A stretch of DNA of 64,000 nt from positions 5,251,501-5,315,500 of the forward strand of contig NZ_CP046266.1 in assembly GCF_009720625.1 (NCBI RefSeq), written 5' to 3'. This stretch comes from Metabacillus sediminilitoris (GTDB lineage: Bacteria > Bacillota > Bacilli > Bacillales > Bacillaceae). Made by a program: the position numbers and the translations under genes. Each line of letters opens with the position of its first letter. Position 1 is the stretch's first letter. Of the stretch, positions 1 to 64,000 are shown piece by piece. The notes beneath the pieces were generated by a model that worked only from the letters and a program-made list of their open reading frames with translations, ran no database searches and was not told where the DNA came from.

Positions 1-365
1 CATGGTGAAAGATGACAGTGGTTTTTCCTGTGTTTGTGACACTTGTACCCATGTTACGCCCCCTATACTTTACTATTTAATTTTATAAAGTTAGTTTTGG
101 CTATAAGTTACATATTTATTACAGGAATGACAGTTATTCTCTGACAGATAAACTTTCAAAAATGAAGCAAAAGGTTGGTTTCAGGTGCCGCCATATCATA
201 TAGCAGAAAATAATACTAAATAGGGATCAGTGAATCCAGCAAGCTTAGTAGTAATAATCCAAAATCACTGAAACCTAGCAGATCAAAACTAGTATATTAG
301 TCTTAATTAGATAAATAATCCGAAAGACCCATATAAATCGACATTATTCCTCCCGATAATAAAAC
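1..365. other. intergenic, no gene recognised
   Basis: I see no credible gene here. A 14-base string (CAAAATCACTGAAA) near 260-273 recurs inside the riboswitch at about 374-387. It could be a decayed duplicate of one aptamer arm or an alternative pairing partner, but the GACGCAAAGC core of the aptamer is absent from the upstream copy. Confidence 0.4.
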
Positions 366-445
366 TACAAAGGCAAAATCACTGAAAAGCGATGACGCAA
401 AGCTATAGGGGCTCCTTTCTTAGAAAAGCCAGCCAGCTACCATCA
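366..445 (+). promoter_or_regulatory. cyclic-di-GMP-I (GEMM) riboswitch
   Basis: The conserved GEMM-I core is visible: a GGCAAA start, a short hairpin capped by a GAAA-type loop (ATCAC-TGAAAA-GCGAT), the invariant GACGCAAAGC, then a second stem pairing GGGGCT with AGCC and ending in CAGCTACC. The aptamer ends about 20 bases before the start codon of the next gene. I see no terminator hairpin between them, so control is more likely exerted at the ribosome site (AAAGGGG, 451-457) than by attenuation. Assignment is by motif recognition; a covariance-model search would confirm it. Confidence 0.85.
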
Positions 446-465
446 TATCTAAAGGGGAAATTTTG

Positions 466-597
466 ATGTCAGATCATTTTTGGGCTACACCTGAAGAAAT
501 TGCTAGAGTGAAAAAGCGTAACAAAACGATTCTGTATGCTACACTCCCAGTTGTTACAGTTATTGTAACTGCACTGCTAACAATGTTATTAAACTAA
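466..597 (+). CDS. 43-residue single-span membrane peptide under c-di-GMP riboswitch
   Basis: Starts ATG after AAAGGGGAAATTTTG. The peptide has a polar, charged N-terminal half (MSDHFWATPEEIARVKKRNK) followed by one hydrophobic helix (about residues 22-42, rich in V, T, L) that runs almost to the C terminus. This gives an N-in single-pass topology by the positive-inside rule, because the KKRNK cluster precedes the helix. I do not recognise the family. Its only visible regulator is the c-di-GMP aptamer immediately upstream, and it is monocistronic, closed by a terminator at 606-656. A role linked to the motile/sessile switch is an inference from the riboswitch alone. Confidence 0.75.
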   Translation: MSDHFWATPEEIARVKKRNKTILYATLPVVTVIVTALLTMLLN

Positions 598-605
598 AAT
601 GAATG

Positions 606-656
606 AAGTGCCTTTCCGGTAGATGAATGATCATCACCTTTCGGACAGGCACTTTT
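606..656 (+). terminator. rho-independent terminator
   Basis: AAGTGCCT (606-613) pairs with AGGCACTT (647-654). The stem is extended inward by TCCG/CGGA and followed by TTTTAATTTTT. It closes the riboswitch-peptide transcription unit. Confidence 0.75.
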
Positions 657-796
657 AATTTTTGAACGTTAGAAATGTGAGAAAAATTGTCGCTTTCATT
701 ATGAAAGACATCTTACTTCCTTCTTATCTTATATGTGTCTTTGAGTAGTACTTGTTGAGGGGAATTGAGAGGAGTTAATCACAATGAATGTATTTA

Positions 797-1276
797 CTAG
801 AGGTCAAGTTGATTCCTCATCTTTGCTATTTCCCTTTCGTTTCTTACCGTCTTTTCCCATGTGTGTTCATGGTCTGCTTCTAATGAATCAAATTTCGCAA
901 TGATTTCTTCATAATGTTTTTCGTTTTCATAGCGCATTTCACTAAGTTCAAGGCGCATGGCAGATTGTTCTTCTTTCATCGACTTTTGCTCATTTTTTAT
1001 TGTTGCAATATCTTGCTTCATCAATGTTTGTTCACTTTTTATTGACGCAATATCTTGCTTCATTGATGTTTGGTCGCTTTTTATTGTTGCGATATCTTGC
1101 TTCATCGATGTTTGATCGCTTTTTATTGTTGCGATATCTTGCTTCATCGATGTTTGTTCGCTTTTTATCGATGTGATATCTTGCTTCATCGATGTTTGGT
1201 CTTCATGCATATTTCCTACCATTTTTATGATCTTCGATAACATGTCTTCTATTCGGGTTAATCTTTCTTCCACCAT
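797..1276 (-). CDS. coiled-coil protein with five 14-residue repeats
   Basis: A 159-residue soluble protein. The start at 1276 (MVEERLTRIEDML) is chosen because AAGGAGG lies just upstream; longer open frame beyond it has no ribosome site. Residues 28-97 are five tandem copies of a 14-residue unit close to TSMKQDIATIKSDQ, which is exactly two heptads, so the protein should form a long continuous coiled coil. The C-terminal 60 residues are charged and also helical. No catalytic motif or membrane segment is seen. Similar repeat-bearing coiled-coil proteins of unknown role occur in Bacillus. The repeat is also near-perfect at the DNA level, so copy number could vary between strains. Confidence 0.75.
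   Translation of the reverse strand: MVEERLTRIEDMLSKIIKMVGNMHEDQTSMKQDITSIKSEQTSMKQDIATIKSDQTSMKQDIATIKSDQTSMKQDIASIKSEQTLMKQDIATIKNEQKSMKEEQSAMRLELSEMRYENEKHYEEIIAKFDSLEADHEHTWEKTVRNEREIAKMRNQLDL
986..1195 (-). repeat. 42-bp tandem coding repeat, 5 copies
   Basis: Five in-frame 42-bp units encode the 14-residue coiled-coil repeat of the surrounding gene. The units differ at only a few bases each (for example TTGATC, TTGGTC or TTGTTC at one position), indicating recent duplication or homogenisation. Confidence 0.8.
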
Positions 1277-1364
1277 TTTCACCTCCTTCAACATGATTTT
1301 ACAATTTTTAATAGGGATTGGCGAATCAATAAAATTAATCTTTTGGCTGTCCCCAAAACACAAC

Positions 1365-1395
1365 AAAATGCGAGCACCCCAGGCGCTCGCATTTT
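1365..1395 (-). terminator. terminator of the 47-residue gene
   Basis: AAAATGCGAGC (1365-1375) pairs perfectly with GCTCGCATTTT (1385-1395). The hairpin begins at the stop codon of the minus-strand small gene 1395-1538. Confidence 0.6.
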
Positions 1396-1538
1396 TATGA
1401 TGCATATACTTTTTTTATTTGTGAGATTAAATCTTCGATCATGTCAATTGTTGTCATGTCAGTTGTTCTTTCGCCTTTATCGTGAGCGCGTAACAGAATT
1501 TGCAGCAGCTCTTCTTGATTTAGCTGACTATCTTTCAT
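1395..1538 (-). CDS. small acidic protein, 47 residues
   Basis: Starts ATG at 1538 after AAAGGGATTTGTAACT and reads MKDSQLNQEELLQILLRAHD and onward to a TAA at 1395, where a terminator hairpin begins. The sequence is amphipathic and helical throughout (QEELLQILL, IDMIEDLISQIKKV) with no cysteines or membrane span, suggesting a small two-helix protein that may dimerise. I do not recognise the family. It lies upstream of the coiled-coil gene on the same strand, about 120 bases away, with a terminator between, so the two are probably transcribed separately. Confidence 0.65.
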   Translation of the reverse strand: MKDSQLNQEELLQILLRAHDKGERTTDMTTIDMIEDLISQIKKVYAS

Positions 1539-1858
1539 AGTTACAAATCCCTTTCTTTTTTTACAATTTCAGACAATATGAGACTATTATACTTGGTAAT
1601 AGACAAACTTGCAACGTGGTAATTATTGAAAATTTCTGTCAACAGAATAGATACATTTTTATTATTTACATTATCTAAGTCATGATTGCCCAGTTGTCCA
1701 TTTTAAAAACATTCACACATTTCGAAAATAACTTCCCTTTTATGTCCCCCGTTTTATCTCATGCTAAACCTTTTTGATCTAATTCGAATGCGGTATAATA
1801 GAAGAATTAGGTTTTTAGTAAATATAAAACGTATACATTCTTTGTATCTAATATATGT
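1539..1858. other. intergenic, AT-rich
   Basis: I see no gene. The stretch separates the minus-strand small gene from the plus-strand ywqB unit and presumably holds their divergent promoters. No promoter stands out clearly enough to call. Confidence 0.4.
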
Positions 1859-1982
1859 GTCTAGCTGCAGCGCCTAGCCCCTCGAGGTCATAAGCCACTC
1901 ATGAATTGAAGGCATATTACACCTTCTATTCATGATCGTCTTATGCTTGTCAGGGCTGGACAAGGCGCTTCCGCTTTTCTTT
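1859..1982 (+). repeat. dispersed folded repeat A, copy 1
   Basis: About 120 bases with nested inverted arms: an outer GCGCCTAGCCC...GGGCTGGACAAGGCGC arm, then CATAAG/CTTATG, then an inner arm ATGAATTGAAGG/CCTTCTATTCAT. The same element recurs at 51341-51466 (inverted) and 58253-58376. This copy sits just upstream of ywqB and ends 8 bases before its ribosome site, so its hairpin could influence expression. Confidence 0.8.
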
Positions 1983-1997
1983 GAAAGGGGGTACACG

Positions 1998-3635
1998 ATG
2001 ATGCTTGGTCGAGATCTTAGTAAAGAACTTGTACTTGGTGCCGGTGAGCAAATAAAAAAATTGCTTTCAAATAAGGATGAGGATGATCGGAATTTAATTA
2101 AAAAAGGTCTCATCTTATATCGGCAAGGCAGTATTTATAACGTAAGTACGACAAGTCATACGGTTTCAGCAAAGGTACAGGATGTGACAAGTGTTCAGGT
2201 TGAGCTTGATTTGGATGATTTTGTGATGAGTTCATGTACATGTCCATCACAGGAGATTTGCAGGCACCGGATTGCTGCTTTCCTTTATGTATATGCAAGT
2301 GTAGACCGAGTTGGCACTTTTGTAGACTATTGGAAAGAAGAGATGTCTGTTGATGATGTGTTAAAGAAACATGTTCGAAAAGCAAGCTCTTTTTATAAGC
2401 CTGATAAGGAGTATGAGGATTCATCCTTAGCAAGCTGGATTGTTTTTTTTGATCGTCAATATGATGAATGGTATGAACATGTGTCATCACCGCACCAGCT
2501 ATTTCAAAGTCTTTTTCATCAGTACTATTCGACTCTTAAGCAAAAGGCACCGAAGTCTCCTGAGATGAAGCAGTTTTTTATTGTGCAAGCATCTGTGACC
2601 GTGTTTTTGAAGATTTTGAAGCTGCTTAATGAGACGAATCCAAGTGACTATATGTTGCAACATATTATTTATCCGTATATTGATCAACTTACAGACAATG
2701 TCGGGGCAGCGATTCGTGAGATGAAGCGGTATGCCTTGCCATTTGCGCTTGATCCGCTTTTGGTTGATAGTGTGGAACGGTTTCGGGAGCTGCTTTATAC
2801 GAGTAAGCATTATCAGTATGAACGTAGTCATCTTTATCAGCTGCTTTGGATTGAGCTTTTGCGAAGAGACAAGTTTATCTCGATTGAACGTGAGTGGCTT
2901 GAAGAACGTCTCCACGATGAATTGAAGCAGGAATCGCCTTATGCTGTGGAAATGGAAACAGCGTTAATGCATATGGATTTCCTTCAGTCACGTGATGAGC
3001 AGATTTTTACTACTTTACGGAAGCTGACTCCTGCGGCATTGCCATTTACGTTTAATTGGGTTGAAGATATTTTGAAAAAGAAAAATTGGAAACGGCTTTC
3101 TGGCTGGATTTCCTATTTGATGGACCATTCAACAGAGTATATTCATAGTTCGGTGCATTTTGATGAAAAACGGCAGACGATTCGTTATATGTTGAATTTA
3201 ATTAAAGAGTATAGTGATGCAATGAAGGATGATCAGCTTTTTGAAAATGCCTGCCGGAACATGCTTCCGTTTAGTTATGCGGAGTATGATGACTATCTCT
3301 TACAGAAGGAAAAATACAAGAATTGGATTGAGCTACAGACTCTTTTAGGATTTTCATTATCAGAGCTTGATTCTTATGTTTTAAAGGATATTGAAAAAAA
3401 TGAGCCTGGTGTCCTGCTGCCCATTTATGTGAAATCCGTACAGGATGAGATAAGGTTGAAGTCACGTGAAAACTATAAAAGGGCTGTTCGTTATTTGAAG
3501 CGCATTAAAGCACAGTATAAAAAGCTGAAACGCGAAGAAGTGTGGGAGAATTACATCTTGACATTAGCTGAGGAGCATAAGCGTCTGCGTGCCTTTAAAG
3601 AAGAACTGAAGAAAGGGAAATTGATTCATGATTAA
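1998..3635 (+). CDS. ywqB: SWIM zinc-finger protein YwqB
   Basis: A 545-residue cytoplasmic protein. Near residue 60 it has a SWIM-type zinc motif (SCTCPSQEICRH, CxC followed by CxH), a fold that binds nucleic acid or protein. The remainder is helical with no recognised catalytic site. The start is ATGATG at 1998/2001 after GAAAGGGGG. Upstream in-frame codons belong to repeat A and are rejected. The stop overlaps the next gene by 8 bases (ATGATTAA), indicating translational coupling. SWIM proteins are commonly encoded beside SNF2 helicases, and the pairing with YwqA is conserved in Bacillus, so they probably act together; the process is not defined. Confidence 0.85.
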   Translation: MMLGRDLSKELVLGAGEQIKKLLSNKDEDDRNLIKKGLILYRQGSIYNVSTTSHTVSAKVQDVTSVQVELDLDDFVMSSCTCPSQEICRHRIAAFLYVYASVDRVGTFVDYWKEEMSVDDVLKKHVRKASSFYKPDKEYEDSSLASWIVFFDRQYDEWYEHVSSPHQLFQSLFHQYYSTLKQKAPKSPEMKQFFIVQASVTVFLKILKLLNETNPSDYMLQHIIYPYIDQLTDNVGAAIREMKRYALPFALDPLLVDSVERFRELLYTSKHYQYERSHLYQLLWIELLRRDKFISIEREWLEERLHDELKQESPYAVEMETALMHMDFLQSRDEQIFTTLRKLTPAALPFTFNWVEDILKKKNWKRLSGWISYLMDHSTEYIHSSVHFDEKRQTIRYMLNLIKEYSDAMKDDQLFENACRNMLPFSYAEYDDYLLQKEKYKNWIELQTLLGFSLSELDSYVLKDIEKNEPGVLLPIYVKSVQDEIRLKSRENYKRAVRYLKRIKAQYKKLKREEVWENYILTLAEEHKRLRAFKEELKKGKLIHD

Positions 3636-6381
3636 TATGGTCAACATTGTCGTTCATGCAGAACAAATCGAGGATTACTCTTTTTATGTGTATTGTACAG
3701 CCGAGCATGATGAACGCCCATTAGAGGTTGCTGAATTCTCACGCTCCCTTTTCACGTGGCATGAATCCTCCTTTTTCGGAACGAACCTGGAAGACATTAC
3801 GTATATTGGAACGCCTGCTGTGCTGCTTTCCCCCTGGATGATGGTTGAGATGCTTGGAAAGGAAACGTTTAATTCGCTCGCAACGATTTCTTTCACAGAG
3901 GAAACCAAAAAGCTAGCAAAAACAGCGAAGGAAATCTATGAACTGATTGCAAGCGGAAGCTATGTTCCCGATTTTGCAAGCTGGAAACATGGTGTGACAC
4001 GCTTTAAGGATGCAGCAAATAAGCTGGAAGGCTTTGCATTAGAATGGTTTTCAGCTGCCTTAGCTGACATGGTCGAAAAGGATACGGTACTCCGAAATGC
4101 CTGGGCTGATGTTGTGAACAGTTATCCTGTTTTAACAACCTTCCAAGGACATTTCATCGATGAAGGAGATTTTCTTGAAAAGATCGGCTGGCAGCTTGAT
4201 GATACCCCATTCTCTGTTGGTCTCCGCTTAAATGAACCTGAGACAGATGGCGATGATTGGCAGCTTGAAATCCTGCTCCGCAGTAAGGTAGAAGAGGAAG
4301 AAGTTGTTCATTTTCAAGGCGAAGGTGAGCTGCCGAAAAAATGGCGTCCATATGTTCATAAAATTGAGCGTGAACAGGAGCGCTTTGCGAATGTTGTTCC
4401 ATGGTTAAGCTTTCGAACAGGAACAACGTATGTCACAGAGGATGAAGCATGGTTATTTTTAACGGATGCGAGTGAAACATTGATCAATATGGGTGTGGAA
4501 ATTTTACTTCCGTCATGGTGGCAGGTTGTCAAAGAGTCACAGCTGATGCTGAAGGCTAAGGTTTCATCTTCCCCACGCGGACAGTCCTTTGTCGGCATGA
4601 ATTCACTGATTGATTTTAATTGGCGCTTTGCCACAAATGGGGTGGAAATGAGTGAAGAGGAATTTTTAGCACTTGTTTCCCAGCAGCGCCGACTCGTAAA
4701 TTTTAAAGGGCAGTGGATCAAGCTTGACCCTGCTTTTATTAAGCAGGTACAGGCGATTTTAAAAAGAGCGGATCGCGAAGGCTTGCATCTGTCAGATATT
4801 TTACATCAGGAGCTGGGTGCTAAGGATCTTGATGCGGATTACGATGAGATCCTTGATACACGGGCATTTGCCAATATTCAAATTGAGCTCAATCAGCAAA
4901 TGAAGAGCATGCTTAAAAAGCTGACTGACACAAGCGAGCTGCCAACACATGAGATTCCTGATGAATTTCTTGGCACCCTTCGTCCTTATCAGCAAAACGG
5001 TGTTGATTGGCTGTTATTTTTACGCAGTGTTTCCTTCGGCGCTTGTTTAGCTGATGACATGGGATTAGGGAAAACCATTCAAATGATTGCGTACTTTTCA
5101 TATGTAAAAGACAGAGAGAAGCCTGAACAACCGGCACTGATCATTGCACCAACATCTGTTCTTGGCAACTGGCAGAAGGAATTTGAGAAATTTGCTCCAC
5201 ATTTTCGTGTGAAGCTCCATTATGGTGGTAATCGAAAATTTGCCGAATCGGTCAAGGATGCAGACGTTGTCTTAACATCCTACGGGTTATCACATGCTGA
5301 TTTTGAGGACATCTCCTCGATTACTTGGAGCACGATCTGTCTTGATGAGGCGCAAAATATAAAAAATGCTCATACGAAGCAGTCGCGCGCGATTCGCAAG
5401 CTCCGCGGCCAGCATCATATCGCCTTGACTGGAACACCAATGGAAAATCGTCTTACTGAGCTCTGGTCGATCTATGATTTCTTAAACCGCGGTTATTTAG
5501 GAAGCTTGCACAGCTTTCATAAGCACTATGTGCTGCCGATTGAAAAGGAACGAGATGTCGAGCAAATTGAACAGCTGCAGCGTTATATTAAGCCATTTTT
5601 GCTGAGAAGAACGAAGCGTGATGAACAAGTTGCCTTGAACCTTCCTGATAAGCAGGAGCAAAAGGAATATGTTCCGCTTTCGATCGAGCAGGCATCTTTA
5701 TATGAGCAGCTTGTTAAAGATACATTCGAACAAGTTAATTCCCTCGCAGGGATGCAGCGAAAGGCGTTAATTTTAAAAATGCTTGGCAAGCTCAAGCAAA
5801 TCTGTAATCATCCAGCCTTATATTTAAAAGAGCAGGTACCGAAACAGCTCATGACACGCTCACATAAAATTGAAAAACTAATCGAGTTAACAACCAATAT
5901 TCGTGAGCAGCAAGAAAGCTGCCTCATTTTTACGCAATATATCGGGATGGGCGAAATGATGAAAAGCCTGCTCGAAAAAGAATTTGGTGAGAGAGTCTTG
6001 TTTTTAAATGGCAGTGTGATGAAAAATGAGCGTGACCGCATGGTTGATGCTTTTCAAAATAAAGAGTTTCCAATCTTAATTTTGTCGTTAAAGGCCGGTG
6101 GAACAGGTTTAAATTTAACTGCCGCAAATCATGTCATCCACTATGACCGCTGGTGGAATCCAGCCGTTGAAAACCAAGCGACAGACAGGGCTTACCGCAT
6201 TGGCCAGGACCGTTTTGTCCACGTTCATAAACTGATAACAACAGGCACGATCGAAGAAAAAATCGATGAAATGCTAGAGAAAAAACAAACCTTAAACGAT
6301 GAAATTATTCAGAGTGAAAATTGGATCACAGAGCTTTCAGCAGATGAATTAGAAGAGCTCTTTACCTTGTCTATGAGTTAG
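3628..6381 (+). CDS. ywqA: SNF2-family DEAD/DEAH-box helicase YwqA
   Basis: A 917-residue SWI2/SNF2 ATPase. The N-terminal half (to about residue 440) is the bacterial SNF2 accessory region. The ATPase core follows, with Walker A DDMGLGKT, motif II DEAQN, motif III LTGTPMEN, and in the second RecA lobe AGGTGLNLTAAN and the motif VI QATDRAYRIGQ. Such proteins translocate on double-stranded DNA and remodel protein-DNA complexes; bacterial relatives (RapA-like) act on RNA polymerase. The length is typical and the frame intact. It is co-transcribed and overlaps ywqB. Confidence 0.92.
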   Translation: MINMVNIVVHAEQIEDYSFYVYCTAEHDERPLEVAEFSRSLFTWHESSFFGTNLEDITYIGTPAVLLSPWMMVEMLGKETFNSLATISFTEETKKLAKTAKEIYELIASGSYVPDFASWKHGVTRFKDAANKLEGFALEWFSAALADMVEKDTVLRNAWADVVNSYPVLTTFQGHFIDEGDFLEKIGWQLDDTPFSVGLRLNEPETDGDDWQLEILLRSKVEEEEVVHFQGEGELPKKWRPYVHKIEREQERFANVVPWLSFRTGTTYVTEDEAWLFLTDASETLINMGVEILLPSWWQVVKESQLMLKAKVSSSPRGQSFVGMNSLIDFNWRFATNGVEMSEEEFLALVSQQRRLVNFKGQWIKLDPAFIKQVQAILKRADREGLHLSDILHQELGAKDLDADYDEILDTRAFANIQIELNQQMKSMLKKLTDTSELPTHEIPDEFLGTLRPYQQNGVDWLLFLRSVSFGACLADDMGLGKTIQMIAYFSYVKDREKPEQPALIIAPTSVLGNWQKEFEKFAPHFRVKLHYGGNRKFAESVKDADVVLTSYGLSHADFEDISSITWSTICLDEAQNIKNAHTKQSRAIRKLRGQHHIALTGTPMENRLTELWSIYDFLNRGYLGSLHSFHKHYVLPIEKERDVEQIEQLQRYIKPFLLRRTKRDEQVALNLPDKQEQKEYVPLSIEQASLYEQLVKDTFEQVNSLAGMQRKALILKMLGKLKQICNHPALYLKEQVPKQLMTRSHKIEKLIELTTNIREQQESCLIFTQYIGMGEMMKSLLEKEFGERVLFLNGSVMKNERDRMVDAFQNKEFPILILSLKAGGTGLNLTAANHVIHYDRWWNPAVENQATDRAYRIGQDRFVHVHKLITTGTIEEKIDEMLEKKQTLNDEIIQSENWITELSADELEELFTLSMS

Positions 6382-6397
6382 GAAAGGGGTTCAAAGA

Positions 6398-6496
6398 ATG
6401 GCAACAAAGAAGAAAAAGGGAAAGATAATGGAAGATAAAAAGGCCCCGCAGTGGGAGAAGCTTGTTAAACTAATTGAAAAGAAGGTTTTGAAGTAA
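6398..6496 (+). CDS. 32-residue basic peptide
   Basis: A small reading frame 16 bases after ywqA with a good ribosome site (GGAAAGGGGTTCAAAGA-ATG). It reads MATKKKKGKIMEDKKAPQWE and ends LIEKKVLK; 12 of 32 residues are lysine. A terminator begins at its stop codon, so it is the last gene of the ywqB-ywqA operon. The charge suggests nucleic-acid or acidic-protein binding, possibly as an accessory to the helicase. I do not recognise a family and the function is inferred from position and charge only. Confidence 0.6.
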   Translation: MATKKKKGKIMEDKKAPQWEKLVKLIEKKVLK

Positions 6497-6525
6497 AACG
6501 ACAGTTTAGCAACTGTCGTTTTTTT
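6495..6525 (+). terminator. bidirectional terminator
   Basis: AAAACGACAGTT (6495-6506) pairs perfectly with AACTGTCGTTTT (6511-6522), followed by a T run on the plus strand and preceded by A residues. It serves the ywqBA operon and, on the other strand, the sugar-acid operon ending at 6544. Confidence 0.85.
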
Positions 6526-6543
6526 GTTATTCATCCAACAAGC

Positions 6544-7356
6544 TTAAAACGAATGGCGAAAAGTCTTCACCTTATCCATAAATTCCTTTACTCGTCTAAC
6601 ATCAACATGATTCTCAAATTTCCCATCGTGTTTAAACGTGGTGCCAGTGACTGCGCCGTCAGCAATCGTTAACTGTTCCTCAAGGTTATCTAGTGTGACG
6701 CCTGTGTTTGCCAATACAACGGTTTCTGGAACGACCTCTTTTACGCGTCTTAGTAACTGTGCATCAGTTTGTGAGCCTGCTGTTAAGCCAGATACACATA
6801 ATGCATCAGGTCGATTATTAAATACCGTTGATCTAGCAATACTTTCGATATCCCGATCAGCTAAATATTTGGCTGCTTCTGGGACAATGTTGAATAACAG
6901 CTTTACATCTTCAGCGCCAATTCGATGCTGATGTCTAATCGTTTCACCTGCATTTGTATCCCATGTTCCAAAATCGCTGGCATATACACCAGTGAAAATT
7001 TCTCTGACAAACTTCGCCCCTGTTGCAGCAGCTAAATCTAGTGATTTTTTTGCATCCCATAATACATTCACACCAAATGGAACTTTCATATCTGCCATCA
7101 ATTCTCCAATAATTCGAGCCATCGCAGCAACCGTTTCCGTTTTTACATCTGTTAAATACGGCATGCTAAACTCGTTTGAAAACATGACAGCATCCACACC
7201 GCCCTCTTGAAGGGCATGCAAATCTTTTCTTGCCATTTCAACAACATATTCCATCCCCTTTTCTTTATTAAAATAAGGGTCTCCTGGCAGGGGCAATAAA
7301 TGGCACATTGCAATAATTGCCTTTTCCGTTCCCAGTATTTCTTTTAACCAAGTCAT
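6544..7356 (-). CDS. BtpA/SgcQ family TIM-barrel protein
   Basis: A 270-residue predicted (beta/alpha)8 protein of the BtpA/SgcQ family: N-terminal MCHLLPLPGDP, central GGVDAVMFSNEF and FGVNVLWD, and a late VLANTGVT. The family is named after the photosystem I biogenesis factor BtpA, but in heterotrophs it occurs in sugar operons (SgcQ), where its reaction is unknown. It is the last gene of the sugar-acid operon, 74 bases after gntP. A role in the last steps of substrate handling is inferred from the operon only. Confidence 0.8.
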   Translation of the reverse strand: MTWLKEILGTEKAIIAMCHLLPLPGDPYFNKEKGMEYVVEMARKDLHALQEGGVDAVMFSNEFSMPYLTDVKTETVAAMARIIGELMADMKVPFGVNVLWDAKKSLDLAAATGAKFVREIFTGVYASDFGTWDTNAGETIRHQHRIGAEDVKLLFNIVPEAAKYLADRDIESIARSTVFNNRPDALCVSGLTAGSQTDAQLLRRVKEVVPETVVLANTGVTLDNLEEQLTIADGAVTGTTFKHDGKFENHVDVRRVKEFMDKVKTFRHSF

Positions 7357-7430
7357 TTTTATTCCTCCTGCTACAATAGGGATGATAAAGATAAACTCCC
7401 TCTACCTAAAAGGAGAAGGAGTTTTGCTTT

Positions 7431-8756
7431 TTATATGAACAAATCGAACAATAAAACAGTTCCAAATGCAATAAATGAAAGCATTGTCTCCAATACCGTC
7501 CACGTTTTAAATGTTTCGTTTACTGTTAAGCCCAGATATTCTTTTACCATCCAGAAACCAGCATCATTTACGTGTGATAACATTAGCGATCCTGCACCTG
7601 TTGCGATAACGAGCAATTCTAAGTTCACACCTGACATGTGTTCGATAATGGGCGACACAATACCAGCTGCTGTTGTTAATGCTACTGTCGCTGAACCTGT
7701 AGCAACTCGAATTAATCCGGCTACGATAAACGCCAAAACAATTGGAGATAGGGATAAATTCTCTGACATTTGAGCAATGGATGTACCTACGCCACTCTCA
7801 ATAAGGATTTGTTTAAATCCACCGCCTGCACCGATGATTAAAATAATGGAAGCAACTGGCAGCAAGCACTCTTCTGATAACTTCTTAATGAAATTTTTAT
7901 CCATACCTTGGCGAATTCCAAGGAAGTAAAATGCTGCGAAACAAGAAATGAGAAGGGCAATGACAGGACTTCCAATAAAGATAAATAATTTTAACACGCC
8001 ATCAGGCAGTGCCATATACGGTGCAATAACTGATAATACCATTAATAGAACAGGTAATAAGATAATGAAGAATGATATTCCTGTACTTGGCAATTTTTCT
8101 GACGTCTTACTTACTCGAATGAGCTCTGGCTCTCTTTCAGGAATAACGCGATTATTCACCCACTTTGCAAACAATGGACCTGCGATGATTGCTGCTGGCA
8201 GTGCAATGATGAGTGAGTAGACCAGAACTTTTCCTATATTGGCATTATAGATACCAATTGCAGTCATTGCCCCTGGGTGCGGAGGTACAAGACCATGTAC
8301 AATGGATAACCCAGCAAGAACAGGTATTGCAATTAATAAAATGTTTTGTTTCGTCGTTCGATAAATTGAAATAACTAGAGGTAATAACATGACAATCCCT
8401 ACGTCAAAAAATACCGGGATCCCAATGATAAAGCCTGAGAGCAACATCGCCCATGGCAATTTCTTTACACCAAAGATGCGAATGAAGAAATCTGCAACTT
8501 GCATTCCAGCACCTGAATCTGACATCAACTTTCCTAAAATCGTACCTAACGCTAAGATTCCTACTAAATGGCCTAAGACGCTCCCAACTCCGGTTTCATA
8601 AGCAACAACGATTTTATCCATTGATAATCCGGACATAACCGCTAAGAACAAACTCGCCACGGTTAAACTAATGAACGCATGCCATTTCCACCATGCTACT
8701 CCTAAAATGACAATCACAATCGCAAGCAATGTAACCGCTAATAAATATAATTCCAT
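7431..8756 (-). CDS. GntP-family sugar-acid/H+ symporter
   Basis: A 441-residue integral membrane protein with about 12-14 hydrophobic segments. It has typical GntP-family features: GTILGKLMSDSGAGMQVADF near residue 75, GIPVFFDVGIVMLLPL near 115 and LSHVNDAGFWMVKEYLGLT near the C terminus. The family imports gluconate and related sugar acids with protons, without phosphorylating them. It follows the KDG kinase gene by 175 bases and has a cre-like box immediately upstream, so it may also have its own catabolite-repressed promoter. The substrate is probably the amino-sugar acid processed by the operon (inference). Confidence 0.9.
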   Translation of the reverse strand: MELYLLAVTLLAIVIVILGVAWWKWHAFISLTVASLFLAVMSGLSMDKIVVAYETGVGSVLGHLVGILALGTILGKLMSDSGAGMQVADFFIRIFGVKKLPWAMLLSGFIIGIPVFFDVGIVMLLPLVISIYRTTKQNILLIAIPVLAGLSIVHGLVPPHPGAMTAIGIYNANIGKVLVYSLIIALPAAIIAGPLFAKWVNNRVIPEREPELIRVSKTSEKLPSTGISFFIILLPVLLMVLSVIAPYMALPDGVLKLFIFIGSPVIALLISCFAAFYFLGIRQGMDKNFIKKLSEECLLPVASIILIIGAGGGFKQILIESGVGTSIAQMSENLSLSPIVLAFIVAGLIRVATGSATVALTTAAGIVSPIIEHMSGVNLELLVIATGAGSLMLSHVNDAGFWMVKEYLGLTVNETFKTWTVLETMLSFIAFGTVLLFDLFI

Positions 8757-8778
8757 CCTTCTTCCCCCTACTCCCTAA

Positions 8779-8792
8779 AGTAAACGTTTTCA
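8779..8792 (-). promoter_or_regulatory. cre-like CcpA box upstream of gntP
   Basis: TGAAAACGTTTACT on the minus strand matches the cre consensus except at the final base. It lies 23 bases upstream of the permease start in the 175-base gap after the kinase gene. Confidence 0.55.
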
Positions 8793-8931
8793 AATCCTTG
8801 GCGAGAAAAGGAGTTTTTCCCATTTCTCGTATTTTCTCTAGTCTTTATCATTCACAAATTGGTATTTTCTTGTTGAAAGTACCTTATTAATCCATAAGAG
8901 AGTAGCAACTGTACATAACCACAAAACGTTT

Positions 8932-9948
8932 CTACCTTTCTATATCGCCCACTGATTCTGTCATCGTCCGCAGTATTTCACTCTCCGATGACATCGGGGT
9001 ATCGCCTACAATTGTATGTGCAAGCATTCCTGCTGCTGCGGCAAATTCAACTGTTTTCTCAGGTGAAAACCCTTCCATTTCACCATGTATAATTCCACTT
9101 GTATAAGCATCTCCTGCGCCTATTCTGTCATAGACAGAAAACGTGAGTCTTTTTGAAAATGTGAATGTTTGATTCTTAAAGATAAAACCGCTCAAAGAAT
9201 GTGTATTGTTACCGTTGATTGAACGGTGCGTACCAGCAATGACAGAAATCGTGTATTTTTTCGCTACGGCTGGAATCAAATCCATGAGCTGCTCCCGGCG
9301 ATCTTCCATCTCGGTTTTCATACCAAGGACAAACATTGCGTCTTTTTCATTCATCATGACAATATCCGCCAAATGAAGCATCTCTTCATAATGTGGCTTC
9401 GCTTTTTCATATCCGTCTTCACCCCAGAGGGATGGACGATAGTTACAGTCAAAAACAACTGTACCTCCATTTTCTTTAACAGCTTTGGCGAATGTTTTCA
9501 TGTGATGACGAACAGAATCATTCATCGCAAGCGTGATTCCGCAAAAATGAACAACATCGATTTTCTTTGCCATATTATGAAAATCATACGTCCCCTCAGA
9601 GGATGTATTGAAACTGCTCTCAAGTCGATTGGAATAAGTAACCCGACTAGGCCGCGCACCGAATCCATTTTCTAAAAAGTACATTCCAACGTAAGTCCCA
9701 TCTCGTCTAATGAATGATTGTGTAATCCCTAGTTTTTGAAGGTACGATACTGCTGCATCGCCAACTGCATTCGCTGGCAATGTGGACACGAGATACCCTG
9801 TATGCCCAAAGCGTGCTAAAGCTGCGGTTACATTTACTCCCGTACCGGAGAAAGAATAGTTTAATGTGCTTGCTTGTGACAGGAGTTCATATCCCGGCAC
9901 CTGCAAGCGCATCATAACCTCTCCAAATGCTGCAACATGTTTAGACAT
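8932..9948 (-). CDS. kdgK: 2-keto-3-deoxygluconate kinase (PfkB family)
   Basis: A 338-residue PfkB-family sugar kinase. Visible signatures are the N-terminal AFGEVMMRL, the glycine-rich FSGTGVNVTAALARFG, and the C-terminal DRIGAGDAYTSG with the catalytic aspartate of GAGD. The substrate is assigned as 2-keto-3-deoxygluconate (giving KDPG) because the gene sits between a KDPG-type aldolase and a gluconate-type permease. The start is ATG at 9948, which overlaps the aldolase stop by 8 bases (ATGTCTAA) and implies coupling. A longer upstream frame lies inside the aldolase gene and is rejected. Confidence 0.85.
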   Translation of the reverse strand: MSKHVAAFGEVMMRLQVPGYELLSQASTLNYSFSGTGVNVTAALARFGHTGYLVSTLPANAVGDAAVSYLQKLGITQSFIRRDGTYVGMYFLENGFGARPSRVTYSNRLESSFNTSSEGTYDFHNMAKKIDVVHFCGITLAMNDSVRHHMKTFAKAVKENGGTVVFDCNYRPSLWGEDGYEKAKPHYEEMLHLADIVMMNEKDAMFVLGMKTEMEDRREQLMDLIPAVAKKYTISVIAGTHRSINGNNTHSLSGFIFKNQTFTFSKRLTFSVYDRIGAGDAYTSGIIHGEMEGFSPEKTVEFAAAAGMLAHTIVGDTPMSSESEILRTMTESVGDIER

Positions 9949-10696
9949 GTTGATCCACCAATTTCTTGATCGTTTCAAGTAATTCGCGGACATCTTCGAC
10001 ATTTGTTTTTCCTGTTTCTTTGTCGATAATCGATGAATACACGTGAGGAATGACTTGCGGCACATTAGCCTCTAAAGCAATACGCAAGATTGTTTCAAAA
10101 TTCTCCTTGTCAATCCCTCCTGTTGGTTCTAACGCGAATCCTTCTTCCCCGCATGCTTGTGCAACTGCACGGAACTCGTTTTCACTGCTTAACCCGTTCA
10201 TTGGGAAGTATTTTAATGCATTGCCGCCCATATCCCGTACAAGCGCAATTGCCGTTTTGATCGGTACAATCGCATGCTCGTCCTGTGCAGCACTAACCGG
10301 ACCTGTTGAGATATTTACATATCCTGCGCGTCCTGTCGGAGACACTAAACTATTGATCCAGCTATCTTTTTCACCAAGGTTTGCACGTGTTGCTCCTACA
10401 GAAGGAAATACTTGGTTAATATGACTGCCAGGGTAGTATTTCGCAATCTCTGCTACTACAGCAGCTTGACGATTGTCACCAGCGCCCAATCCAATTGATA
10501 CGGCTTCATCAATTTCTTTTCCGTATTCTTTCATTGCTGCTACTGCTTCTTCTACTGTTGGGTAATCTTTTGAAAGAACACCGACTAAAACATATCCTTC
10601 AGCTGCTTCGAATACCTCTTTGGCATTCTCGACACTATTTGCTAAAACATTTAATGAAACACGGTCCTTGTAAAAACGTTTTTTAATGGTTGTCAT
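9941..10696 (-). CDS. dgaF: KDPG aldolase, DgaF type
   Basis: A 251-residue protein resembling DgaF of the Salmonella D-glucosaminate pathway, which cleaves 2-keto-3-deoxy-6-phosphogluconate to pyruvate and glyceraldehyde-3-phosphate. Features include GLGAGDNRQ, HINQVFPSVGATRA, GNALKYFPMNG (with the likely Schiff-base lysine) and FALEPTGGID. It is longer than the classical 213-residue Eda aldolase, as expected for DgaF. It starts 2 bases before the stop of dgaE and overlaps kdgK, so the three genes are one translational block. Confidence 0.87.
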   Translation of the reverse strand: MTTIKKRFYKDRVSLNVLANSVENAKEVFEAAEGYVLVGVLSKDYPTVEEAVAAMKEYGKEIDEAVSIGLGAGDNRQAAVVAEIAKYYPGSHINQVFPSVGATRANLGEKDSWINSLVSPTGRAGYVNISTGPVSAAQDEHAIVPIKTAIALVRDMGGNALKYFPMNGLSSENEFRAVAQACGEEGFALEPTGGIDKENFETILRIALEANVPQVIPHVYSSIIDKETGKTNVEDVRELLETIKKLVDQHV

Positions 10697-10697
10697 T

Positions 10698-11801
10698 TTA
10701 TTTTCCTCCTACTAATTCACGTATCTTAGATTCAATTACCTCAATATCATCATTTTGCAGCGGACGGGGATCGATATCGAAATAGCCCTGTCTCACACCA
10801 TAATCACGTGTGTAGATGGCAATTTCACCTTCGCGCAGTCCTGTATTGACTTCTTTTGCAGTTATGTGTGCTAGTTTTGGATCAATTTGAATCCGTGCAC
10901 GGAATATCGCACGACCCGCTTCATCCTGAACAACCGTAACATTGACGCCCTCAAGTTCATTCAATGGCATTAAAGCTTGTAATAATTCTTTCTCTTGTTC
11001 ACTTTTATCTTCTTTTTTGCCGTATTCATCGAGAGCTTGAAGTAATCCAAATGTTGTTTCTTTCCCGACTTTCATACTGCGTCCAATACAATGTAATTGA
11101 ACTTTTACCCACTCAATATAGTTTCGCTTACCACCGATAATCCCTGATGTTGGACCTTCAATGGCCTTTGAACCGCTATAGATCGCTAGGTCTGAATATT
11201 TCACATACTTTTGAATGTCTTCTTCTGCCGCAGCATCGACGATGAGTGGAACTCCATTTCGCTGGGCAATTTCCCAAGCTTCCTCAACGGAAATCATATT
11301 TTTTTGGACTGCATGGTGTGATTTGACGTAAAGAATGGCTGCTGTGTTTTCAGAAATCGCATCCTCTATATGTTCCGCTCTTCCTTCATTGGCGTAGCCA
11401 ACTTCAACAAGCTTTCCACCGCCTAAATAAATCATCGTTTCAACAGGTGCTCCGTATTGGACGTTGTGGCCTTTCAGTATGATGATTTCACTTTTGGGAA
11501 TATCTTCTTGGTGAAGACGCTCACTTTTACGGCGATTCCCCTGTGTCACTATTGCGGCAACAGAAAGGGCAATACCGCTTGATGCCGAGTTAACGACGAC
11601 TGCTGCCTCTGAACCTAGAATGCTCGCTACATAGTCACCTGCTTTATCGACTAAATCAGCAATCTCAACATAATTTTGTCCACCTTGTTTCATCGCTTCC
11701 ATAACCGTATCAGTCGGAGCTGATACACCTAAGATACTCATTCGTCCACTTGCATTTATCACACGTTTAAGCCCATATTTAGCATTCAATGAATTCGCCA
11801 T
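10698..11801 (-). CDS. dgaE: DgaE-like PLP-dependent amino-sugar-acid ammonia lyase
   Basis: A 367-residue PLP enzyme of the SelA/DgaE group. The cofactor lysine is in SGSKAIEGPTSGI and the preceding LIVDAAAEED supplies the pyridine-binding aspartate. DgaE dehydrates and deaminates D-glucosaminate-6-phosphate to KDPG. Here no PTS transporter is present and a KDG kinase follows, so the substrate may be unphosphorylated glucosaminate (inference). The start is ATG at 11801 after AAAGGAGTGGTTGCAA; a TTG six bases earlier is possible. The gene overlaps the upstream amidohydrolase by 23 bases. Confidence 0.87.
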   Translation of the reverse strand: MANSLNAKYGLKRVINASGRMSILGVSAPTDTVMEAMKQGGQNYVEIADLVDKAGDYVASILGSEAAVVVNSASSGIALSVAAIVTQGNRRKSERLHQEDIPKSEIIILKGHNVQYGAPVETMIYLGGGKLVEVGYANEGRAEHIEDAISENTAAILYVKSHHAVQKNMISVEEAWEIAQRNGVPLIVDAAAEEDIQKYVKYSDLAIYSGSKAIEGPTSGIIGGKRNYIEWVKVQLHCIGRSMKVGKETTFGLLQALDEYGKKEDKSEQEKELLQALMPLNELEGVNVTVVQDEAGRAIFRARIQIDPKLAHITAKEVNTGLREGEIAIYTRDYGVRQGYFDIDPRPLQNDDIEVIESKIRELVGGK

Positions 11802-12876
11802 TTGCAACCACTCCTTTTGTTACTATTCTTCGGTCCGCTACTCGCTTTTCTCCTTCAGAATCAGTGAGTATAATCGGTTCATTTTGAACTGTAAAAAGTG
11901 TTATATTCGCAACGTCCCCAACCTTTATGCGGCCAAGCTCAAGTTTTTTAAGCCAGTTTGCTGCATTTGTCGTAACCGCTGCGATCACCTCTTCCAGCGA
12001 ATATCCTAAGGAAAGAAATTTTGTCAGTACATTTGCCATGCTATATACTGGACCGTTCATTCGGTTCTTTCGGTATATATCAGTACTGATCGTATTTAAA
12101 CCGATGTGATGTCGTTTTGCCGCTTCAGCAACTTTAAATGAAAAGCTTGCCGTACCATGACCAACATCCAAATGCACACCGCGTTCAATCGCATCCTTGA
12201 ACACTTGGAGGGGATTCCCTTTTGCATCAAAAAGATTATTTTGTTTCCCATTGAGATAATGGGTAATGATATCTCTTTTTTCCAAGAGTGGAATGATTTC
12301 ATCGATAGTTGGCGGCCCAGAACCAATGTGGACCATTAACGGCAATGATGTTTCAGTAGAAAGAGCACGCGCGATCCTTAAAGGCTCGATACCGCTTTCA
12401 CAAACAACACTTTTGCTAATCCGTGCCTTTAATCCAACGATTACCTCTTTATAATCCTTTACTGCTTGTACAACCTTCCCTTTATCTATCCATTCTAAAT
12501 TGGATAATTCATCCACCCTTTTTAACCCAATACGTGAAATATTCAAAAATGCATATAAGTTCGTTTTAGCTTTTTTTCTGCTTGCTGCCAAATCTGAAAT
12601 TCGGTCAGCTCCGCAGCTTCCTGCATCTACGATTGTCGTTACACCTTGCTTGACTCCTATTTCATCGATTTCATCGCCATACGGATCAAATTCAGGAAAT
12701 GCATGGACATGTAAATCAATCCAACCACTTGATACATAAGCACCCGAGTAATCTAATACATGCTTTCCGCGTCCATACCCAGCCTTTTCTATCTGAGCAA
12801 TTTTGCCATCCTCAATGACAATATCGATCTCTTCTCCATTTACTCGTTTTACATTACGTATTACGAAGTCTTTCAT
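11779..12876 (-). CDS. amidohydrolase (EF_0837/AHA_3915 type)
   Basis: A 365-residue metal-dependent amidohydrolase. It has the HxH metal motif in WIDLHVHAFPEFDP, a candidate carboxylated lysine in VGLKARIS, later metal ligands around MVHIGSGP and VHLDVGHG, and the final aspartate in NTISTDIY. Proteins of this subgroup are found with DgaE/DgaF homologues in other Firmicutes; tested members remove acyl groups, so a deacetylase acting on an N-acetylated sugar acid is a reasonable guess here. It is the first structural gene of the operon, behind two 21-bp operator repeats. Confidence 0.82.
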   Translation of the reverse strand: MKDFVIRNVKRVNGEEIDIVIEDGKIAQIEKAGYGRGKHVLDYSGAYVSSGWIDLHVHAFPEFDPYGDEIDEIGVKQGVTTIVDAGSCGADRISDLAASRKKAKTNLYAFLNISRIGLKRVDELSNLEWIDKGKVVQAVKDYKEVIVGLKARISKSVVCESGIEPLRIARALSTETSLPLMVHIGSGPPTIDEIIPLLEKRDIITHYLNGKQNNLFDAKGNPLQVFKDAIERGVHLDVGHGTASFSFKVAEAAKRHHIGLNTISTDIYRKNRMNGPVYSMANVLTKFLSLGYSLEEVIAAVTTNAANWLKKLELGRIKVGDVANITLFTVQNEPIILTDSEGEKRVADRRIVTKGVVANGEFIEC

Positions 12877-12984
12877 TCCATTTTCACCTTTTCCGTACTC
12901 TATTTAACCACGCTTACAATTCATATCATGCAGTCTTATTTCTTTCTCATACACATAGGATCGTATAGAAAAACAATTAATGTT

Positions 12985-13089
12985 CATAACGTTATAATGT
13001 TTGTTGGTGCAAGAAGTTGTTTAAGATTGATACAACGTAAAGATAACACAGAAAATCACCAATGTAAACATAACGTTATAATGTTTGTT
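12985..13089 (-). promoter_or_regulatory. duplicated 21-bp operator of the sugar-acid operon
   Basis: A 21-bp sequence with the perfect palindromic core ATAACGTTAT followed by AATGTTTGTT occurs twice, at 12985-13005 and 13069-13089, 84 bases apart (eight helical turns). Both copies lie between the amidohydrolase start and the divergently placed end of the GntR gene. This is the best candidate for the binding site of the adjacent GntR/UTRA regulator. The promoter itself could not be placed with confidence. Confidence 0.7.
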
Positions 13090-13150
13090 AGCTAAATTTA
13101 GATGTAAAATATTCCATTCTCCAACAAGGAACATTGAATAAAAGAAAAAA

Positions 13151-13179
13151 AGCTAAGAACTTATTGGGTAAACTTAGCT
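13151..13179 (-). terminator. terminator of the GntR gene
   Basis: AGCTAAG (13151-13157) pairs with CTTAGCT (13173-13179) and a long A run (T run on the minus strand) follows in the transcription direction. It is placed 8 bases after the GntR stop codon. Confidence 0.65.
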
Positions 13180-13186
13180 ATTTCTC

Positions 13187-13897
13187 CTATACATTTAAAT
13201 TTACAACATATTTATGAATATCGGTATTATAGTATCCGATCGAATATTCGATTAATTGTTCATTGATATCATAAGAATAACGAGTTCTTTGAAAAAGTGG
13301 TTTTGATTCGATCTTTAGCAGCTTAACAATTTTTTCATTTGGCGTCTCTACACCAAATTCATCTTGAAATCTGTTAAAGTATACTCCCTTTTCATACAAT
13401 AGTTCATATAAGGAATTTTTAAACGCTTCAGGGTCTAACGAAAGTGAAAATCGATCTGGAATATAGTGCGTAAAATGAATATATGGTTGATCATTTAACG
13501 TATAGATCCGCTCAATGCAATAGCACTCTCGTTCAAAATAGGTAGATAAAATTGGATGGCTTGAAACATCAACTTTAGTGATCGTTACGCTGCCCTTCCT
13601 TAAGGTATATCCTGTCGATAATAAATATTCAGAAAATCCCTGCCCCTTTGATAATTTCGAGATTGCTCGATTAGCCAATACTTTCGTACCGATACCGCTA
13701 TGTTTTTCCACATAGCCTTCAATTGTCAATTGTTCGACAGCTTTGCGTATCGTGATTTTACTAACGCCGAATTCCTTTTCTAAAACGGGTTCAGGCGGAA
13801 TTAACGAATTTTTTGGATAGTCTCCTTTTATGATCCGTTCTTTTAATTCATTTTTCACTTGAATATAAAATGGTCCCTTATTCCGTGACAATCTCAT
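13187..13897 (-). CDS. GntR/UTRA (HutC) transcriptional regulator
   Basis: A 236-residue regulator. The N-terminal winged helix-turn-helix (residues 8-72; EKEFGVSKITIRKAVEQLTIEGYV) is followed by a UTRA ligand-binding domain with ERECYCIERIYTLNDQPYIHFTHYIP and the C-terminal QRTRYSYDINEQLIEYSIGYYNTD. Family members usually repress and are released by a pathway sugar phosphate. It lies upstream of the sugar-acid operon on the same strand, separated from it by a terminator and the duplicated 21-bp operator, so it is the likely local repressor. Confidence 0.87.
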   Translation of the reverse strand: MRLSRNKGPFYIQVKNELKERIIKGDYPKNSLIPPEPVLEKEFGVSKITIRKAVEQLTIEGYVEKHSGIGTKVLANRAISKLSKGQGFSEYLLSTGYTLRKGSVTITKVDVSSHPILSTYFERECYCIERIYTLNDQPYIHFTHYIPDRFSLSLDPEAFKNSLYELLYEKGVYFNRFQDEFGVETPNEKIVKLLKIESKPLFQRTRYSYDINEQLIEYSIGYYNTDIHKYVVNLNV

Positions 13898-14284
13898 AAA
13901 GATCTACCTTTCCAACGTTTCTAATCTTTGATTTCGCATGGTTGCTTACCTTTCCATGTTCTCCCTTATTGTATCAATAATCTTTTTGAAAGTGTAGGAA
14001 TCAATTTCTCTCTTACGACCTAAGAGGGCTGTATTCTTTTCACGGATAAATTTACTTTTACAGAAAAAGAGGCTGACACTTGTAAAGGGTTCTGTTTTGA
14101 AGTGCTTTTCTAAAAAAACGTACCGAAATGACAGTTGTTTTGGCATTCGTAATGGCTTATAAAAAAAGCAAAACTCGCCACAGTCAGTATTGGCGAATTT
14201 TCTTTATTAAAATACCGGGTCCTTATTAAACTTAAGCACCCATTAGAATTCCTGTAGATTATTAATTATCAACTTTGAAAAAAA
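13898..14284. other. intergenic, IS-flank remnant
   Basis: No intact gene. It contains a GAGGCTGACA-type sequence at 14069-14110 that recurs in opposite orientation at 29169-29212, and a TCGCCA/TGGCGA hairpin (14175-14196) followed by a T-rich stretch. A 66-codon minus-strand frame over 13946-14146 runs through the repeat and is not credited as a gene. Confidence 0.45.
14069..14110 (+). repeat. GAGGCTGACA repeat, left copy
   Basis: Begins GAGGCTGACACTTGTAAAGG and continues TTCTGTTTTGAAGTGC. An inverted copy at 29169-29212 shares GAGGCTGACA, AAAGGGTTC and GTTTTGA-GTGC. It looks like the remnant end of a mobile element. Confidence 0.6.
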
Positions 14285-14353
14285 CAGGGCCCCTCAGTAA
14301 GATTTGAGTATAGACACCACTCTAACTCAAAACCTTAAGGAGGAAGCCCTTAT

Positions 14354-15628
14354 ATGAAGTTTAAAATGCAAGACAAACAAAATCAACTAATTGAGAGAAT
14401 TTCTGATAAACACCTTGTTGTTGGTGTTGATATTGCCCAAGAATTACACGTAGCTAGAGCTGTGAATTTCCGTGGAATAGTAGTCGGAGACCCTCTTACA
14501 TTTGAAAATAATGAAGATGGTTTTGCAAGATTACTACAATGGATTAACCAATTAATAACCAAAAAAGGATTTGATTCTACAATAGTTGGTATGGAACCTA
14601 CAGGACATTATTGGATTAACCTATCAAAATGGCTATTTGCTCAAGATATTGAAGCTGTAACTGTTAACCCCCATCTAGTGAAAAAAAACAAGGAAAACAG
14701 GGATAATACCCAATCCAAAAGTGATAAAAAAGATGCTCTTGTTATTGCTGATATGGTCAAAAATGGTTACTATTCCTTTATTCGTCCTACTTCAGAAGCC
14801 TTTGAAAAACTCAGAGTGCTAATGTCCAACCGGGATATGACGGTTAAAAGACTAGTCAGTACTATCAATCAAATTAACCGATGGGTAGATATTGTATTCC
14901 CTGAACTTCGACAGGTATTCAAAGATATTAAAGGGAAAGGTGCAATCGCCACTCTTCGCTTATTCCCTACACCAAATGAACTTCGTTCAATGAAGGCACC
15001 AGATATCGTTAAAGGTTGGAAAACTCAAATGAAGAGACAACCTGGGTTAAAAAAAGCACATCAATTAATTGAATTAGCTAAGCATTCAGTGGGAACGCGA
15101 CAAGCACTTGATGCTTATAAACTACACCTTGAACAATTAATTGAAGAGTTTGATCTAGCAACAGCTCAACTTGAACGAGTTGAAAAGGAAGTCACTGACG
15201 TTCTTAAACGAATTCCTTACGCAAGAAAGTTACTTGCCATTAAGGGGATTAGCGAAATTGCACTTGCAGGTATTTTAGGAGAAGCAGGAGATTTAAGTGG
15301 ATTTGCACACGGTAATTCCTTATTGCGTCATGCAGGATTACATCTGGCAGAGGCTAGTTCAGGTAAATGGAAAGGTCAAATTGTCCTCTCAAAACGTGGG
15401 AGATCTCGTTTACGTCGATTTTTGTACTTAGCAACTATGAGTCTAGTCATGAACAACCCTGATTTTAAAGAGCTGCACGCTAACAATGTTAAAGTGAAAA
15501 AAATGAAGAAAATGAAATCGATTATGAAATTAGTTCATAAACTCGCAAGAGTTTTAGTTGGAATGGCCCAAAAAAATGAATCTTATCGTCCCCACAAAGT
15601 ACAACCAATAGCTCAAATGGCTGCATAA
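14354..15628 (+). CDS. IS110-family transposase (DEDD)
   Basis: A 424-residue recombinase. The N-terminal RuvC-like DEDD domain shows VVGVDIAQE (first Asp), VGMEPTGHYW (Glu) and KSDKKDALVIADM (later Asp). The C-terminal Tnp_IS116/IS110/IS902 domain has LLAIKGISEIALAGILGE, LLRHAGLH, a serine-bearing SSGKWKGQ and KRGRSRLRRFLY. The frame is complete. The start follows AAGGAGGAAGCCCTTAT. The enzyme is expected to use an RNA guide encoded in the element's own non-coding end. Confidence 0.92.
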   Translation: MKFKMQDKQNQLIERISDKHLVVGVDIAQELHVARAVNFRGIVVGDPLTFENNEDGFARLLQWINQLITKKGFDSTIVGMEPTGHYWINLSKWLFAQDIEAVTVNPHLVKKNKENRDNTQSKSDKKDALVIADMVKNGYYSFIRPTSEAFEKLRVLMSNRDMTVKRLVSTINQINRWVDIVFPELRQVFKDIKGKGAIATLRLFPTPNELRSMKAPDIVKGWKTQMKRQPGLKKAHQLIELAKHSVGTRQALDAYKLHLEQLIEEFDLATAQLERVEKEVTDVLKRIPYARKLLAIKGISEIALAGILGEAGDLSGFAHGNSLLRHAGLHLAEASSGKWKGQIVLSKRGRSRLRRFLYLATMSLVMNNPDFKELHANNVKVKKMKKMKSIMKLVHKLARVLVGMAQKNESYRPHKVQPIAQMAA

Positions 15629-15699
15629 CTTAAACCAGAATACATTATTTAATGTACTAATATATAAACTAATAGCTTTAAGATTAATATTTTCGAATA

Positions 15700-15890
15700 T
15701 TGGCTTATTCGTAGGATCTCAAAGAAAGTACGAAGTACCGGATTTATTGTGCAAAAGGGCTCTGACCCGTTCCGTTAGAAAGACCGGCCTCTACCACTTG
15801 GATAGGTGTGACGAAGGAATGAGAGGGCAATTGACCCGTTGAGACATGGGAGCGAAAACCTCCAAGGGGAGCGTGGAGAATGCGTACATT
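15700..15890 (+). ncRNA. candidate seekRNA/bridge RNA of the IS1111-type element
   Basis: The ~400 non-coding bases after the transposase contain a GC-richer, fold-prone block in an AT-rich background, with many short complementary arms (for example GAAGTACCGG/CCGTTCC and GGAGCG...CTCC regions) and two similar GACCCGTT strings (15766, 15835). Its place inside the element, before the right inverted repeat, matches the known guide-RNA position in IS1111-group elements. Exact ends and structure are inferred. Confidence 0.5.
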
Positions 15891-16074
15891 ATATGGAAAT
15901 TATTGGAGTTATTACTACCTCCTTTATTTAAGTACGCCTTCATGTAGCCAAAATGGTCAAAACTCATTCAATTAATCCCCTACTATTCTTTCAAGTGATT
16001 TGAAATCCTGCGAATAAGTGAGTATTCGAGAGATAATCGTATCTAACTGAGGGAGCACAATAAGGAGCAATTCC

Positions 16075-16458
16075 TTAGTAACGTTTTGACAAAACAACAA
16101 ATGAAGAAAATACAGTTATTATTGTTAATGTTGCTAACAAACTAACTGTCTGATATCCATTTAAGTTAATGATTTCAAATTGAAAAAGCGGCATGAGAAT
16201 AACCATATAACATAAAATAAAGAAATAACTAAAAAACATTCCTCTTTCTCGTATTCTTTTTGAACGTTCATCATTTTCTTTAAATTGCGGATATAGATAT
16301 GCTAGACAAAAAGACATAACTGTTGTACCTAAAAAAACAAGTTCATGACCAACAAAGAAAGCCCCTGTTGATATGCTCGAAAAACCTATTAGCAGACTAT
16401 AAAATAAGAATATAAAGCCACTTATTAAGAAAAACCTTCTCCCTGCTTTACTACTCAT
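16075..16458 (-). CDS. four-span membrane protein, DUF2178-like
   Basis: A 127-residue integral membrane protein with four hydrophobic segments (about residues 8-28, 33-54, 74-93 and 101-122). The cytoplasmic loop between spans 2 and 3 reads FKENDERSKRIRERG, an ENDER...I(R/E)...A/G motif found in small DUF2178-like proteins. It is encoded 46 bases after an XRE regulator gene on the same strand. That pairing of regulator and small membrane protein is common in Bacillus and suggests autoregulation, but the function is unknown. Its 3' end is only a few bases from the inserted IS element, which does not disrupt it. Confidence 0.7.
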   Translation of the reverse strand: MSSKAGRRFFLISGFIFLFYSLLIGFSSISTGAFFVGHELVFLGTTVMSFCLAYLYPQFKENDERSKRIRERGMFFSYFFILCYMVILMPLFQFEIINLNGYQTVSLLATLTIITVFSSFVVLSKRY

Positions 16459-16504
16459 TTACATAAAAATAACCTCCTATCAAGGCAAATATAATCTTGT
16501 TAAA

Positions 16505-16711
16505 CTATTCTTTTTCTACATCTTCTAAAAGAAAAACTTTTTCTACAATTGTGTTAAAACAACGAGCAATTTGAATAGCAAGAGGCAATGAAGGATTGTA
16601 ACGCCCCTTTTCAATTGAAATAATTGTCTGGCGAGACACACCTAACATTTTTGCCATTTGTTCCTGAGAAATTCCATTCTCCTGCCTAAATTGTTTCATT
16701 CGATTTTTCAT
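16505..16711 (-). CDS. XRE-family regulator (YozG-like), 68 residues
   Basis: A compact helix-turn-helix protein: MKNRMKQFRQENGISQEQMA, then LGVSRQTIISIEKGRYNPSLPLAIQIARCF and an acidic tail. It covers one Cro/C1-type HTH with no other domain. The ATG at 16711 is preferred because AGAGGA abuts the upstream ATG at 16723 too closely to serve it. Two tandem GTAAAG-N4-CTTTAC palindromes lie 36 bases upstream and probably form the operator by which it controls itself and the downstream membrane protein. Confidence 0.85.
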   Translation of the reverse strand: MKNRMKQFRQENGISQEQMAKMLGVSRQTIISIEKGRYNPSLPLAIQIARCFNTIVEKVFLLEDVEKE

Positions 16712-16746
16712 ATAAGTAAACATTCCTCTCTATACATTATTAGAAT

Positions 16747-16779
16747 GTAAAGGAAACTTTACTGTAAAGGGTACTTTAC
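16747..16779 (-). promoter_or_regulatory. tandem palindromic operator of the XRE gene
   Basis: GTAAAGGAAACTTTAC (16747-16762) and GTAAAGGGTACTTTAC (16764-16779) are two perfect-arm palindromes (6 bp + N4 + 6 bp) separated by one base, so their centres are 17 bp apart. This is a classic arrangement for two HTH dimers binding side by side. Confidence 0.75.
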
Positions 16780-16850
16780 ATAAGCTCCAAAAGGATCGAA
16801 TGAATACTTTATACATTTTTATTTTACATAATGAAGTATTATAGGCACTG

Positions 16851-16878
16851 AAAAAAGGATCTTCGAAGATCCTTTTTT
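16851..16878. terminator. perfect 28-bp palindrome, orphan terminator-like
   Basis: AAAAAAGGATCTTC is followed immediately by its exact reverse complement. It has the form of a bidirectional terminator but stands about 140 bases upstream of the XRE gene and 270 upstream of the next plus-strand gene, with no gene ending at it. It may be left from a deleted gene. Confidence 0.5.
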
Positions 16879-17146
16879 ACTGCTTATTGGAGTACGTCAA
16901 TAATTTAAGGTATGCTAAGGAGCTATAAACAAATTAAGTTAGTTGAGTCACTGATACAACTAAAAATTATACTTATATACCGGGTCATTTAATCGTTTCT
17001 AAAGTAAGCTAGTAGAATAAAATAAATAGATAAGAGAACAAATTTTTTTAGGTCTCTACTAAAAATGGAACTAACCTATTATGAGAATGAGGTTTAATCT
17101 TTTATTCTCATTTTGTTGTCCTATTTACGGAAAGGAGGGAATATAA

Positions 17147-17443
17147 ATGCCTATTGTCAAACCATTCATGGCGGGAAGAAGATTTACAACCACAGCATCA
17201 ACAGGTACAGCTGCAGCTGCTGATTTAACATTTGCTAATACAGACTTTACCGATGATGCTGGTGTTACTACTTCAACATTTCCTGCTTCACCTGCGGTTG
17301 TAAATTTATATATTAATGGTGTACTTCAAACAAGTGATAATGTAACAGGTCTTTCCACTACTGCAGTAACTATTGTAGGCGGTGCTTCACTTGCTACTGA
17401 TTCTCCTACTATGCCAATTATACTTGAATTTATTATAAATTAG
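17147..17443 (+). CDS. DUF4183 protein, spore-surface candidate
   Basis: A 98-residue protein with one DUF4183 domain: a Thr/Ala-rich N-terminal part (TTTASTGTAAAADLTFANTD) and the conserved VNLYINGVLQTSDNV...PIILEFIIN ending. DUF4183 proteins are found in Bacillus exosporium/spore-coat layers, often fused to collagen-like repeats. The start follows GGAAAGGAGGGAATATAA. The neighbouring gene on the other strand carries a second DUF4183 domain with the same INGxxQ...xILxFI pattern, so the two are probably related surface proteins facing each other across a shared terminator. Confidence 0.78.
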   Translation: MPIVKPFMAGRRFTTTASTGTAAAADLTFANTDFTDDAGVTTSTFPASPAVVNLYINGVLQTSDNVTGLSTTAVTIVGGASLATDSPTMPIILEFIIN

Positions 17444-17480
17444 TTATTTGAATCAATTATAAAAATAGCTATTAAAAAAC

Positions 17481-17527
17481 AGTATCCATAAAAAATTTCG
17501 CATTTTATTGACTTTTTTATGGATACT
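17481..17527. terminator. bidirectional terminator between DUF4183 genes
   Basis: AGTATCCATAAAAAA (17481-17495) pairs perfectly with TTTTTTATGGATACT (17513-17527). It lies between the convergent ends of the two DUF4183 genes. Confidence 0.75.
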
Positions 17528-17534
17528 AGCTTTT

Positions 17535-17948
17535 TTAAAGATTAATCAGGATAAACTGAAGCGTTATCGGTACACCCGCTTCAGGTGCTGTTGGTGTTAA
17601 CAAGGTTAATACTCCTGTTTGCACAAGGTAAGCAGTTTGGGGTTGAATTATACCATTAATAAACAAATTAATATAGGAAACTTCGCTTGGTGATAATATC
17701 TGAGTTGTTCCGAATTCCGCTAAGCCATCAGCATTTGTATATATAAGTTTTTGACCGTCAGAAAAAGTAAAGTACAATAAATTAGTTGTAGGGATTGGAC
17801 CTAGAATTGGAGGTCCTTGTTCACCCTGAGGTCCTTGAGGCCCTCTTGGTCCTCGTGGACCGATTATTCTTTGCTTCGGCGGTTTTGGAATTGGAACCAT
17901 AGGACAGCATCCCTGAAAAGATCGATTATTGTTAACTATATAAATCAC
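17535..17948 (-). CDS. collagen-like DUF4183 spore-surface protein
   Basis: A 137-residue protein. After a short N-terminal segment with two cysteines (GCCPM) comes a brief collagen-type region of G-x-y triplets ([18 protein letters not shown]), then a DUF4183 domain ([24 protein letters not shown] ending [10 protein letters not shown]). This architecture is that of exosporium filament or coat-surface proteins in Bacillus. The collagen stretch is only about six triplets and could vary between strains. No signal peptide is present, consistent with assembly from the mother cell. Confidence 0.8.
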
Positions 17949-18176
17949 CTCATAAAATTTAACTTATAAAATAATATATGTTAGTGATTTTAGAAAACAT
18001 TGGGCAAGTATTAACTTTCCATTATTGCCTACCCACTCAGGTTATCTATGTAGTAAGTTCCTTTTATATCAGGTTTATAGCTTTAACATACAATTTTTCC
18101 GAATTACTGTCTGTGCCCCTTAAAAAATGTATAGAGTATGCAGAGTCAGTTTACATAATCGCAACTTTAGGAAGTT

Positions 18177-18221
18177 ACAAAAGCGCCAAACCCTTGTATA
18201 TCAAGGGTTTGGCGCTTTTGT
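18177..18221. repeat. perfect inverted repeat, 20-bp arms
   Basis: ACAAAAGCGCCAAACCCTTG (18177-18196) and its exact reverse complement (18202-18221) flank a 5-base loop. A T run follows on the plus strand, so it would terminate transcription, but no credible gene ends here. Arms this long and perfect suggest recent origin, for example a MITE or the joined ends of a lost element. Confidence 0.65.
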
Positions 18222-18403
18222 GTTTTTTATCGTTTATGCATGATTTTATACATGGTTGATTTATCAATGTTTTTAGCTTCGAAAGGAGCTTGGAAACTGC
18301 ATAAAAAAGTGGGATTTTATACAACAAACAAACATACTAAGAATCAACAATTAATTTATATTGTTATATGAATTCATATACACCTATAGCCGTACAATAA
18401 AAT
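18222..18403. other. intergenic, no supported gene
   Basis: AT-rich. A 39-codon plus-strand frame from 18252 lacks a ribosome site and is not credited. Confidence 0.35.
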
Positions 18404-18664
18404 TTATTCATTTTTATCCATATAATCATTTAAAGCTTTTTCAACAATCTCAACCATCGTTGTATCATTCATTGCAGCAAAAGTACGTAATCTTTTTTGT
18501 AAGTCCACATCCAATTGAAATGTAACCTTTTTAAATTCTTTTCTTCTTTTATAGCTGTATTTACATCTTTGTGTATTACTGTATTTACATTTACCTGTAC
18601 TTCTGCAACCTTCCTCACTTAAAGCGCCTTTAATTGAACAATACAGCTGAAGTTTAAGGGTCAA
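18404..18664 (-). CDS. ribbon-helix-helix DNA-binding protein, start uncertain
   Basis: The C-terminal 45 residues (KKVTFQLDVDLQKRLRTFAA followed by MNDTTMVEIVEKALNDYMDK) have the beta-alpha-alpha pattern of Arc/CopG ribbon-helix-helix proteins. The N-terminal 40 residues are cysteine- and lysine-rich and unrecognised. No ATG is available; the longest frame starts TTG at 18664, directly at the end of the pullulanase terminator. The true start may be internal, or the gene may be a fragment. RHH proteins of this size act as plasmid or toxin-antitoxin repressors, but no partner gene is visible beside it. Confidence 0.5.
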   Translation of the reverse strand: MTLKLQLYCSIKGALSEEGCRSTGKCKYSNTQRCKYSYKRRKEFKKVTFQLDVDLQKRLRTFAAMNDTTMVEIVEKALNDYMDKNE

Positions 18665-18668
18665 AAGA

Positions 18669-18692
18669 AAAACCCTATATTAACAGGGTTTT
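18669..18692 (-). terminator. terminator of the pullulanase gene
   Basis: AAAACCCT (18669-18676) pairs with AGGGTTTT (18685-18692), with a T-rich run in the minus direction. It lies about 60 bases after the pullulanase stop codon. Confidence 0.65.
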
Positions 18693-18750
18693 ATCAAACT
18701 TTGTTTTAATCTTTTTTATAAATTATCGAACTTTTTTATATTATCAAACT

Positions 18751-21525
18751 TTATTTTAAATCAACACTTACTTTTACGACAACCGTCGTTAAAGGTTCGA
18801 TTGTAATGGAATCTTTTTTCAGCTTAAATCCGGATTCTTTTTTAACCTTTTCAGCGCCTGCTTCGTCATTATCGACAACGACTTCGCCTTTCCTCAAATC
18901 CTCAGAAAGAGTTAGGGTCCTTTCTTTCATATCCGCATTTACGAACACAAAGTAGGCTTTTTTTCCATCTGTCGATACATTTTTATAGCCAATCACAAGG
19001 TCAGACACGTTCATTTCCGGTGCTTCAATTAAAGTAACATTAGAATCAACAAGTTCCTTGCTTCCTAATCTGAAAGCATCCGTTGATTTTCTTAGTTCAA
19101 TCAGACCTGCTGTGTATTCACGAGTCGTGTTGTTGACTGGATATGCACTCGCATCCGTTGCCTTCTTCCAGTCGAATTTATTGATTGCATCTGAAGAATC
19201 ATAGGAATCGTGAATGAAGTAACCGAACACTTTTCTAGCTTCATCTTGGAGCGTATGAAATTTTTGCTCAGGCAGGCCTTCGCCAAGCCACTGTTTTGTT
19301 CTGCCATGCTCCTGTCCTGCATGCAGGAATGCTGTGCCTTGAGATGTTAACACAAGTGAGTTTCCTAACCGGATTCTTTCATGAATTTCTTCATTGTTTT
19401 CAGGGATAGATGGATCCTTTTTGATGGATTGGGCAATTACATCATATAACGGCAAATTGTCATGCGCCGCAATATATTGCACCATATCACCAGGATCATC
19501 TGCAGCTGTATTGGTAGGCTGCCCTTTAATATTTTTCAGAATAAGATCAAGGCTTCTTGCTCCGCCTGTTAGAAATCGTGGTTCCCCTTCTGATCCAAAA
19601 CCAGATTTCAGCTCATTGCGGATTTCATCTGAGAAGACTCCGACATCATCCGTTTTGTTCATCCAGTCCTGATCGGCACCTTTGCCTGCAAGTGATGGAT
19701 CTGAAAGATGACCGCCGAACGTTCTCCAGCCTTCGCCGATGAATAAGGCATTTTCATTAATCTCTGAAGCAGCATTATAGGCATTCTGGATGGAATCGTA
19801 CGTAGCATCACCCATCATATCAAAACGCATGCCGTCTATTTTGTATTCTTCAAACCAGTACTTAACGGAATCAACCATTAGCTTTTCAGCCATAACGTGA
19901 TTTGTTGCAAGGTTGTTTCCAAACCCGCCGATAAAGTTTCCATTAGCATCCTGGAAAGCATAATAGTTCGGGACAATATCATTCAGCATGCTTGCTTTTG
20001 CCATATGGGTATACACAACATCAAGCACAACACCCATTCCTGAATCATGCACCGCGTCAATGAGACCCTTTAATTCTTTAATTCTGAGCTCCGGATCTTT
20101 CGGGTTCATCGAATAAGCTCCGTCCGGTGAAAAATAGCTGTGAGGATCGTAGCCCCAGTTATATTCATTGTTCGCCGCAGAATACTCAAGCTCACGTTCT
20201 CTCATGTTCGTCTCATCACCGTAATACCAAGCCATCACTGGCAGCAATTGAACGTGAGTCACACCAAGAGATTTGATATATTCAAGCTTATCTTTAAACG
20301 CGTCATAAGTACCCCAGTCAGCTGTTAAATCCCCTTCAATTGAAGGATCAGACGTAAAATCTCTGACGTGCACTTCCCAGATGACTGCATCCTCTCTTTT
20401 TTCATAGCCGTCAATCTTCGCAAAATCAAGTCCTGCTGGGTCTGTTCCTGCAAGGTCAACAATTGCTGCTTTCCCCACCATATCGCCATCAAGACCTGCT
20501 TCACCTTTTGTATTTACAGTGAAAGGAGCCATTGATTTTGCATAAGGATCGAGAACTTTCTTTGTTTCGCCGCCATTTGTTACCTCATACTGATAATAAT
20601 ATCCTTTAAGATCAGTGATTCCGAGATCTTCAGGCTTGACTTCTATTGACCAAACCCCTTTTTCTCCCATAGCTAAATCTAGCTTGCCAATCTCTTTTAC
20701 TGCATCATTTTTATCATAAATAACCGCTGTAACCTTGCTTGCTTTAGGCGCCCATAATTTCAGCACAGCTTTGCCAGATTGATAGACAGCACCAAGATCA
20801 TCGCCATCATACGAATAAAGCTCATCAATCATTCTCCATCCTTTAGTTGCCGCAATTGATTTACCGGCGTATGTAACGGAGTAAGAATCATTCGTCAATT
20901 CTGCAGAAGTACTGACTTCCACTGTTGAATCCGATGTAATTTTTACACTTTCAACTTGAATGTCCGCGCCGTTTTCATCCTGTATTTTAATAGAAGAAAG
21001 CAGTTCCTCTTCCGTTAAACCTTCTGTTCTTGTCAGTCCAAGCAGAAGCTTTTGCTTTGAAACAATTTCTGCGCTGACAATGCCAATCGGATTTTCCCAT
21101 TTAGATGAAGTATAAACCGTGTCATCCGCATTTTTAATCCATAAATGATTGTAGTCTTCAAGCATTGTGAAAACTTTGTCTCCGCCTATTTTCTCGCCAG
21201 TCACGCGATTCACAACAAGGAAACCGAGTTTCTTCGCGCCTTCTTTTACTTTCACATCTATATAGCAGCCGTGTTCATCAGTTTGCTCCTCTGTAAATGG
21301 CAAAGCATCCTTCGGCCATTCTTTTGGTGCTTCCGCTACATCCTCCCATAACCATAATCCAAGGTCTTTGTAGTTTTTATCGTCTTTCACATAGTGAATT
21401 CTGACCGTGTGTTCAGGAAGATCAGGATCCTTTTCTGCTGCGTTTGCTGCTAGCAGCTGTAATGATGGAAATACCATTGTAATAAATAAAATAAAAACAA
21501 GTGCACTTTTCAATAATCTTGGCAT
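18751..21525 (-). CDS. secreted type I pullulanase (GH13_14)
   Basis: A 924-residue extracellular debranching enzyme that hydrolyses alpha-1,6 links in pullulan and branched starch. A signal peptide (residues 1-29, ending ANAAE) is followed by a CBM41 starch-binding domain (HTVRIHYVKDDKNYKDLGLW), a linker domain, a CBM48-like module (YQSGKAVLKLWAPKASKV) and the GH13 barrel. The type I signature YNWGYDPHSYFSPDGAYSM is present. The catalytic residues are Asp in DGMRFDMMG, Glu in ALFIGEGWRT and the stabilising Asp in IAAHDNLPLYD. The frame is intact. The gene is monocistronic, with LacI/CcpA-type operators upstream. Confidence 0.93.
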   Translation of the reverse strand: MPRLLKSALVFILFITMVFPSLQLLAANAAEKDPDLPEHTVRIHYVKDDKNYKDLGLWLWEDVAEAPKEWPKDALPFTEEQTDEHGCYIDVKVKEGAKKLGFLVVNRVTGEKIGGDKVFTMLEDYNHLWIKNADDTVYTSSKWENPIGIVSAEIVSKQKLLLGLTRTEGLTEEELLSSIKIQDENGADIQVESVKITSDSTVEVSTSAELTNDSYSVTYAGKSIAATKGWRMIDELYSYDGDDLGAVYQSGKAVLKLWAPKASKVTAVIYDKNDAVKEIGKLDLAMGEKGVWSIEVKPEDLGITDLKGYYYQYEVTNGGETKKVLDPYAKSMAPFTVNTKGEAGLDGDMVGKAAIVDLAGTDPAGLDFAKIDGYEKREDAVIWEVHVRDFTSDPSIEGDLTADWGTYDAFKDKLEYIKSLGVTHVQLLPVMAWYYGDETNMRERELEYSAANNEYNWGYDPHSYFSPDGAYSMNPKDPELRIKELKGLIDAVHDSGMGVVLDVVYTHMAKASMLNDIVPNYYAFQDANGNFIGGFGNNLATNHVMAEKLMVDSVKYWFEEYKIDGMRFDMMGDATYDSIQNAYNAASEINENALFIGEGWRTFGGHLSDPSLAGKGADQDWMNKTDDVGVFSDEIRNELKSGFGSEGEPRFLTGGARSLDLILKNIKGQPTNTAADDPGDMVQYIAAHDNLPLYDVIAQSIKKDPSIPENNEEIHERIRLGNSLVLTSQGTAFLHAGQEHGRTKQWLGEGLPEQKFHTLQDEARKVFGYFIHDSYDSSDAINKFDWKKATDASAYPVNNTTREYTAGLIELRKSTDAFRLGSKELVDSNVTLIEAPEMNVSDLVIGYKNVSTDGKKAYFVFVNADMKERTLTLSEDLRKGEVVVDNDEAGAEKVKKESGFKLKKDSITIEPLTTVVVKVSVDLK

Positions 21526-21615
21526 CTTTCAACCTCCATTTTATTAGCTTCTCCTCAATGAAACTTTGAAACTGGTAAGAGTGTGTAATGCGTGGATTGT
21601 TTTTGCGTGGATGCG

Positions 21616-21641
21616 CAAACGATTGCATAAAGCGTTTACAT
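21616..21641 (-). promoter_or_regulatory. two LacI/CcpA-type operators upstream of pullulanase
   Basis: GCAAACGATTGC (21616-21627) is a near-palindromic LacI/GalR-family operator, and TAAAGCGTTTACA (21629-21641; TGTAAACGCTTTA on the minus strand) is a cre-like box. They lie 90-115 bases before the start codon. Maltose-type induction plus catabolite repression would fit a starch enzyme (inference). Confidence 0.6.
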
Positions 21642-21799
21642 TTACAATTAAAAGGAAAAATATGCTTTCTGTCAACATTTATTTTTGAAAATTCTACATA
21701 CTTTGTTGCTGTTAAATAAAGATTGATTAAAAATTCCTCACAAACCAGCATTTTACGATAAATAAAAAGAATCCATTTTGAAAAAAGTTTGATCATTTT

Positions 21800-22020
21800 C
21801 TACCTGTGTTGCTCCACAATCGCGCCCTTTAACGGAATAACACCTGAGCTTCTATTAGCTAGTTTTGCTGAAGATTGATCTTTAATTTCTTATTGATCAT
21901 TAATAGGCCCCAGTTCGTGAAAAGAAACTGAAATAATAATCAATCTAAAAGCAGTATTGGATTTTATTTTGAATCAATTGTTCATACTAATATAAAATAT
22001 CTGTTTCAGAAGGAGATTAT
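21800..22020. other. intergenic with a dispersed GCGCCC-type repeat
   Basis: Holds GTTGCTCCACAATCGCGCCC followed by TTTAACGGAATAA (21809-21841), a member of a small dispersed family also seen at 22390-22425, 22464-22498 and 23250-23283. It also carries the promoter region of the following small gene. Confidence 0.5.
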
Positions 22021-22218
22021 ATGCCAAATCAAAAAAATAATCACCATAATCCAGTCCTACATAAAAATCAAGTTAATCGATTAAATAAAGAAGATGATAT
22101 ATATGACATACTTAAACAAACAATGGAAGTGGATACAGATGTCAATGAAGACCCAAATCGGGAAAGATTATTGGATGAATCAGTCGATGCTTTTCTAGAA
22201 TCAAAAGAAGAACAGTAA
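22021..22218 (+). CDS. acidic hydrophilic protein, 65 residues
   Basis: A small soluble protein with an excellent ribosome site (AGAAGGAGATTATATG). The N terminus is Asn/His-rich (MPNQKNNHHNPVLHKNQVNR) and the remainder acidic (EDDIYDILKQTMEVDTDVNE, ESVDAFLESKEEQ). No domain, cysteine or membrane span is seen. It is monocistronic with its own terminator. Composition resembles the small, soluble, spore- or stress-associated proteins of Bacillus, but I do not recognise a family and assign no function. Confidence 0.6.
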   Translation: MPNQKNNHHNPVLHKNQVNRLNKEDDIYDILKQTMEVDTDVNEDPNRERLLDESVDAFLESKEEQ

Positions 22219-22693
22219 TATAAGTGATGAATAACAATAAAGTTGTTTAATTCTGCTGCCATAAATACGCAAAACACCATTTTAAAAATTCAAATGGTGT
22301 TAAAATAGTTGTTTATTATTCTTTGACATGTACTTATTTTACTCGAAATTAGTAACAATAAAGTCATTTAATAATCAGGTCTTAAAAGGTGTTGTTCAAC
22401 AATCGGGCCCTGATTCTTGAATAAGCTACTACATAATATTTGCGAACTACGACATTAATCACAATTCTTGCTGCAGAATTGCGCCCTATTCTGGAATAGT
22501 CCATTACTAATATTACCTCGTGAAACCCTTTTTACCTTTTCTCTTTTTTTTACTTTTTGTCTCCAGAATAGTAGTTGAATACCGAACAGTTAGGTTAGCA
22601 TAACATAATTCGAGACAGCCACTGTACAAATAATTGCTACGCCACACTGCTACTTTCCAAACCTCGGCGAACTTGTGATTGCCGACGTCTAGG
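22219..22693. other. intergenic with terminator and dispersed repeats
   Basis: Contains the terminator at 22273-22301 and two members of the GCGCCC-type repeat (22390-22425, GTTGTTCAACAATCGGGCCC; 22464-22498, TTCTTGCTGCAGAATTGCGC). No gene is seen. Confidence 0.5.
22273..22301 (+). terminator. rho-independent terminator
   Basis: AACACCATTT (22273-22282) pairs with AAATGGTGTT (22292-22301), downstream of the 65-residue gene. Confidence 0.6.
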
Positions 22694-23110
22694 TCACACT
22701 TTTCTGGTCGAACCTAGAACCTCCAAATAGTGTTGATTGTACATAATGCCTAGGATATTCCCAAATGGATCTACTACGGAAGCAGTGATGAACCCCTCGC
22801 CGCGCTCTGTTGGCGCCTCATACTCTTTCGCTCCCATAGACAGCAACTTCTTGAAAGTTGCTGTTACATCGTCGACGTGCCAGTACACTACAGCACCGGC
22901 CGGGCAGGTCGCTGAACTATCAGGCGCGTAGCTGCTATCTATCAGACCCAGTTCGTGCTGGTAATCGCCGAGGCGAAACTCAGCATATCCTGGACGTTCG
23001 AAGTATGGTTCGATTCCCAATAGCTCGGCGTACCACTTCTTTGCTGCTGCAAGATCATCCGTCCAAAAACTAACTGTGGTGAGTCCTCGTAATGTCTGTG
23101 TATCGCTCAT
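22694..23110 (-). CDS. VOC/glyoxalase-family protein
   Basis: A 138-residue vicinal-oxygen-chelate fold protein. It has two beta-alpha-beta-beta-beta halves: TTVSFWTDDLAAAKKWYAEL and VVYWHVDDVTATFKKLLSMG, ending with the typical VVDPFGNILGIMYNQ. Members include glyoxalases, fosfomycin/bleomycin resistance proteins and dioxygenases; the sequence does not separate these. The start at 23110 follows AAGGAGGAAATCGATT. The gene is noticeably more GC-rich than its surroundings, and it is flanked on both sides by copies of the dispersed GCGCCC repeat, so it may have been acquired. Confidence 0.82.
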   Translation of the reverse strand: MSDTQTLRGLTTVSFWTDDLAAAKKWYAELLGIEPYFERPGYAEFRLGDYQHELGLIDSSYAPDSSATCPAGAVVYWHVDDVTATFKKLLSMGAKEYEAPTERGEGFITASVVDPFGNILGIMYNQHYLEVLGSTRKV

Positions 23111-23462
23111 AATCGATTTCCTCCTTAATGTTGAGTAGTATGTCTTGATACTCAACTAAATAACATCTTCTAATTAACTTCGATTTACTTACGATTAATC
23201 CTTTCTCTTATTAAGGAAAATGGATATTAACAAAAAGAAAGAGCGTAATTCTTGCTGCAGAATTGCGCCCTTTAATTGAATAATCAAATTCTGACCTCTC
23301 TCATAAAATCACATAATTCTTCTTCAACTAAACCAGCTAATAGGATGTCAACATTTTTCAATAAAAATCCTATAAACAAAATGATATACTAAAAATATTC
23401 ATGCCAAATAACCTTCCTCATTTATATTGGAAGGTTTTTCATGTTTTGCCTAATTGTTTTTG
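23111..23462. other. intergenic with dispersed repeat
   Basis: Carries another member of the dispersed repeat (23250-23283, ATTCTTGCTGCAGAATTGCG followed by CCCTTTAATTGAATAA) and the 3' flank of the next IS element. No gene is seen. Confidence 0.45.
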
Positions 23463-24665
23463 TTAAGCTAAATCCAGGAAAGCTTCTTTACGTTTTAGTA
23501 AGGCATAAATCCAATGAATAAGCTTATTTACACATGCAATCATTGCGACTTTAAAAGGTTTTCCTTCTTCTCGCTTTCGATCATAGAACTCTTTTAGCTT
23601 CTTATTACGAGAGGATCTGATCCCACAGAGAACAGCCATATATAAGGCATGTCGCAGTCTGCTTGAGCCTCTCTTGGTGATTCGATTAATCGTCGCTGTA
23701 AATTTCCCCGATGAATGTACACTTGGATCGATTCCAGAGAAGGCAACCAATTTTTTAGGGTGATTAAACCGTTCGATTTCTCCAATTTCAGAAATAATCG
23801 TTGCCGCGATTTTTTCTCCGATACCGGGAATCGACTGGATAATCTTATATTCTTCTATTTCTCCTGCCAGGGCATCTATTTGATCATCTAACTTTGCTAG
23901 ATGCTCTTGGTATTGGAGAAGCAGTTGAATATACATTTCAAGGCTTATCAAATGACTTTGATAGACTATGCTCTTAAATGGGTTACGCTGAGCTGCTTCA
24001 TAAAGCTTCTTTGCCCTTTCTTGTGCCCAACGTTCCGAACGACTCATACATAAACTCGCTATTTTATCGGTTACCTTGTTTTCTCCAGCCTGTACCACAG
24101 ATTCTGACGTACTAAATTCCAGGAGTATGTTTAGAGAAACTTTTGAATACAAATCTCCAAATACCCCTTTATATTCAGGAAACACTTGATCTAAAATCGC
24201 ATGAAACTGTAACTTAGCTTGAACATACAAACCCGTAAGGGTTTCATGTTGTCTAGTAAGATGACGAAGGTTTAAACGTTGGATACCCCTTTTTTTATAG
24301 GGTTCAAGCTCTTCTTTGTAATACAGTTCACACAAGCGAAAAGCATCTATTTCATCTGTTTTCACATTTCGCAAACTCGATTTTTTTGCCTGATAAGACA
24401 GTAAAGGATTGATCATAATGTATAAATAATTCTGTTCCTCTAAAAACTGAATGACAGGAGTGTGATAATGTCCCGTCGATTCTAATATTACACTTGGTTT
24501 TATACCAGTCTCATTTTCTACCACTTTCAAATAATGAAGTAAGGCATCTAGTCCCTCAGTCGTGTGTGATACACTAAAACTTTTTCCAAACGGCTTTCGT
24601 TTATCTAAAAATGCTTGAACCTGGCTTTCCCCTTTTGAAACATCCAGACCGATTACTGGATTCAT
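23463..24665 (-). CDS. IS110-family transposase (DEDD), 400 residues
   Basis: The N-terminal RuvC-like domain has NPVIGLDVSKGESQ (Asp), VILESTGHYH (Glu) and RNVKTDEIDAFRL (Asp-x-x-Asp). The C-terminal domain has IIQSIPGIGEKIAATIISEI, LVAFSGIDPSVHSSGKF (catalytic-serine region) and KRGSSRLRHALYMAV. The frame is intact, so the element may be active. Confidence 0.92.
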   Translation of the reverse strand: MNPVIGLDVSKGESQVQAFLDKRKPFGKSFSVSHTTEGLDALLHYLKVVENETGIKPSVILESTGHYHTPVIQFLEEQNYLYIMINPLLSYQAKKSSLRNVKTDEIDAFRLCELYYKEELEPYKKRGIQRLNLRHLTRQHETLTGLYVQAKLQFHAILDQVFPEYKGVFGDLYSKVSLNILLEFSTSESVVQAGENKVTDKIASLCMSRSERWAQERAKKLYEAAQRNPFKSIVYQSHLISLEMYIQLLLQYQEHLAKLDDQIDALAGEIEEYKIIQSIPGIGEKIAATIISEIGEIERFNHPKKLVAFSGIDPSVHSSGKFTATINRITKRGSSRLRHALYMAVLCGIRSSRNKKLKEFYDRKREEGKPFKVAMIACVNKLIHWIYALLKRKEAFLDLA

Positions 24666-24679
24666 TCTTTATCTCTTCC

Positions 24680-24870
24680 TCTCCATTTGTTTTGCCAGTA
24701 GCCCCTATTCCTCTTGCAGTATCATAGCTTCGCTTGTTATACGAGATCGTTGTCCCAACCAGCCTCAAACATGTTTCTTCAAGTAGGGGGCGGACAGTTT
24801 AGTTGACGAGATCATGGTCCCACGCACCCGTACGTCCTACCCTGGCTACCGATATAATAGGTCCTATATA
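24680..24870 (-). ncRNA. candidate bridge RNA of the IS110-group element
   Basis: The non-coding segment before the transposase contains two 17-base strings that differ at only two positions: ACGAGATCGTTGTCCCA (24741-24757) and ACGAGATCATGGTCCCA (24806-24822), 65 bases apart. Known bridge RNAs have two internal loops, one reading the target and one the donor, which share core bases. The paired strings sit where those loops would be expected. Structure and ends are inferred. Confidence 0.55.
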
Positions 24871-25025
24871 AAAAAGGTCAACCAGTAAAAACTGGTTAAC
24901 CTCATAATACGAACGCACCCGTTAATTCAACAAGTACCCAAAAAATCCAATGTATACTTTACAAGATTAGTTTACTTAAGCGATGTTATAGGTATGTAAA
25001 AAAGAGTTTAAAAGCAAACCTTACT

Positions 25026-25136
25026 CTACTTAGCTCTTTTTATCATTTTATATAATTCCTTTACTGTCCAACTTACAAAGGCAAGAGATAGTCCTAATAA
25101 TAATAAAATAACTAAAATAGCAACAAAAGTTTCCAC
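25026..25136 (-). CDS. 36-residue single-span membrane peptide
   Basis: Starts GTG at 25136 after AAAGAGGTGAGTTACA, which is a strong ribosome site. The peptide is METFVAILVILLLLGLSLAF followed by VSWTVKELYKMIKRAK: one hydrophobic helix (residues 4-24) and a short, positively charged cytoplasmic tail. Size and shape are those of type I toxin peptides or of small membrane-regulatory peptides, but no antisense RNA is evident and I do not recognise the family. Confidence 0.6.
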   Translation of the reverse strand: METFVAILVILLLLGLSLAFVSWTVKELYKMIKRAK

Positions 25137-25301
25137 TGTAACTCACCTCTTTCATATATTTATTACGTATTACCCTTAAAAAAGTTTCTTTTTATTCACA
25201 ATCTTTTTTGTAATATCTATTGGTTTATACGTTCGTTGAACAAGACAATAAAATAACTTTTATAGTAAAATATTAGTATTTGCAAAAGGAGCCTCATTCT
25301 T

Positions 25302-25922
25302 ATGAATATTTTAATTTTAGGTGCAACTGGACGAGTTGGAAGTCAAATAGTTACTTATGCCCTTCATGAAAGTCATCATGTTACTGTATTAGTTCGCACT
25401 CCAGAGAAGATTCAAATAAATAATGAAAATTTAACCATTATTAAAGGGAATGTTTTAAATAAAGATGATATCGTACGTGCAATGCATGGGATTGATGTAG
25501 TTATTAGTGCACTAAATACTGATGGCACAACCACTCTATCAGAAAGTATGCCACTTATTATCGAAGCAATGGAAAACGAAGGTATAAAACGAATAATAAC
25601 TATAGGAACTGCGGGTATTCTGCAAAGTAGAACCACGCCAAATTCTCTGCGTTATCAATCAAGTGAATCAAAGCAGAAGTCAACCCGTGCAGCGAAAGAA
25701 CATCATAAAGTTTACGATATGCTCAAACAATCAACCCTCGAATGGACGATTGTCTGTCCTACGTACTTGCCGTATGGAGAAAGGGTAGGCAAATATCGAA
25801 TAGACCGGAATTTTTTGCCGGAGGGTGGAGCTGAAATATCCGTACCGGATACAGCAGAATTTTCATTTAAACAGATAAAAGCAAGCGATTATATAAAATC
25901 ACGTGTAGGTATCGCCTACTAA
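25302..25922 (+). CDS. NAD(P)-binding atypical SDR (NmrA/SDR_a5-like)
   Basis: A 206-residue Rossmann-fold oxidoreductase or sensor. The dinucleotide motif GATGRVGSQ is at residues 7-15, followed by VTVLVRTPEK (binding of the adenosine phosphate), IIKGNVLN and VVISALNTDG, and later CPTYLPYG. Such atypical short-chain dehydrogenases include NAD(P)H sensors, flavin reductases and epimerase-like enzymes. The sequence does not define a substrate. The start is ATG at 25302 after AAAAGGAGCCTCATTCTT. Confidence 0.85.
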   Translation: MNILILGATGRVGSQIVTYALHESHHVTVLVRTPEKIQINNENLTIIKGNVLNKDDIVRAMHGIDVVISALNTDGTTTLSESMPLIIEAMENEGIKRIITIGTAGILQSRTTPNSLRYQSSESKQKSTRAAKEHHKVYDMLKQSTLEWTIVCPTYLPYGERVGKYRIDRNFLPEGGAEISVPDTAEFSFKQIKASDYIKSRVGIAY

Positions 25923-26077
25923 TAATATTCTTATACTACTTTCATCTTGGATTAACCCGTTTGTTGAAAAAGAAAATGTGATTCGGCAACAATGCCCACT
26001 CTTCAACTAAAGCACCCTTTCTGGAATATCTAAAATATGAATTAGAGTCTAAAAATCACAAGAAATTAAAAGTAAAG

Positions 26078-26108
26078 GAGATGTTGTAAAATTAACATCT
26101 CTTTTTTT
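26078..26108 (+). terminator. rho-independent terminator
   Basis: GAGATGTT (26078-26085) pairs with AACATCTC (26094-26101), followed by seven T. It lies about 155 bases after the SDR-like gene, the nearest plus-strand gene. Confidence 0.65.
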
Positions 26109-26196
26109 ACTAAACGCTCCATTAGTTGAAGAACAAAAAAGCCTTACTCCATATTGAAGTAAAGCACCCGTTACTTTAAGTATATATTTTCACAAA

Positions 26197-26670
26197 CTAA
26201 ACATTTTTATATTTCAGTAAATATATTTTGAAAAATATTCCTCTTAAGAGTAAGCCTACCATCACACCAGGAATAACAGAAATGATTGGAAGCCAAACAG
26301 GACCTAATAGTACACCAAATAGTTTAAATTTTGAAGAATAAATACATCCAACTGTAACGAAATATGCAGAAAAAACAAATGGCAGAAAGGAAAAGCAATC
26401 TTGTTCTCCTCCTGAATCTTTATACGCATCCCACATTGCAAAAAAATACAAACATGGATAAAACATTAACCACTGATAATCTGCCTTTGAAATTGCATTT
26501 TCAATATCTCCTTGAAAACTTAAAATAATGATTTCATTAAAATTTGCCTGGACATTCACCAAGAACTCTAAAAAAACAAAAACAATACCTTTTAAATATT
26601 TTTTATTTAAAAATTGACCAAATCCTGGAAGAGCAATACTCCACAATAACCTTTCTTTGGGGTTCACCAC
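26197..26670 (-). CDS. membrane protein, 157 residues
   Basis: An integral membrane protein with about four hydrophobic segments. The N terminus, VVNPKERLLWSIALPGFGQF followed by LNKKYLKGIVFV, has the PGFGQ...N-K-Y-x-K-G pattern seen in TM2-like and related small membrane proteins, where Gly-rich helix 1 is followed by a charged turn. The tandem GTG codons at 26670/26667 after GGGGGAAGAAAAAT are taken as the start; the longer frame has no ribosome site. It lies 126 bases downstream of another membrane-protein gene on the same strand and is probably co-transcribed. Function unknown. Confidence 0.7.
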   Translation of the reverse strand: MVNPKERLLWSIALPGFGQFLNKKYLKGIVFVFLEFLVNVQANFNEIIILSFQGDIENAISKADYQWLMFYPCLYFFAMWDAYKDSGGEQDCFSFLPFVFSAYFVTVGCIYSSKFKLFGVLLGPVWLPIISVIPGVMVGLLLRGIFFKIYLLKYKNV

Positions 26671-26795
26671 ATTTTTCTTCCCCCCTTTAAAATTAAGTTT
26701 TTCAATTAATAGGCAATTCTTGACGGTCATTTGCCTTGGTAGTTTACTTTTCCTTAATTTCACAAAGAGATGTAGAAACTACTCAAAGTATTCCT

Positions 26796-27266
26796 TTAAA
26801 CCTCGTTTTGATTTTTATTAATCGATTTTTCTACTATATTCTGATACCCATAAATAATAATTGCTAATGACACACATATAAAATACCATATAGTATGATT
26901 CAACTTTTTAAATTTAAATACTCCTACCTTTTCCCATATTTCAGCAAAAGGATAAGCACAAATAGCATCTATTACCAAATTTGTAATTAAATATTTGAGA
27001 AAACTGCCGTATGTTAGTTTAAATACCCATAGTGTGGTTACAAAAAAAGGACCTAATATATATGTAAAATCTACAAAACCGGGAGATAAAGGATTTTTAT
27101 TTACCCACCATTTTTTCTTATTAGCAATTACACCTAACACACTTAAGAATAAATTAACAAAACTTGCTACAGGTAAAAACCTAAAAAATGATTTTTTCCC
27201 CATGAACGGAACAGTTAGCCAAGGAACGATTAACATCGCTAAAGCGAATGTCTTTTTTTTATCCAT
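26796..27266 (-). CDS. membrane protein, 156 residues
   Basis: An integral membrane protein with four or five predicted spans (about residues 8-24, 30-46, 65-82, 88-105 and 126-146) and lysine-rich loops (GKKSFFR, NKKKWW, KFKKLN). The ATG at 27266 follows GAAGGAAGTTGATTTAT. No family was recognised with confidence. It is adjacent to a second small membrane protein on the same strand, suggesting a two-gene unit; the upstream flank is an IS element, so any further upstream partner may have been displaced. Confidence 0.65.
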   Translation of the reverse strand: MDKKKTFALAMLIVPWLTVPFMGKKSFFRFLPVASFVNLFLSVLGVIANKKKWWVNKNPLSPGFVDFTYILGPFFVTTLWVFKLTYGSFLKYLITNLVIDAICAYPFAEIWEKVGVFKFKKLNHTIWYFICVSLAIIIYGYQNIVEKSINKNQNEV

Positions 27267-27399
27267 ATAAATCAACTTCCTTCAGATATGTTTTTTATAT
27301 CATTCCTCTAACTGAATCTTATTATTATTATTTTTTCTTGTTCAACTACCCTGCCCGTTAGCCATCCATGAAGCGCAAAATCGGCGCTTCACCACAAAG

Positions 27400-27600
27400 A
27401 ATGAAAATGTATTGAATCCGTCCATACTGCTTCTAAGGCTGGGAGAGGAAGGTCGATAAACTATGGTGCCTTAGAGCCCATCCGTTAGTCTGACTCCAAC
27501 GACCACGGTGCACCACAAACTGTCGCTCCCTTACGGGAAGCACTCATGGTAGATTAATCCTTATTCTGATTGTTGCACCAGCCTCCAATTTACAAGCCTA
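27400..27600 (+). ncRNA. candidate bridge RNA of the third IS110 element
   Basis: A non-coding block upstream of the transposase with two related strings, ACTATGGTGCC (27460-27470) and ACCACGGTGCA (27502-27512), in a fold-prone context (CTTACGGGAAG, GGCTGGGAG). Position matches the bridge-RNA location in IS110-group elements. The call rests on position and this internal similarity only. Confidence 0.45.
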
Positions 27601-27616
27601 GAAAGGAAGAATTTCA

Positions 27617-28833
27617 ATGGATGTAATCATTGAAAGAGCATGTGGTATGGATGTTCATAAGGACAATATCACTGCATGTATTATGACACCTGATGGAAAG
27701 GAGATTCAAACGTTTCCTACCAAAACAGTTTTTCTGCTTAAGTTAATCGACTGGATTAAGGAACATGACTGTACTCATGTCGCAATGAAAGCACGAGTGT
27801 TTATTGGAAACCTATCGTTAACCTACTAGAATCTGAAGGGATTGAGTTTCTAGTAGTAAACGCCCAACACATGAAGGCACTCCCCGGTCGTAAGACCGAC
27901 GTTAAAGATGCCGAATGGATTGCCCAACTTCTTCGCCATGGTTTACTCAAAGCGAGTTTCATTCCAAACCGTATTCAAAGAGAGCTGAGGGAACTTGTCC
28001 GTTATCGCCGCAGTATTATCGAAGAACGTGCAAGACAACATAATCGAATTCAAAAAGTTTTAGAAGGAGCCAATATCAAACTAGGCTCTGTCGTTTCAGA
28101 TATTATGGGGGTTTCCTCGAAGGATATGCTTCGAGCTATCGCTGACGGCGAGGATGATCCTGAGAAACTAGCAAACTTCGCTCGTCGTACAATGAAAAAG
28201 AAAAAAGCAGAACTTGAATTAGCACTTCAGGGCTATGTTAACCCACATCAACGCTTAATGCTCAAAACGATTTTAACTCACATTGATTTTCTAACTGAGC
28301 AAATTGAAATGTTAGATCAAGAGATAGCCCAACGAGTAAACTCGTATGAAGAAGATATTGAAAGACTAGATTCGATTCCTGGAATCGCCAGAAGAATGGC
28401 TGAACAAATCCTAGCTGAAATCGGTACTGATGTTCAAAATCAATTTCCAACTGCGGCACATCTTTGTTCATGGGCAGCTCTCGTACCTGGACATAATGAA
28501 AGTGCTGGGAAAAGAAAATCAACTAAATCTAAAAAAGGAAATAAGTATTTAAGATCAGCATTAACTGAAGCAGCTCAATCAGTCAGAGGGTCAAAAAACT
28601 ATCTTGGTGCATTGTATCGACGAACAGCAGGACGAAAAGGCAACAAAAGAGCAGCTATAGTAGTTGCCCATGCGATATTACGGATCGCATATTACCTGTT
28701 AACTAGAAAAGAAATGTATGTAGACTTAGGCGAAGACTACTTTGATAAACAAAGACAGGTATCAATTGTACGCCATTCGGTTCGAAGACTAGAAAACTTA
28801 GGCTATACGGTTACAATAACAGAAGCTTCATAA
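27617..28833 (+). pseudogene. IS110-family transposase, 1-bp deletion in catalytic motif
   Basis: The first part (27617-27829) encodes the RuvC-like start MDVIIERACGMDVHKDNITA and then leaves frame. Adding one G after ATG at 27785-27787 restores HVAMESTGVYW-type sequence (here reading [23 protein letters not shown]) and joins the second part, which continues through [12 protein letters not shown], a VLEGANIKL core and the C-terminal GIARRMAEQILAEIG, LCSWAALVPGHNESAGKRKS and GNKYLRSALTEAA. The lost base destroys the conserved glutamate codon, so the enzyme should be inactive unless the deletion is a sequencing error. Start site: AGAAAGGAAGAATTTCAATG. Confidence 0.85.
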
Positions 28834-29121
28834 TCCATTAAACAAGTAAATAAACACCAATGATCAGACGCTCTCCCCTTTTAAAAAGATGAATGAGCTG
28901 CGTCTATTTAAGTATTGCCATTTTTCGGATCTAACAGAAGTTAATTTTCATGGTAGTTGAAGAAGGATGTCATAATACCGACACAACAAACGGTACTAAA
29001 ATTGACAGTAGTTTTGACCTTGTTTTTAAATTGTACAATACATATTGTCCACCATAAAAAATGATGTCAATGGGTATGTCAAAATTCATTATAAACTCCC
29101 AATAACCTTGATAAATAAAGA
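28834..29121. other. intergenic, IS 3' flank
   Basis: AT-rich sequence after the frameshifted transposase. No gene is supported; a 108-codon plus-strand frame (29045-29371) runs antisense into glpD and is rejected. Confidence 0.4.
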
Positions 29122-29151
29122 AAATGACGTATGCCAGTTCATACGTCATTT
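29122..29151 (-). terminator. terminator of glpKD
   Basis: AAATGACGTATG (29122-29133) pairs perfectly with CATACGTCATTT (29140-29151) and is followed on the minus strand by TTTTCTTTATTTATC. It lies about 90 bases after the glpD stop. Confidence 0.75.
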
Positions 29152-29168
29152 CCTATGTCATTTATTCA

Positions 29169-29212
29169 AAATGCACCTCAAAACGGAACCCTTTAACTTT
29201 TATGTCAGCCTC
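29169..29212 (-). repeat. GAGGCTGACA repeat, right (inverted) copy
   Basis: On the minus strand it reads GAGGCTGACATAAAAGTTAA then AGGGTTCCGTTTTGAGGTGC, matching the copy at 14069-14110. The two copies point toward each other and bracket the 15-kb stretch that holds all three IS110 elements. Confidence 0.6.
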
Positions 29213-29243
29213 TTAAATATGATCCTCTTTTATTCATTTAATC

Positions 29244-30923
29244 TCAACTTACTTTTTCCTTCGTCTCTTCATCTAAAGCTGTATAAGCATCTTCTATATG
29301 TTGTTCCAATTCTTTTTGATAGTTGCAAGTTTGTTCCCCATTCCATTCCAAAGCAGCAGCCATATAGGTAACGACTTTATCCTTCCATTCCCTTGCCCAA
29401 TGAATATCAAATAATAATGTGCCTGTTCTGCGATTGAAAAAGTCGATAGGTTTTGTTGTCATTTCTTCGTTGATCGAATAGATGAGTTGTAAAAACACAT
29501 AAAGCGGCAATTCCATATCTGACGAATTTTCCAAATGAAATTTACTATATTTAAATACTTCGTCAACATTTGATCCATATCTTTTAACAAGCTTTTCGGC
29601 TTCTTCCCTTGATAGTCCGATTTTAATACCTTTCTTCACCTTTTCTTCTACAAAGGCAGGGAACTGTTTCGAGCCGCCCACATTTCCTCCTGAGATCGGC
29701 AGTGTTTTTGTTATGCAATCGGAAAATGTTCTTCCGTCTTCCTCTTTGAATTTTTTCACAAGTAGATCAACAACGATTTCTGCCATTTTACGGTAGCCTG
29801 TCAGCTTCCCGCCTGCAATCGTGATAAGCCCTGAATCAGATGTCCATATTTCGTCTTTGCGCGATATTTCCGATGGATCTTTCCCATCTTCATGAATCAA
29901 TGGGCGCAATCCTGTCCAGCTCGATTCAACGTCTTTGACAGTGATATTTAAGAAAGGGAACATGTAATTAATCGCATCTATGACATATTCCCGATCCTCT
30001 GTTGTCATTCTTGGATGGGCAAGATCTCCTTTATAGACAGTATCTGTTGTTCCGACATAGGTTTTTCCGTCTCTTGGGATCGCAAACACCATGCGACCAT
30101 CAGGTGTGTCAAAGTAAACAGCTTGGTTGAGCGGAAACCGGCTTTGATCAATGACAAGGTGAATTCCTTTTGTTAATTGCAAGGACTTTCCTTGTTTGGA
30201 GTTGTCTTTTTCCCGCAATGTATCGACCCAAGGACCTGCGGCATTGACGATTTTTTTTGCATAGATGGAAATTGACTTGTTTGTTACTTGGTCAACAACA
30301 ATGACTCCTTTTACGACGCCGTTTTCATAGATAAATTGTTCGACCTTTGTATAATTTATCGCAGTGGCTCCTTGCTTAACAGCTTCTTTTACAACCTCAA
30401 TGGTTAACCGTGCATCATCTGTTTTGTATTCCACATAATATCCGCCGCCTTTTAAACCTTCCTTTTTTAATAGAGGCTCACGTTTTAGCGTTTCTTCGAT
30501 ACTTAACATGGAGCGGCGTTCACTGCTTTTTACTCCTGCTAAAAAATCGTATACTAAGAGACCAATCGAAGTAGAGAACTTTCCAAACGTCCCTCCCTCA
30601 TGGATCGGAAGAAGCATCCACTCTGGTGTTGTAACGTGTGGACCATTTTCGTAAACAATGGCTCTCTCTTTACCAACCTCGGCCACCATTTTCACTTCGA
30701 ATTGTTTTAGATAACGCAGCCCGCCATGTACGAGTTTCGTTGATCGACTTGATGTCCCAGCGGCAAAGTCCTGCATTTCCACTAATGCTGTTTTCATTCC
30801 CCGCGTTTGAGCATCCAGCGCGATTCCGCAGCCTGTAATGCCACCTCCGATGACAAGTACATCATAATTCACAGCTTCTAGCTGCTGCAAAACTTCGTTT
30901 CGTTTTTCACTTGAAAAACTCAT
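29244..30923 (-). CDS. glpD: aerobic glycerol-3-phosphate dehydrogenase
   Basis: A 559-residue FAD enzyme that oxidises glycerol-3-phosphate to dihydroxyacetone phosphate and passes electrons to the quinone pool at the membrane. The N-terminal FAD motif is [40 protein letters not shown] and [12 protein letters not shown] are characteristic, and the DAO C-terminal domain follows. Length is as in B. subtilis GlpD. It is 38 bases downstream of glpK, so the two are co-transcribed. No glpF or glpP is visible in the window. Confidence 0.95.
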
Positions 30924-30961
30924 TTGTCTCCCTCATTTCACTTTATTCCAAGTTCGTTCGA

Positions 30962-32703
<1,742 letters not shown>

Positions 32704-32743
32704 ACAAAAGAATCCCATTAACGAATTAATGAGATTCTTTTGT
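32704..32743 (-). terminator. terminator after the AEC transporter gene
   Basis: ACAAAAGAATC (32704-32714) pairs perfectly with GATTCTTTTGT (32733-32743). It lies about 60 bases after the AEC gene and closes the operon that starts at 37350. Confidence 0.7.
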
Positions 32744-32805
32744 ATTTCTTATCATCCGTTCAGACGATTTTCTTGCCCTTTTTCTTCTGTGAAGAAGAAA
32801 AAGGA

Positions 32806-33708
32806 TCAAAGAACAATCATAAAAATGACTGGCAATGTCGCTAAACTTAGCGAGGTGCTAATAAGCGTCGCACTCGAAACGAATTCTGGTTCTGTATTAT
32901 ACTGCAGGGCGTACATTGTCGTATTCGCTGCTGTCGGCATCGCTGCCATAATAATCATGATTTGCTTGACCATTTCGTCAACAGGCAAAAACAATGTAAG
33001 CAGATAAGCGATTCCTGGTGAAATTGCTAATTTCGTTAGAAGAGAGAGAGAAACTTTTTCCCTCTCAAGGTTTTTCACCGATATTTTTGCGAGCTGCATG
33101 CCCAAGACAATCATAACGGTTGGAATGGCTGCATCCGCCACCATATTTACTGCCTCTGTAATGGAATTTCCCAATTTGACATGAAAGGCTTGAAGCACAA
33201 ACCCTAATGCTGCCCCATAAACCATAGGCATCCGCTGCACCGCCCGGATAGCAGAGCGCACCCCATCTCCTTCAGGGCTTCCTTTTGCAGCATAATAGAC
33301 ACCTACCGTACACATGACAAGCTGTTGGATCACCATTAAAACAATCGCATAATCGAGACCTACTGCTCCGAATAGCAATAGAACAACAGGGGTTCCGTAA
33401 TTTCCATTATTCATAAACGAGGAAGCCAGGATCATGCCGCATGTTTCCTTAACCGAGTATTTGCGTATAAATGCAATGATATAGACAACCGCAATTAAAC
33501 AAAAACAAAGGGCAAATGTATAAAGTGTCATATAAAAATAGGTCAGATCAAACTTCGTTGTATAAAAGGTTCGGAAGACTAAAACAGGTGACATTAAATA
33601 AAGAGCCATTGTCGATATCGTTTTCGTATCGAATCCAATTTTCTTTTGACCTATAAAGCCGAGTGCAAAGATGCCGAATATTGGAATAAGGATAAGGAAG
33701 AAATCCAC
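32806..33708 (-). CDS. AEC-family transporter (candidate sulfolactate exporter)
   Basis: A 300-residue membrane protein with about ten spans, of the auxin efflux carrier/malate permease family. It shows the two family repeats, with SFMNNGNYGTPVVLLLFG in the first half and AAMPTAANTTMYALQYN near the C terminus. Family members move organic anions. It is the last gene of an operon whose preceding gene is a sulfolactaldehyde-type dehydrogenase, so export of the end product sulfolactate is a sensible hypothesis; import or export of another acid cannot be excluded. Confidence 0.8.
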   Translation of the reverse strand: MDFFLILIPIFGIFALGFIGQKKIGFDTKTISTMALYLMSPVLVFRTFYTTKFDLTYFYMTLYTFALCFCLIAVVYIIAFIRKYSVKETCGMILASSFMNNGNYGTPVVLLLFGAVGLDYAIVLMVIQQLVMCTVGVYYAAKGSPEGDGVRSAIRAVQRMPMVYGAALGFVLQAFHVKLGNSITEAVNMVADAAIPTVMIVLGMQLAKISVKNLEREKVSLSLLTKLAISPGIAYLLTLFLPVDEMVKQIMIIMAAMPTAANTTMYALQYNTEPEFVSSATLISTSLSLATLPVIFMIVL

Positions 33709-33760
33709 TCGTTCACCTTCATTCCTAGAAAATAGATGTTTACCATTTCATTTTTCAAGA

Positions 33761-35194
33761 TTATAAGTTTAAGACAATAATACGTTCTTCCGTCATTTCC
33801 TCAATTGCATACTTCGGACCTTCCTTGCCATTGCCGCTGTTTTTCACTCCGCCATATGGCATATGATCTACTCGGTACGCAGAAGCATCATTGACAATCA
33901 GACCGCCAACCTCGATTTCTCGAGCTGCTTTCATGGCAAACTGCAAATTATTTGTGAAAAGGCCAGCCTGTAAGCCATAGTCAGAATCATTTACTTTTGC
34001 AATCACTTCATCGATTTCCTGATATGTCGCAACTGACACCACTGGACCAAATACTTCTTGGCGGCACACTTTCATATCGTCATGTACATTTGTAAGAATG
34101 GTAGGTTCATATAATGCACCATCGCGCTTACCGCCCAATGCGATAACAGCTCCTTGCTCAACTGCTTCACCTACCCAGCTTTCAACACGCTCTGCCTCAC
34201 GAAGGCGAATCATCGGCCCAATATCTGTTGCTTCACTTGATGGGTCACCTACTACAAGCTTTTCTGTGTTTTCTTTTAATAATTCGATAAATGATGCAAA
34301 AATCTCCTCTTGCACGTACACACGCTGTACAGATATACACACTTGACCAGCATTATTAAAGCTCTTTTGAGCAATCAAAGCTGCAGCTTGCTCTAGGTTT
34401 GCATCCTTGTGCACAATCGTTGCCGAGTTGTTGCCCAGTTCCAATGCCACCTTGCGCAATCCCGCTTTCGAGCGAATGTATTCTCCTACGCGAGGGCTTC
34501 CTGTAAATGTAAACATATTGACATCCTTGTTTTCTAGCAGCCATTCTCCAATTGTTGCACCCTCACCAGTCAAGACTTGAAGGCGGCCTTTTGGAAGACC
34601 TGCTTCTTCCAATAATTCTGCTAACATCAGGGCACAAATCGGTGTCACTTCTGCCGGCTTTAACACAACACTGTTCCCAGCCGCTAAAGCAGGACCAATT
34701 TTATGGCAAACGAGATTAACAGGTACATTGAATGGTGTAATGGCAGCAATGACTCCTACTGGTACGCGAACTGTAAAAGCCATGCGGTTCTCAGAGCCTT
34801 GCGCCGACTCAACTGGAATCCCTTCTCCATGAATGCGTTTCGCTTCTTCCGCTGAAATCACTAACGTTTGCGCAGCACGTTCAATTTCTCCGCGGGATTC
34901 GCGGATCGGCTTTCCAACCTCTACCGCAAGCACTTGGGCAAATTCGTCGCGGCGCTCAACTAATAACTGAGCTGCTTTCATTAATACCTCATAGCGGGCA
35001 TAAGGGGAGAATGGACTTTTTAATGCTTCCTTTGCGCCTTGTACAGCTGCATCGACATGCTCCTTTTCGGCTACTGAAATATGTGCAGCCACCTCTTGAG
35101 TATATTTATTCACGACCTCCATCATGTCAGCCGTTTGCTCCCACTTCCCATTAATATATAATCCATATTGTTTATCTGTTGTAATTGTTGACAT
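33761..35194 (-). CDS. sftD: NAD(P)-dependent aldehyde dehydrogenase, probable sulfolactaldehyde dehydrogenase
   Basis: A 477-residue ALDH-superfamily enzyme. Coenzyme and catalytic signatures: ITPFNVPVNLVCHKIGPALA, FTFTGSPRVGE, the general-base Glu in KVALELGNNSA and the nucleophilic Cys in NAGQVCISVQRV. The superfamily is certain; the substrate sulfolactaldehyde (oxidised to sulfolactate) is inferred from its place in a cluster with transaldolase, isomerase and sulfoquinovosidase, matching the Bacillus SFT pathway. The ATG at 35194 follows AGGAGTGGAGAAA; a GTG nine bases earlier is weaker. It lies 25 bases after the GntR gene. Confidence 0.85.
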   Translation of the reverse strand: MSTITTDKQYGLYINGKWEQTADMMEVVNKYTQEVAAHISVAEKEHVDAAVQGAKEALKSPFSPYARYEVLMKAAQLLVERRDEFAQVLAVEVGKPIRESRGEIERAAQTLVISAEEAKRIHGEGIPVESAQGSENRMAFTVRVPVGVIAAITPFNVPVNLVCHKIGPALAAGNSVVLKPAEVTPICALMLAELLEEAGLPKGRLQVLTGEGATIGEWLLENKDVNMFTFTGSPRVGEYIRSKAGLRKVALELGNNSATIVHKDANLEQAAALIAQKSFNNAGQVCISVQRVYVQEEIFASFIELLKENTEKLVVGDPSSEATDIGPMIRLREAERVESWVGEAVEQGAVIALGGKRDGALYEPTILTNVHDDMKVCRQEVFGPVVSVATYQEIDEVIAKVNDSDYGLQAGLFTNNLQFAMKAAREIEVGGLIVNDASAYRVDHMPYGGVKNSGNGKEGPKYAIEEMTEERIIVLNL

Positions 35195-35219
35195 TTTCTC
35201 CACTCCTATCCGTTTTTTC

Positions 35220-35951
35220 TTATCTCACAAGTTCAATAAAATATTGATAGTTATCACTGCAGAATTTTGTTGTTGTAAACTCAATTGGTTTGTTTTCCTG
35301 TCCAAAACTAAGCCTTTCCATTTGCAGCAGCGCCTGACCGCCTCTGATGCCGAGCAAATCAGCCTCAATTAGCGATGCATTAATCGCTTTGATTTTCTCA
35401 TTCGCGGTTTTTAGGACGATATTTTTTTCTTCCAATATGTCATAAAAATTTGCACCATTTAAATCCTGATGGAGCAGCATCCTTCCAATATGATACGGCC
35501 AGCATGTACGCTCAATGGCAACAGGTGTCTGATTTGCAAAACGCAGGCGTTCAATGACAACAACTTCTTCCTCTAAAGGTACTTGGAGCAAAGACTTTTC
35601 TTTGCGAAATTCTCGGCTTGTTTTAACAGATAACAATTTAGAGCTTGGGAAGATGCCATTCTCCAATGCTTCTTCCGCAAATCCCTTTAGCTTTCCTAAG
35701 CTTCCCACAAAGACTTGAGGCTTTACGATTGTCCCTTTCCCCTGTTTTTTCTCCAGAATCCCTTCCTGAACAAGAATCGAAACAGCCTGCCGTATCGTCG
35801 TTCGGCTGACATTGAATTCGCTCATCAATTCATTTTCTGTCGGAATCATTGAATAAGGTGCCCATTCCTTTTCTTGGATCCGTTTGATCATCGTGTCCTT
35901 TACTTGTAAATAGAGGGACGTGCTTTTGGAAGGCTCGAAACGACTTGCCAC
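35220..35951 (-). CDS. GntR/UTRA regulator of the sulfosugar cluster, paralogue 1
   Basis: A 243-residue HutC-type regulator. The winged HTH spans residues 10-78 (LMSEFNVSRTTIRQAVSILV, KKQGKGTIVK) and the UTRA domain follows (VVVIERLRFANQTPVAIERT, LLGIRGGQALLQMERLSFGQ). It is strikingly similar along its whole length to the regulator at 42866-43594, so the two arose by duplication and probably see related ligands and operators. It is encoded inside the operon 37350-32806. The ligand is probably a sulfosugar intermediate (inference). Confidence 0.87.
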   Translation of the reverse strand: MASRFEPSKSTSLYLQVKDTMIKRIQEKEWAPYSMIPTENELMSEFNVSRTTIRQAVSILVQEGILEKKQGKGTIVKPQVFVGSLGKLKGFAEEALENGIFPSSKLLSVKTSREFRKEKSLLQVPLEEEVVVIERLRFANQTPVAIERTCWPYHIGRMLLHQDLNGANFYDILEEKNIVLKTANEKIKAINASLIEADLLGIRGGQALLQMERLSFGQENKPIEFTTTKFCSDNYQYFIELVR

Positions 35952-36009
35952 TTATTCAACACTCCCTTCAGTCACATTCCAGTCCAAAGCAGGAGCAACA
36001 ACCGGTCTT

Positions 36010-37350
36010 TTATACAAACACATTCGTTTCCAGCTTAAGCAGACGCCCAAGTTCAATTAATTGTTTCGTTACGTCGCCATATACGAGGGCAAAGTGAGGC
36101 TCATAGCCTGCATTCATCAGCTCATAAAGTGTGCTTGTCACATCTGTTGTTAATTCCACTTCGACTGAGGTTCCACTAAAAGGCTGTTCGACATCAAGTG
36201 CATGTCCTTTCATAACGAGTAATCGGTACCCGTCTGGGGTATGGCTTACTCGGAATATAGTGACTTCCCCAGCCTTTAAGCCAAAATCCATCGCAAGCCC
36301 GATTTTTCGGTTAGGATGCACGCCAGCTGTCGCACCTGTAGCAGGATGGGCAAGCGAGTATGCCCCAGCTCCGCAATGCCAAAATACAACTGAATTTTTC
36401 CCTTCATCAACATGAACCAAGTCGCCTAAATATGGTGCACTTCCACCTGTTAACTCACGCAAAATATACATTGAAATCGAGCCATGTATATCGGATTCAC
36501 AGGAAGAAACCATTCCATCCTCCGTAAACTGCGAAAGAACCGAGCATGGTGCCGCGCCTAAATCATTGAAAAAGTCCGGCCAGCATCTCATCGCAATTGA
36601 CTTAATCTCTTCTTCCTTAATCTGTTTCTTAATGTATGTGGAGAACTGTGCGAACTTATGAACTGTCTCATCCTCGCGATTCAAGCCAATGACTTGTTGT
36701 TCAGCCCGATCAATTTCACCGATCCATTCTTCTTCAGGAAGTTCCACACACTTCTTAAACGCTTCTTGTAAATCCATCTTATGAAGCGTCACGCCGAGCG
36801 CATGTTTGAGTTCCTCTTCGTTTGCATCTGAGAAAAAGAATCCCGGAGGATAGTCGCCGACAACTCCTATTTTCATTTGTTGTAAAGATTTTAGAACACG
36901 CATGACATCAAATTTCTCAAGCAATTCCGTTTGCAGCTTCTCTTCATCAGGATTTCCAAATACGAATGCAAATGGGTGCTGATGATTGCGCAGAACATTG
37001 CTTGTGCTATTGCCGCCAGTCAATGAATTCAAGCGCAGGCGCCCGCCTACACTTGGCTCGCGTACAGACCAGACAATAACTGGTACTTTAAAATACTCCA
37101 GTGCCTTCACCATAAATTCACCATCTGCAAATGTGACACTCTGATATAAAACCGTATCAATTTCAGTTGTTGCTACTGATTGCAGAAATTGTTCAAGCTC
37201 CTCTACTGATGTAAGGATTTCATTTGGTGCAACAACACGATGACCACTTTGTTCAAGCCTACTCATGCTTTGACTGCGGTACATTTCTGCTGTTTCAAGA
37301 TCAAATGTTTTTCTTCCAATTGGAAGATATAAAATTGCTGTATTTGCCAT
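36010..37350 (-). CDS. L-fucose/arabinose isomerase-like protein
   Basis: A 446-residue protein resembling the FucI/AraA superfamily. The first ~170 residues form the Rossmann-like substrate domain (IDTVLYQSVTFADGEFMVKA; VPVIVWSVREPS), the middle has MRCWPDFFNDLGAAPCSVLS with the residues that usually approach the metal site, and a later section gives VVFWHCGAGAYSLAH. It is the first gene of the operon with the GntR, aldehyde dehydrogenase and AEC genes. A DUF4867 isomerase for sulfoquinovose is also present in this cluster, so this one may act on a different sugar or epimer. Substrate not determined. Confidence 0.78.
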   Translation of the reverse strand: MANTAILYLPIGRKTFDLETAEMYRSQSMSRLEQSGHRVVAPNEILTSVEELEQFLQSVATTEIDTVLYQSVTFADGEFMVKALEYFKVPVIVWSVREPSVGGRLRLNSLTGGNSTSNVLRNHQHPFAFVFGNPDEEKLQTELLEKFDVMRVLKSLQQMKIGVVGDYPPGFFFSDANEEELKHALGVTLHKMDLQEAFKKCVELPEEEWIGEIDRAEQQVIGLNREDETVHKFAQFSTYIKKQIKEEEIKSIAMRCWPDFFNDLGAAPCSVLSQFTEDGMVSSCESDIHGSISMYILRELTGGSAPYLGDLVHVDEGKNSVVFWHCGAGAYSLAHPATGATAGVHPNRKIGLAMDFGLKAGEVTIFRVSHTPDGYRLLVMKGHALDVEQPFSGTSVEVELTTDVTSTLYELMNAGYEPHFALVYGDVTKQLIELGRLLKLETNVFV

Positions 37351-37547
37351 CGTTTTTCTCCTTTAACATGTTATGCTGCAAACTTAATTCATCACTACAA
37401 TAAATCAATAGATAACTACCTTTCGTTCCATAAAAAAATCATATACTTCGCTTTCCTTAGTATTTCCCTTGTACTCTATGAAAATTCAACTTTTATTACT
37501 AGGTTTCTTTAGAGTAAGCCCACCTGAAACATAATTACCTTTAGATA

Positions 37548-37598
37548 AAAAGTAGGTATCTTTAATACTATAATATGAAAACGTCTACAGGATTTCAA
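37548..37598 (-). promoter_or_regulatory. CcpA-controlled promoter of the 37350-32806 operon
   Basis: Minus-strand -35 TTGAAA (37598-37593), 17-bp spacer containing cre TGTAGACGTTTTCA (37589-37576), -10 TATTAT (37575-37570), then an operator-like AAAGATACCTACTTTT (37563-37548). The same set in the same order occurs at 49383-49334 before the transaldolase gene, with small differences. CcpA bound in the spacer would block RNA polymerase directly; the downstream motif is a likely GntR site. Confidence 0.8.
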
Positions 37599-37847
37599 GT
37601 GTTTTTTTCATATTTTTTGCAAATACGTCTCCTGCTAGATCATTAAATAAGCATCACTACCATTAAGAGCCCTTTTCCAAACCTTCTTTCATCATGATAT
37701 GCCCTTTCATACAGGAAGATTGAAAGCATTCGTGAGCGGAAAATATTTTTCTGAATTTTTCGTTTACATTTATTTTTCAATATGCTACCTTAAGGTTGTA
37801 ACCTTTGTTTAATCATAGTGATGTAATTTATTTTTGGGAGGGACAAT
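37599..37847 (+). promoter_or_regulatory. upstream region of the Gfo/ABC operon
   Basis: This part of the divergent gap precedes the oxidoreductase gene. A weak promoter (TTTACA 37763-37768, 17-bp spacer, TACCTT) overlaps an AAGGTTGTAACCTT palindrome (37792-37805) that could be an operator. A strong ribosome site GGGAGGGACAAT precedes the ATG at 37848. No extra gene is seen. Confidence 0.45.
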
Positions 37848-39062
37848 ATGAATCTACTAGGTAAGAAAGTAAAAAACCGTTATATGTCACGTAATCCAAA
37901 ATTCGATTATTTGCCAGATCAAGACAGGTATTTCTCTTATCGAGAGCAGCCGTCTTACAAATTCAACATCATTGGTTGCGGCAATATTGGAAGAGAGCAC
38001 ATGAAGGTGACGATGATGGAAGAAAGAGCAACAATATACGGTGTTTATGATCAGAATCCGTCTAGTATTGAGGAAGCGGAAAGATTATTTTCGACTCTTT
38101 CAGACCATTCATTAGTTAAATATGATTCTTTACAGGCAGCTTGCCATGATCCCGAGGCAGATGGATTGATCATCTGCACACCCAATTACACCCATATTGA
38201 TGTGATACGAGAGGCTGTTAAATCGGGAAAACATATTCTATTAGAAAAGCCGATGGCCACGACATTACGAGACGCCTATGAAATCATGCAATTGGCTAAA
38301 GACTATGAATCTGTTTTTCAAATAGGTCTGCAATACCGTTATAAGGCCATATATGCCGAATCGATTCATGAAACCCTGGAAAGAAAAGCAATAGGTGACG
38401 TAAAAACAATTAGCATGACGGAACATCGAATTCCATTTTTAGATAAAGTCAATCAGTGGAATAAGTTCTCCAAGTATTCTGGAGGTACATTAGTCGAAAA
38501 GTGCTGCCATTACTTTGATTTAATGAATTTATTTGCACAGTCCAAACCCGTTCAAGTATATGCGAGCGGTAACATGGCCGTTAATTTTACTGATTTTACG
38601 TATAACAATGAGCAGGCAGATATTATCGACAATGCATTTGTTACCGTTATCTACGAAAATGATGTACGAGCAAATTTTAATTTATGTATGTTTTCACCAA
38701 CTTTTTATGAAGAGCTTGTCATTTGTGGAGATAAAGGCCGGTTAAAGGCTTCTGAAAATGAGGATTTTCTTTCAGCAAAACGCCCTAGAAATCATCTTGA
38801 GATTTTATGCGGGGAAGAGAAGCCGTCAAGGCTCATGACTCCTGCTTATCCTGATCATATCGAGACTAGCGGCCATGGCGGTGCCACTTATTATGAGCAT
38901 GTTTATTTCATTGATAATATCGAAAACAAACAGACGACGACTGCAACAGTAGAGGATGGATTATGGTCTGTCTTGGTTGGACTGGCAGCAGAACAATCGA
39001 TCAAGCTTGGGAAGGCTGTCATGATTGAAGAGATCCTAAAGGAGAGCCAAGTGACGATTTAA
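37848..39062 (+). CDS. Gfo/Idh/MocA-family protein, possible NAD+-dependent sulfoquinovosidase
   Basis: A 404-residue protein with an N-terminal NAD-binding Rossmann domain (FNIIGCGNIGREHMKV near residue 40, LIICTPNYTHIDVI, ILLEKPMATT with the conserved EKP lysine) and the C-terminal Gfo/Idh/MocA substrate domain (YSGGTLVEKCCHYFDLMNLF, with the conserved His two residues after the Cys pair). About 35 extra residues precede the Rossmann fold. Family members are sugar dehydrogenases, but a branch (GH188, SqgA) cleaves sulfoquinovosides by a transient NAD+ oxidation. Location in a sulfoquinovose cluster, first in an operon with a sugar ABC importer, makes that role plausible; it is not proven by sequence here. 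Confidence 0.8.
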   Translation: MNLLGKKVKNRYMSRNPKFDYLPDQDRYFSYREQPSYKFNIIGCGNIGREHMKVTMMEERATIYGVYDQNPSSIEEAERLFSTLSDHSLVKYDSLQAACHDPEADGLIICTPNYTHIDVIREAVKSGKHILLEKPMATTLRDAYEIMQLAKDYESVFQIGLQYRYKAIYAESIHETLERKAIGDVKTISMTEHRIPFLDKVNQWNKFSKYSGGTLVEKCCHYFDLMNLFAQSKPVQVYASGNMAVNFTDFTYNNEQADIIDNAFVTVIYENDVRANFNLCMFSPTFYEELVICGDKGRLKASENEDFLSAKRPRNHLEILCGEEKPSRLMTPAYPDHIETSGHGGATYYEHVYFIDNIENKQTTTATVEDGLWSVLVGLAAEQSIKLGKAVMIEEILKESQVTI

Positions 39063-39126
39063 CAGCAGTATAAAAAAAGAAGCGTACTGAGATTGATTGA
39101 AAAGCTCTTATTCCCATCATTCAAAA

Positions 39127-39198
39127 TGAAAGCGTTTTAGTTCATTCGGTTAAGCATCTCTTTTCCATGTCTCACCCGAACAAAAACATCATGATGTT
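39127..39198 (+). promoter_or_regulatory. cre-like box and palindrome upstream of the ABC operon
   Basis: TGAAAGCGTTTTAG (39127-39140) resembles a cre site and AACATCATGATGTT (39185-39198) is a perfect 14-bp palindrome. Both lie in the 199-base gap between the oxidoreductase and the binding-protein gene, suggesting an additional regulated start. Confidence 0.5.
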
Positions 39199-39261
39199 CC
39201 AATTAATAATTACAACATCAGGATGAAAATCATGTCTATATTTTAAGAGGGGGTATTACAA

Positions 39262-40509
39262 TTGAAGAGAATATCGATTCTTTCCTTATCTTTTGTCTTG
39301 TTTCTAAGTATGGCACTTGTTGGATGTGCTTCTAAAGATTCAGCATCAAATTCAGAAGAAGGTGCAACAACGATTAATTTCCTGCATTGGCGCGGTGAGG
39401 ATACAGAGGTTTTTAACGGTCTTATCGAAAAGTTTGAACAGGAAAATCCAAGTATCAATGTTGAGATGAATGTTTTGCCTTCTGATTCTTATATTGCCAA
39501 TGCTTCTGCCACATTATTATCAGGAGAAGGAGCCGATGTTTTTGCAAGCTTCCCGGGAAGTCAATTTGAAGCATTACAGGAATCAGGCGCATATGTTGAT
39601 CTATCAAATGAAGCATTTATCGATCGCTTTTCTGAAAGCTTGCTAGGTGCGGGAGTTAAGGATGGGAAACAATTAGCTGTTCCTTACCAGCTTGTCTATA
39701 ATATTCCTGTCTATAACAAAGGGATTTTTGAGAAATTAGGACTTGAGCCGCCAACAGACTGGGAAGGCTTCCTAAAAGTAAGCGAAGTATTAAAAGAAAA
39801 TGGTTATGATCCAATTTTGTTTGCCGGAGATATTAGCCCAGGCCAATTTATTAATCCAATGGTCATGAACAATCAGCCATCTGATGACACGTTTGCAAAA
39901 TTAGAAAAGGGCGAAGAAAAATTAACAAATGAATGGTTTGTTAAAACATTGTCACAGATTCAAGAATTAAATGATAAGGGCTATTTTCAAAAAGACCCGC
40001 TTGGCACGAAAAAAGAAGGAGCAGCCGCATTATTTGCTCAGGAAAAAGGAGCGATCCTTGCACTCGGTTCTTATATGATGTCAACGGTAAAACAACAAAA
40101 TCCAGAAATTGAACAAGGACTGATTTCCCCGATTACGGTTCCTGAAGGGGAAATGAAATACGAAGGCATTCATACGTCAACCTTCATGCTTGGTGTTAAT
40201 GCTAAATCTGAACATCAGGAAGAGGCTTTGAAGTTCATTGAATTTCTAACACAACCTGACATTGCAGCAGAGTATGCGAATGGTACTGGTCAGATGCTTA
40301 CACTAAATGATATTCAATATGATTCTCCAGAATTAACTGAAACAGCAAAATGGCTTGAAAAGAAAACATTGTTCCAACCTCGTTATACGATTTCAAAGGA
40401 GCAAGTAAGCAAGGCGATTGAAATAGCAGTTCAGGATGTTCTATCGGGAGTGGAACCGAAAGAAGCTGCGAAAAAAGCACAAGAAGAGGTTAGTCGTGCA
40501 ATCAAATAA
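39262..40509 (+). CDS. sugar ABC transporter substrate-binding lipoprotein
   Basis: A 415-residue family-1 extracellular solute-binding protein. A lipoprotein signal (MKRISILSLSFVLFLSMALV then GC, acylated Cys at residue 22) anchors it outside the membrane. The mature part has FLHWRGEDTEVFNGLIEKFE and AVPYQLVYNIPVYNKGIFEK, typical of the carbohydrate uptake (CUT1) class. The start is TTG after AGAGGGGGTATTACAA. It overlaps the first permease by 14 bases. The substrate is probably sulfoquinovose or its glycoside, from the cluster context only. Confidence 0.87.
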   Translation: MKRISILSLSFVLFLSMALVGCASKDSASNSEEGATTINFLHWRGEDTEVFNGLIEKFEQENPSINVEMNVLPSDSYIANASATLLSGEGADVFASFPGSQFEALQESGAYVDLSNEAFIDRFSESLLGAGVKDGKQLAVPYQLVYNIPVYNKGIFEKLGLEPPTDWEGFLKVSEVLKENGYDPILFAGDISPGQFINPMVMNNQPSDDTFAKLEKGEEKLTNEWFVKTLSQIQELNDKGYFQKDPLGTKKEGAAALFAQEKGAILALGSYMMSTVKQQNPEIEQGLISPITVPEGEMKYEGIHTSTFMLGVNAKSEHQEEALKFIEFLTQPDIAAEYANGTGQMLTLNDIQYDSPELTETAKWLEKKTLFQPRYTISKEQVSKAIEIAVQDVLSGVEPKEAAKKAQEEVSRAIK

Positions 40510-41455
40510 TAAAGCAATCAAAGCAACAGGAGCGAAATTCGCTCCCTCCTTTTCTTCTAAACTTGAAAAGAGGAGAAAATTACAATGGAATTGGTCTTTG
40601 TTTTTCTTTATACTCCCGGGATTTTTAATTTATAGCATTTTCTTTGCAGGTCCTACAATATCTGCTCTTTATTTAAGTCTGACGGATTGGAATGGAGTTG
40701 CGAATGCCTACAATTTTGTTGGGCTTGCCAATTACAAAGAAATGCTGACTGATAGCCCAACTTTTATCCAGTCTTTGGGCAACAATTTAAAATTCACGCT
40801 AACGGTGCTCATTTGCCAAACGATTCTTAGTTTATTTTTTGCGATGCTTCTTGTCAAAAACACGAAAGTAAACGTCTTTTATCGAGCCCTTTACTTTTTC
40901 CCGACAATTGTAGCATCTGTTTCTATCGCATTTGTTTGGACATTTATGTATGATCCGAACATCGGTGTGATCAATAATCTGCTCAGTCAGCTTGGGTTGG
41001 AGAATATAGCTAAGTCCTGGCTCGGAGACCGCAACATCGCAATCTATAGCTTAGCTTTTGTACAATTTTGGGCACATACCGGCCAAATGCTGATCATTTT
41101 TATTGCAGGCTTACATGCGATTCCTAAAGAACTGTATGAAGCTGTTAGTATTGAGGGTGCCAGCAAGTGGCAAACGTTTCGCTATATTACATGGCCGCTT
41201 TTAGCACCATCCGCGACCATTGTCATCGCCTATACGACCATTCAAAGCTTTAAAGCCTTTGATTTAGTCATCGCAATGACTGGAGGCGGACCATCACATT
41301 CAACTGAAATCTTATCTACCTTCTTGTATCACGAAGCGTTTATTAACTTTCGATTTGGCTATGCATCAGCAGCCGCTGTCATCTTTATGCTGATCATTGC
41401 CATTGTGACAATTATTCAATTCAAAATGCTTAAATCGAATGAGGTTAACTACTAG
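40496..41455 (+). CDS. sugar ABC transporter permease (MalF-like)
   Basis: A 319-residue permease with six predicted spans and the CUT1 binding-protein-dependent transport domain; the EAA motif is EAVSIEGASKWQTFRYITWPLL. The GTG start at 40496 follows AAGAAGAGGTTAGTC and overlaps the binding-protein gene, implying coupling. The residues before the first span are hydrophilic and basic. Confidence 0.9.
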   Translation: MQSNNKAIKATGAKFAPSFSSKLEKRRKLQWNWSLFFFILPGFLIYSIFFAGPTISALYLSLTDWNGVANAYNFVGLANYKEMLTDSPTFIQSLGNNLKFTLTVLICQTILSLFFAMLLVKNTKVNVFYRALYFFPTIVASVSIAFVWTFMYDPNIGVINNLLSQLGLENIAKSWLGDRNIAIYSLAFVQFWAHTGQMLIIFIAGLHAIPKELYEAVSIEGASKWQTFRYITWPLLAPSATIVIAYTTIQSFKAFDLVIAMTGGGPSHSTEILSTFLYHEAFINFRFGYASAAAVIFMLIIAIVTIIQFKMLKSNEVNY

Positions 41456-41481
41456 GTACTACTAGAGAGGAGGGCGATCCC

Positions 41482-42291
41482 TTGAGACAAATATCAAAGA
41501 ATATGACGCTATTCATCTATGCCGCGATTATTATATTGCCTTTTAGCATGGTGTTGTTTACAACCTTCAAAACAACGCCAGAGTTATACAAAAACCCGCT
41601 GGGTCTTCCAGAAAGCTGGTCATTTGTAAATTATAAAGAGTTATTTATGAAAGAGTCAATGACGACCTATTTTTTTAATAGCGTGACCGTAACACTTGTT
41701 AGTGTCGCTTGCATTTTACTGTTTGCAAGTCTTATCGCTTATTCGGTTATCAGAATGCCTAAAAAGCTTGGCTACCTCTTCTTTGGTTTTTTTGTTATCG
41801 GAATGATGGTGCCAACACAAGTAAATATGATCCCAATCTATCTATTAATTAATAAATTAGGATTATTGAATACCCTTCCAGGTGTGATTGTGGTGACGAT
41901 CGCATCGCTTATCCCAATTGCTGTGTTTATCTTAACAGGATTTATGAAAACATTACCTGGCGAACTAATTGAAGCAGCCAAAATTGATGGGGCCAATGAA
42001 TGGCAAACGTATTTAAGAATTGTGATGCCTTTATCCCTTCCATCGATTGCAACTGTTACCATTTTTGCATTCGTGATTGTCTGGAATGACCTGCTGCATC
42101 CTTTATTACTGTTAAAATCTGATGGTGTCAAAACATTGCCGATTGCCCTTCTAAGCTTCCAAGGACAATACTTAACAAATTATCCGATGATCTTTGCTGG
42201 CGTTATTATTGCATCGATTCCAATGATTTGTGCATATGTCTTCCTTCAGCGGTATTTTATTGCTGGAATGACGGCAGGCTCTATCAAATAA
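41482..42291 (+). CDS. sugar ABC transporter permease (MalG-like)
   Basis: A 269-residue permease with six spans and EAA motif EAAKIDGANEWQTYLRIVMP, the partner of the preceding permease. The start is TTG at 41482 after GAGAGGAGGGCGATCCC. No ATP-binding subunit is encoded in this operon or elsewhere in the window, so the importer presumably uses a shared MsmK/MsmX-type ATPase from another locus, as many Bacillus CUT1 systems do. Confidence 0.9.
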   Translation: MRQISKNMTLFIYAAIIILPFSMVLFTTFKTTPELYKNPLGLPESWSFVNYKELFMKESMTTYFFNSVTVTLVSVACILLFASLIAYSVIRMPKKLGYLFFGFFVIGMMVPTQVNMIPIYLLINKLGLLNTLPGVIVVTIASLIPIAVFILTGFMKTLPGELIEAAKIDGANEWQTYLRIVMPLSLPSIATVTIFAFVIVWNDLLHPLLLLKSDGVKTLPIALLSFQGQYLTNYPMIFAGVIIASIPMICAYVFLQRYFIAGMTAGSIK

Positions 42292-42302
42292 TCCTATTCT
42301 AT

Positions 42303-42336
42303 AGGCAAATCCACTTTGTGGGTTTGTCTTTTTTAT
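42303..42336 (+). terminator. terminator of the Gfo/ABC operon
   Basis: GCAAATCCAC pairs with GTGGGTTTGT around a TTT loop, followed by CTTTTTTATTT. It begins 12 bases after the second permease stop. Confidence 0.8.
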
Positions 42337-42343
42337 TTAAGAC

Positions 42344-42812
42344 TGATTTCGAAACTTAGTTGCTATATAACAAGTTTTGGGAATGGTTGATTTCCAATAC
42401 AGGATATATCTTGAATTCTGCTGTTATATCTTTGGATTCCCGCTGATATATCTTGGATTTCGCTGATATATCTTGGATTCCCGCTGATATATCTCGATTT
42501 CCGCTGATATATCTCGATTTCCGCTGATATATCTCGATTTCGCTGATATATCTTGGATTCCGCTGATATATCTCGAATTCCGCTGATATATCTCCGATTT
42601 CGCTGATATATCTCCGATTTCGCTGATATATCTTGGATTCCGCTGATATATCAGCGATTCCGCTGTAGCTCGCTTTCTGTGGGGCGGGCGGTGTGCCTCC
42701 TCGGAGCTAACGCCTGAATAAGTCTCAGTGCCCCGCTGCTCCCACTGGAGTCTCGCATATCCGTTTCAATCAACCTAAATCGTTTTCCCATTTAAAAGCA
42801 ACAATCTTTTAA
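42344..42812. repeat. dispersed repeat B, copy 1, split by a tandem array
   Basis: The left part (42344-42395, GTTGCTATATAACAAG... GGTTGATTTCC) and the right part (42656-42812, GGGGCGGGCGGTGTGCCTCC ... GCTGCTCCC...GGAGTCTCGC...TTTCAATCAACC) match the copy at 58105-58450. The middle is occupied by the tandem array 42396-42660. The element lies between convergent genes and contains no reading frame of note. Confidence 0.75.
42396..42660. repeat. tandem array of ~20-21-bp units, about 13 copies
   Basis: Eleven close copies and two weaker ones of CGCTGATATATCTTGGATTC (variants CTCGATTTC, CTCCGATTT, CTCGAATTC). Each unit carries the 8-bp palindrome GATATATC. The flanking GATTTCCGCTG belongs to repeat B, and the unit includes that string, so the array seems to have grown from repeat B's own sequence. 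It is not a CRISPR array: there are no unique spacers. Confidence 0.9.
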
Positions 42813-42831
42813 ATAAACCTAAATAAAAAAG

Positions 42832-42853
42832 GACAGTGATGAAAATCACTGTC
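42832..42853 (-). terminator. terminator of the second GntR gene
   Basis: GACAGTGAT (42832-42840) pairs perfectly with ATCACTGTC (42845-42853), followed on the minus strand by TTTTTTATTT. Confidence 0.8.
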
Positions 42854-42865
42854 TCGTTTGCAACA

Positions 42866-43594
42866 TTATCTCGTAAGCTCAATATTATAATGGTATTTAT
42901 CACTGCGAAACTTGATTGTAGAAAATTCAATCGGTCTATCATCAAGTCCAAAGCTTAATCGTTCCGTCTCCAGCATTGCTTCCCCGCCACGTATTCCAAG
43001 TAAGTCAGCTTCAAATAAGGTCGCATTAATCGCCGAAATCTTCTCTTTTGCACGCTTCAAAATAATGTCATTGCTTTCTAAAATTTCGTAAAACTTCGCA
43101 CGATCTAAATCCTCATTAATAAACAGCTTTCCAATATGGGAAGGCCAGCAAGTGCGCTCAATCGCAATTGGGGTCTGGTCAGCAAAACGAATCCGTTCAA
43201 TCACTAAAACTTCTTCATCTTCCGGGATATTAAGCATTGATTTTTCGTGGTACAAATCATGTTTAAATTCGGCACGCAGTAACTTTGATTTAGGAGTCAG
43301 CCCTTTTTCAGTAACCTCTTCTGCAAAGCCCTTCAGCCTTCCATTTCCCGTTAGCTGCTGTGACTTTACAATCGTCCCCTTCCCTTGCCTTTTCTCTAAT
43401 AGCCCATCCTGAACAAGAATTGAAATAGCCTGTCGTAACGTTGTGCGACTTACATTAAATTCGTCCATCAATTCTTGTTCTGTAGGAATCAGCGTATTAG
43501 GAGCCCATACTTTTTCTTGAATCCGTTTAATAAGGATATCTTTTACTTGAAGATATAAAGAAATATTCTTGTTTGGATCAACCATACTTGCCAA
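42866..43594 (-). CDS. GntR/UTRA regulator of the sulfosugar cluster, paralogue 2
   Basis: A 242-residue HutC-type regulator, nearly co-linear with the protein at 35220-35951; compare NVSRTTLRQAISILVQDGLL with NVSRTTIRQAVSILVQEGIL in the recognition region. The UTRA domain is likewise similar (VLVIERIRFADQTPIAIERT). It is monocistronic, with a terminator after it and an 8+8-bp palindrome upstream that shares TGATTGTATC with the region before the symporter gene. Together with its paralogue it probably regulates the sulfoquinovose operons. Confidence 0.87.
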   Translation of the reverse strand: MASMVDPNKNISLYLQVKDILIKRIQEKVWAPNTLIPTEQELMDEFNVSRTTLRQAISILVQDGLLEKRQGKGTIVKSQQLTGNGRLKGFAEEVTEKGLTPKSKLLRAEFKHDLYHEKSMLNIPEDEEVLVIERIRFADQTPIAIERTCWPSHIGKLFINEDLDRAKFYEILESNDIILKRAKEKISAINATLFEADLLGIRGGEAMLETERLSFGLDDRPIEFSTIKFRSDKYHYNIELTR

Positions 43595-43646
43595 TTGTAA
43601 ATCTCCTTTCAGCTAAGATCTGAATGTTTAACAGTCATTTTTTTCC

Positions 43647-43665
43647 TGATTGTATCTTACAATCA
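43647..43665 (-). promoter_or_regulatory. palindromic operator upstream of GntR paralogue 2
   Basis: TGATTGTATCTTACAATCA has perfect 8-bp arms around TCT. The half TGATTGTATC recurs at 47547-47556, 27 bases upstream of the symporter gene, suggesting one regulator binds both. Confidence 0.65.
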
Positions 43666-43822
43666 CTTACATTTATCTATATAAATGAAACTTGATGGAA
43701 GTAAAAAGCAACGAACGATCAATTCCCTTTTATTTCACATACATCATAACTATTATAACATACATTACTATCTTATCGAGACTTCAACCCTTTAGATCAT
43801 TGAACTGGCAGAATAGATGTAA

Positions 43823-43856
43823 AAAAGGTTGTTGAAAAATGTTTCAACAACCTTTT
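43823..43856 (-). terminator. terminator of the symporter-sulfoquinovosidase operon
   Basis: AAAAGGTTGTTGAAA (43823-43837) pairs perfectly with TTTCAACAACCTTTT (43842-43856), and a T run follows on the minus strand. It begins 20 bases after the GH31 stop. Confidence 0.85.
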
Positions 43857-43875
43857 GAACGTATGAATGACCACA

Positions 43876-45915
43876 TTAGATGTTCGATAATGCTAAAAAC
43901 AACTCTTTCCACTCTGAGTTTTTACGGTAAAATACAGGTGGATATCCGATTGGAGCTTGCACAGTCACAGATCCGCCCTTGTATTCTTGGCCGCTCCAAA
44001 CATGGATCCACTCATCCTCAGGCAAGTAAACTTCCCATTCTGTTTGGCTTTCTTGATGAACTGGAGCCACCAGTAAATCCTTACCATATAAATACTGGTA
44101 TTGGATGTCGTATGCTTTTTCATCCTTTTCGTAATGCATAAATAATGGACGTTGAACCGGAATGCCGCGCTTTGCATTTTCTTTTACAATTGCTTTCGTA
44201 TAAGGAGCAAGCGTCACAAAGATGTTCGACATTCTTGCTAAATGCTCTAATGACTCCTCATCACCATCAAATTGGAAGCAATCATCTGGTCGATTTCCTT
44301 CATGTGTTCTCATCATTGGTGTGAAGGCGCCCATTTCTGACCATCTCATTAACAATTCCTTCGAGCGTTTATTGCCGTGCAGGCTTGTATATCCGCCAAT
44401 ATCACTGTGATGCAAGCCACATCCGATCATGCCCGATGATAATGCTGCAGGAATAACGGATGCTAGACCGTCATCCAGCGTCCAGTCCACACTTTGGTCA
44501 CCGCCCCAGAGGAGGGTGCAATATTTTTGTACACCTGTATATCCAGCACGCATGAAATAAACAACTTCACCTAATTTTCCAGCTTCACTCACTGCCTCGT
44601 AGTTGATTTTCGCCCACATCGTTGGCCATGCATTATGCATGATTAGTGCATCCACACCATTTTTAAGGACGACATCTGTTGGCAGGTATTCACCGAAGTC
44701 TGCCATCCAGCCATCAATACCAAAGTCAATCATGTTTTCTTTAATGACTCCTTTATACCAAACACATGCCTCTTCATTTGTAAAATCAACAACGCCGCAA
44801 TAAAACTCGCCAAAATCAACTAAATAGATGTCACCTTGCTCGTTTAATGCCAAGTACCCTTTTTCTTCCGCTTCCTTATATAAATAGCCTTCTATCGCTA
44901 CATATGGATTGATATAGCCTAAAAAGCGAATTCCGTTTTCTTTCCATTCTGGAATCTTTTTATCAAGCTCAGGGTATTCATTTTCATTCCATTTCCAGTT
45001 CCACATTAAGCGTTTACCAAAGGAAGTGATACGCTTGCCTTGCCAGTCCTGACACCATACGCCGGCAACCTTCATGCCTCTATCCAATGCTCGTGAAACC
45101 TTTTCCTCCACAACCTCTGTTCCGCCTTGAATGCCTAAAATCACGCCATTGTATACCCATTCTGGAAGCTCAGGCTGTCTGCCAAACAAGTTCGTAATCT
45201 TTTCGACGAGGTCAATATACGTTTCTGCTGTCTCAAATAAGACATATTTTGGAACTTCCCAAATTTGCAGCTCATGAAAATTTGGATTCCGGAAGTCAAA
45301 ATCAGCATAAGCCGTTGTCTCAACATGGCAATAATACTTTTTCGTTGATACAAAGGTCGGCTGCGGAAAGTTTGTATTGTAATAGTCGCCGCCAGCCTTA
45401 TCCTTCACATCGGCTTGCCATGTCACATAGGTGTTTTTATTTCTTCCTACCCCCGGCTCAGACGTCCATAGCGGGAAATTTTTCCCTCTCATATTAAAAT
45501 GAGAAAGCTGTTCACCACACCCATATACCTTTTCAGTTTGATCTGCTGCTACTCGCAGCCAGAAACGGTTGATCGCAGAATCAACTTGTGTATATTCAAC
45601 TTTTAAACGGCTATCTTCTTCTTTAATTGTCAGAAGAAGCACGGCCTGCCCGCCTTCAGACTTCGCAAGTTCAACCATATATTCATTGTTCTTTTCTTCA
45701 ACCCGCGCATATTTAAGCGGTGTGCGCTCCATCACATAATCCTTGATATCAAAGTTGCCGCGGTACATATCGATTGTTTCCTCACCTTGTCCAACAAATA
45801 GCATCGGTTGTTGGACCGTGTGACGAAGCAAAAGGACATGATTAAATGAGACTTCAAATCCATCTTCTAACGTTTTGACAGCTAGTCCTTTATTTACCTT
45901 CATTGTTTCTACCAT
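43876..45915 (-). CDS. sftG: GH31 sulfoquinovosidase
   Basis: A 679-residue GH31 enzyme that releases sulfoquinovose from sulfoquinovosyl glycerides. The family-diagnostic stretch CQDWQGKRITSFGKRLMWNW contains the Gln, Arg and Trp positions that bind the sulfonate in E. coli YihQ. The nucleophile is the Asp of GWMADFGEYLPTD and the acid/base the Asp of LLWGGDQSVDW. Together these separate it from ordinary alpha-glucosidases. The start at 45915 follows AGGAGAAGTGAAAGA. No signal peptide is present, so the glycoside must be imported first. It follows the symporter gene by 108 bases. Confidence 0.93.
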   Translation of the reverse strand: MVETMKVNKGLAVKTLEDGFEVSFNHVLLLRHTVQQPMLFVGQGEETIDMYRGNFDIKDYVMERTPLKYARVEEKNNEYMVELAKSEGGQAVLLLTIKEEDSRLKVEYTQVDSAINRFWLRVAADQTEKVYGCGEQLSHFNMRGKNFPLWTSEPGVGRNKNTYVTWQADVKDKAGGDYYNTNFPQPTFVSTKKYYCHVETTAYADFDFRNPNFHELQIWEVPKYVLFETAETYIDLVEKITNLFGRQPELPEWVYNGVILGIQGGTEVVEEKVSRALDRGMKVAGVWCQDWQGKRITSFGKRLMWNWKWNENEYPELDKKIPEWKENGIRFLGYINPYVAIEGYLYKEAEEKGYLALNEQGDIYLVDFGEFYCGVVDFTNEEACVWYKGVIKENMIDFGIDGWMADFGEYLPTDVVLKNGVDALIMHNAWPTMWAKINYEAVSEAGKLGEVVYFMRAGYTGVQKYCTLLWGGDQSVDWTLDDGLASVIPAALSSGMIGCGLHHSDIGGYTSLHGNKRSKELLMRWSEMGAFTPMMRTHEGNRPDDCFQFDGDEESLEHLARMSNIFVTLAPYTKAIVKENAKRGIPVQRPLFMHYEKDEKAYDIQYQYLYGKDLLVAPVHQESQTEWEVYLPEDEWIHVWSGQEYKGGSVTVQAPIGYPPVFYRKNSEWKELFLALSNI

Positions 45916-46023
45916 TCTTTCACTTCTCCTATCTGTGCTTTTTCCGTCATCCAACCTAATAGATAAAGGCTAAGCCCATTTATTCATCTATCTATCGGCC
46001 TTAAGAGTTAACTAAAAGACCCA

Positions 46024-47520
46024 TCAACTAACCGATTTATTTGTGATTCCACTCTGACTTGTTGATCCGCCCCAGAGTTTATCATATTTATAGCCTGTTA
46101 AGCTTTCACATACTTTTCTTGTTTCAGGTGTTACGTGCTCGGCCTTGCCGCCATTTTTCCTTCTCGCAATCTCTTCAAGCAGGATCTTATGATTTTTAGG
46201 ACTGATCTTGAATCCTAATGTAGAGAGGATACCTAGTAAAATTAACACGGGAGGCACGATCATAAATAACTTTTGCAAACCTTGTAATGTAGCAAGCGAT
46301 TGCTCAGCATTTGGTACATATCCAATCCCATTTAAGGCTAGTCCTACAAGGAAGATCGCCAATGCCTGAGAAGATTTTCGAATGAACGACATCAAGCCGG
46401 CATAAACCCCTTCTCTTCGCTTCATGGTGATCATTTCATCAACATCTGAGACGAATGGCAGAACGTTCCACGGAATCATGACTGCACCTGAATGTCCGCT
46501 TCCTAAGAAAAAGGCTGCAAGATAGATTAAAAAGATCGAACTGTCTTGTGTTAATAGACTGAATAACACGATACCAGCGCCCCAAATAAACATACTGAGA
46601 TTATAAGTCAGCTTGTTCCCTAGTTTAATCGCTATATAGGTTACTAACGGAATGAACAATACCTGTGTAATTTGGACAAAACTTAACGTATCTGCATAAA
46701 TACCTTCTCGAAGCATATAGTATGCGACAAAATAAAAGAACAAAGCATTGAATACATCCATGGCAACGTATGAGCCAAGATACATAGCCAAATAAACATT
46801 AAACGATTTATTTTTAAAAGCAGTTCCAAAATTCAAGAAAAGCTCTTTAAATTCTTGCAAGAATGGTTTCTTCACTCTTTTCTCAACCGTTCTTTCACTT
46901 TCCCAAGTCCCTTTATATACAAGGATCCATGGAATGGCAAATAATAGACCAAATACAATACCCATAACAAGGTACCCTTGTCCATCTGGGAAAGCGTCTA
47001 CAATTCTTTTAGGAAAGAACGCACCTAAGAAGGAAGCACCTTGAGAGAATGCCATTCGGACTCCCGTCATTTTCGATCTCGTATTATAATCTGTTGTCAT
47101 TTCAGCAGCTAACGTGTTGTAAGGAACCATAACCATTCCAAACGCGGTATTGAATAACAAATAAGCAAAAACAAAATACGCATACTTAAATGCATGAGTT
47201 CCCTCAATCGGTATCCACAGCATACTAAAACTTATCGCAACCGGAATAATCCCCAATAGGAAAAAGATCCGTCTTCTTCCGCGCTTTGTTGTAAGATTAT
47301 CGGAAATATACCCAATTGTCGGATCCAGCAAAGCATCCCAAATTTTCCCTAACGCTACTATGGTTCCTGCTTCAATAGGTGATAGTCCAACAACATCGGT
47401 CAGGAAAACCATGAATAATGTTCCGATGATAAAGAAGGACCCGCCTCCAAATAAATCCCCAATTCCATATGCAAACATGTTCCTTTTACGAACTTTCCTT
47501 AATCCTTGTGTGTCTCGCAT
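46024..47520 (-). CDS. GPH-family sulfoquinovose/glycoside symporter (YihO/YihP-like)
   Basis: A 498-residue, 12-span sugar:cation symporter of the glycoside-pentoside-hexuronide (GPH) family: FAYGIGDLFGGGSFFIIGTL, KIWDALLDPTIGYISDNLTT with the conserved D-x-x-x-G, TKRGRRRIFFLLG in the loop after span 2 and MVMVPYNTLAAEMT. E. coli YihO/YihP, in the sulfo-EMP operon, belong to the same family. Encoded immediately upstream of the sulfoquinovosidase, it most likely imports sulfoquinovose or sulfoquinovosyl-glycerol. Start ATG after AAGGGGAGAGTTGCT. Confidence 0.88.
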   Translation of the reverse strand: MRDTQGLRKVRKRNMFAYGIGDLFGGGSFFIIGTLFMVFLTDVVGLSPIEAGTIVALGKIWDALLDPTIGYISDNLTTKRGRRRIFFLLGIIPVAISFSMLWIPIEGTHAFKYAYFVFAYLLFNTAFGMVMVPYNTLAAEMTTDYNTRSKMTGVRMAFSQGASFLGAFFPKRIVDAFPDGQGYLVMGIVFGLLFAIPWILVYKGTWESERTVEKRVKKPFLQEFKELFLNFGTAFKNKSFNVYLAMYLGSYVAMDVFNALFFYFVAYYMLREGIYADTLSFVQITQVLFIPLVTYIAIKLGNKLTYNLSMFIWGAGIVLFSLLTQDSSIFLIYLAAFFLGSGHSGAVMIPWNVLPFVSDVDEMITMKRREGVYAGLMSFIRKSSQALAIFLVGLALNGIGYVPNAEQSLATLQGLQKLFMIVPPVLILLGILSTLGFKISPKNHKILLEEIARRKNGGKAEHVTPETRKVCESLTGYKYDKLWGGSTSQSGITNKSVS

Positions 47521-47546
47521 AGCAACTCTCCCCTTACTTTAATGTA

Positions 47547-47777
47547 TGATTGTATCAGATTTATGAAAGACGATCCGCTTCCAAATAAAATCAGGAGATT
47601 TTCGTTTGGTCTACGATTCCTCTCAATCCCCTAGATGACCTAAACTCATGATGCGTTCGAAAGGAGTATCACACCTTACTAGAAAGGTAACATCCATATT
47701 AGAACAAATGAATGGAACGCGCAGGAGGTAAATAGGACACCTTGATTTAAGACGCCTCAAAGAGGGAAGCGTTTTCA
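47547..47777 (-). promoter_or_regulatory. upstream region of the symporter gene
   Basis: Contains the operator half-site TGATTGTATC (47547-47556) shared with the GntR gene, and a cre-like TGAAAACGCTTCCC on the minus strand (47764-47777). The ~280-base gap after the isomerase gene suggests a separate promoter for symporter and sulfoquinovosidase. No gene is seen in it. Confidence 0.5.
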
Positions 47778-47801
47778 TATATTTCACTACTGTGTTTAAC
47801 T

Positions 47802-48491
47802 TTAGAATTTTTCATTGTTGATGTGTAAAATTTGTACGTTTTCTCCCAATATTCCCGGATAAGCGCCTCGGTTGATTAGTACTTCCCTGTCTGGATGTGC
47901 AAGCAGCCATTTGTTTTTCATAAATAACAGCTCATCTTCCTCTGACTTTTTTTCGACCGCTTTCTCAAGGGGCTCATTCGTGCCTGCAGGTAAAATAACA
48001 ACGGCTTTAAAGCCTTGATCATCCACTTTACAAGGGGCAAAATGTAACGTTGTCGCATATAGCTCAACAGCTGTTCCTTTAGGAAAAAAGAATGCGTCTA
48101 CATTTTTAGCGTCATACTGATTGCTCTCAATATCTTGCACTCTTCCTAAAAGAAGGACAAGATCAGTCATCATAACATTAATTTCACTGCTTTTATGGTA
48201 CTCAAGACCATTTAGCGTACTATTTGGACCATTACAATACCCGATTTGAATAGGCATTCCACCATAAAAGTTTGCTTGGATCTCTTCTTTGACTTTTGTT
48301 TGCTCCATTTCAGTCACAGATGCTACATACTCATTACTATCTATTGGGATGATCGTTTGATCCATATAAGGCTTTAACTCTTCAAAATCGTAGGAATCAA
48401 CTAAATTTCCATATTGCTTAAACAAAGAATCCTCAACATGATAAATAGATATATGGCGGTTTATTTCTTTCAATAAATCATATTTAGACAA
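47802..48491 (-). CDS. sftI: DUF4867 sulfoquinovose isomerase
   Basis: A protein of about 229 residues of the DUF4867 family, a cupin-like isomerase. GYCNGPNSTLNGLEYHKSSE carries the probable metal ligands (His and Glu), with a second His in LHFAPCKVDD. Members of this family convert sulfoquinovose to 6-deoxy-6-sulfofructose in the Bacillus SFT pathway (also named SqvD). Start: the TTG at 48491 has AAGGG 11 bases upstream; the GTG at 48503 abuts that site and is less likely. It is downstream of the transaldolase gene, with a terminator-like hairpin between. Confidence 0.85.
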   Translation of the reverse strand: MSKYDLLKEINRHISIYHVEDSLFKQYGNLVDSYDFEELKPYMDQTIIPIDSNEYVASVTEMEQTKVKEEIQANFYGGMPIQIGYCNGPNSTLNGLEYHKSSEINVMMTDLVLLLGRVQDIESNQYDAKNVDAFFFPKGTAVELYATTLHFAPCKVDDQGFKAVVILPAGTNEPLEKAVEKKSEEDELLFMKNKWLLAHPDREVLINRGAYPGILGENVQILHINNEKF

Positions 48492-48524
48492 GTACCTGCA
48501 CACCCTTTTTCATTCTTCTTAAAA

Positions 48525-48570
48525 AAATGCCCCTCCAAGCTGGAGATTATTAATTCTAAGAGGGACATTT
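48525..48570 (-). terminator. intercistronic terminator/attenuator
   Basis: On the minus strand AAATGTCCCTC pairs with GAGGGGCATTT (one G-U pair), followed by seven T. It sits between the transaldolase stop and the isomerase start and would reduce transcription into the isomerase gene unless read through. Confidence 0.7.
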
Positions 48571-48587
48571 AGTATAACAGTCATGTT

Positions 48588-49268
48588 TTATTTAATAACT
48601 GGCACTTCTTTTGCTGTATTATCCCATGCATTGCGAAATACACCTAAACCATAATCTGTAAACGCATGATAAAAACTGTTTTTATAAACATCAAAGCCAC
48701 ATGTTACGATGTTTGCCCCTGCTTTGGCAGCATCGACAATTTGCTTGCCATTACGTAACGCAGCTACAATAATTTCTGTTTCATAACCGTAAGTTTTATA
48801 GATATCTACAATGTCTTTAATATATTGAGTTGTATCGTCCCCGCTATTTTCCTTCCAACCCACGAATGGGGAAACAAATTTTGCCCCGATTCTTGCTGGC
48901 TGCAATGCTTGTGAAGGTGAGAATACAAGAGTAACATTTGTAGGAATACCCTCTTGCTCAAACTCTTTTGCAGCAATTAAGCCAGGCTCTGTGCAAGGAA
49001 TTTTTATGACAAAGTTTGAAGACAGTGCTGCAATTTTCTTTCCTTCTTCCACCATCTCTTTAGCATTATCTAAATGTGGATTAATTTCAGCTGAAATTGG
49101 GAAATTCTCTACCCCTCTGAATTCACTTGCCATTTCATCAAGAACCGTTAAAAATGGTTTCCCGCTATTCATAATGTGACGCGGGTTTGTTGTTACCCCA
49201 TCAATTGCCCAATTTTCATAAGCGTAACGTATCTCCTCAAGAATTGCACTGTCTAAAAAATATTTCAT
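48588..49268 (-). CDS. sftT: 6-deoxy-6-sulfofructose transaldolase
   Basis: A 226-residue transaldolase of the short (TalC/FSA-like) type, with the Schiff-base lysine in FVIKIPCTEPG. It splits sulfofructose, keeping a dihydroxyacetone unit for transfer to an acceptor aldehyde and releasing 3-sulfolactaldehyde. The usual NPSL/NPTL motif of this family is NPRHI here, putting an extra Arg and His near the active site, which could help bind the sulfonate (inference). It is the first gene after a cre-containing promoter. The start ATG follows TAGGAGGAATAAGAC. Confidence 0.88.
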   Translation of the reverse strand: MKYFLDSAILEEIRYAYENWAIDGVTTNPRHIMNSGKPFLTVLDEMASEFRGVENFPISAEINPHLDNAKEMVEEGKKIAALSSNFVIKIPCTEPGLIAAKEFEQEGIPTNVTLVFSPSQALQPARIGAKFVSPFVGWKENSGDDTTQYIKDIVDIYKTYGYETEIIVAALRNGKQIVDAAKAGANIVTCGFDVYKNSFYHAFTDYGLGVFRNAWDNTAKEVPVIK

Positions 49269-49333
49269 GTCTTATTCCTCCTATTTTATCGTAATGTTTA
49301 TCAATAACATCATAACATAGTGATCTTTAACTA

Positions 49334-49383
49334 AAAGTAGGTACCTTTATTAATATAATATGTAAACGCCCACAAAATTTCAA
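49334..49383 (-). promoter_or_regulatory. CcpA-controlled promoter of the transaldolase operon
   Basis: Minus-strand -35 TTGAAA (49383-49378), 17-bp spacer with cre TGTGGGCGTTTACA (49374-49361), -10 TATTAT (49360-49355), then AAAGGTACCTACTTTT (49348-49333). It is the same design as at 37598-37548; the conserved part extends about 75 bases, more than expected by chance. Confidence 0.82.
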
Positions 49384-49542
49384 GCTTTTTTTATAATTAA
49401 AATAATTTGTCAATTTATAGACTTCACTTATTTTGCTTCTGCGATACTTAGGATGGTATGTTTATCTACCATAATAAGATTTCTATAGTGGCCTAATTTA
49501 GAACCATTGTCATATATTTTTGCAAATCTATACAAAAAAATC

Positions 49543-49576
49543 GGCTGGTTACTCAAGGTACTTTGAGCAACCAGCC
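49543..49576 (-). terminator. terminator of ssbB
   Basis: GGCTGGTT (49543-49550) pairs with AACCAGCC (49569-49576), with an inner CTCAA/TTGAG stem and a T run on the minus strand. It lies 60 bases past the ssbB stop. Confidence 0.8.
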
Positions 49577-49636
49577 TAAAAACGGGGAGGTAAGGGGATA
49601 CCATTGATTCTTTCTTATGAAGAAATAGCGGAAAAA

Positions 49637-49984
49637 TTAACTTTCTTGCTCAACTAACTCTCGTGGTTTTCCGCTCATGAAACGAACGGAGTCAGCTACA
49701 ACTTCGGTGACATAGACACGGACGCGCTCTGCATTTTCATAACTTCGTGTCTGGATTCTACCTGTGACACCGACGATTGAGCCTTTTCGGCAGTAATTTG
49801 CCGTGTTCTCTGCTGTTCGTCTCCAGACCGTGCAGTTTACGAAATCTGTGTCAATTTCTCCTGCGGCATTGCGAAATTGACGACTTACAGCAAGGGTAAT
49901 ATTAGCTACAGGAGCACCGTCTGCTGTATAGCGGATTTCTGGGTCTTTCGTTAACCTGCCTACTAAAATGACTTGATTGATCAC
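49637..49984 (-). CDS. ssbB: single-stranded DNA-binding protein SsbB
   Basis: A 115-residue OB-fold protein ([60 protein letters not shown]). It is short and lacks the acidic C-terminal tip of SsbA, as expected for SsbB, which protects incoming single strands during natural transformation. The start is GTG at 49984 after AAAGGAGGAACGAA. In B. subtilis, ssbB (ywpH) is near ywqA; here they are separated by the accessory region, marking the right junction with conserved chromosome. Confidence 0.9.
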
Positions 49985-50293
49985 TTCGTTCCTCCTTTCT
50001 GTCATGCACATTCGTATTGTAATCGATTTGCTCAAATTGGAAAAATGAGTAAATTTTTGTTTTACTTTGATAGGATTTGTCGAATCTATTTTTTCATTTA
50101 GGTATTTTTTCCTTTTATCATCGATTTTTGTTTATAAAATTATTTTCTATCTTTTTTGCTGATATTTTTATGTCTTTGTAAGGGAGACAGACCTTAAGAC
50201 GTGGTAAAGGTGGGGCAATGAAAAGAAAATAGGAATAAACCCCATAAAGCCCTCTTTATCACCGTAATTTATGTGATGAAATGGAGGAAGATA
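49985..50293. other. ssbB upstream region
   Basis: A ~300-base AT-rich gap with no supported gene. It should hold the ssbB promoter; a ComK-type AT-box arrangement would be expected for this gene, but I could not identify one with confidence. Confidence 0.4.
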
Positions 50294-50509
50294 ATGAATA
50301 GCTATAAAATTGTTTATTATTTTGATAATGGATTTTCAGTATCACAAATAATCCAATCCAATTCTAGAGAAAATGTCTATAAGAGTTTAATTAATGAAAG
50401 TATAATAAATTTCACTGATGAAAATGACATTTATTATATTTTCAAAATGTCAGATGTAAAGTTAATCAAGGTAATTAGTATGAAATCTGAAGTACAAACA
50501 ACTTGTTAG
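50294..50509 (+). CDS. small protein of unknown function, 71 residues
   Basis: The ATG at 50294 follows AAATGGAGGAAGATA, a strong ribosome site. The protein (MNSYKIVYYFDNGFSVSQII through NDIYYIFKMSDVKLIKVISM) is rich in Asn, Ile, Ser and Tyr, has alternating hydrophobic strands, and no membrane span or cysteine cluster apart from one Cys at the end. Its composition is AT-rich compared with neighbouring core genes. No family recognised. Confidence 0.55.
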   Translation: MNSYKIVYYFDNGFSVSQIIQSNSRENVYKSLINESIINFTDENDIYYIFKMSDVKLIKVISMKSEVQTTC

Positions 50510-50554
50510 TATTTCTAGTAAACTTTTAACGTAACTATTGAAAAGCATGTATTG

Positions 50555-50760
50555 GAGCATTTGACCTTTCTGAATCTGAGGATTTCACAAGTGTTTGCTT
50601 AGAATTTCCTCTTGATACTGGAAAGGTTTTTACTTTGTCACATGTATGATCCTGCAAAAGCTTTTAGGTTAGTAAAGGATCTGGAAAGTTACGGATTTAT
50701 TTTGCAAGTAGGAAGGCGGGGACCATTAACATTAATTTCAGCACTTAGGGACCCTTATTG
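50555..50760 (+). pseudogene. degraded gene fragment with a frameshift
   Basis: Two adjacent frames give continuous protein-like sequence: GAFDLSESEDFTSVCLEFPL and DTGKVFTLSH in one, then from ATG at about 50644 MYDPAKAFRLVKDLESYGFI and LQVGRRGPLTLISALRDPY in another, ending at TGA near 50760. Joining them needs a one-base shift at about 50643. There is no start codon with a ribosome site for the first part. It looks like the remnant of an unrecognised gene. Confidence 0.4.
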
Positions 50761-50896
50761 AACATTCAAGAAGGCTATCTGATTAGCTTCGGGTTGTACA
50801 TATGTTACAATAGAAACAAATACTAAAAAATGGATGGCAAGAGATACTCGGACGTCCAGATAATAGTGAAAAAATAAGCGGATGAGGGTGATGAAT

Positions 50897-51337
50897 TTGA
50901 AAACGTTCAAGCTTGTAGGCTTAAAAGTTGAGCAGGAAGTCAAGCAAGAGAAAACACTCCGAGAAATTCCCTTAAAAGATGGGTTAGTTATTAACATGGA
51001 AGATGGCGAAAACTCATGGTTAATTGAAGCGTTAATACCGGTAGAATTCCATTCTTTTTTTGAAAAGTTAGTAGAAACCGAGGAGCAGATGAGACTTTTT
51101 GTCACCATTACGAAAAAAAGCAATGCCCCCGCACAAATTATTGCCAAAATTAAAACCATCACATCACTTGAAAAACACACATCAATCCTAATTGAAGGAA
51201 GACTCATCACCTCAAAACCAATCTATGATCCAGAGGTGCTGCTTCGTACATTAATGGGGCAGGGTTTAACTGGAGATCCTCTCATCAAAGCCTTTACAGA
51301 AAATGTTCATCAGCGAAAAGAAACGACAAAATTATAG
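50897..51337 (+). CDS. ywpF: YwpF-family protein
   Basis: A protein of about 146 residues of the YwpF family: a start like KTFKLVGLKVEQEVKQEKTL, then INMEDGENSWLIEALIPVEF and LITSKPIYDPEVLLRTLMGQ. The family has no known reaction, and the location next to ssbB and fabZ is conserved in Bacillus. The TTG at 50897 is chosen because GAGGGTGATG precedes it at the right distance; ATG codons at 50891 and 50882 lie inside or too near that site but cannot be excluded. Confidence 0.8.
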   Translation: MKTFKLVGLKVEQEVKQEKTLREIPLKDGLVINMEDGENSWLIEALIPVEFHSFFEKLVETEEQMRLFVTITKKSNAPAQIIAKIKTITSLEKHTSILIEGRLITSKPIYDPEVLLRTLMGQGLTGDPLIKAFTENVHQRKETTKL

Positions 51338-51340
51338 GTA

Positions 51341-51466
51341 GAAAAGCGGAAGGGCCTGTACAGCCCCGACAGGCTTAAGACGATCATGAATAGAAGGCGT
51401 ACTTTGCCTTCAATTCATGAGTGGCTTATGACTCCGAGGGGCTAAGTGCTGCAGCTAAACACCAAA
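51341..51466 (-). repeat. dispersed folded repeat A, copy 2 (inverted)
   Basis: The same element as at 1859-1982, in the opposite orientation, starting just after ywpF. The inner arm TCATGAATAGAAGG/CCTTCAATTCATGA is intact. Confidence 0.8.
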
Positions 51467-51496
51467 ACGATGTACAAGGACCTTATATCTACTTTA

Positions 51497-51529
51497 AAAA
51501 GGCACGGAACAAAGCGTTCCGTGCCTTTT
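51497..51529. terminator. bidirectional terminator
   Basis: AAAAGGCACGGAAC (51497-51510) pairs perfectly with GTTCCGTGCCTTTT (51516-51529). It lies between ywpF and the convergent cotJC gene. Confidence 0.85.
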
Positions 51530-51531
51530 CA

Positions 51532-52101
51532 TTAGAATATTTTCTTACGATCACGTTCATCTTTTAATATTTCAACCGCTTCTCTAAAACGTTGTGAATG
51601 GATAATTTCACGTTCTCTTAAGAAGGCAAGACCATCATTTAGATCAGGGTCGTCAGAAAGATTAATGATCCACTGATATGTAGCTCTTGCTTTTTCTTCG
51701 GCAGCGATATCCTCGTAAAGGTCAGCAATTGGGTCCCCTTTCGCTTGAATATAGCTTGCTGTAAATGGTACGCCATCAGCATTGTGATAAAAAAGAGCTG
51801 AATCATGATTTACATAGTGTGGAGCGATTCCTGCTGCTTTTAATTGCTCAGGTGTTGCATCCTTTGTAAGCTTATAAATCATTGTGGCAATCATTTCCAA
51901 ATGAGCCAATTCCTCTGTGCCGATATCATTTAATAATCCGATGACTTTCTTTGGAATGGTATACCGCTGATTTAAGTACCGTAATGCCGCAGCTAATTCA
52001 CCGTCTGCGCCGCCGTATTGCTCAATTAGATATTTCGCTAAAGTTGGATTACATGTACTAACCCTTACCGGATATTGGAGCTTTTTTTCATAAACCCACA
52101 T
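51532..52101 (-). CDS. cotJC: CotJC, manganese-catalase-like spore coat protein
   Basis: A 189-residue protein of the CotJC/manganese catalase family: ATCNPTLAKYLIEQYGG-type N terminus, TEELAHLEMIATMIYKLT and AAEEKARATYQWIINLSDDP, which provide Glu/His ligands typical of di-manganese four-helix bundles. It is part of the spore inner coat with CotJA and CotJB. A 168-base gap with a folded element separates it from cotJB, so it may be transcribed partly on its own. Start after AAAGGAGAATGTGACACT. Confidence 0.93.
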   Translation of the reverse strand: MWVYEKKLQYPVRVSTCNPTLAKYLIEQYGGADGELAAALRYLNQRYTIPKKVIGLLNDIGTEELAHLEMIATMIYKLTKDATPEQLKAAGIAPHYVNHDSALFYHNADGVPFTASYIQAKGDPIADLYEDIAAEEKARATYQWIINLSDDPDLNDGLAFLREREIIHSQRFREAVEILKDERDRKKIF

Positions 52102-52134
52102 AGTGTCACATTCTCCTTTCTTTTAAAGCGAGAG

Positions 52135-52257
52135 ACTTATCCGACATTTATGGGCAGTTATCCGCCGCCTCCAGTACTTTTATGACTCAAGCTTAATCCA
52201 GCGGATATGACTGTCCATTCATGCAGGAAGGAAAGGATCGGTAACGGCCGATCCTTT
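52135..52257. repeat. folded intergenic element inside the cotJ operon
   Basis: An imperfect long inverted repeat pairs GGGCAGTTATCCGC (52153-52166) with GCGGATATGACTGTCC (52201-52216), followed by a perfect terminator-like hairpin AAAGGATCGG/CCGATCCTTT (52232-52241, 52248-52257) whose T run is on the plus strand, opposite to the operon. It lies between cotJB and cotJC. Confidence 0.6.
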
Positions 52258-52269
52258 TTTCATTTTTCA

Positions 52270-52530
52270 TTACACTTCCCAAGGCCATGGAGCCGTTCCC
52301 CAGCTCCAATTTGCATCTGCAAAGCTGTTTCCATATTGCTGGAGCATGCCGAACTTTGATTCAAATGATTGTTTGAGCTGCTTGCTGTACATAGCAAATT
52401 GGTTAAATTGCTGGAGCGCTTGGACGTCATTTGGGTGTGTATCCAAATAAAGTGTTAACTCAACAAGGACAAAATCAGTGGCTTGAATTTCCTCAAGCAG
52501 CTGATAATATTCATCAGGTAATTGCTTCAC
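52270..52530 (-). CDS. cotJB: CotJB spore coat assembly protein
   Basis: An 86-residue protein of the CotJB family, with [20 protein letters not shown] and [20 protein letters not shown] and the C-terminal [13 protein letters not shown] typical of the family. It acts with CotJA and CotJC in the spore coat. It starts 2 bases after cotJA ends and is translationally coupled to it. Confidence 0.92.
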
Positions 52531-52532
52531 AG

Positions 52533-52790
52533 CTATCTCCCTCCTTTACCTTCATAAGGATTCCTATAGGGATCATATAATGCCGGCCAGAGAGTCCCTT
52601 TTCGCAATGCCACCCTAGGCGAAAACTGTTGAAGGTTAGGCGGCTGGAATCCCATATATAAATTTGGAGGCGTAGAATAGAATTTCAATCCAATTGGTCG
52701 GCAAGGGTCAAAACGGCTATGAAACGGTTGATACGCCTTCATTCTGGTGAATGCTGCTTGCTGTTCATGAGGAATGTTCATATCTTTCAC
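52533..52790 (-). CDS. cotJA: CotJA spore coat-associated protein
   Basis: An 85-residue Pro/Tyr/Phe-rich protein ([52 protein letters not shown]), characteristic of CotJA. It is needed for CotJC assembly. The start is GTG at 52790 or ATG at 52781; both have AGGTG-type sites upstream. First gene of the cotJ operon, normally driven by the mother-cell factor SigE. Confidence 0.9.
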
Positions 52791-53097
52791 CTATATCACA
52801 CCTCTTTTTTATTATGGTAATGGTGTCCACTTATTTTTCTAAAAATTAAGGACAAAAAAGTCTTGTCGTCTTCTACATCATCATATTCGTATTAGGATCA
52901 TACTTATGAATGATTTATTGAAAATCTGGGTTTTAATTTTTGGGAAAGTGTTTTGGAGAATTGGATTGAACGCTTAATATTGAACCATTTTTCACGGGGA
53001 ATGAACCTGCTTTTCATTTTATTGAACATCTTTCCTGTTTGATTTTGAACCACTTCTTAAAAGAAATGACCCCTTCCAACTTTTCCACCACTAAAAA
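52791..53097. other. cotJ upstream region, no gene seen
   Basis: About 300 AT-rich bases. It should contain the cotJ promoter, but no SigE-type -35/-10 pair was clear enough to place. Confidence 0.35.
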
Positions 53098-53117
53098 CGA
53101 CTAACCAAGGTTAGCCG
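53098..53117 (-). terminator. terminator of the acidic lipoprotein gene
   Basis: CGACTAACC (53098-53106) pairs with GGTTAGCCG (53109-53117) with one mismatch, followed by a T run on the minus strand. Confidence 0.6.
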
Positions 53118-53134
53118 CTTCTCTATCATATCAA

Positions 53135-53461
53135 TTATTCTTTAGGTTCTTCATCAGGGGTCATGTCGCCCTCTTCCGTTCCAGCGTTATTCCCTTCTTC
53201 TGTCTTACCGTTTTCAGGGTCCTCTGTTCCTTCTTCTTCCATTAACTCATCGTTTTCGTTTCCTTCTTCAGTACCCTCTTCCGTTCCTTGAGGGTCCATG
53301 TTTTCATCTAGGTTTTCATCTACTGGTGATCCACCGTTTTCGTCCGGTAGTTGGTCATCTGTTTCTTCTTGTGGTGCAGGATCTCCGTCATCTGCACAGC
53401 CTGTTACGATCATTGCTGCTAATAGAGAACCAGACAATGTTAAAAGCCATTTTTTAGTCAT
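53135..53461 (-). CDS. small acidic lipoprotein
   Basis: A 108-residue predicted lipoprotein. The signal peptide MTKKWLLTLSGSLLAAMIVT is followed by GC (lipid-modified Cys at residue 22). The mature part is almost all Asp, Glu, Asn, Gly, Pro and Thr (EEGTEEGNENDELMEEEGTE), with several EGTEEGN-type repeats, so it should be unfolded and strongly negative at the cell surface. A role in cation binding or as a spacer is conceivable; no family is recognised. The ATG at 53461 follows AAAGGAGCAATAATT. It lies between fabZ and cotJ on the same strand with its own terminator. Confidence 0.75.
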   Translation of the reverse strand: MTKKWLLTLSGSLLAAMIVTGCADDGDPAPQEETDDQLPDENGGSPVDENLDENMDPQGTEEGTEEGNENDELMEEEGTEDPENGKTEEGNNAGTEEGDMTPDEEPKE

Positions 53462-53591
53462 AATTATTGCTCCTTTCAATGTGGGCCATATATTTTGGCA
53501 TAGATCTTTGTATATGTTGCCCGACTATGTAGGCATTATTCACCATCTTTTACTATTTAGACATTTTTTTATAGCCTAAAACATCCTCAAC

Positions 53592-53638
53592 AAAAAAAGA
53601 GACAAACGACCTAGACGGGTCAATTTGTCTCCTTTTTT
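53592..53638 (-). terminator. terminator of fabZ
   Basis: GAGACAAA (53599-53606) pairs with TTTGTCTC (53624-53631), flanked by A and T runs. On the minus strand it starts at the fabZ stop codon. Confidence 0.75.
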
Positions 53639-54077
53639 ATACTTCATCTTTCTTATCGCCCAAAGCAAACATAATTTCTGCTTCACAAGCGATTTCGCCA
53701 TCAACAGTTGCGGTTGCTTTTCCTTTACCAAGTGAGCCTCTTAAGCGGATAATTTCAACCTCAAGGCGTAATTGATCACCTGGGACAACTTGTCTTTTAA
53801 AACGGCAGCTGTCAATTCCTGCGAAAAAGGCCAGCCGGCCGCGGTTTTCTTCTTTTTTGAGCATCGCAACGGCACCGACCTGTGCTAGTGCTTCTACAAT
53901 TAACACACCAGGCATAACAGGATATTCTGGGAAATGACCGTTAAAAAACTCTTCGTTCGCTGACACATTTTTAATGCCAACTGCACGTTTGCCTTCCTCT
54001 ACCTCTAAAACTCGATCAACTAATAAGAATGGGTAACGATGTGGAATGATGTCTTTAATTTGTTGGATATCTAACAT
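53637..54077 (-). CDS. fabZ: 3-hydroxyacyl-[ACP] dehydratase FabZ
   Basis: A 146-residue hot-dog-fold enzyme that dehydrates 3-hydroxyacyl-ACP in type II fatty acid synthesis. The catalytic His is in [20 protein letters not shown] and the catalytic Glu in that helix. Also visible are [15 protein letters not shown] and the [19 protein letters not shown] strand. Length and position near flhO/flhP match B. subtilis (ywpB). Confidence 0.95.
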
Positions 54078-54196
54078 ATGTATGAACTCCTTTTTTTCAG
54101 TAATGAACGTATTAATGGTAACTGCCTGGAAGTCAAAGTGCTTCCGCTTTTCTAATTATATACGACAAAGGGAAGGTTTTCACCTTCCCTCATGAT

Positions 54197-54466
54197 TTAT
54201 TCTTTTTCAACTAAATCTATTATATGCTGCCATGTTGATTTATCAAATGCGTCTGCTGGATTGCCGCTGCCGATAACGCCGTACCCAACAACAATCCCAA
54301 CAATCGTACTAACGACCATAAAAAACAGAACAAGCAGGACTCTAGCCCATATTGGTATTAAGCGGACTCGAATCCTCATGGTTGTTTTTTCTTGTTCATT
54401 GTTTTCCTTTTTGGCTTTTTTTACATCTTCTCGAGTAGCTGCCTTCGATGTTTGTTTTGCATCCAA
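54197..54466 (-). CDS. EpuA/DUF3816 small membrane protein (annotated RNA polymerase beta-like)
   Basis: An 89-residue protein with a charged N-terminal half (KKAKKENNEQEK), an arginine-rich stretch (MRIRVRLIPIWARV) and one membrane helix (LLVLFFMVVSTIVGIVVGYG), ending NPADAFDKSTWQHIIDLVEK. This is the short protein family (EpuA, PF11772) often labelled 'DNA-directed RNA polymerase subunit beta' although it is a membrane protein. It lies 12 bases after flhP and is probably co-transcribed with the flagellar rod genes. Confidence 0.82.
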   Translation of the reverse strand: MDAKQTSKAATREDVKKAKKENNEQEKTTMRIRVRLIPIWARVLLVLFFMVVSTIVGIVVGYGVIGSGNPADAFDKSTWQHIIDLVEKE

Positions 54467-54478
54467 TCGTCTAAGCCC

Positions 54479-55297
54479 CTATCTTACACCATTTATTAAT
54501 CCCAACATCTGGTCACCCATCGAAACGGATTTTGCGTTCATTTGATAAGAACGCTGTGAGATTAATAAATCGGTCATTTCCTTTGATAAATCAACATTTG
54601 ACATTTCAAGTGAGCCTTGCTGAATTGAAACTTCACCGCGATTTGCTCCATCTAAGTAGGTGATTTGTGCTGCACCTGCATCAGTAAGGCTGTAACGGTT
54701 ATTTCCATTTTGGACAAGTAATTCAGGGCGGTCAAATTGTACAACACCTAACCCATAAATTTGCGGTTGATCAGCATCGTTTTTCGGAACAGCTGTAATG
54801 GTCCCGTCATTTGATATCTGCAGTTCTTTGAATGTATCATCAAAAATAATCGGATTTTGATTTTCATCAAAGACAGAATGACCTTCCGCTGTCGCAAGCA
54901 TCAATCGGTTACTTCCATCTGGTGTTGGAGATAAATACAAGGCACCATCTCTTGTATACTGTGTTTCCCCATTCACATTCATTTGTAAAAACTGATTTGG
55001 TTCAGTAAATGCAAGATCCAATGCTCTGCCCGTTTGTTTTAAGCTGCCTTGAGAAAAAACGAGACTTTTACCAAGCTTTGCACCTGTTCCTTGTCGGATT
55101 CCTAATTCTCCAAAACGTCCAGTTTCATCACGTTCACTTGTTCCGTTGTTGAATGCTTGACGAACTAGCTCTGAAAAGGTTGTTTCTGTTCGCTTATAAC
55201 CTTGTGTATCAATATTGGCTAAATTATGGCCAATTGTATCAAGTTGTTTTTGAAGCTGGCCCATTGTATTAGTCGCTGTAATCATTGAGCGTAACAT
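54479..55297 (-). CDS. flhP: flagellar hook-basal body protein FlhP
   Basis: A 272-residue rod/hook family protein. The N-terminal flagellar basal-body motif (LQKQLDTIGHNLANIDTQGY then KRTETTFSELV) and the C-terminal motif (VDLSKEMTDLLISQRSYQMN then AKSVSMGDQMLG) are both present. It forms part of the flagellar rod. It follows flhO by 15 bases and resembles it, as expected for a duplicated pair. Confidence 0.92.
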   Translation of the reverse strand: MLRSMITATNTMGQLQKQLDTIGHNLANIDTQGYKRTETTFSELVRQAFNNGTSERDETGRFGELGIRQGTGAKLGKSLVFSQGSLKQTGRALDLAFTEPNQFLQMNVNGETQYTRDGALYLSPTPDGSNRLMLATAEGHSVFDENQNPIIFDDTFKELQISNDGTITAVPKNDADQPQIYGLGVVQFDRPELLVQNGNNRYSLTDAGAAQITYLDGANRGEVSIQQGSLEMSNVDLSKEMTDLLISQRSYQMNAKSVSMGDQMLGLINGVR

Positions 55298-55312
55298 ATT
55301 CTGTTCCCCCTA

Positions 55313-56119
55313 TTATAAGCGGCCAATTTCGTTCACGGCCTTATCCATACTTTTATCATATGCTTGCAATACTTTTTGATTTGCTTCAAATGAACGATAT
55401 GCTGTCATCATATCTGTATATGAACGTCCAACATCTACTGTAGAGTTTTCAACGTATTTTTGTTTTAAGCTGTACCCAACTGCTCCATTATTCGTTGCAG
55501 AAGGGATTGCCTGACCATCGACTGCTCGATACAAGCCATTTCCTTCTTTTACGATATTACGGACATCATCCTCAAAGCGGACATCAATTTGCGCAATAAA
55601 CTCTCCATCTGCAAAAATATCGCCATCATCTGAAATTTGATAATTGCTCGATGCAATCGTAATCGGCTGACCAGTTGTTGATAACATTGGATTTCCTTCA
55701 GAAAGCAATGTTCCATTTTCATCAAGAGTGAAATGGCCATTTCGAGTATAACGCTCTTCACCTGCTCCGTTTTCAACAGCAAAAAAGAGCGCTCCTTTTA
55801 CATTTGTTTCTTGGTGAATCGGGACATTACGTTCAATAAGTGCTACATCACTCATTAATCCCGTTTCTCTTAGTTCACCTTGCTGGTTTGAACTAGTAAG
55901 CTCTTGCAAATAAACGCCCGTATTTAAGGTTCCAACCGTTTTAGATACCTTACCATTTTCCATTTTGCTTAACAGCATCTCTGGAAACGCACGAATTGTT
56001 GCCTGGTCTGCTTTATAGCCGGGAGTATTTGCGTTGGCAATATTATTTGAAAGCATCTCTGTTCGTTTTTGTTGTGTTAGCATTCCTGCTGTAGCCGTAT
56101 ATAATCCTCTTAACATCAT
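55313..56119 (-). CDS. flhO: flagellar hook-basal body protein FlhO
   Basis: A 268-residue rod protein with the N-terminal motif GLYTATAGMLTQQKRTEMLS followed by NNIANANTPGYKADQ and the C-terminal VDVGRSYTDMMTAYRSFEAN followed by QKVLQAYD. The start is the ATGATG at 56119 after AGTGGGTGAA. It is paired with flhP downstream and lies after mbl as in B. subtilis. Confidence 0.92.
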   Translation of the reverse strand: MMLRGLYTATAGMLTQQKRTEMLSNNIANANTPGYKADQATIRAFPEMLLSKMENGKVSKTVGTLNTGVYLQELTSSNQQGELRETGLMSDVALIERNVPIHQETNVKGALFFAVENGAGEERYTRNGHFTLDENGTLLSEGNPMLSTTGQPITIASSNYQISDDGDIFADGEFIAQIDVRFEDDVRNIVKEGNGLYRAVDGQAIPSATNNGAVGYSLKQKYVENSTVDVGRSYTDMMTAYRSFEANQKVLQAYDKSMDKAVNEIGRL

Positions 56120-56305
56120 TTCACCCACTTATTCATGTTTTTCCGCACAATCTGAATTCTTTCGACAGAATCCCCTATTATTTATTATAAATGAGTATAA
56201 TCGTTTTCTCATTACATTTTTTCAGGAAAAGTATGTTAGATTTTTAATTCTTTCTGAAAAATGGAAAAAGAGCCCCAAAAATGAGACTCTTCTTCGTATA
56301 GTTTA

Positions 56306-57310
56306 TTAGATAAGTTTTTTATGACGTGGAAGACGATCCATGTTGTCTAACATAATTCCTGTTCCAATCGCTACACAATCCATTGGTGCTTCTGCAACTA
56401 AGACTGGTACTTTTAGTTCATCAGCTAAAAGTTGATCTAAGCCATTAATAAGGGCTCCGCCACCTGTTAGGATAACGCCGCGATCAATGATATCTGCAGA
56501 AAGCTCTGGAGGAGTACGTTCTAACACACTTTTAGCGGCTTGTACGATAGCAGCAACTGATTCACGAAGTGCTTCTTCCACTTCGTTAGAATTCACTGTA
56601 ATTGTGCGAGGTAGACCTGTTACCATATCGCGGCCGCGAATGTCGATTTCTTCATAACGTCCGCCTGGGAATACCGTTGCAACATTTATTTTGATGTCTT
56701 CAGCTGTACGTTCACCGATTAGGAGCTTGTACTCACGTTTAATGTAGTTTAAAATTTCCAGGTCAAATTTGTCCCCAGCCATTTTAATTGAAGAGGCGGT
56801 GACAATATCGCCCATTGATAACACTGCGATATCCGTCGTTCCACCGCCAATATCAACTACCATATTTCCATATGGTTGGAAGATGTCCATACCAGCACCA
56901 ATCGCTGCTACTTTTGGTTCTTCCTCAAGAAATACGTTTTTTCCGCCGCTTTTTTCAGCTGCTTCTCTAATTGCCTTTTGCTCAACTGAAGTAATATTAG
57001 TTGGACAACAAATCAGCATGCGCGGCTTTGAAAACAAACCTTTTACATTTAACTTGTTAATAAAGTGCTTTAACATCGCTTCTGTTACTTCAAAGTCTGC
57101 AATTACCCCATCTTTAAGAGGGCGAATTGCAACAATATTCCCAGGAGTACGTCCTACCATTCGTCTAGCTTCTTCGCCAACCGCAAGAACCTTTCCTGTA
57201 TTCTTGTCTAACGCAACAACAGATGGCTCGTTTAGCACAATACCTTTTCCCTTAACATGAATCAGTACATTTGCCGTACCTAGATCTATACCAATATCCC
57301 TCGCAAACAT
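56306..57310 (-). CDS. mbl: MreB-like cell-shape protein Mbl
   Basis: A 334-residue actin-fold protein that forms filaments under the membrane and directs sidewall peptidoglycan synthesis. The nucleotide-binding parts are present: phosphate 1 DIGIDLGTANVLIHVKGKGI, phosphate 2 MVVDIGGGTTDIAVLSMG and the adenosine motif GVILTGGGALINGLD. The start is MFARDIGID at 57310, after AAGGAGGATATAGATAGA; the longer frame upstream is not conserved. The neighbours spoIIID and flhO are as in B. subtilis. Confidence 0.95.
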   Translation of the reverse strand: MFARDIGIDLGTANVLIHVKGKGIVLNEPSVVALDKNTGKVLAVGEEARRMVGRTPGNIVAIRPLKDGVIADFEVTEAMLKHFINKLNVKGLFSKPRMLICCPTNITSVEQKAIREAAEKSGGKNVFLEEEPKVAAIGAGMDIFQPYGNMVVDIGGGTTDIAVLSMGDIVTASSIKMAGDKFDLEILNYIKREYKLLIGERTAEDIKINVATVFPGGRYEEIDIRGRDMVTGLPRTITVNSNEVEEALRESVAAIVQAAKSVLERTPPELSADIIDRGVILTGGGALINGLDQLLADELKVPVLVAEAPMDCVAIGTGIMLDNMDRLPRHKKLI

Positions 57311-57463
57311 TCTATCTATATCCTCCTTGCAAATCTTCATTCCCAGAATTACTGCCCTAATTTTATATTTTAGCATAAAATCAAAAAAATAGTATGATTT
57401 TGTAAAATAAATTAACTGGCTTTTGTAGGAATTTGTCGATTTACATCGAAATAGATAGTTTTT

Positions 57464-57739
57464 TTATTTTACTGGCTGTTCTTCTAAAATCTCGTCCTTC
57501 TTATACTTAAGCTTTGTTGCTTCCCCACCACGAAGATGCCTTATTGATTTATGATAATCAAGTATCTCCTTTACTTCATTCGCAAGATCAGGATTAATTT
57601 CAGGTAGCCTCTCCGTTAAATCTTTATGGACGGTACTTTTGGAAACTCCAAATTCCTTCGCAATGACGCGAACTGTTTTCTTTGTCTCCACGATATACTT
57701 CCCAATCTTGATTGTGCGTTCTTTGATGTAATCGTGCAC
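57464..57739 (-). CDS. spoIIID: sporulation transcription factor SpoIIID
   Basis: A 91-residue DNA-binding regulator of the mother cell that adjusts the SigE and SigK programmes. The sequence VHDYIKERTIKIGKYIVETK and KTVRVIAKEFGVSKSTVHKD LTERL is nearly identical to the B. subtilis protein; the HTH is residues 19-42. The start is GTG at 57739 after GGGAGGTCGAGTGGT. Confidence 0.96.
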   Translation of the reverse strand: MHDYIKERTIKIGKYIVETKKTVRVIAKEFGVSKSTVHKDLTERLPEINPDLANEVKEILDYHKSIRHLRGGEATKLKYKKDEILEEQPVK

Positions 57740-58104
57740 ACCACTCGACCTCCCTAATATGGATGTGAGAAGTGTGAAATGAGACTCGCATACCAAGACT
57801 TGGCTGACTCTCTCTTAGATGATCGTATGATGCCTCCATTACTGCGTATATAATGTACACTCACGATCCCTCACCTCAAACACTCTCTTTGATAGGTTTG
57901 TAACATTTTATTAGCTTGGGTTAGGGAATATGCACGAAATGTCAAGAGGGACAAGGGATTTCTTAATTTTTTTTTATTTTTATGTGAATTTCAAGAAATA
58001 TGACTGCTTTTTGAGGGGTTTTTTATATGATGGATTGATGTGGGATGATCAATATTTCCCGAGAAATTTGTCGAGTTGTGTGAGGATGGATGTGCATGGT
58101 ACCC
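57740..58104. other. spoIIID upstream region
   Basis: Holds the spoIIID promoter region. No gene is supported; the plus-strand frame 57930-58154 runs into repeat B and is rejected. Confidence 0.4.
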
Positions 58105-58450
58105 GTTTCAATAAAAGGCTGTTTTCGCAAACTTTGTTGCTATTTACCAAGTAGTGGGTTGATTTCCGCTGCAGATGCACGATGACCGCGGGGCGGGCGG
58201 TGAGCCTCCTCGGCGTATACGCCTGCATGAGACTCACCTGTTCCGCTGCTCCCTTGTCTTGCTCCAGCGCCTAGCCCTCGATGTCATAAGCCACTCTTGA
58301 ATTGAAGACAAAAAACGTCTTCTATTCAAGAGCGTCTTATTTGCCCTAGGCTAAACAGGCGCTTCCGCATTTCTAAGCAGGAGTCTCGCAATCTGCTCCA
58401 ATCAACCTTAAATAGGTTTCGTTTTAAAAGCCGCAATCTCTTAAAAAAAG
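58105..58450. repeat. dispersed repeat B, copy 2, interrupted by repeat A
   Basis: Left part 58105-58252 (GTTGCTATTTACCAAGTAGTGG, then GGTTGATTTCCGCTG, GGGGCGGGCGGTGAGCCTCC, CGCTGCTCCC) and right part 58377-58450 (GCAGGAGTCTCGC, CAATCAACC). In copy 1 the two parts join directly (CTGCTCCCACTGGAGTCTCGC), so the 124 bases between them here are an insertion, and they are repeat A. Confidence 0.8.
58253..58376 (+). repeat. dispersed folded repeat A, copy 3, nested in repeat B
   Basis: Begins TTGTCTTGCTCCAGCGCCTAG and ends GGCGCTTCCGCATTTCTAA. Relative to copies 1 and 2 the inner stem has paired changes: CTCTTGAATTGAAGAC pairs with GTCTTCTATTCAAGAG where the other copies have CTCATGAATTGAAGG and CCTTCTATTCATGA. 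Confidence 0.82.
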
Positions 58451-58464
58451 CCAAACAAAAAAAT

Positions 58465-58498
58465 CGAGGCTGCTCTCACAAATGTGAGTTCAGCCTCG
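58465..58498 (-). terminator. terminator of spoIIQ
   Basis: CGAGGCTG (58465-58472) pairs with CAGCCTCG (58491-58498), with inner CTCACA/TGTGAG; a T run follows on the minus strand. Confidence 0.85.
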
Positions 58499-58512
58499 TA
58501 TCTGTTTTATCC

Positions 58513-59409
58513 TTATGAATTCAATGATTGATTTGAAGCTTCAGGCTCGCTAGATTGTTCTGCACCTTCAGTTTCTCCCTTTTCAGCATCTTTTTCTGCT
58601 TCTGGAGATTCTTCAGTTTCTGAACCAGTGTCTTCTTTTGGTGCTTCAGCATCTTCTTTCGGTGCTTCTTCGCTTGTTTCAGCTTCTTCTTGGATCATTT
58701 CCTCATTTGCTGCTTCTTCTTGTGTAGCCTCTTCAATGGATGTTACCGGCTTATCCATAAATGTTAGAGGGTTAATTGCTGTTCCATTTTGACGGATTTC
58801 AAAATGTACGTGAATGCCATCCTCTTCATTGAAAAGGTTTTTACCAGCTTTACCAATTAATTCCTTTTGTTCAACTTTATCACCAGCTTGTACACTTGCT
58901 TCAGCTAATGATTGGTAAACAGTCACAAGATCGTTTTCATGCTCAATTTCTACAACATATCCTAAGATTGGATCTTTTTCAGCTTTTGTTACTGTTCCAC
59001 TTAATGATGCAACAACATCAAATTCTGTTTGATCTTCTTTCGCAATGTCGATCCCTTTGTTCATACGATACGAATTGTCATAGAATACTAGTGCTGCTTC
59101 TTGATCTTCTGTTGACGCATTTGGATCATAGAACTTTTTGACAACATTCACTGCATCTGGATCTAAAGCAGGCATTGCTACGTTTTCTTTTAATGCATTT
59201 ACTTCAACTGCTTCTGGATCATTCATTGCATCTTCTTCAGAAGTATTTAAATCCTCTGCAACATTGTTGCTAATGCTTTGATACCATAATACTGCTGTAA
59301 GGATAACTGCTGCACTCATTAGGTAAATTGCCGGAAATACCCAACGTTTTCTAAAAAATTGTTGAATTTTTGAATTTTGAGAAGTACGTTTCTTTTCTTC
59401 CTCTCTCAT
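58513..59409 (-). CDS. spoIIQ: forespore protein SpoIIQ (M23-like)
   Basis: A 298-residue bitopic protein made in the forespore under SigF; it crosses the inter-membrane space to bind SpoIIIAH and forms part of the feeding-tube channel. A short cytoplasmic segment and one span (about residues 27-44) precede the degenerate LytM/M23 domain, with YRMNKGIDIA in place of a full H-x-x-x-D and a retained HVHFEIRQNG. The C-terminal ~75 residues are an unusually long, low-complexity Glu/Ala/Pro tail (EEAPKEDAEAPKEDTGSETE). Confidence 0.93.
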   Translation of the reverse strand: MREEEKKRTSQNSKIQQFFRKRWVFPAIYLMSAAVILTAVLWYQSISNNVAEDLNTSEEDAMNDPEAVEVNALKENVAMPALDPDAVNVVKKFYDPNASTEDQEAALVFYDNSYRMNKGIDIAKEDQTEFDVVASLSGTVTKAEKDPILGYVVEIEHENDLVTVYQSLAEASVQAGDKVEQKELIGKAGKNLFNEEDGIHVHFEIRQNGTAINPLTFMDKPVTSIEEATQEEAANEEMIQEEAETSEEAPKEDAEAPKEDTGSETEESPEAEKDAEKGETEGAEQSSEPEASNQSLNS

Positions 59410-59550
59410 TGTATCATCACCTCAGCAATCAGTCTGAACAGATTATCTGAATTATATACACATCTTTAAAAAAATTTTTTTAAATTTAGTATGTGCTTTG
59501 TTTATAATAATATGTATTGTTTTGAAAAATTTTTTTAAAGGAGTTCTTCC

Positions 59551-59934
59551 GTGAAAAAATTCATCCTTACCATTCTTCCTCTCATATATATGGCGCTTAT
59601 TTGGTTTTTATCGAGCAATCCAGCAGATGCCTTCGTTAAAACTCCATTTTCCTTTGATGCCTTATTGAAGGAATCGTTGCATTTAATTGAATTTGCCATT
59701 CTTTATTGGTTAATTGCCATTGCGTTTATGGCACATCATAAATGGAGTGAGAGAGCAAGCATACTAGCAGGGGTCTTCGCAATACTATATGGCCTTACAG
59801 ACGAAATACACCAATCCTTCGTACCATATCGAACGGCAACAGTGATTGATTTTGTTAAAGATACAATTGGGGTTGCCGTTTCATATTGGATTGCAAAGCG
59901 AAAGTTTTTCAAAAAAAATAAAAGGAGCTCATAA
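59551..59934 (+). CDS. VanZ-family membrane protein (YwnJ-like)
   Basis: A 127-residue VanZ-domain protein with four spans: LPLIYMALIWFLSSNPADAF at the N terminus, the conserved HLIEFAILYWLIAIA, and LTDEIHQSFVPYRTATVIDF with the D-E-x-H-Q-x-F-x-P-x-R motif of the family. VanZ proteins affect glycopeptide and lipopeptide susceptibility in some Firmicutes; the mechanism is unclear. The start is GTG at 59551 after AAAGGAGTTCTTCC. It is divergent from spoIIQ. Confidence 0.85.
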   Translation: MKKFILTILPLIYMALIWFLSSNPADAFVKTPFSFDALLKESLHLIEFAILYWLIAIAFMAHHKWSERASILAGVFAILYGLTDEIHQSFVPYRTATVIDFVKDTIGVAVSYWIAKRKFFKKNKRSS

Positions 59935-59960
59935 GCCCCTTTTATCCTGCATTAACAGAT

Positions 59961-60064
59961 CCCCCACATTATAGAACACAAAGAAGCCAATGTGGGGGTA
60001 ACTGCCAGTACAATATTCGATATGTCTCGCAGTGGGAGATAAATCTCTCCACTAATAGCAGGTA
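59961..60064. repeat. unexplained structured intergenic element
   Basis: Contains two strong hairpins: CCCCCACATT (59961-59970) with AATGTGGGGG (59989-59998), and AGTGGGAGAT (60031-60040) with ATCTCTCCACT (60043-60053). It is flanked by ACTGCC and AGCAGGT strings and lies between the convergent VanZ and spoIID genes. The first hairpin lacks a T run, so it is not a simple terminator. It could be a mini-element or an RNA; unknown. Confidence 0.5.
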
Positions 60065-60073
60065 ATCTCAACT

Positions 60074-61093
60074 TTATTTGTTCGCTGTATATTTCGATAA
60101 AAATGGCTCTGCTTCAGATATCTTTGTACCATTATAATAATAAGAAACGATCTCTGAATAGGATTTCCCGTCCTCAGCCATAAAGTTTGCCCCATATTGG
60201 CTCATCCCGACGCCGTGTCCAAATCCTTTTGTTTCGATGACGACAGAGTCGCCCTTCATTTCCCATGTAAAGTCGGATGATCTTAATCCTAGTTTTTCTC
60301 GTATTTCTCTACCGGTAAACTCTTTCCCGCCAACCTCAACTTTCGCAACTCGCTTTCCAGGTGTCAACTCCGTTATTTTTCCGACTGATCCATTATCGTT
60401 TATGTTAACCCCCAATTTGTTCTCAAAATCTTGAATGGAAATAACCATTTGATCGTAAAATTTAGGAGATTTTTCATCCCATGTGCTTGCTACACTTTTT
60501 AAATATGGAATGGATTCTTTCCAATATGCTTCAGAATTCTCAGTATAGCCATTACTTGTCGAAAAGAATTGAGCCTCGATTGGCTGGTTATCATATGTAA
60601 GAATTTTGCCTTGTGTTGCAGCAACAGCTTCTGTAATCTTGCTCATTTTTTCAGTATACCCGTTCCCCCACAGCTTTTTTAGCTCCTCAGGGTTCTTATA
60701 AACTTGATGCATTTGCGTATCTGACACAATGGATCCTTTTGGTACGCCTAATGCTTGATCATTCATTAATTGTTTTGTGATATACGTTCTAGCGGCAAGG
60801 GCCTGTGCTTTTAAAGCTTCTGACGCAAATTCAGCTGGCATTTCGGATGCAACGACTCCAATGACATACTCTTCTAATGGGATGTTCTCAATTTCCTTTG
60901 TTTGGCTTCTATATACAGGGACAGCGACAGGTGATTCTGCTAAAACAGGTGCATCACTTTTAGCAACAGAAAGTTCCTCACCTAATTTCCCTTTTGATTG
61001 ATCCATAAATGGTGCAACTAACAGAGTGGGAATTAACAGGATAATGAAAAATAACGCTCCAAGTGCAAAGAGAACTGGCTTAATTGGTTTCAT
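60074..61093 (-). CDS. spoIID: stage II sporulation protein SpoIID
   Basis: A 339-residue lytic transglycosylase that trims septal peptidoglycan during engulfment. After the N-terminal membrane anchor (residues 7-30) come the SpoIID/LytB motifs EYVIGVVASEMPAEFASEAL, KAQALAARTYI and the C-terminal GFGHGVGMSQYGANFMAEDG. The start is ATG at 61093 after TTGGAGGCCTTAAAC; the longer frame has no ribosome site. Position after murA is as in B. subtilis. Confidence 0.94.
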   Translation of the reverse strand: MKPIKPVLFALGALFFIILLIPTLLVAPFMDQSKGKLGEELSVAKSDAPVLAESPVAVPVYRSQTKEIENIPLEEYVIGVVASEMPAEFASEALKAQALAARTYITKQLMNDQALGVPKGSIVSDTQMHQVYKNPEELKKLWGNGYTEKMSKITEAVAATQGKILTYDNQPIEAQFFSTSNGYTENSEAYWKESIPYLKSVASTWDEKSPKFYDQMVISIQDFENKLGVNINDNGSVGKITELTPGKRVAKVEVGGKEFTGREIREKLGLRSSDFTWEMKGDSVVIETKGFGHGVGMSQYGANFMAEDGKSYSEIVSYYYNGTKISEAEPFLSKYTANK

Positions 61094-61426
61094 GTTTAAG
61101 GCCTCCAATTGAATAGGTTGAGTGGAATATCTATAGTTCATCTTATGGGCGTGGACAAGCAATTATGACTGAAAAAACGTAGACAATCGATTATTTTATG
61201 TAGATTGAACAAGCAGTGAAAGTATTTGTAGAGCTTAGAATTTTTTCATTTTTTTATGTATAAACTTCTACTATTATAGGTATTCTAGTAAAGTCCTGTT
61301 ACATACATATACTTTAATTATTCTTTTAAGAGAATATGGAGAATGGACAATAAATTCGGTTAAATCGGCCAATATATGCAAAGAATTGGCTGATATGTTA
61401 CAAAGAATAATCCGAAAAAAGGCAAA
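61094..61426. other. murA-spoIID intergenic region
   Basis: About 330 bases with the spoIID promoter expected; no distinct gene or confident SigE promoter was identified. Confidence 0.4.
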
Positions 61427-61470
61427 AATAAAAGAAGCAGCTGCCACAGGTGACTACTACTTCTTTTATT
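61427..61470 (-). terminator. terminator of murA
   Basis: AATAAAAGAAG (61427-61437) pairs with CTTCTTTTATT (61460-61470); on the minus strand the stem is followed by TTTTGCC. It lies 11 bases after the murA stop. Confidence 0.6.
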
Positions 61471-61480
61471 GAAGGCATAT

Positions 61481-62782
61481 TTACTCTGATACAGCAGCTT
61501 GCTGTTCAGATTTAATTGTTATTTCTTCGTTGACGCGTTCAATGTCAGCACCGATTCCAGCAAGTTTTGTGTGGAAGTTTACGTAGCCTCTATCGAGATG
61601 TTTTAATTCTGTTACACGTGTATGACCTTCAGCACGTAAGCCAGCAAGGATTAGAGCTGCACCAGCACGTAAATCTGTTGCTGCAACTTCTGCGCCTTGC
61701 AAGTCCATAGGGCCATTGATAATGACAGAACGACCTTCAATTTTAATATCTCCATTCATGCGACGGAATTCTTCAACATGCATGAAGCGATTTTCGAAGA
61801 CTGTTTCTGTAATCATACTTGTTCCCTCAGCTTGTAAAAGCAAGGCCATCATTTGTGATTGCATATCTGTAGGAAAACCAGGATGTGGCATTGTTTTGAT
61901 GTCAATTGGTTTTAATTTGTCTGGTCCAATTACTCGCAAGCCATCTTTTTCTTCGATTATTGTAACTCCCATTTCTTCCATCTTTGCAACAAGTGATGAT
62001 AAATGTTCAGGTACTGCACCTTGAACTAAAACATTTCCACCAGTAATAGCAGCAGCAACCATAAATGTACCTGCTTCAATACGGTCAGGAATGATTGTAT
62101 GATGTGCACCTTTTAAATAGGCAACTCCTTCAATGCGGATCGTTCCTGTACCCGCACCGCGGATAATTCCACCCATTGCATTAATGTAGTTAGCTAAATC
62201 CACAATTTCAGGCTCTTTTGCGACGTTTTCTATGATAGTAGTTCCTTCAGCAAGAGAAGCGGCCATAATGATGTTTTCAGTTGCGCCAACACTTGGGAAA
62301 TCAAGGTAAATCTTAGCACCTTTCAATCTTCCGTTTACTTCTGCTTCAATAAAGCCGTTACCAACTTTAATTGTAGCTCCCATTGCTTCAAAACCTTTTA
62401 AATGCTGGTCAATTGGTCTAGAACCTATTGCACAACCGCCTGGCAATGCCACACGTGCACGACCATTACGTGCTAAAAGTGCGCCCATTACTAAAACTGA
62501 GGCACGCATTTTTCTTACATATTCAAATGGTGCTTCTGTTGTTAGCTCTTTTGATGCATCTACAATCACTTGATTATTTTCAAAATGGACATCTGCGCCT
62601 AAATGTCGCAGAACTTCATTAATTGTATACACATCGGAGAGCGTAGGTACATCACTGATAATACTTTTTTCTTCACTTGCTAACAAAGATGCAGCGATAA
62701 CAGGTAAAACGGCATTTTTTGCTCCCTCAACTTTGACAGTACCGTTTAACTTACGACCGCCGCGGACGATGATTTTTTCCAA
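61481..62782 (-). CDS. murA: UDP-N-acetylglucosamine 1-carboxyvinyltransferase MurA
   Basis: A 433-residue enzyme that catalyses the first committed step of peptidoglycan synthesis, transferring enolpyruvate from PEP to UDP-GlcNAc; it is the fosfomycin target. The conserved [16 protein letters not shown] and [19 protein letters not shown] precede the catalytic Cys in [20 protein letters not shown]; also present are [10 protein letters not shown] and [16 protein letters not shown]. The neighbours (ywmB, spoIID) identify it as the MurAA-type copy. Confidence 0.96.
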
Positions 62783-62814
62783 AGTATTCCCCTCCGCGTC
62801 CCAATTTCTCTATA

Positions 62815-63543
62815 TTAATATTCAGACGTAATGATTGGTGTTCCTATTACAACTGTAGTTTTGTCGCCCATTCCGTCCGTTCTTAATGCAATTTGTATGT
62901 TCATTTCATTGTTGTTTGTTGGTATAAAATCTTCCCATAATGGGGTTTTTGCTGATACCGAAAGAAAATCTTGTTCCTGTAAATTTTCGACCGGATTTGC
63001 TTGAAATTCTTTTAATAATTGTTTTGATTTTTGGACCAAACTAAGATTGATCTTATCATCAATTACTCCACTCACACAAGCGAAACTTGTTACATTTTCT
63101 TGAAAAATGTCGAAAGATCTCTTGCCAAAATATTCATCCGCTGTTTTCCAGCTTGAGTGCTCACCTACTCCTTTAACACCATAAAGGATATACGATTGTG
63201 AATAATCGTTTGTGAGGGTCGTTAAAATTTGTAGTTTCTCGGTTATTTTTTCTTTTTTATTCTCAAAGTAACCGATCGCCTTAAACACTTCACCGTCTTC
63301 TTCAAACGTCCATTTGAACCCGCGATATTGACCCGCCATTTGTTTCACTTCATTGATTGATTTTCGATCGACATTTTTTTTAGCGTATAAAGACCATTCA
63401 TCAATTTGTATGCCTTGTTGTTTCATCCCATCAGCTATGCGGGAAATGTTGGAATCGATCCCTGCGGCTCCTATATGATTCGACACTAACGTAATAATGA
63501 TAAACATAGTAAAGGCTAAAATTGCTATTTCTTTTTTTCTCAT
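62815..63543 (-). CDS. ywmB: YwmB-family protein
   Basis: A 242-residue protein of the YwmB family (TATA-box-binding-like fold by structure; no reaction known). The N-terminal hydrophobic segment (KKEIAILAFTMFIIITLVSN) is a signal or anchor, so the remainder is outside the membrane. Its conserved place upstream of murA in Bacillus supports the assignment. It starts 32 bases before murA on the same strand, so co-transcription is likely. Confidence 0.87.
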   Translation of the reverse strand: MRKKEIAILAFTMFIIITLVSNHIGAAGIDSNISRIADGMKQQGIQIDEWSLYAKKNVDRKSINEVKQMAGQYRGFKWTFEEDGEVFKAIGYFENKKEKITEKLQILTTLTNDYSQSYILYGVKGVGEHSSWKTADEYFGKRSFDIFQENVTSFACVSGVIDDKINLSLVQKSKQLLKEFQANPVENLQEQDFLSVSAKTPLWEDFIPTNNNEMNIQIALRTDGMGDKTTVVIGTPIITSEY

Positions 63544-63706
63544 TTTCGACCACTTCCTCTCCTTAGTAACATTGTTACCGGATTAGAGGTAGTCATACGT
63601 GGAAATAGTCGTCAATATTAGACTTTCTTTTTGTTTATGTAGTTTTATTACCCAATCAAAAGACCTATAAACCAGGTAATACACAGATTTAGCGATATTT
63701 TTTTAG

Positions 63707-63937
63707 TTAAAATAACATAGGAAGCTGTTGAGACCATAAAAAATAATCAAGGAAAAAACTACTAACCATAGAACCAATTGCGATTGTTAATAAGATTAAA
63801 AGCAATCTCGCTTGTATTACTTTGCCCGGTTTAATCAATTTTTCAATGTTGAATGCTTGTAAAGCCCACCAGGTAACAATCATAAAGGCAAGATTTACAA
63901 CCATACTAATAAGAGCGATCTGGCTGTAGTCGGGCAT
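63707..63937 (-). CDS. ywzB: DUF1146 membrane protein YwzB
   Basis: A 76-residue protein with two membrane spans (MPDYSQIALISMVVNLAFMI and LLLILLTIAIGSMVSSFFLD), the DUF1146/YwzB family. It lies between the ATP synthase operon (expected just beyond the window) and ywmB in Bacillus. The start at 63937 follows GGAGGGATGTACGA. Function unknown. Confidence 0.87.
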   Translation of the reverse strand: MPDYSQIALISMVVNLAFMIVTWWALQAFNIEKLIKPGKVIQARLLLILLTIAIGSMVSSFFLDYFLWSQQLPMLF

Positions 63938-64000
63938 TCGTACATCCCTCCATTTTGCTTTACTAAAGACACAAAGCAACTTAAATCATACAACATTTTT

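Follow-up and report, generated by a model that had tools for sequence, protein, structure and literature searches.

Judged from its sequence, the locus analyzed here is an extended form of the published transaldolase-type (SFT) clusters for sulfoquinovose (SQ). It probably enables the cell to take up sulfoquinovosyl-glycerol (SQGro) and related SQ glycosides and to use them in full. Within the window, meaning the whole analyzed stretch of 64,000 nucleotides, 13 intact genes were found at 32806–49268, each with an uninterrupted frame, a start and a stop in the open reading frame check (Table 1). They include all the genes named by the first-pass annotation, whose reading as an SFT-type SQ cluster with additional parts was borne out. 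SQ is the sugar of plant sulfolipids. Its free form is described as minor in nature, most SQ being bound in glycosides (PMC10755693), and therefore the way in, i.e. import, glycosidase and fate of the glycerol, sets who can use it.

Table 1. Positions in the window, strand and supporting evidence of the features of the locus.
Feature	Position	Strand	Evidence
glpD, extra glycerol-3-phosphate dehydrogenase copy, one of two	29244..30923	-	84% identical to other copy
glpK, extra glycerol kinase copy	30962..32452	-	TIGR01311 749 bits; 90% identical to copy at 1626592
AEC-family carrier, inferred sulfolactate exporter	32806..33708	-	PF03547 94 bits; 80% identical to G221 cluster protein
Aldehyde dehydrogenase, inferred sulfolactaldehyde dehydrogenase	33761..35203	-	PF00171 E 1e-159; 82% identical to G221 cluster enzyme
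GntR2 regulator	35220..35951	-	65% identical to GntR1
sftI/sqvD, sulfoquinovose isomerase, core enzyme	36010..37350	-	PF02952; NF048012 822 bits, cut-off 700
Probable sftI promoter and operator-like box	37549..37598	-	TTGAAA-17-TATTAT (37598-37570); AAAGATACCTACTTT (37563-37549)
Palindrome, possible operator	37792..37805	+	AAGGTTGTAACCTT, 42 bp before GH188 start
GH188-type NAD+-dependent sulfoquinovosidase (sqgA-like)	37848..39062	+	E 1e-61 to 8qc2, 6e-59 to 8qc3, 1e-59 to 8zn9
CUT1 substrate-binding lipoprotein	39262..40509	+	PF01547 115 bits; distant match to SmoF 7nbz, E 9e-10
CUT1 permease 1, longest frame	40436..41455	+	PF00528; overlaps binding-protein gene by 74 bp
CUT1 permease 2	41482..42291	+	PF00528
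GntR1 regulator, last gene of sftT unit	42866..43594	-	PF00392+PF07702
sftG/yihQ, GH31 alpha-sulfoquinovosidase	43876..45954	-	945 bits to E. coli YihQ 5aed, 1370 bits to 8r56
GPH-family symporter, probable SQ importer	46024..47520	-	PF13347 E 6e-71
sftX/sqvB, DUF4867 cupin	47802..48503	-	PF16161 277 bits; 342 bits to 9gyy
sftT, sulfofructose transaldolase	48588..49268	-	phmmer E 6e-137 to 8bc3 (solved Bacillus megaterium BmSF-TAL), 203/226 identical; Lys89 conserved
Probable sftT promoter, then operator-like box	49334..49383	-	TTGAAA-17-TATTAT (49383-49355); AAAGGTACCTACTTT (49348-49334)

The core proteins have the marks of a sulfo-SFT cluster: SftT is close to the solved transaldolase and keeps Lys89, SftI scores above the cut-off of its family model, and SftX/SqvB contains the cupin metal site Glu-x-His-x3-Glu with a later His. 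In the last of these, E101, H103, E107 and H154 are spaced like the reported metal ligands of the B. megaterium protein. Also the sulfonate-binding signature previously noted in the GH31 protein (1076 bits to NF007746) was confirmed, as the equivalents of YihQ Gln288, Arg301, Trp304, Asp405 and Asp472, covering the sulfonate-binding Gln/Arg/Trp and the catalytic Asp pair, are all kept in the alignment to 5aed, counted by hand. We take Gln288, Arg301 and Trp304 to be the sulfonate-binding residues and Asp472 to be a member of the catalytic pair. For the aldehyde dehydrogenase, none of 25 NCBIfam models among the matches listed reached its cut-off, and no solved relative was found at E ≤ 1e-120. 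The DUF4867 protein had been named as the isomerase. This was rejected, since PMC11968277 describes no activity found to date for DUF4867; proteins of the PF02952 type are described as the SQ isomerase of the SFT pathway (PMC9594981, PMC11659671). By its family match, the isomerase of the locus is SftI.

The gene content was compared with the SFT cluster of the Priestia megaterium group (G221 and L047, assigned to the group from SftT, which in G221 is identical to the B. megaterium enzyme at 224 of 226 residues). The AEC carrier, aldehyde dehydrogenase, one GntR, SftI, GH31, SftX and SftT are shared at 64–90% identity, and a GPH symporter is present there as well but is a different protein (31% identity). 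In a stretch of 19 kb, the Priestia-type cluster lacks GH188, the CUT1 importer, the second GntR and glpKD. SftI, earlier listed as an additional fucose-isomerase-like protein, the AEC transporter and one of the two GntR paralogues are thus no additions, whereas the CUT1 importer and the second GntR were rightly placed beyond the known set. So was the Gfo/Idh/MocA protein, but its identity had gone unrecognized. Judging from the comparison, what has truly been added is a putative NAD+-dependent sulfoquinovosidase of GH188 type, the CUT1 importer, the second GntR and the extra glpK–glpD. The sulfoquinovosidase, the importer and glpKD would suggest the use of various glycosides of a single sulfosugar, SQGro foremost, and not, as first proposed, of several sulfosugar substrates.

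Sugar and inositol dehydrogenases make up most of the characterized Gfo/Idh/MocA proteins, many such names occur among the structure matches of the window protein, and sulfofucose is reportedly catabolized by a Paracoccus (PMC12421959). These points fit the first-pass idea that the extra parts serve further sulfosugars (e.g. sulfofucose), the GH188-like protein then being a sugar dehydrogenase. This is highly improbable, as the closest solved relatives, including GH188 enzymes, run ahead of all other structures by ca. 40 orders of magnitude in E-value (the next structure beyond 8qc2, 8qc3 and 8zn9 has E 6e-19), the window protein keeps the sulfonate triad and the two catalytic histidines, and no second isomerase or aldolase frame was seen in the locus in the open reading frame list or the profile searches. 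By its conserved residues and closest structures, the protein is predicted to be a second sulfoquinovosidase, of GH188 type, although its low identity to the solved enzyme (37.7% over 342 residues of the 8qc2 chain) counts against the assignment. Nine active-site and sulfonate positions are conserved, and the protein carries Lys107, Tyr136, Arg166, Leu170, Lys172, Glu189, His193 and His321 (ArSqgA numbers). These do not vary across 93 aligned proteins with identities of 50% or more, a set with some species included twice, except for Leu170 (92/93). A relative with 62% identity (L105) comes from Salibacterium qingdaonense; the Figure 5 legend of PMC10755693 names a protein of this species as a GH188 member. 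The window protein resembles the SqgA enzymes described in that paper in sequence family and in catalytic and sulfonate residues.

GH31 and GH188 sulfoquinovosidases have been reported as complementary, and the SqgA (GH188) clusters described in the same paper are without GH31 (PMC10755693), whereas the window cluster holds both. In 50 SftI-bearing genomes the two families avoid each other, both being present in seven (Fisher p 9e-5, relatedness ignored). They were clustered together in three genomes (the window, G087 and G375), once with SftT, and two importer types are found in each of these clusters as well. Because of the overall avoidance, redundancy rather than synergy is possible, and the tendency towards mutual exclusion speaks for a plain SFT cluster carrying a redundant passenger. 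In that case, GH188 and the importer would be leftovers of an alternative SQ route that the genus is losing and glpKD an unrelated duplicate, only GH31 and the symporter being of importance. Also the absence of GH188 (E ≤ 1e-40) from all 20 other genomes of the genus, the decay visible in remnants and the lack of the sftT/sftI box in the stretch upstream of glpKD agree with such a passenger. It is nevertheless unlikely, as the extension genes are all uninterrupted, GH188 retains every tested active-site position, G087 and G375 likewise join two sulfoquinovosidases to two importer kinds, and a similar gene set recurs in Neobacillus mesonae MER TA 107 (L071). The latter has glpD–glpK–AEC–aldehyde dehydrogenase–GntR–SftI–SftT, GH188–importer in reverse and GntR–GH31–SftX; it differs from the window in that sftT adjoins sftI and no GPH symporter was seen, and the identities are 60–83%.

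In the sister-species locus (L166), GH188, the importer and glpKD are missing, whereas the remaining nine genes are present at 85–97% identity. Scraps in colinear order are left there of the binding-protein gene (52.7 bits vs 31.0 for the best of 200 shuffles), the stem that follows permease 2 (54.5 bits) and the end of glpD (68.0 and 59.9 bits vs 34.6 for the best shuffle); as the source of the glpD scrap, the cluster copy scored 68.0 and the other copy 67.1 bits. In another relative (L171) a GH188 5' scrap was found (49.1 bits, best shuffle 34.6). Since these scraps remain in place, the extension is an inherited one that was subsequently lost in these relatives. A recent insertion of the GH188–importer module in the window lineage, suggested by the compact intergenic region of the sister, was overturned by the same remnants. 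Relatives with the core alone or with scraps are natural comparisons, and the presence of both known sulfoquinovosidase families in one cluster provides a strain for asking why a cell keeps two.

In all 26 SftI loci from other genomes, one or more of three kinds of transporter lay close to SftI: the SSS-type symporter in 14, GPH in three and the window-type CUT1 family in 11. The CUT1 importer occurred without either symporter kind in nine of them, and two kinds were present only in G087 and G375, the same loci that are the only other clusters with both GH31 and GH188. The binding protein of the window matches SmoF weakly, better-scoring matches being other sugar-binding proteins. The true start of permease 1 is probably downstream because of the overlap with the preceding gene. 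No importer ATPase is present in the locus; PF17912 (MalK-type domain) matched at one place in the genome, 774086. Inspected by eye, neither the GH31 nor the GH188 protein has an evident signal sequence, and the N-terminus of the binding protein is that of a lipoprotein, so SQ glycosides would have to be imported whole.

Under the favored reading of an SFT locus extended for SQ glycosides, free SQ would enter via the GPH symporter and SQ glycosides via the CUT1 importer, with energy supplied by a MalK/MsmX-type ATPase from outside the locus. Once in the cell, alpha-glycosides would be cleaved by GH31 through ordinary hydrolysis and alpha- or beta-glycosides by GH188 via NAD+-dependent transient oxidation at C3. 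SftI, SftT and the aldehyde dehydrogenase would turn SQ into sulfolactate, presumably exported by the AEC carrier, while fructose-6-phosphate would enter glycolysis and GlpK and GlpD would convert the released glycerol to dihydroxyacetone phosphate. A stricter form of this, possible but rather doubtful, is a self-contained SQGro unit in which two enzymes of unrelated mechanism, GH31 (alpha) and GH188 (beta or other glycosides, with its own importer), divide the labour, the glycerol enzymes are dedicated, and GH188, the importer and glpKD form a module that comes and goes as a whole in addition to a free-SQ pathway.

We infer that the glycerol genes serve the SQ pathway. The pair, at 29244–32452, lies outside the region delimited by the first-pass annotation and was missed there, yet it is part of the story. 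Three glpK copies in the genome exceed the model cut-off, the cluster copy among them. Against a role in the pathway, glpKD lie behind a 19-pair terminator-like stem. A common leader with the copy at 1626592 was not found, only short matches (longest 14 bases). A glpK of at least 55% identity is present in 10 of 80 GH188 loci, namely N. mesonae L071, two Oceanobacillus and seven of nine Meiothermus/Calidithermus, so that seven of the ten cases are from one lineage; near GH188 it was found in none of the 12 other GH188 loci mapped. Recruitment of glpK looks repeated, because the L071 and window copies are only 74% identical, while the window copy is 90% identical to its own paralogue.

Both YihQ and SqgA occur in one genome also in Neosphaerochaeta fermentans and in two of 5578 public rumen genomes, but N. 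fermentans is described as anaerobic with a transketolase pathway (PMC13219744). The SFT cluster of Eubacterium rectale resembles the window in GH31, SftX and glycerol kinase (PMC11968277, in which the term GH188 is absent) and differs in being from an anaerobe with a DHPS-forming branch (PMC11659671).

The sftT and sftI promoters have one operator-like box in common, to which the GntR pair probably binds. This box was found in seven of eight loci of the genus both upstream of sftT (≤3 mismatches) and upstream of sftI (≤1 mismatch). The promoter scan overall gave 52 sites vs 52.6 expected, i.e. no excess. The pattern AARRTNNNNACNTT, fitted after the fact, had 16 matches in the window vs 6.0 expected, 11 of the 16 being outside cluster promoters. 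No promoter was assignable to GH188, for which only a weak 9-of-12 match (37720–37749) was seen; one candidate was dropped because its spacer is 12 bases, not 17. The palindrome of the window had no counterpart ahead of GH188 in 11 other loci, and no Rfam element reached the gathering score in 27000–51000. GntR1 was considered as part of the GH188–importer module by analogy with GH188–GntR–importer loci (L054, L055), and this was rejected as L166 has GntR1 (97%) without the module. Terminator-like stems are located after GntR1 (42853–42832), past permease 2 (42303–42329) and beyond the AEC gene (32744–32703). The right end of the region in the first-pass annotation, 49383, coincides with the opening base of the -35 hexamer in the probable sftT promoter.

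The source genome is a single contig of 5.60 Mb, of which the window covers positions 5251501-5315500. The locus that the first-pass annotation had described as an extended sulfoquinovose (SQ) cluster of the transaldolase (SFT) type stands as an observation: its gene set was confirmed, with 13 intact genes running from 49268 down to 32806, while its interpretation was corrected. It is a variant of the known SFT cluster, in which members of the two sulfoquinovosidase families sit together with a second importer and with genes for glycerol. The scan for terminator-like stems gave 21, where 14.2 were expected.

Features of the SFT locus and its surroundings, in window positions
Feature	Position	Strand	Stem or placement
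Unit 1: sftT, sftX (DUF4867), GPH symporter, GH31, GntR1		minus	terminator-like stem 42853-42832
Unit 2: sftI, GntR2, aldehyde dehydrogenase, AEC carrier		minus	terminator-like stem 32744-32703
Gfo/Idh/MocA-fold gene, CUT1 binding protein, two permeases	37848-39062, 39262-42291	plus	between the minus units; stem 42303-42329
glpK, glpD	29244-32452	minus	next after the AEC unit
Operator-like boxes	49348-49334, 37563-37549	minus	after the sftT and sftI promoters
Presumed CcpA cre-like sequences	37570-37598, 49355-49383	minus	between -35 and -10 of both SFT promoters
Array of 20-bp units	42403-42665		between permease 2 and GntR1
Dispersed repeat	42668-42811
IS110-family transposase	27871-28833		downstream of glpD

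SftT is identical at 203 of 226 residues to the solved sulfofructose transaldolase of B. megaterium and retains Lys89, the role of which is described in PMC12890257. The isomerase step had been assigned to the DUF4867 protein, which did not hold: the isomerase is SftI (a name used in PMC11659671), with a score of 822 bits for NF048012, the model of SQ isomerases (cut-off 700), and PF02952 as an SQ isomerase family agrees with PMC9594981. The DUF4867 gene encodes the cupin SftX/SqvB with its metal ligands retained, for which activity was not found and a role as mutarotase or ring-opening enzyme was proposed in passages of PMC9594981 and PMC11968277. When GH31 was aligned with E. coli YihQ, Gln288, Arg301, Trp304, Asp405 and Asp472 were all conserved. 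The AEC carrier, SftI (then called fucose-isomerase-like) and one GntR had been counted as additions to the pathway, and they are instead core parts, since a cluster that its SftT places in the presumed Priestia megaterium group (G221; SftT identical to the B. megaterium chain at 224 of 226 residues) has AEC, aldehyde dehydrogenase, GntR, SftI, GH31, SftX, SftT and GPH symporter in one run.

The Gfo/Idh/MocA protein is predicted from its sequence to be a second sulfoquinovosidase, of GH188 type. Its best structure matches were the GH188 entries 8qc2 (E 1e-61; 129 of 342 aligned residues identical) and 8qc3 (E 6e-59), together with 8zn9, a putative oxidoreductase (E 1e-59); the next structure followed at E 6e-19. 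Both GH188 entries are SqgA structures, with active-site residues listed in PMC10755693. Counterparts of Lys107, Tyr136, Arg166, Leu170, Lys172, Glu189, His193 and His321 are all present in the window protein. In an alignment of 93 proteins with identities of 50% or more, some species being represented twice, these eight positions are invariant except for Leu170 (92 of 93). The Glu two residues before Arg166, which seems to be Glu163 of PMC10755693, is also invariant there. Representative GH188 clusters shown in that paper "lack a family GH31 SQase", whereas the GH31 and GH188 genes of the window lie 4.8 kb apart. Genes of GH188 type were also seen in Heimdallarchaeota and Lokiarchaeota MAGs, 59-62% identical to the window gene.

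In an evenly drawn sample of 397 genomes of the order, own genome included, SftI was present in 50. Among these, GH188 (E limit 1e-40) was found in 15, GH31 (1e-100) in 41 and SftT (1e-60) in 15 genomes. Both sulfoquinovosidases occurred in seven, GH188 alone in eight, GH31 alone in 34 and neither in one; the two families avoid each other (Fisher p 9e-5 over the 50 SftI genomes, kinship ignored). Three of the seven have the two genes in one cluster (the window, G087, G375); a distance of 115-159 kb separates them in G280, G343 and G363, and in G209 they lie on separate contigs. Only the window genome combined GH31, GH188 and SftT. The named GH188 loci comprised the best 80 out of 330, with at most 10 kb taken on either side. 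GH31 was present in five of these 80, and in two when only the 41 completely flanked loci are counted; the five belong to Bacillus taeanensis (G087), B. solitudinis (G375), Neobacillus mesonae, a Clostridiaceae MAG and Candidatus Scatomonas. Both sulfoquinovosidases in one genome have already been reported (2 of 5578 public rumen genomes, Neosphaerochaeta fermentans; PMC13219744). In the SFT loci L053, L079 and L081, and in the shorter stretch L075 (Peribacillus, G306), GH188 is present and GH31 absent within the stretch, a pattern that resembles replacement of one sulfoquinovosidase by the other.

SftI loci of other genomes were compared for their transporters, 26 in all: 18 of the order set, seven of the genus, and that of N. 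mesonae. Every one had at least one of three kinds, with SSS-type symporters in 14, GPH symporters in 3 and a CUT1 importer of the window type in 11. Nine loci (L057-L062, L064, L071, L172) carried the importer without either symporter kind, so a locus can have this importer as its sole candidate for carrying SQ. Two transporter kinds were found in G087 and G375 (importer and SSS symporter) and in the window (importer and GPH), exactly the order-set clusters with both sulfoquinovosidases; the exception is N. mesonae (L071), with both sulfoquinovosidases and the CUT1 importer alone. Loci with GH188, GntR and importer, lacking SftI in the stretch, were found in two Pseudalkalibacillus and one Bacillus sp. 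(L069, L142, L070), with importer proteins 79-83% identical to those of the window. The binding protein matches SmoF distantly, a weak pointer to its ligand. No importer ATPase is encoded within the locus, and the MalK-type domain PF17912 has one matching place in the genome.

Three glpK genes of the genome score above the model cut-off, and glpD is present twice. Housekeeping is the likely role of the pair at 1626592-1629946, to which the cluster copies are 90% (glpK) and 84% (glpD) identical. Among the best 80 of 330 GH188 loci, glpK (at least 55% identity) was present in ten, five of them among the 41 completely flanked loci. The ten are those of N. mesonae, two Oceanobacillus and seven of the nine Meiothermus/Calidithermus. 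As seven of the ten belong to one lineage, they perhaps represent three or four independent cases. In six Meiothermus/Calidithermus loci (L120, L133, L135, L139, L143, L146) glpK stands head to head with GH188, and the gap is about 50-70 bp in L120 and L133, the two mapped; glpK was near none of 12 other mapped GH188 loci. The glycerol-gene idea is not new, because the SFT cluster of E. rectale carries a glycerol kinase (PMC11968277); a report of glpK and glpD together beside an SFT cluster was not found in a limited literature search.

Within the genus, SftI was present in eight of 21 genomes, own included, and the loci of the other seven were fetched; GH188 was detected in none of the 20 other genomes at E <= 1e-40. 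The sister locus L166 has the gene order of the window over nine shared genes, with identities of 97% (SftT), 85% (SftX), 94% (GPH), 94% (GH31), 97% (GntR1), 96% (SftI), 88% (GntR2), 97% (aldehyde dehydrogenase) and 96% (AEC). At the site of the GH188-importer module it retains a 58 bp fragment of the gene for the binding protein (81%, one gap, 52.7 bits) and, in correct order, the stem located after permease 2 (92%, 54.5 bits); after AEC stand two glpD-end pieces (76 and 75%; 68.0 and 59.9 bits). The best of 200 dinucleotide shuffles reached 31.0 bits in the module stretch and 34.6 in the glp stretch. In L171, 76 bp matching the beginning of GH188 are present (49.1 bits; shuffles reached at most 34.6), and L167-L170 had no module or glpD pieces in the same comparison. 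The simplest account is that an ancestor carried module and glpKD and that losses followed, leaving scraps in L166 and L171, rather than a recent insertion; L167-L170 may or may not share this history. The glpD scrap of L166 may derive from the cluster copy (68.0 bits) or equally from the other glpD (67.1 bits).

sftT and sftI have similar probable promoters (TTGAAA-17-TATTAT), and AAAGRTACCTACTTT follows each at equal distance. The window holds no further match at up to two mismatches (0.27 matches expected; two were reached in 3 of 100 shuffles). The box precedes sftT in seven of eight genus loci with three mismatches allowed and sftI in seven of eight with one; it is absent before both genes in L172, and likewise in L047, a locus of the presumed P. 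megaterium group. Promoter-like sites overall showed no excess (52 against 52.6 expected). By gene position, the GntR pair would act as repressors. Both SFT promoters also contain, by eye, what we take to be CcpA cre-like sequences, which, if true, would imply carbon catabolite repression. For the GH188 gene a promoter could not be identified; a perfect palindrome, AAGGTT-GT-AACCTT, lies 42 bp before its start and was not found ahead of the GH188 genes of 11 other loci.

The IS110 match begins at model position 87 of 343, its N-terminal part being absent or in a different frame. The array consists of about 13 copies of GATATATCTCGAATTCCGCT. The dispersed repeat, of about 150 bp, recurs at other intergenic sites in two relatives, L166 (5310-5466) and L169 (3117-3268).
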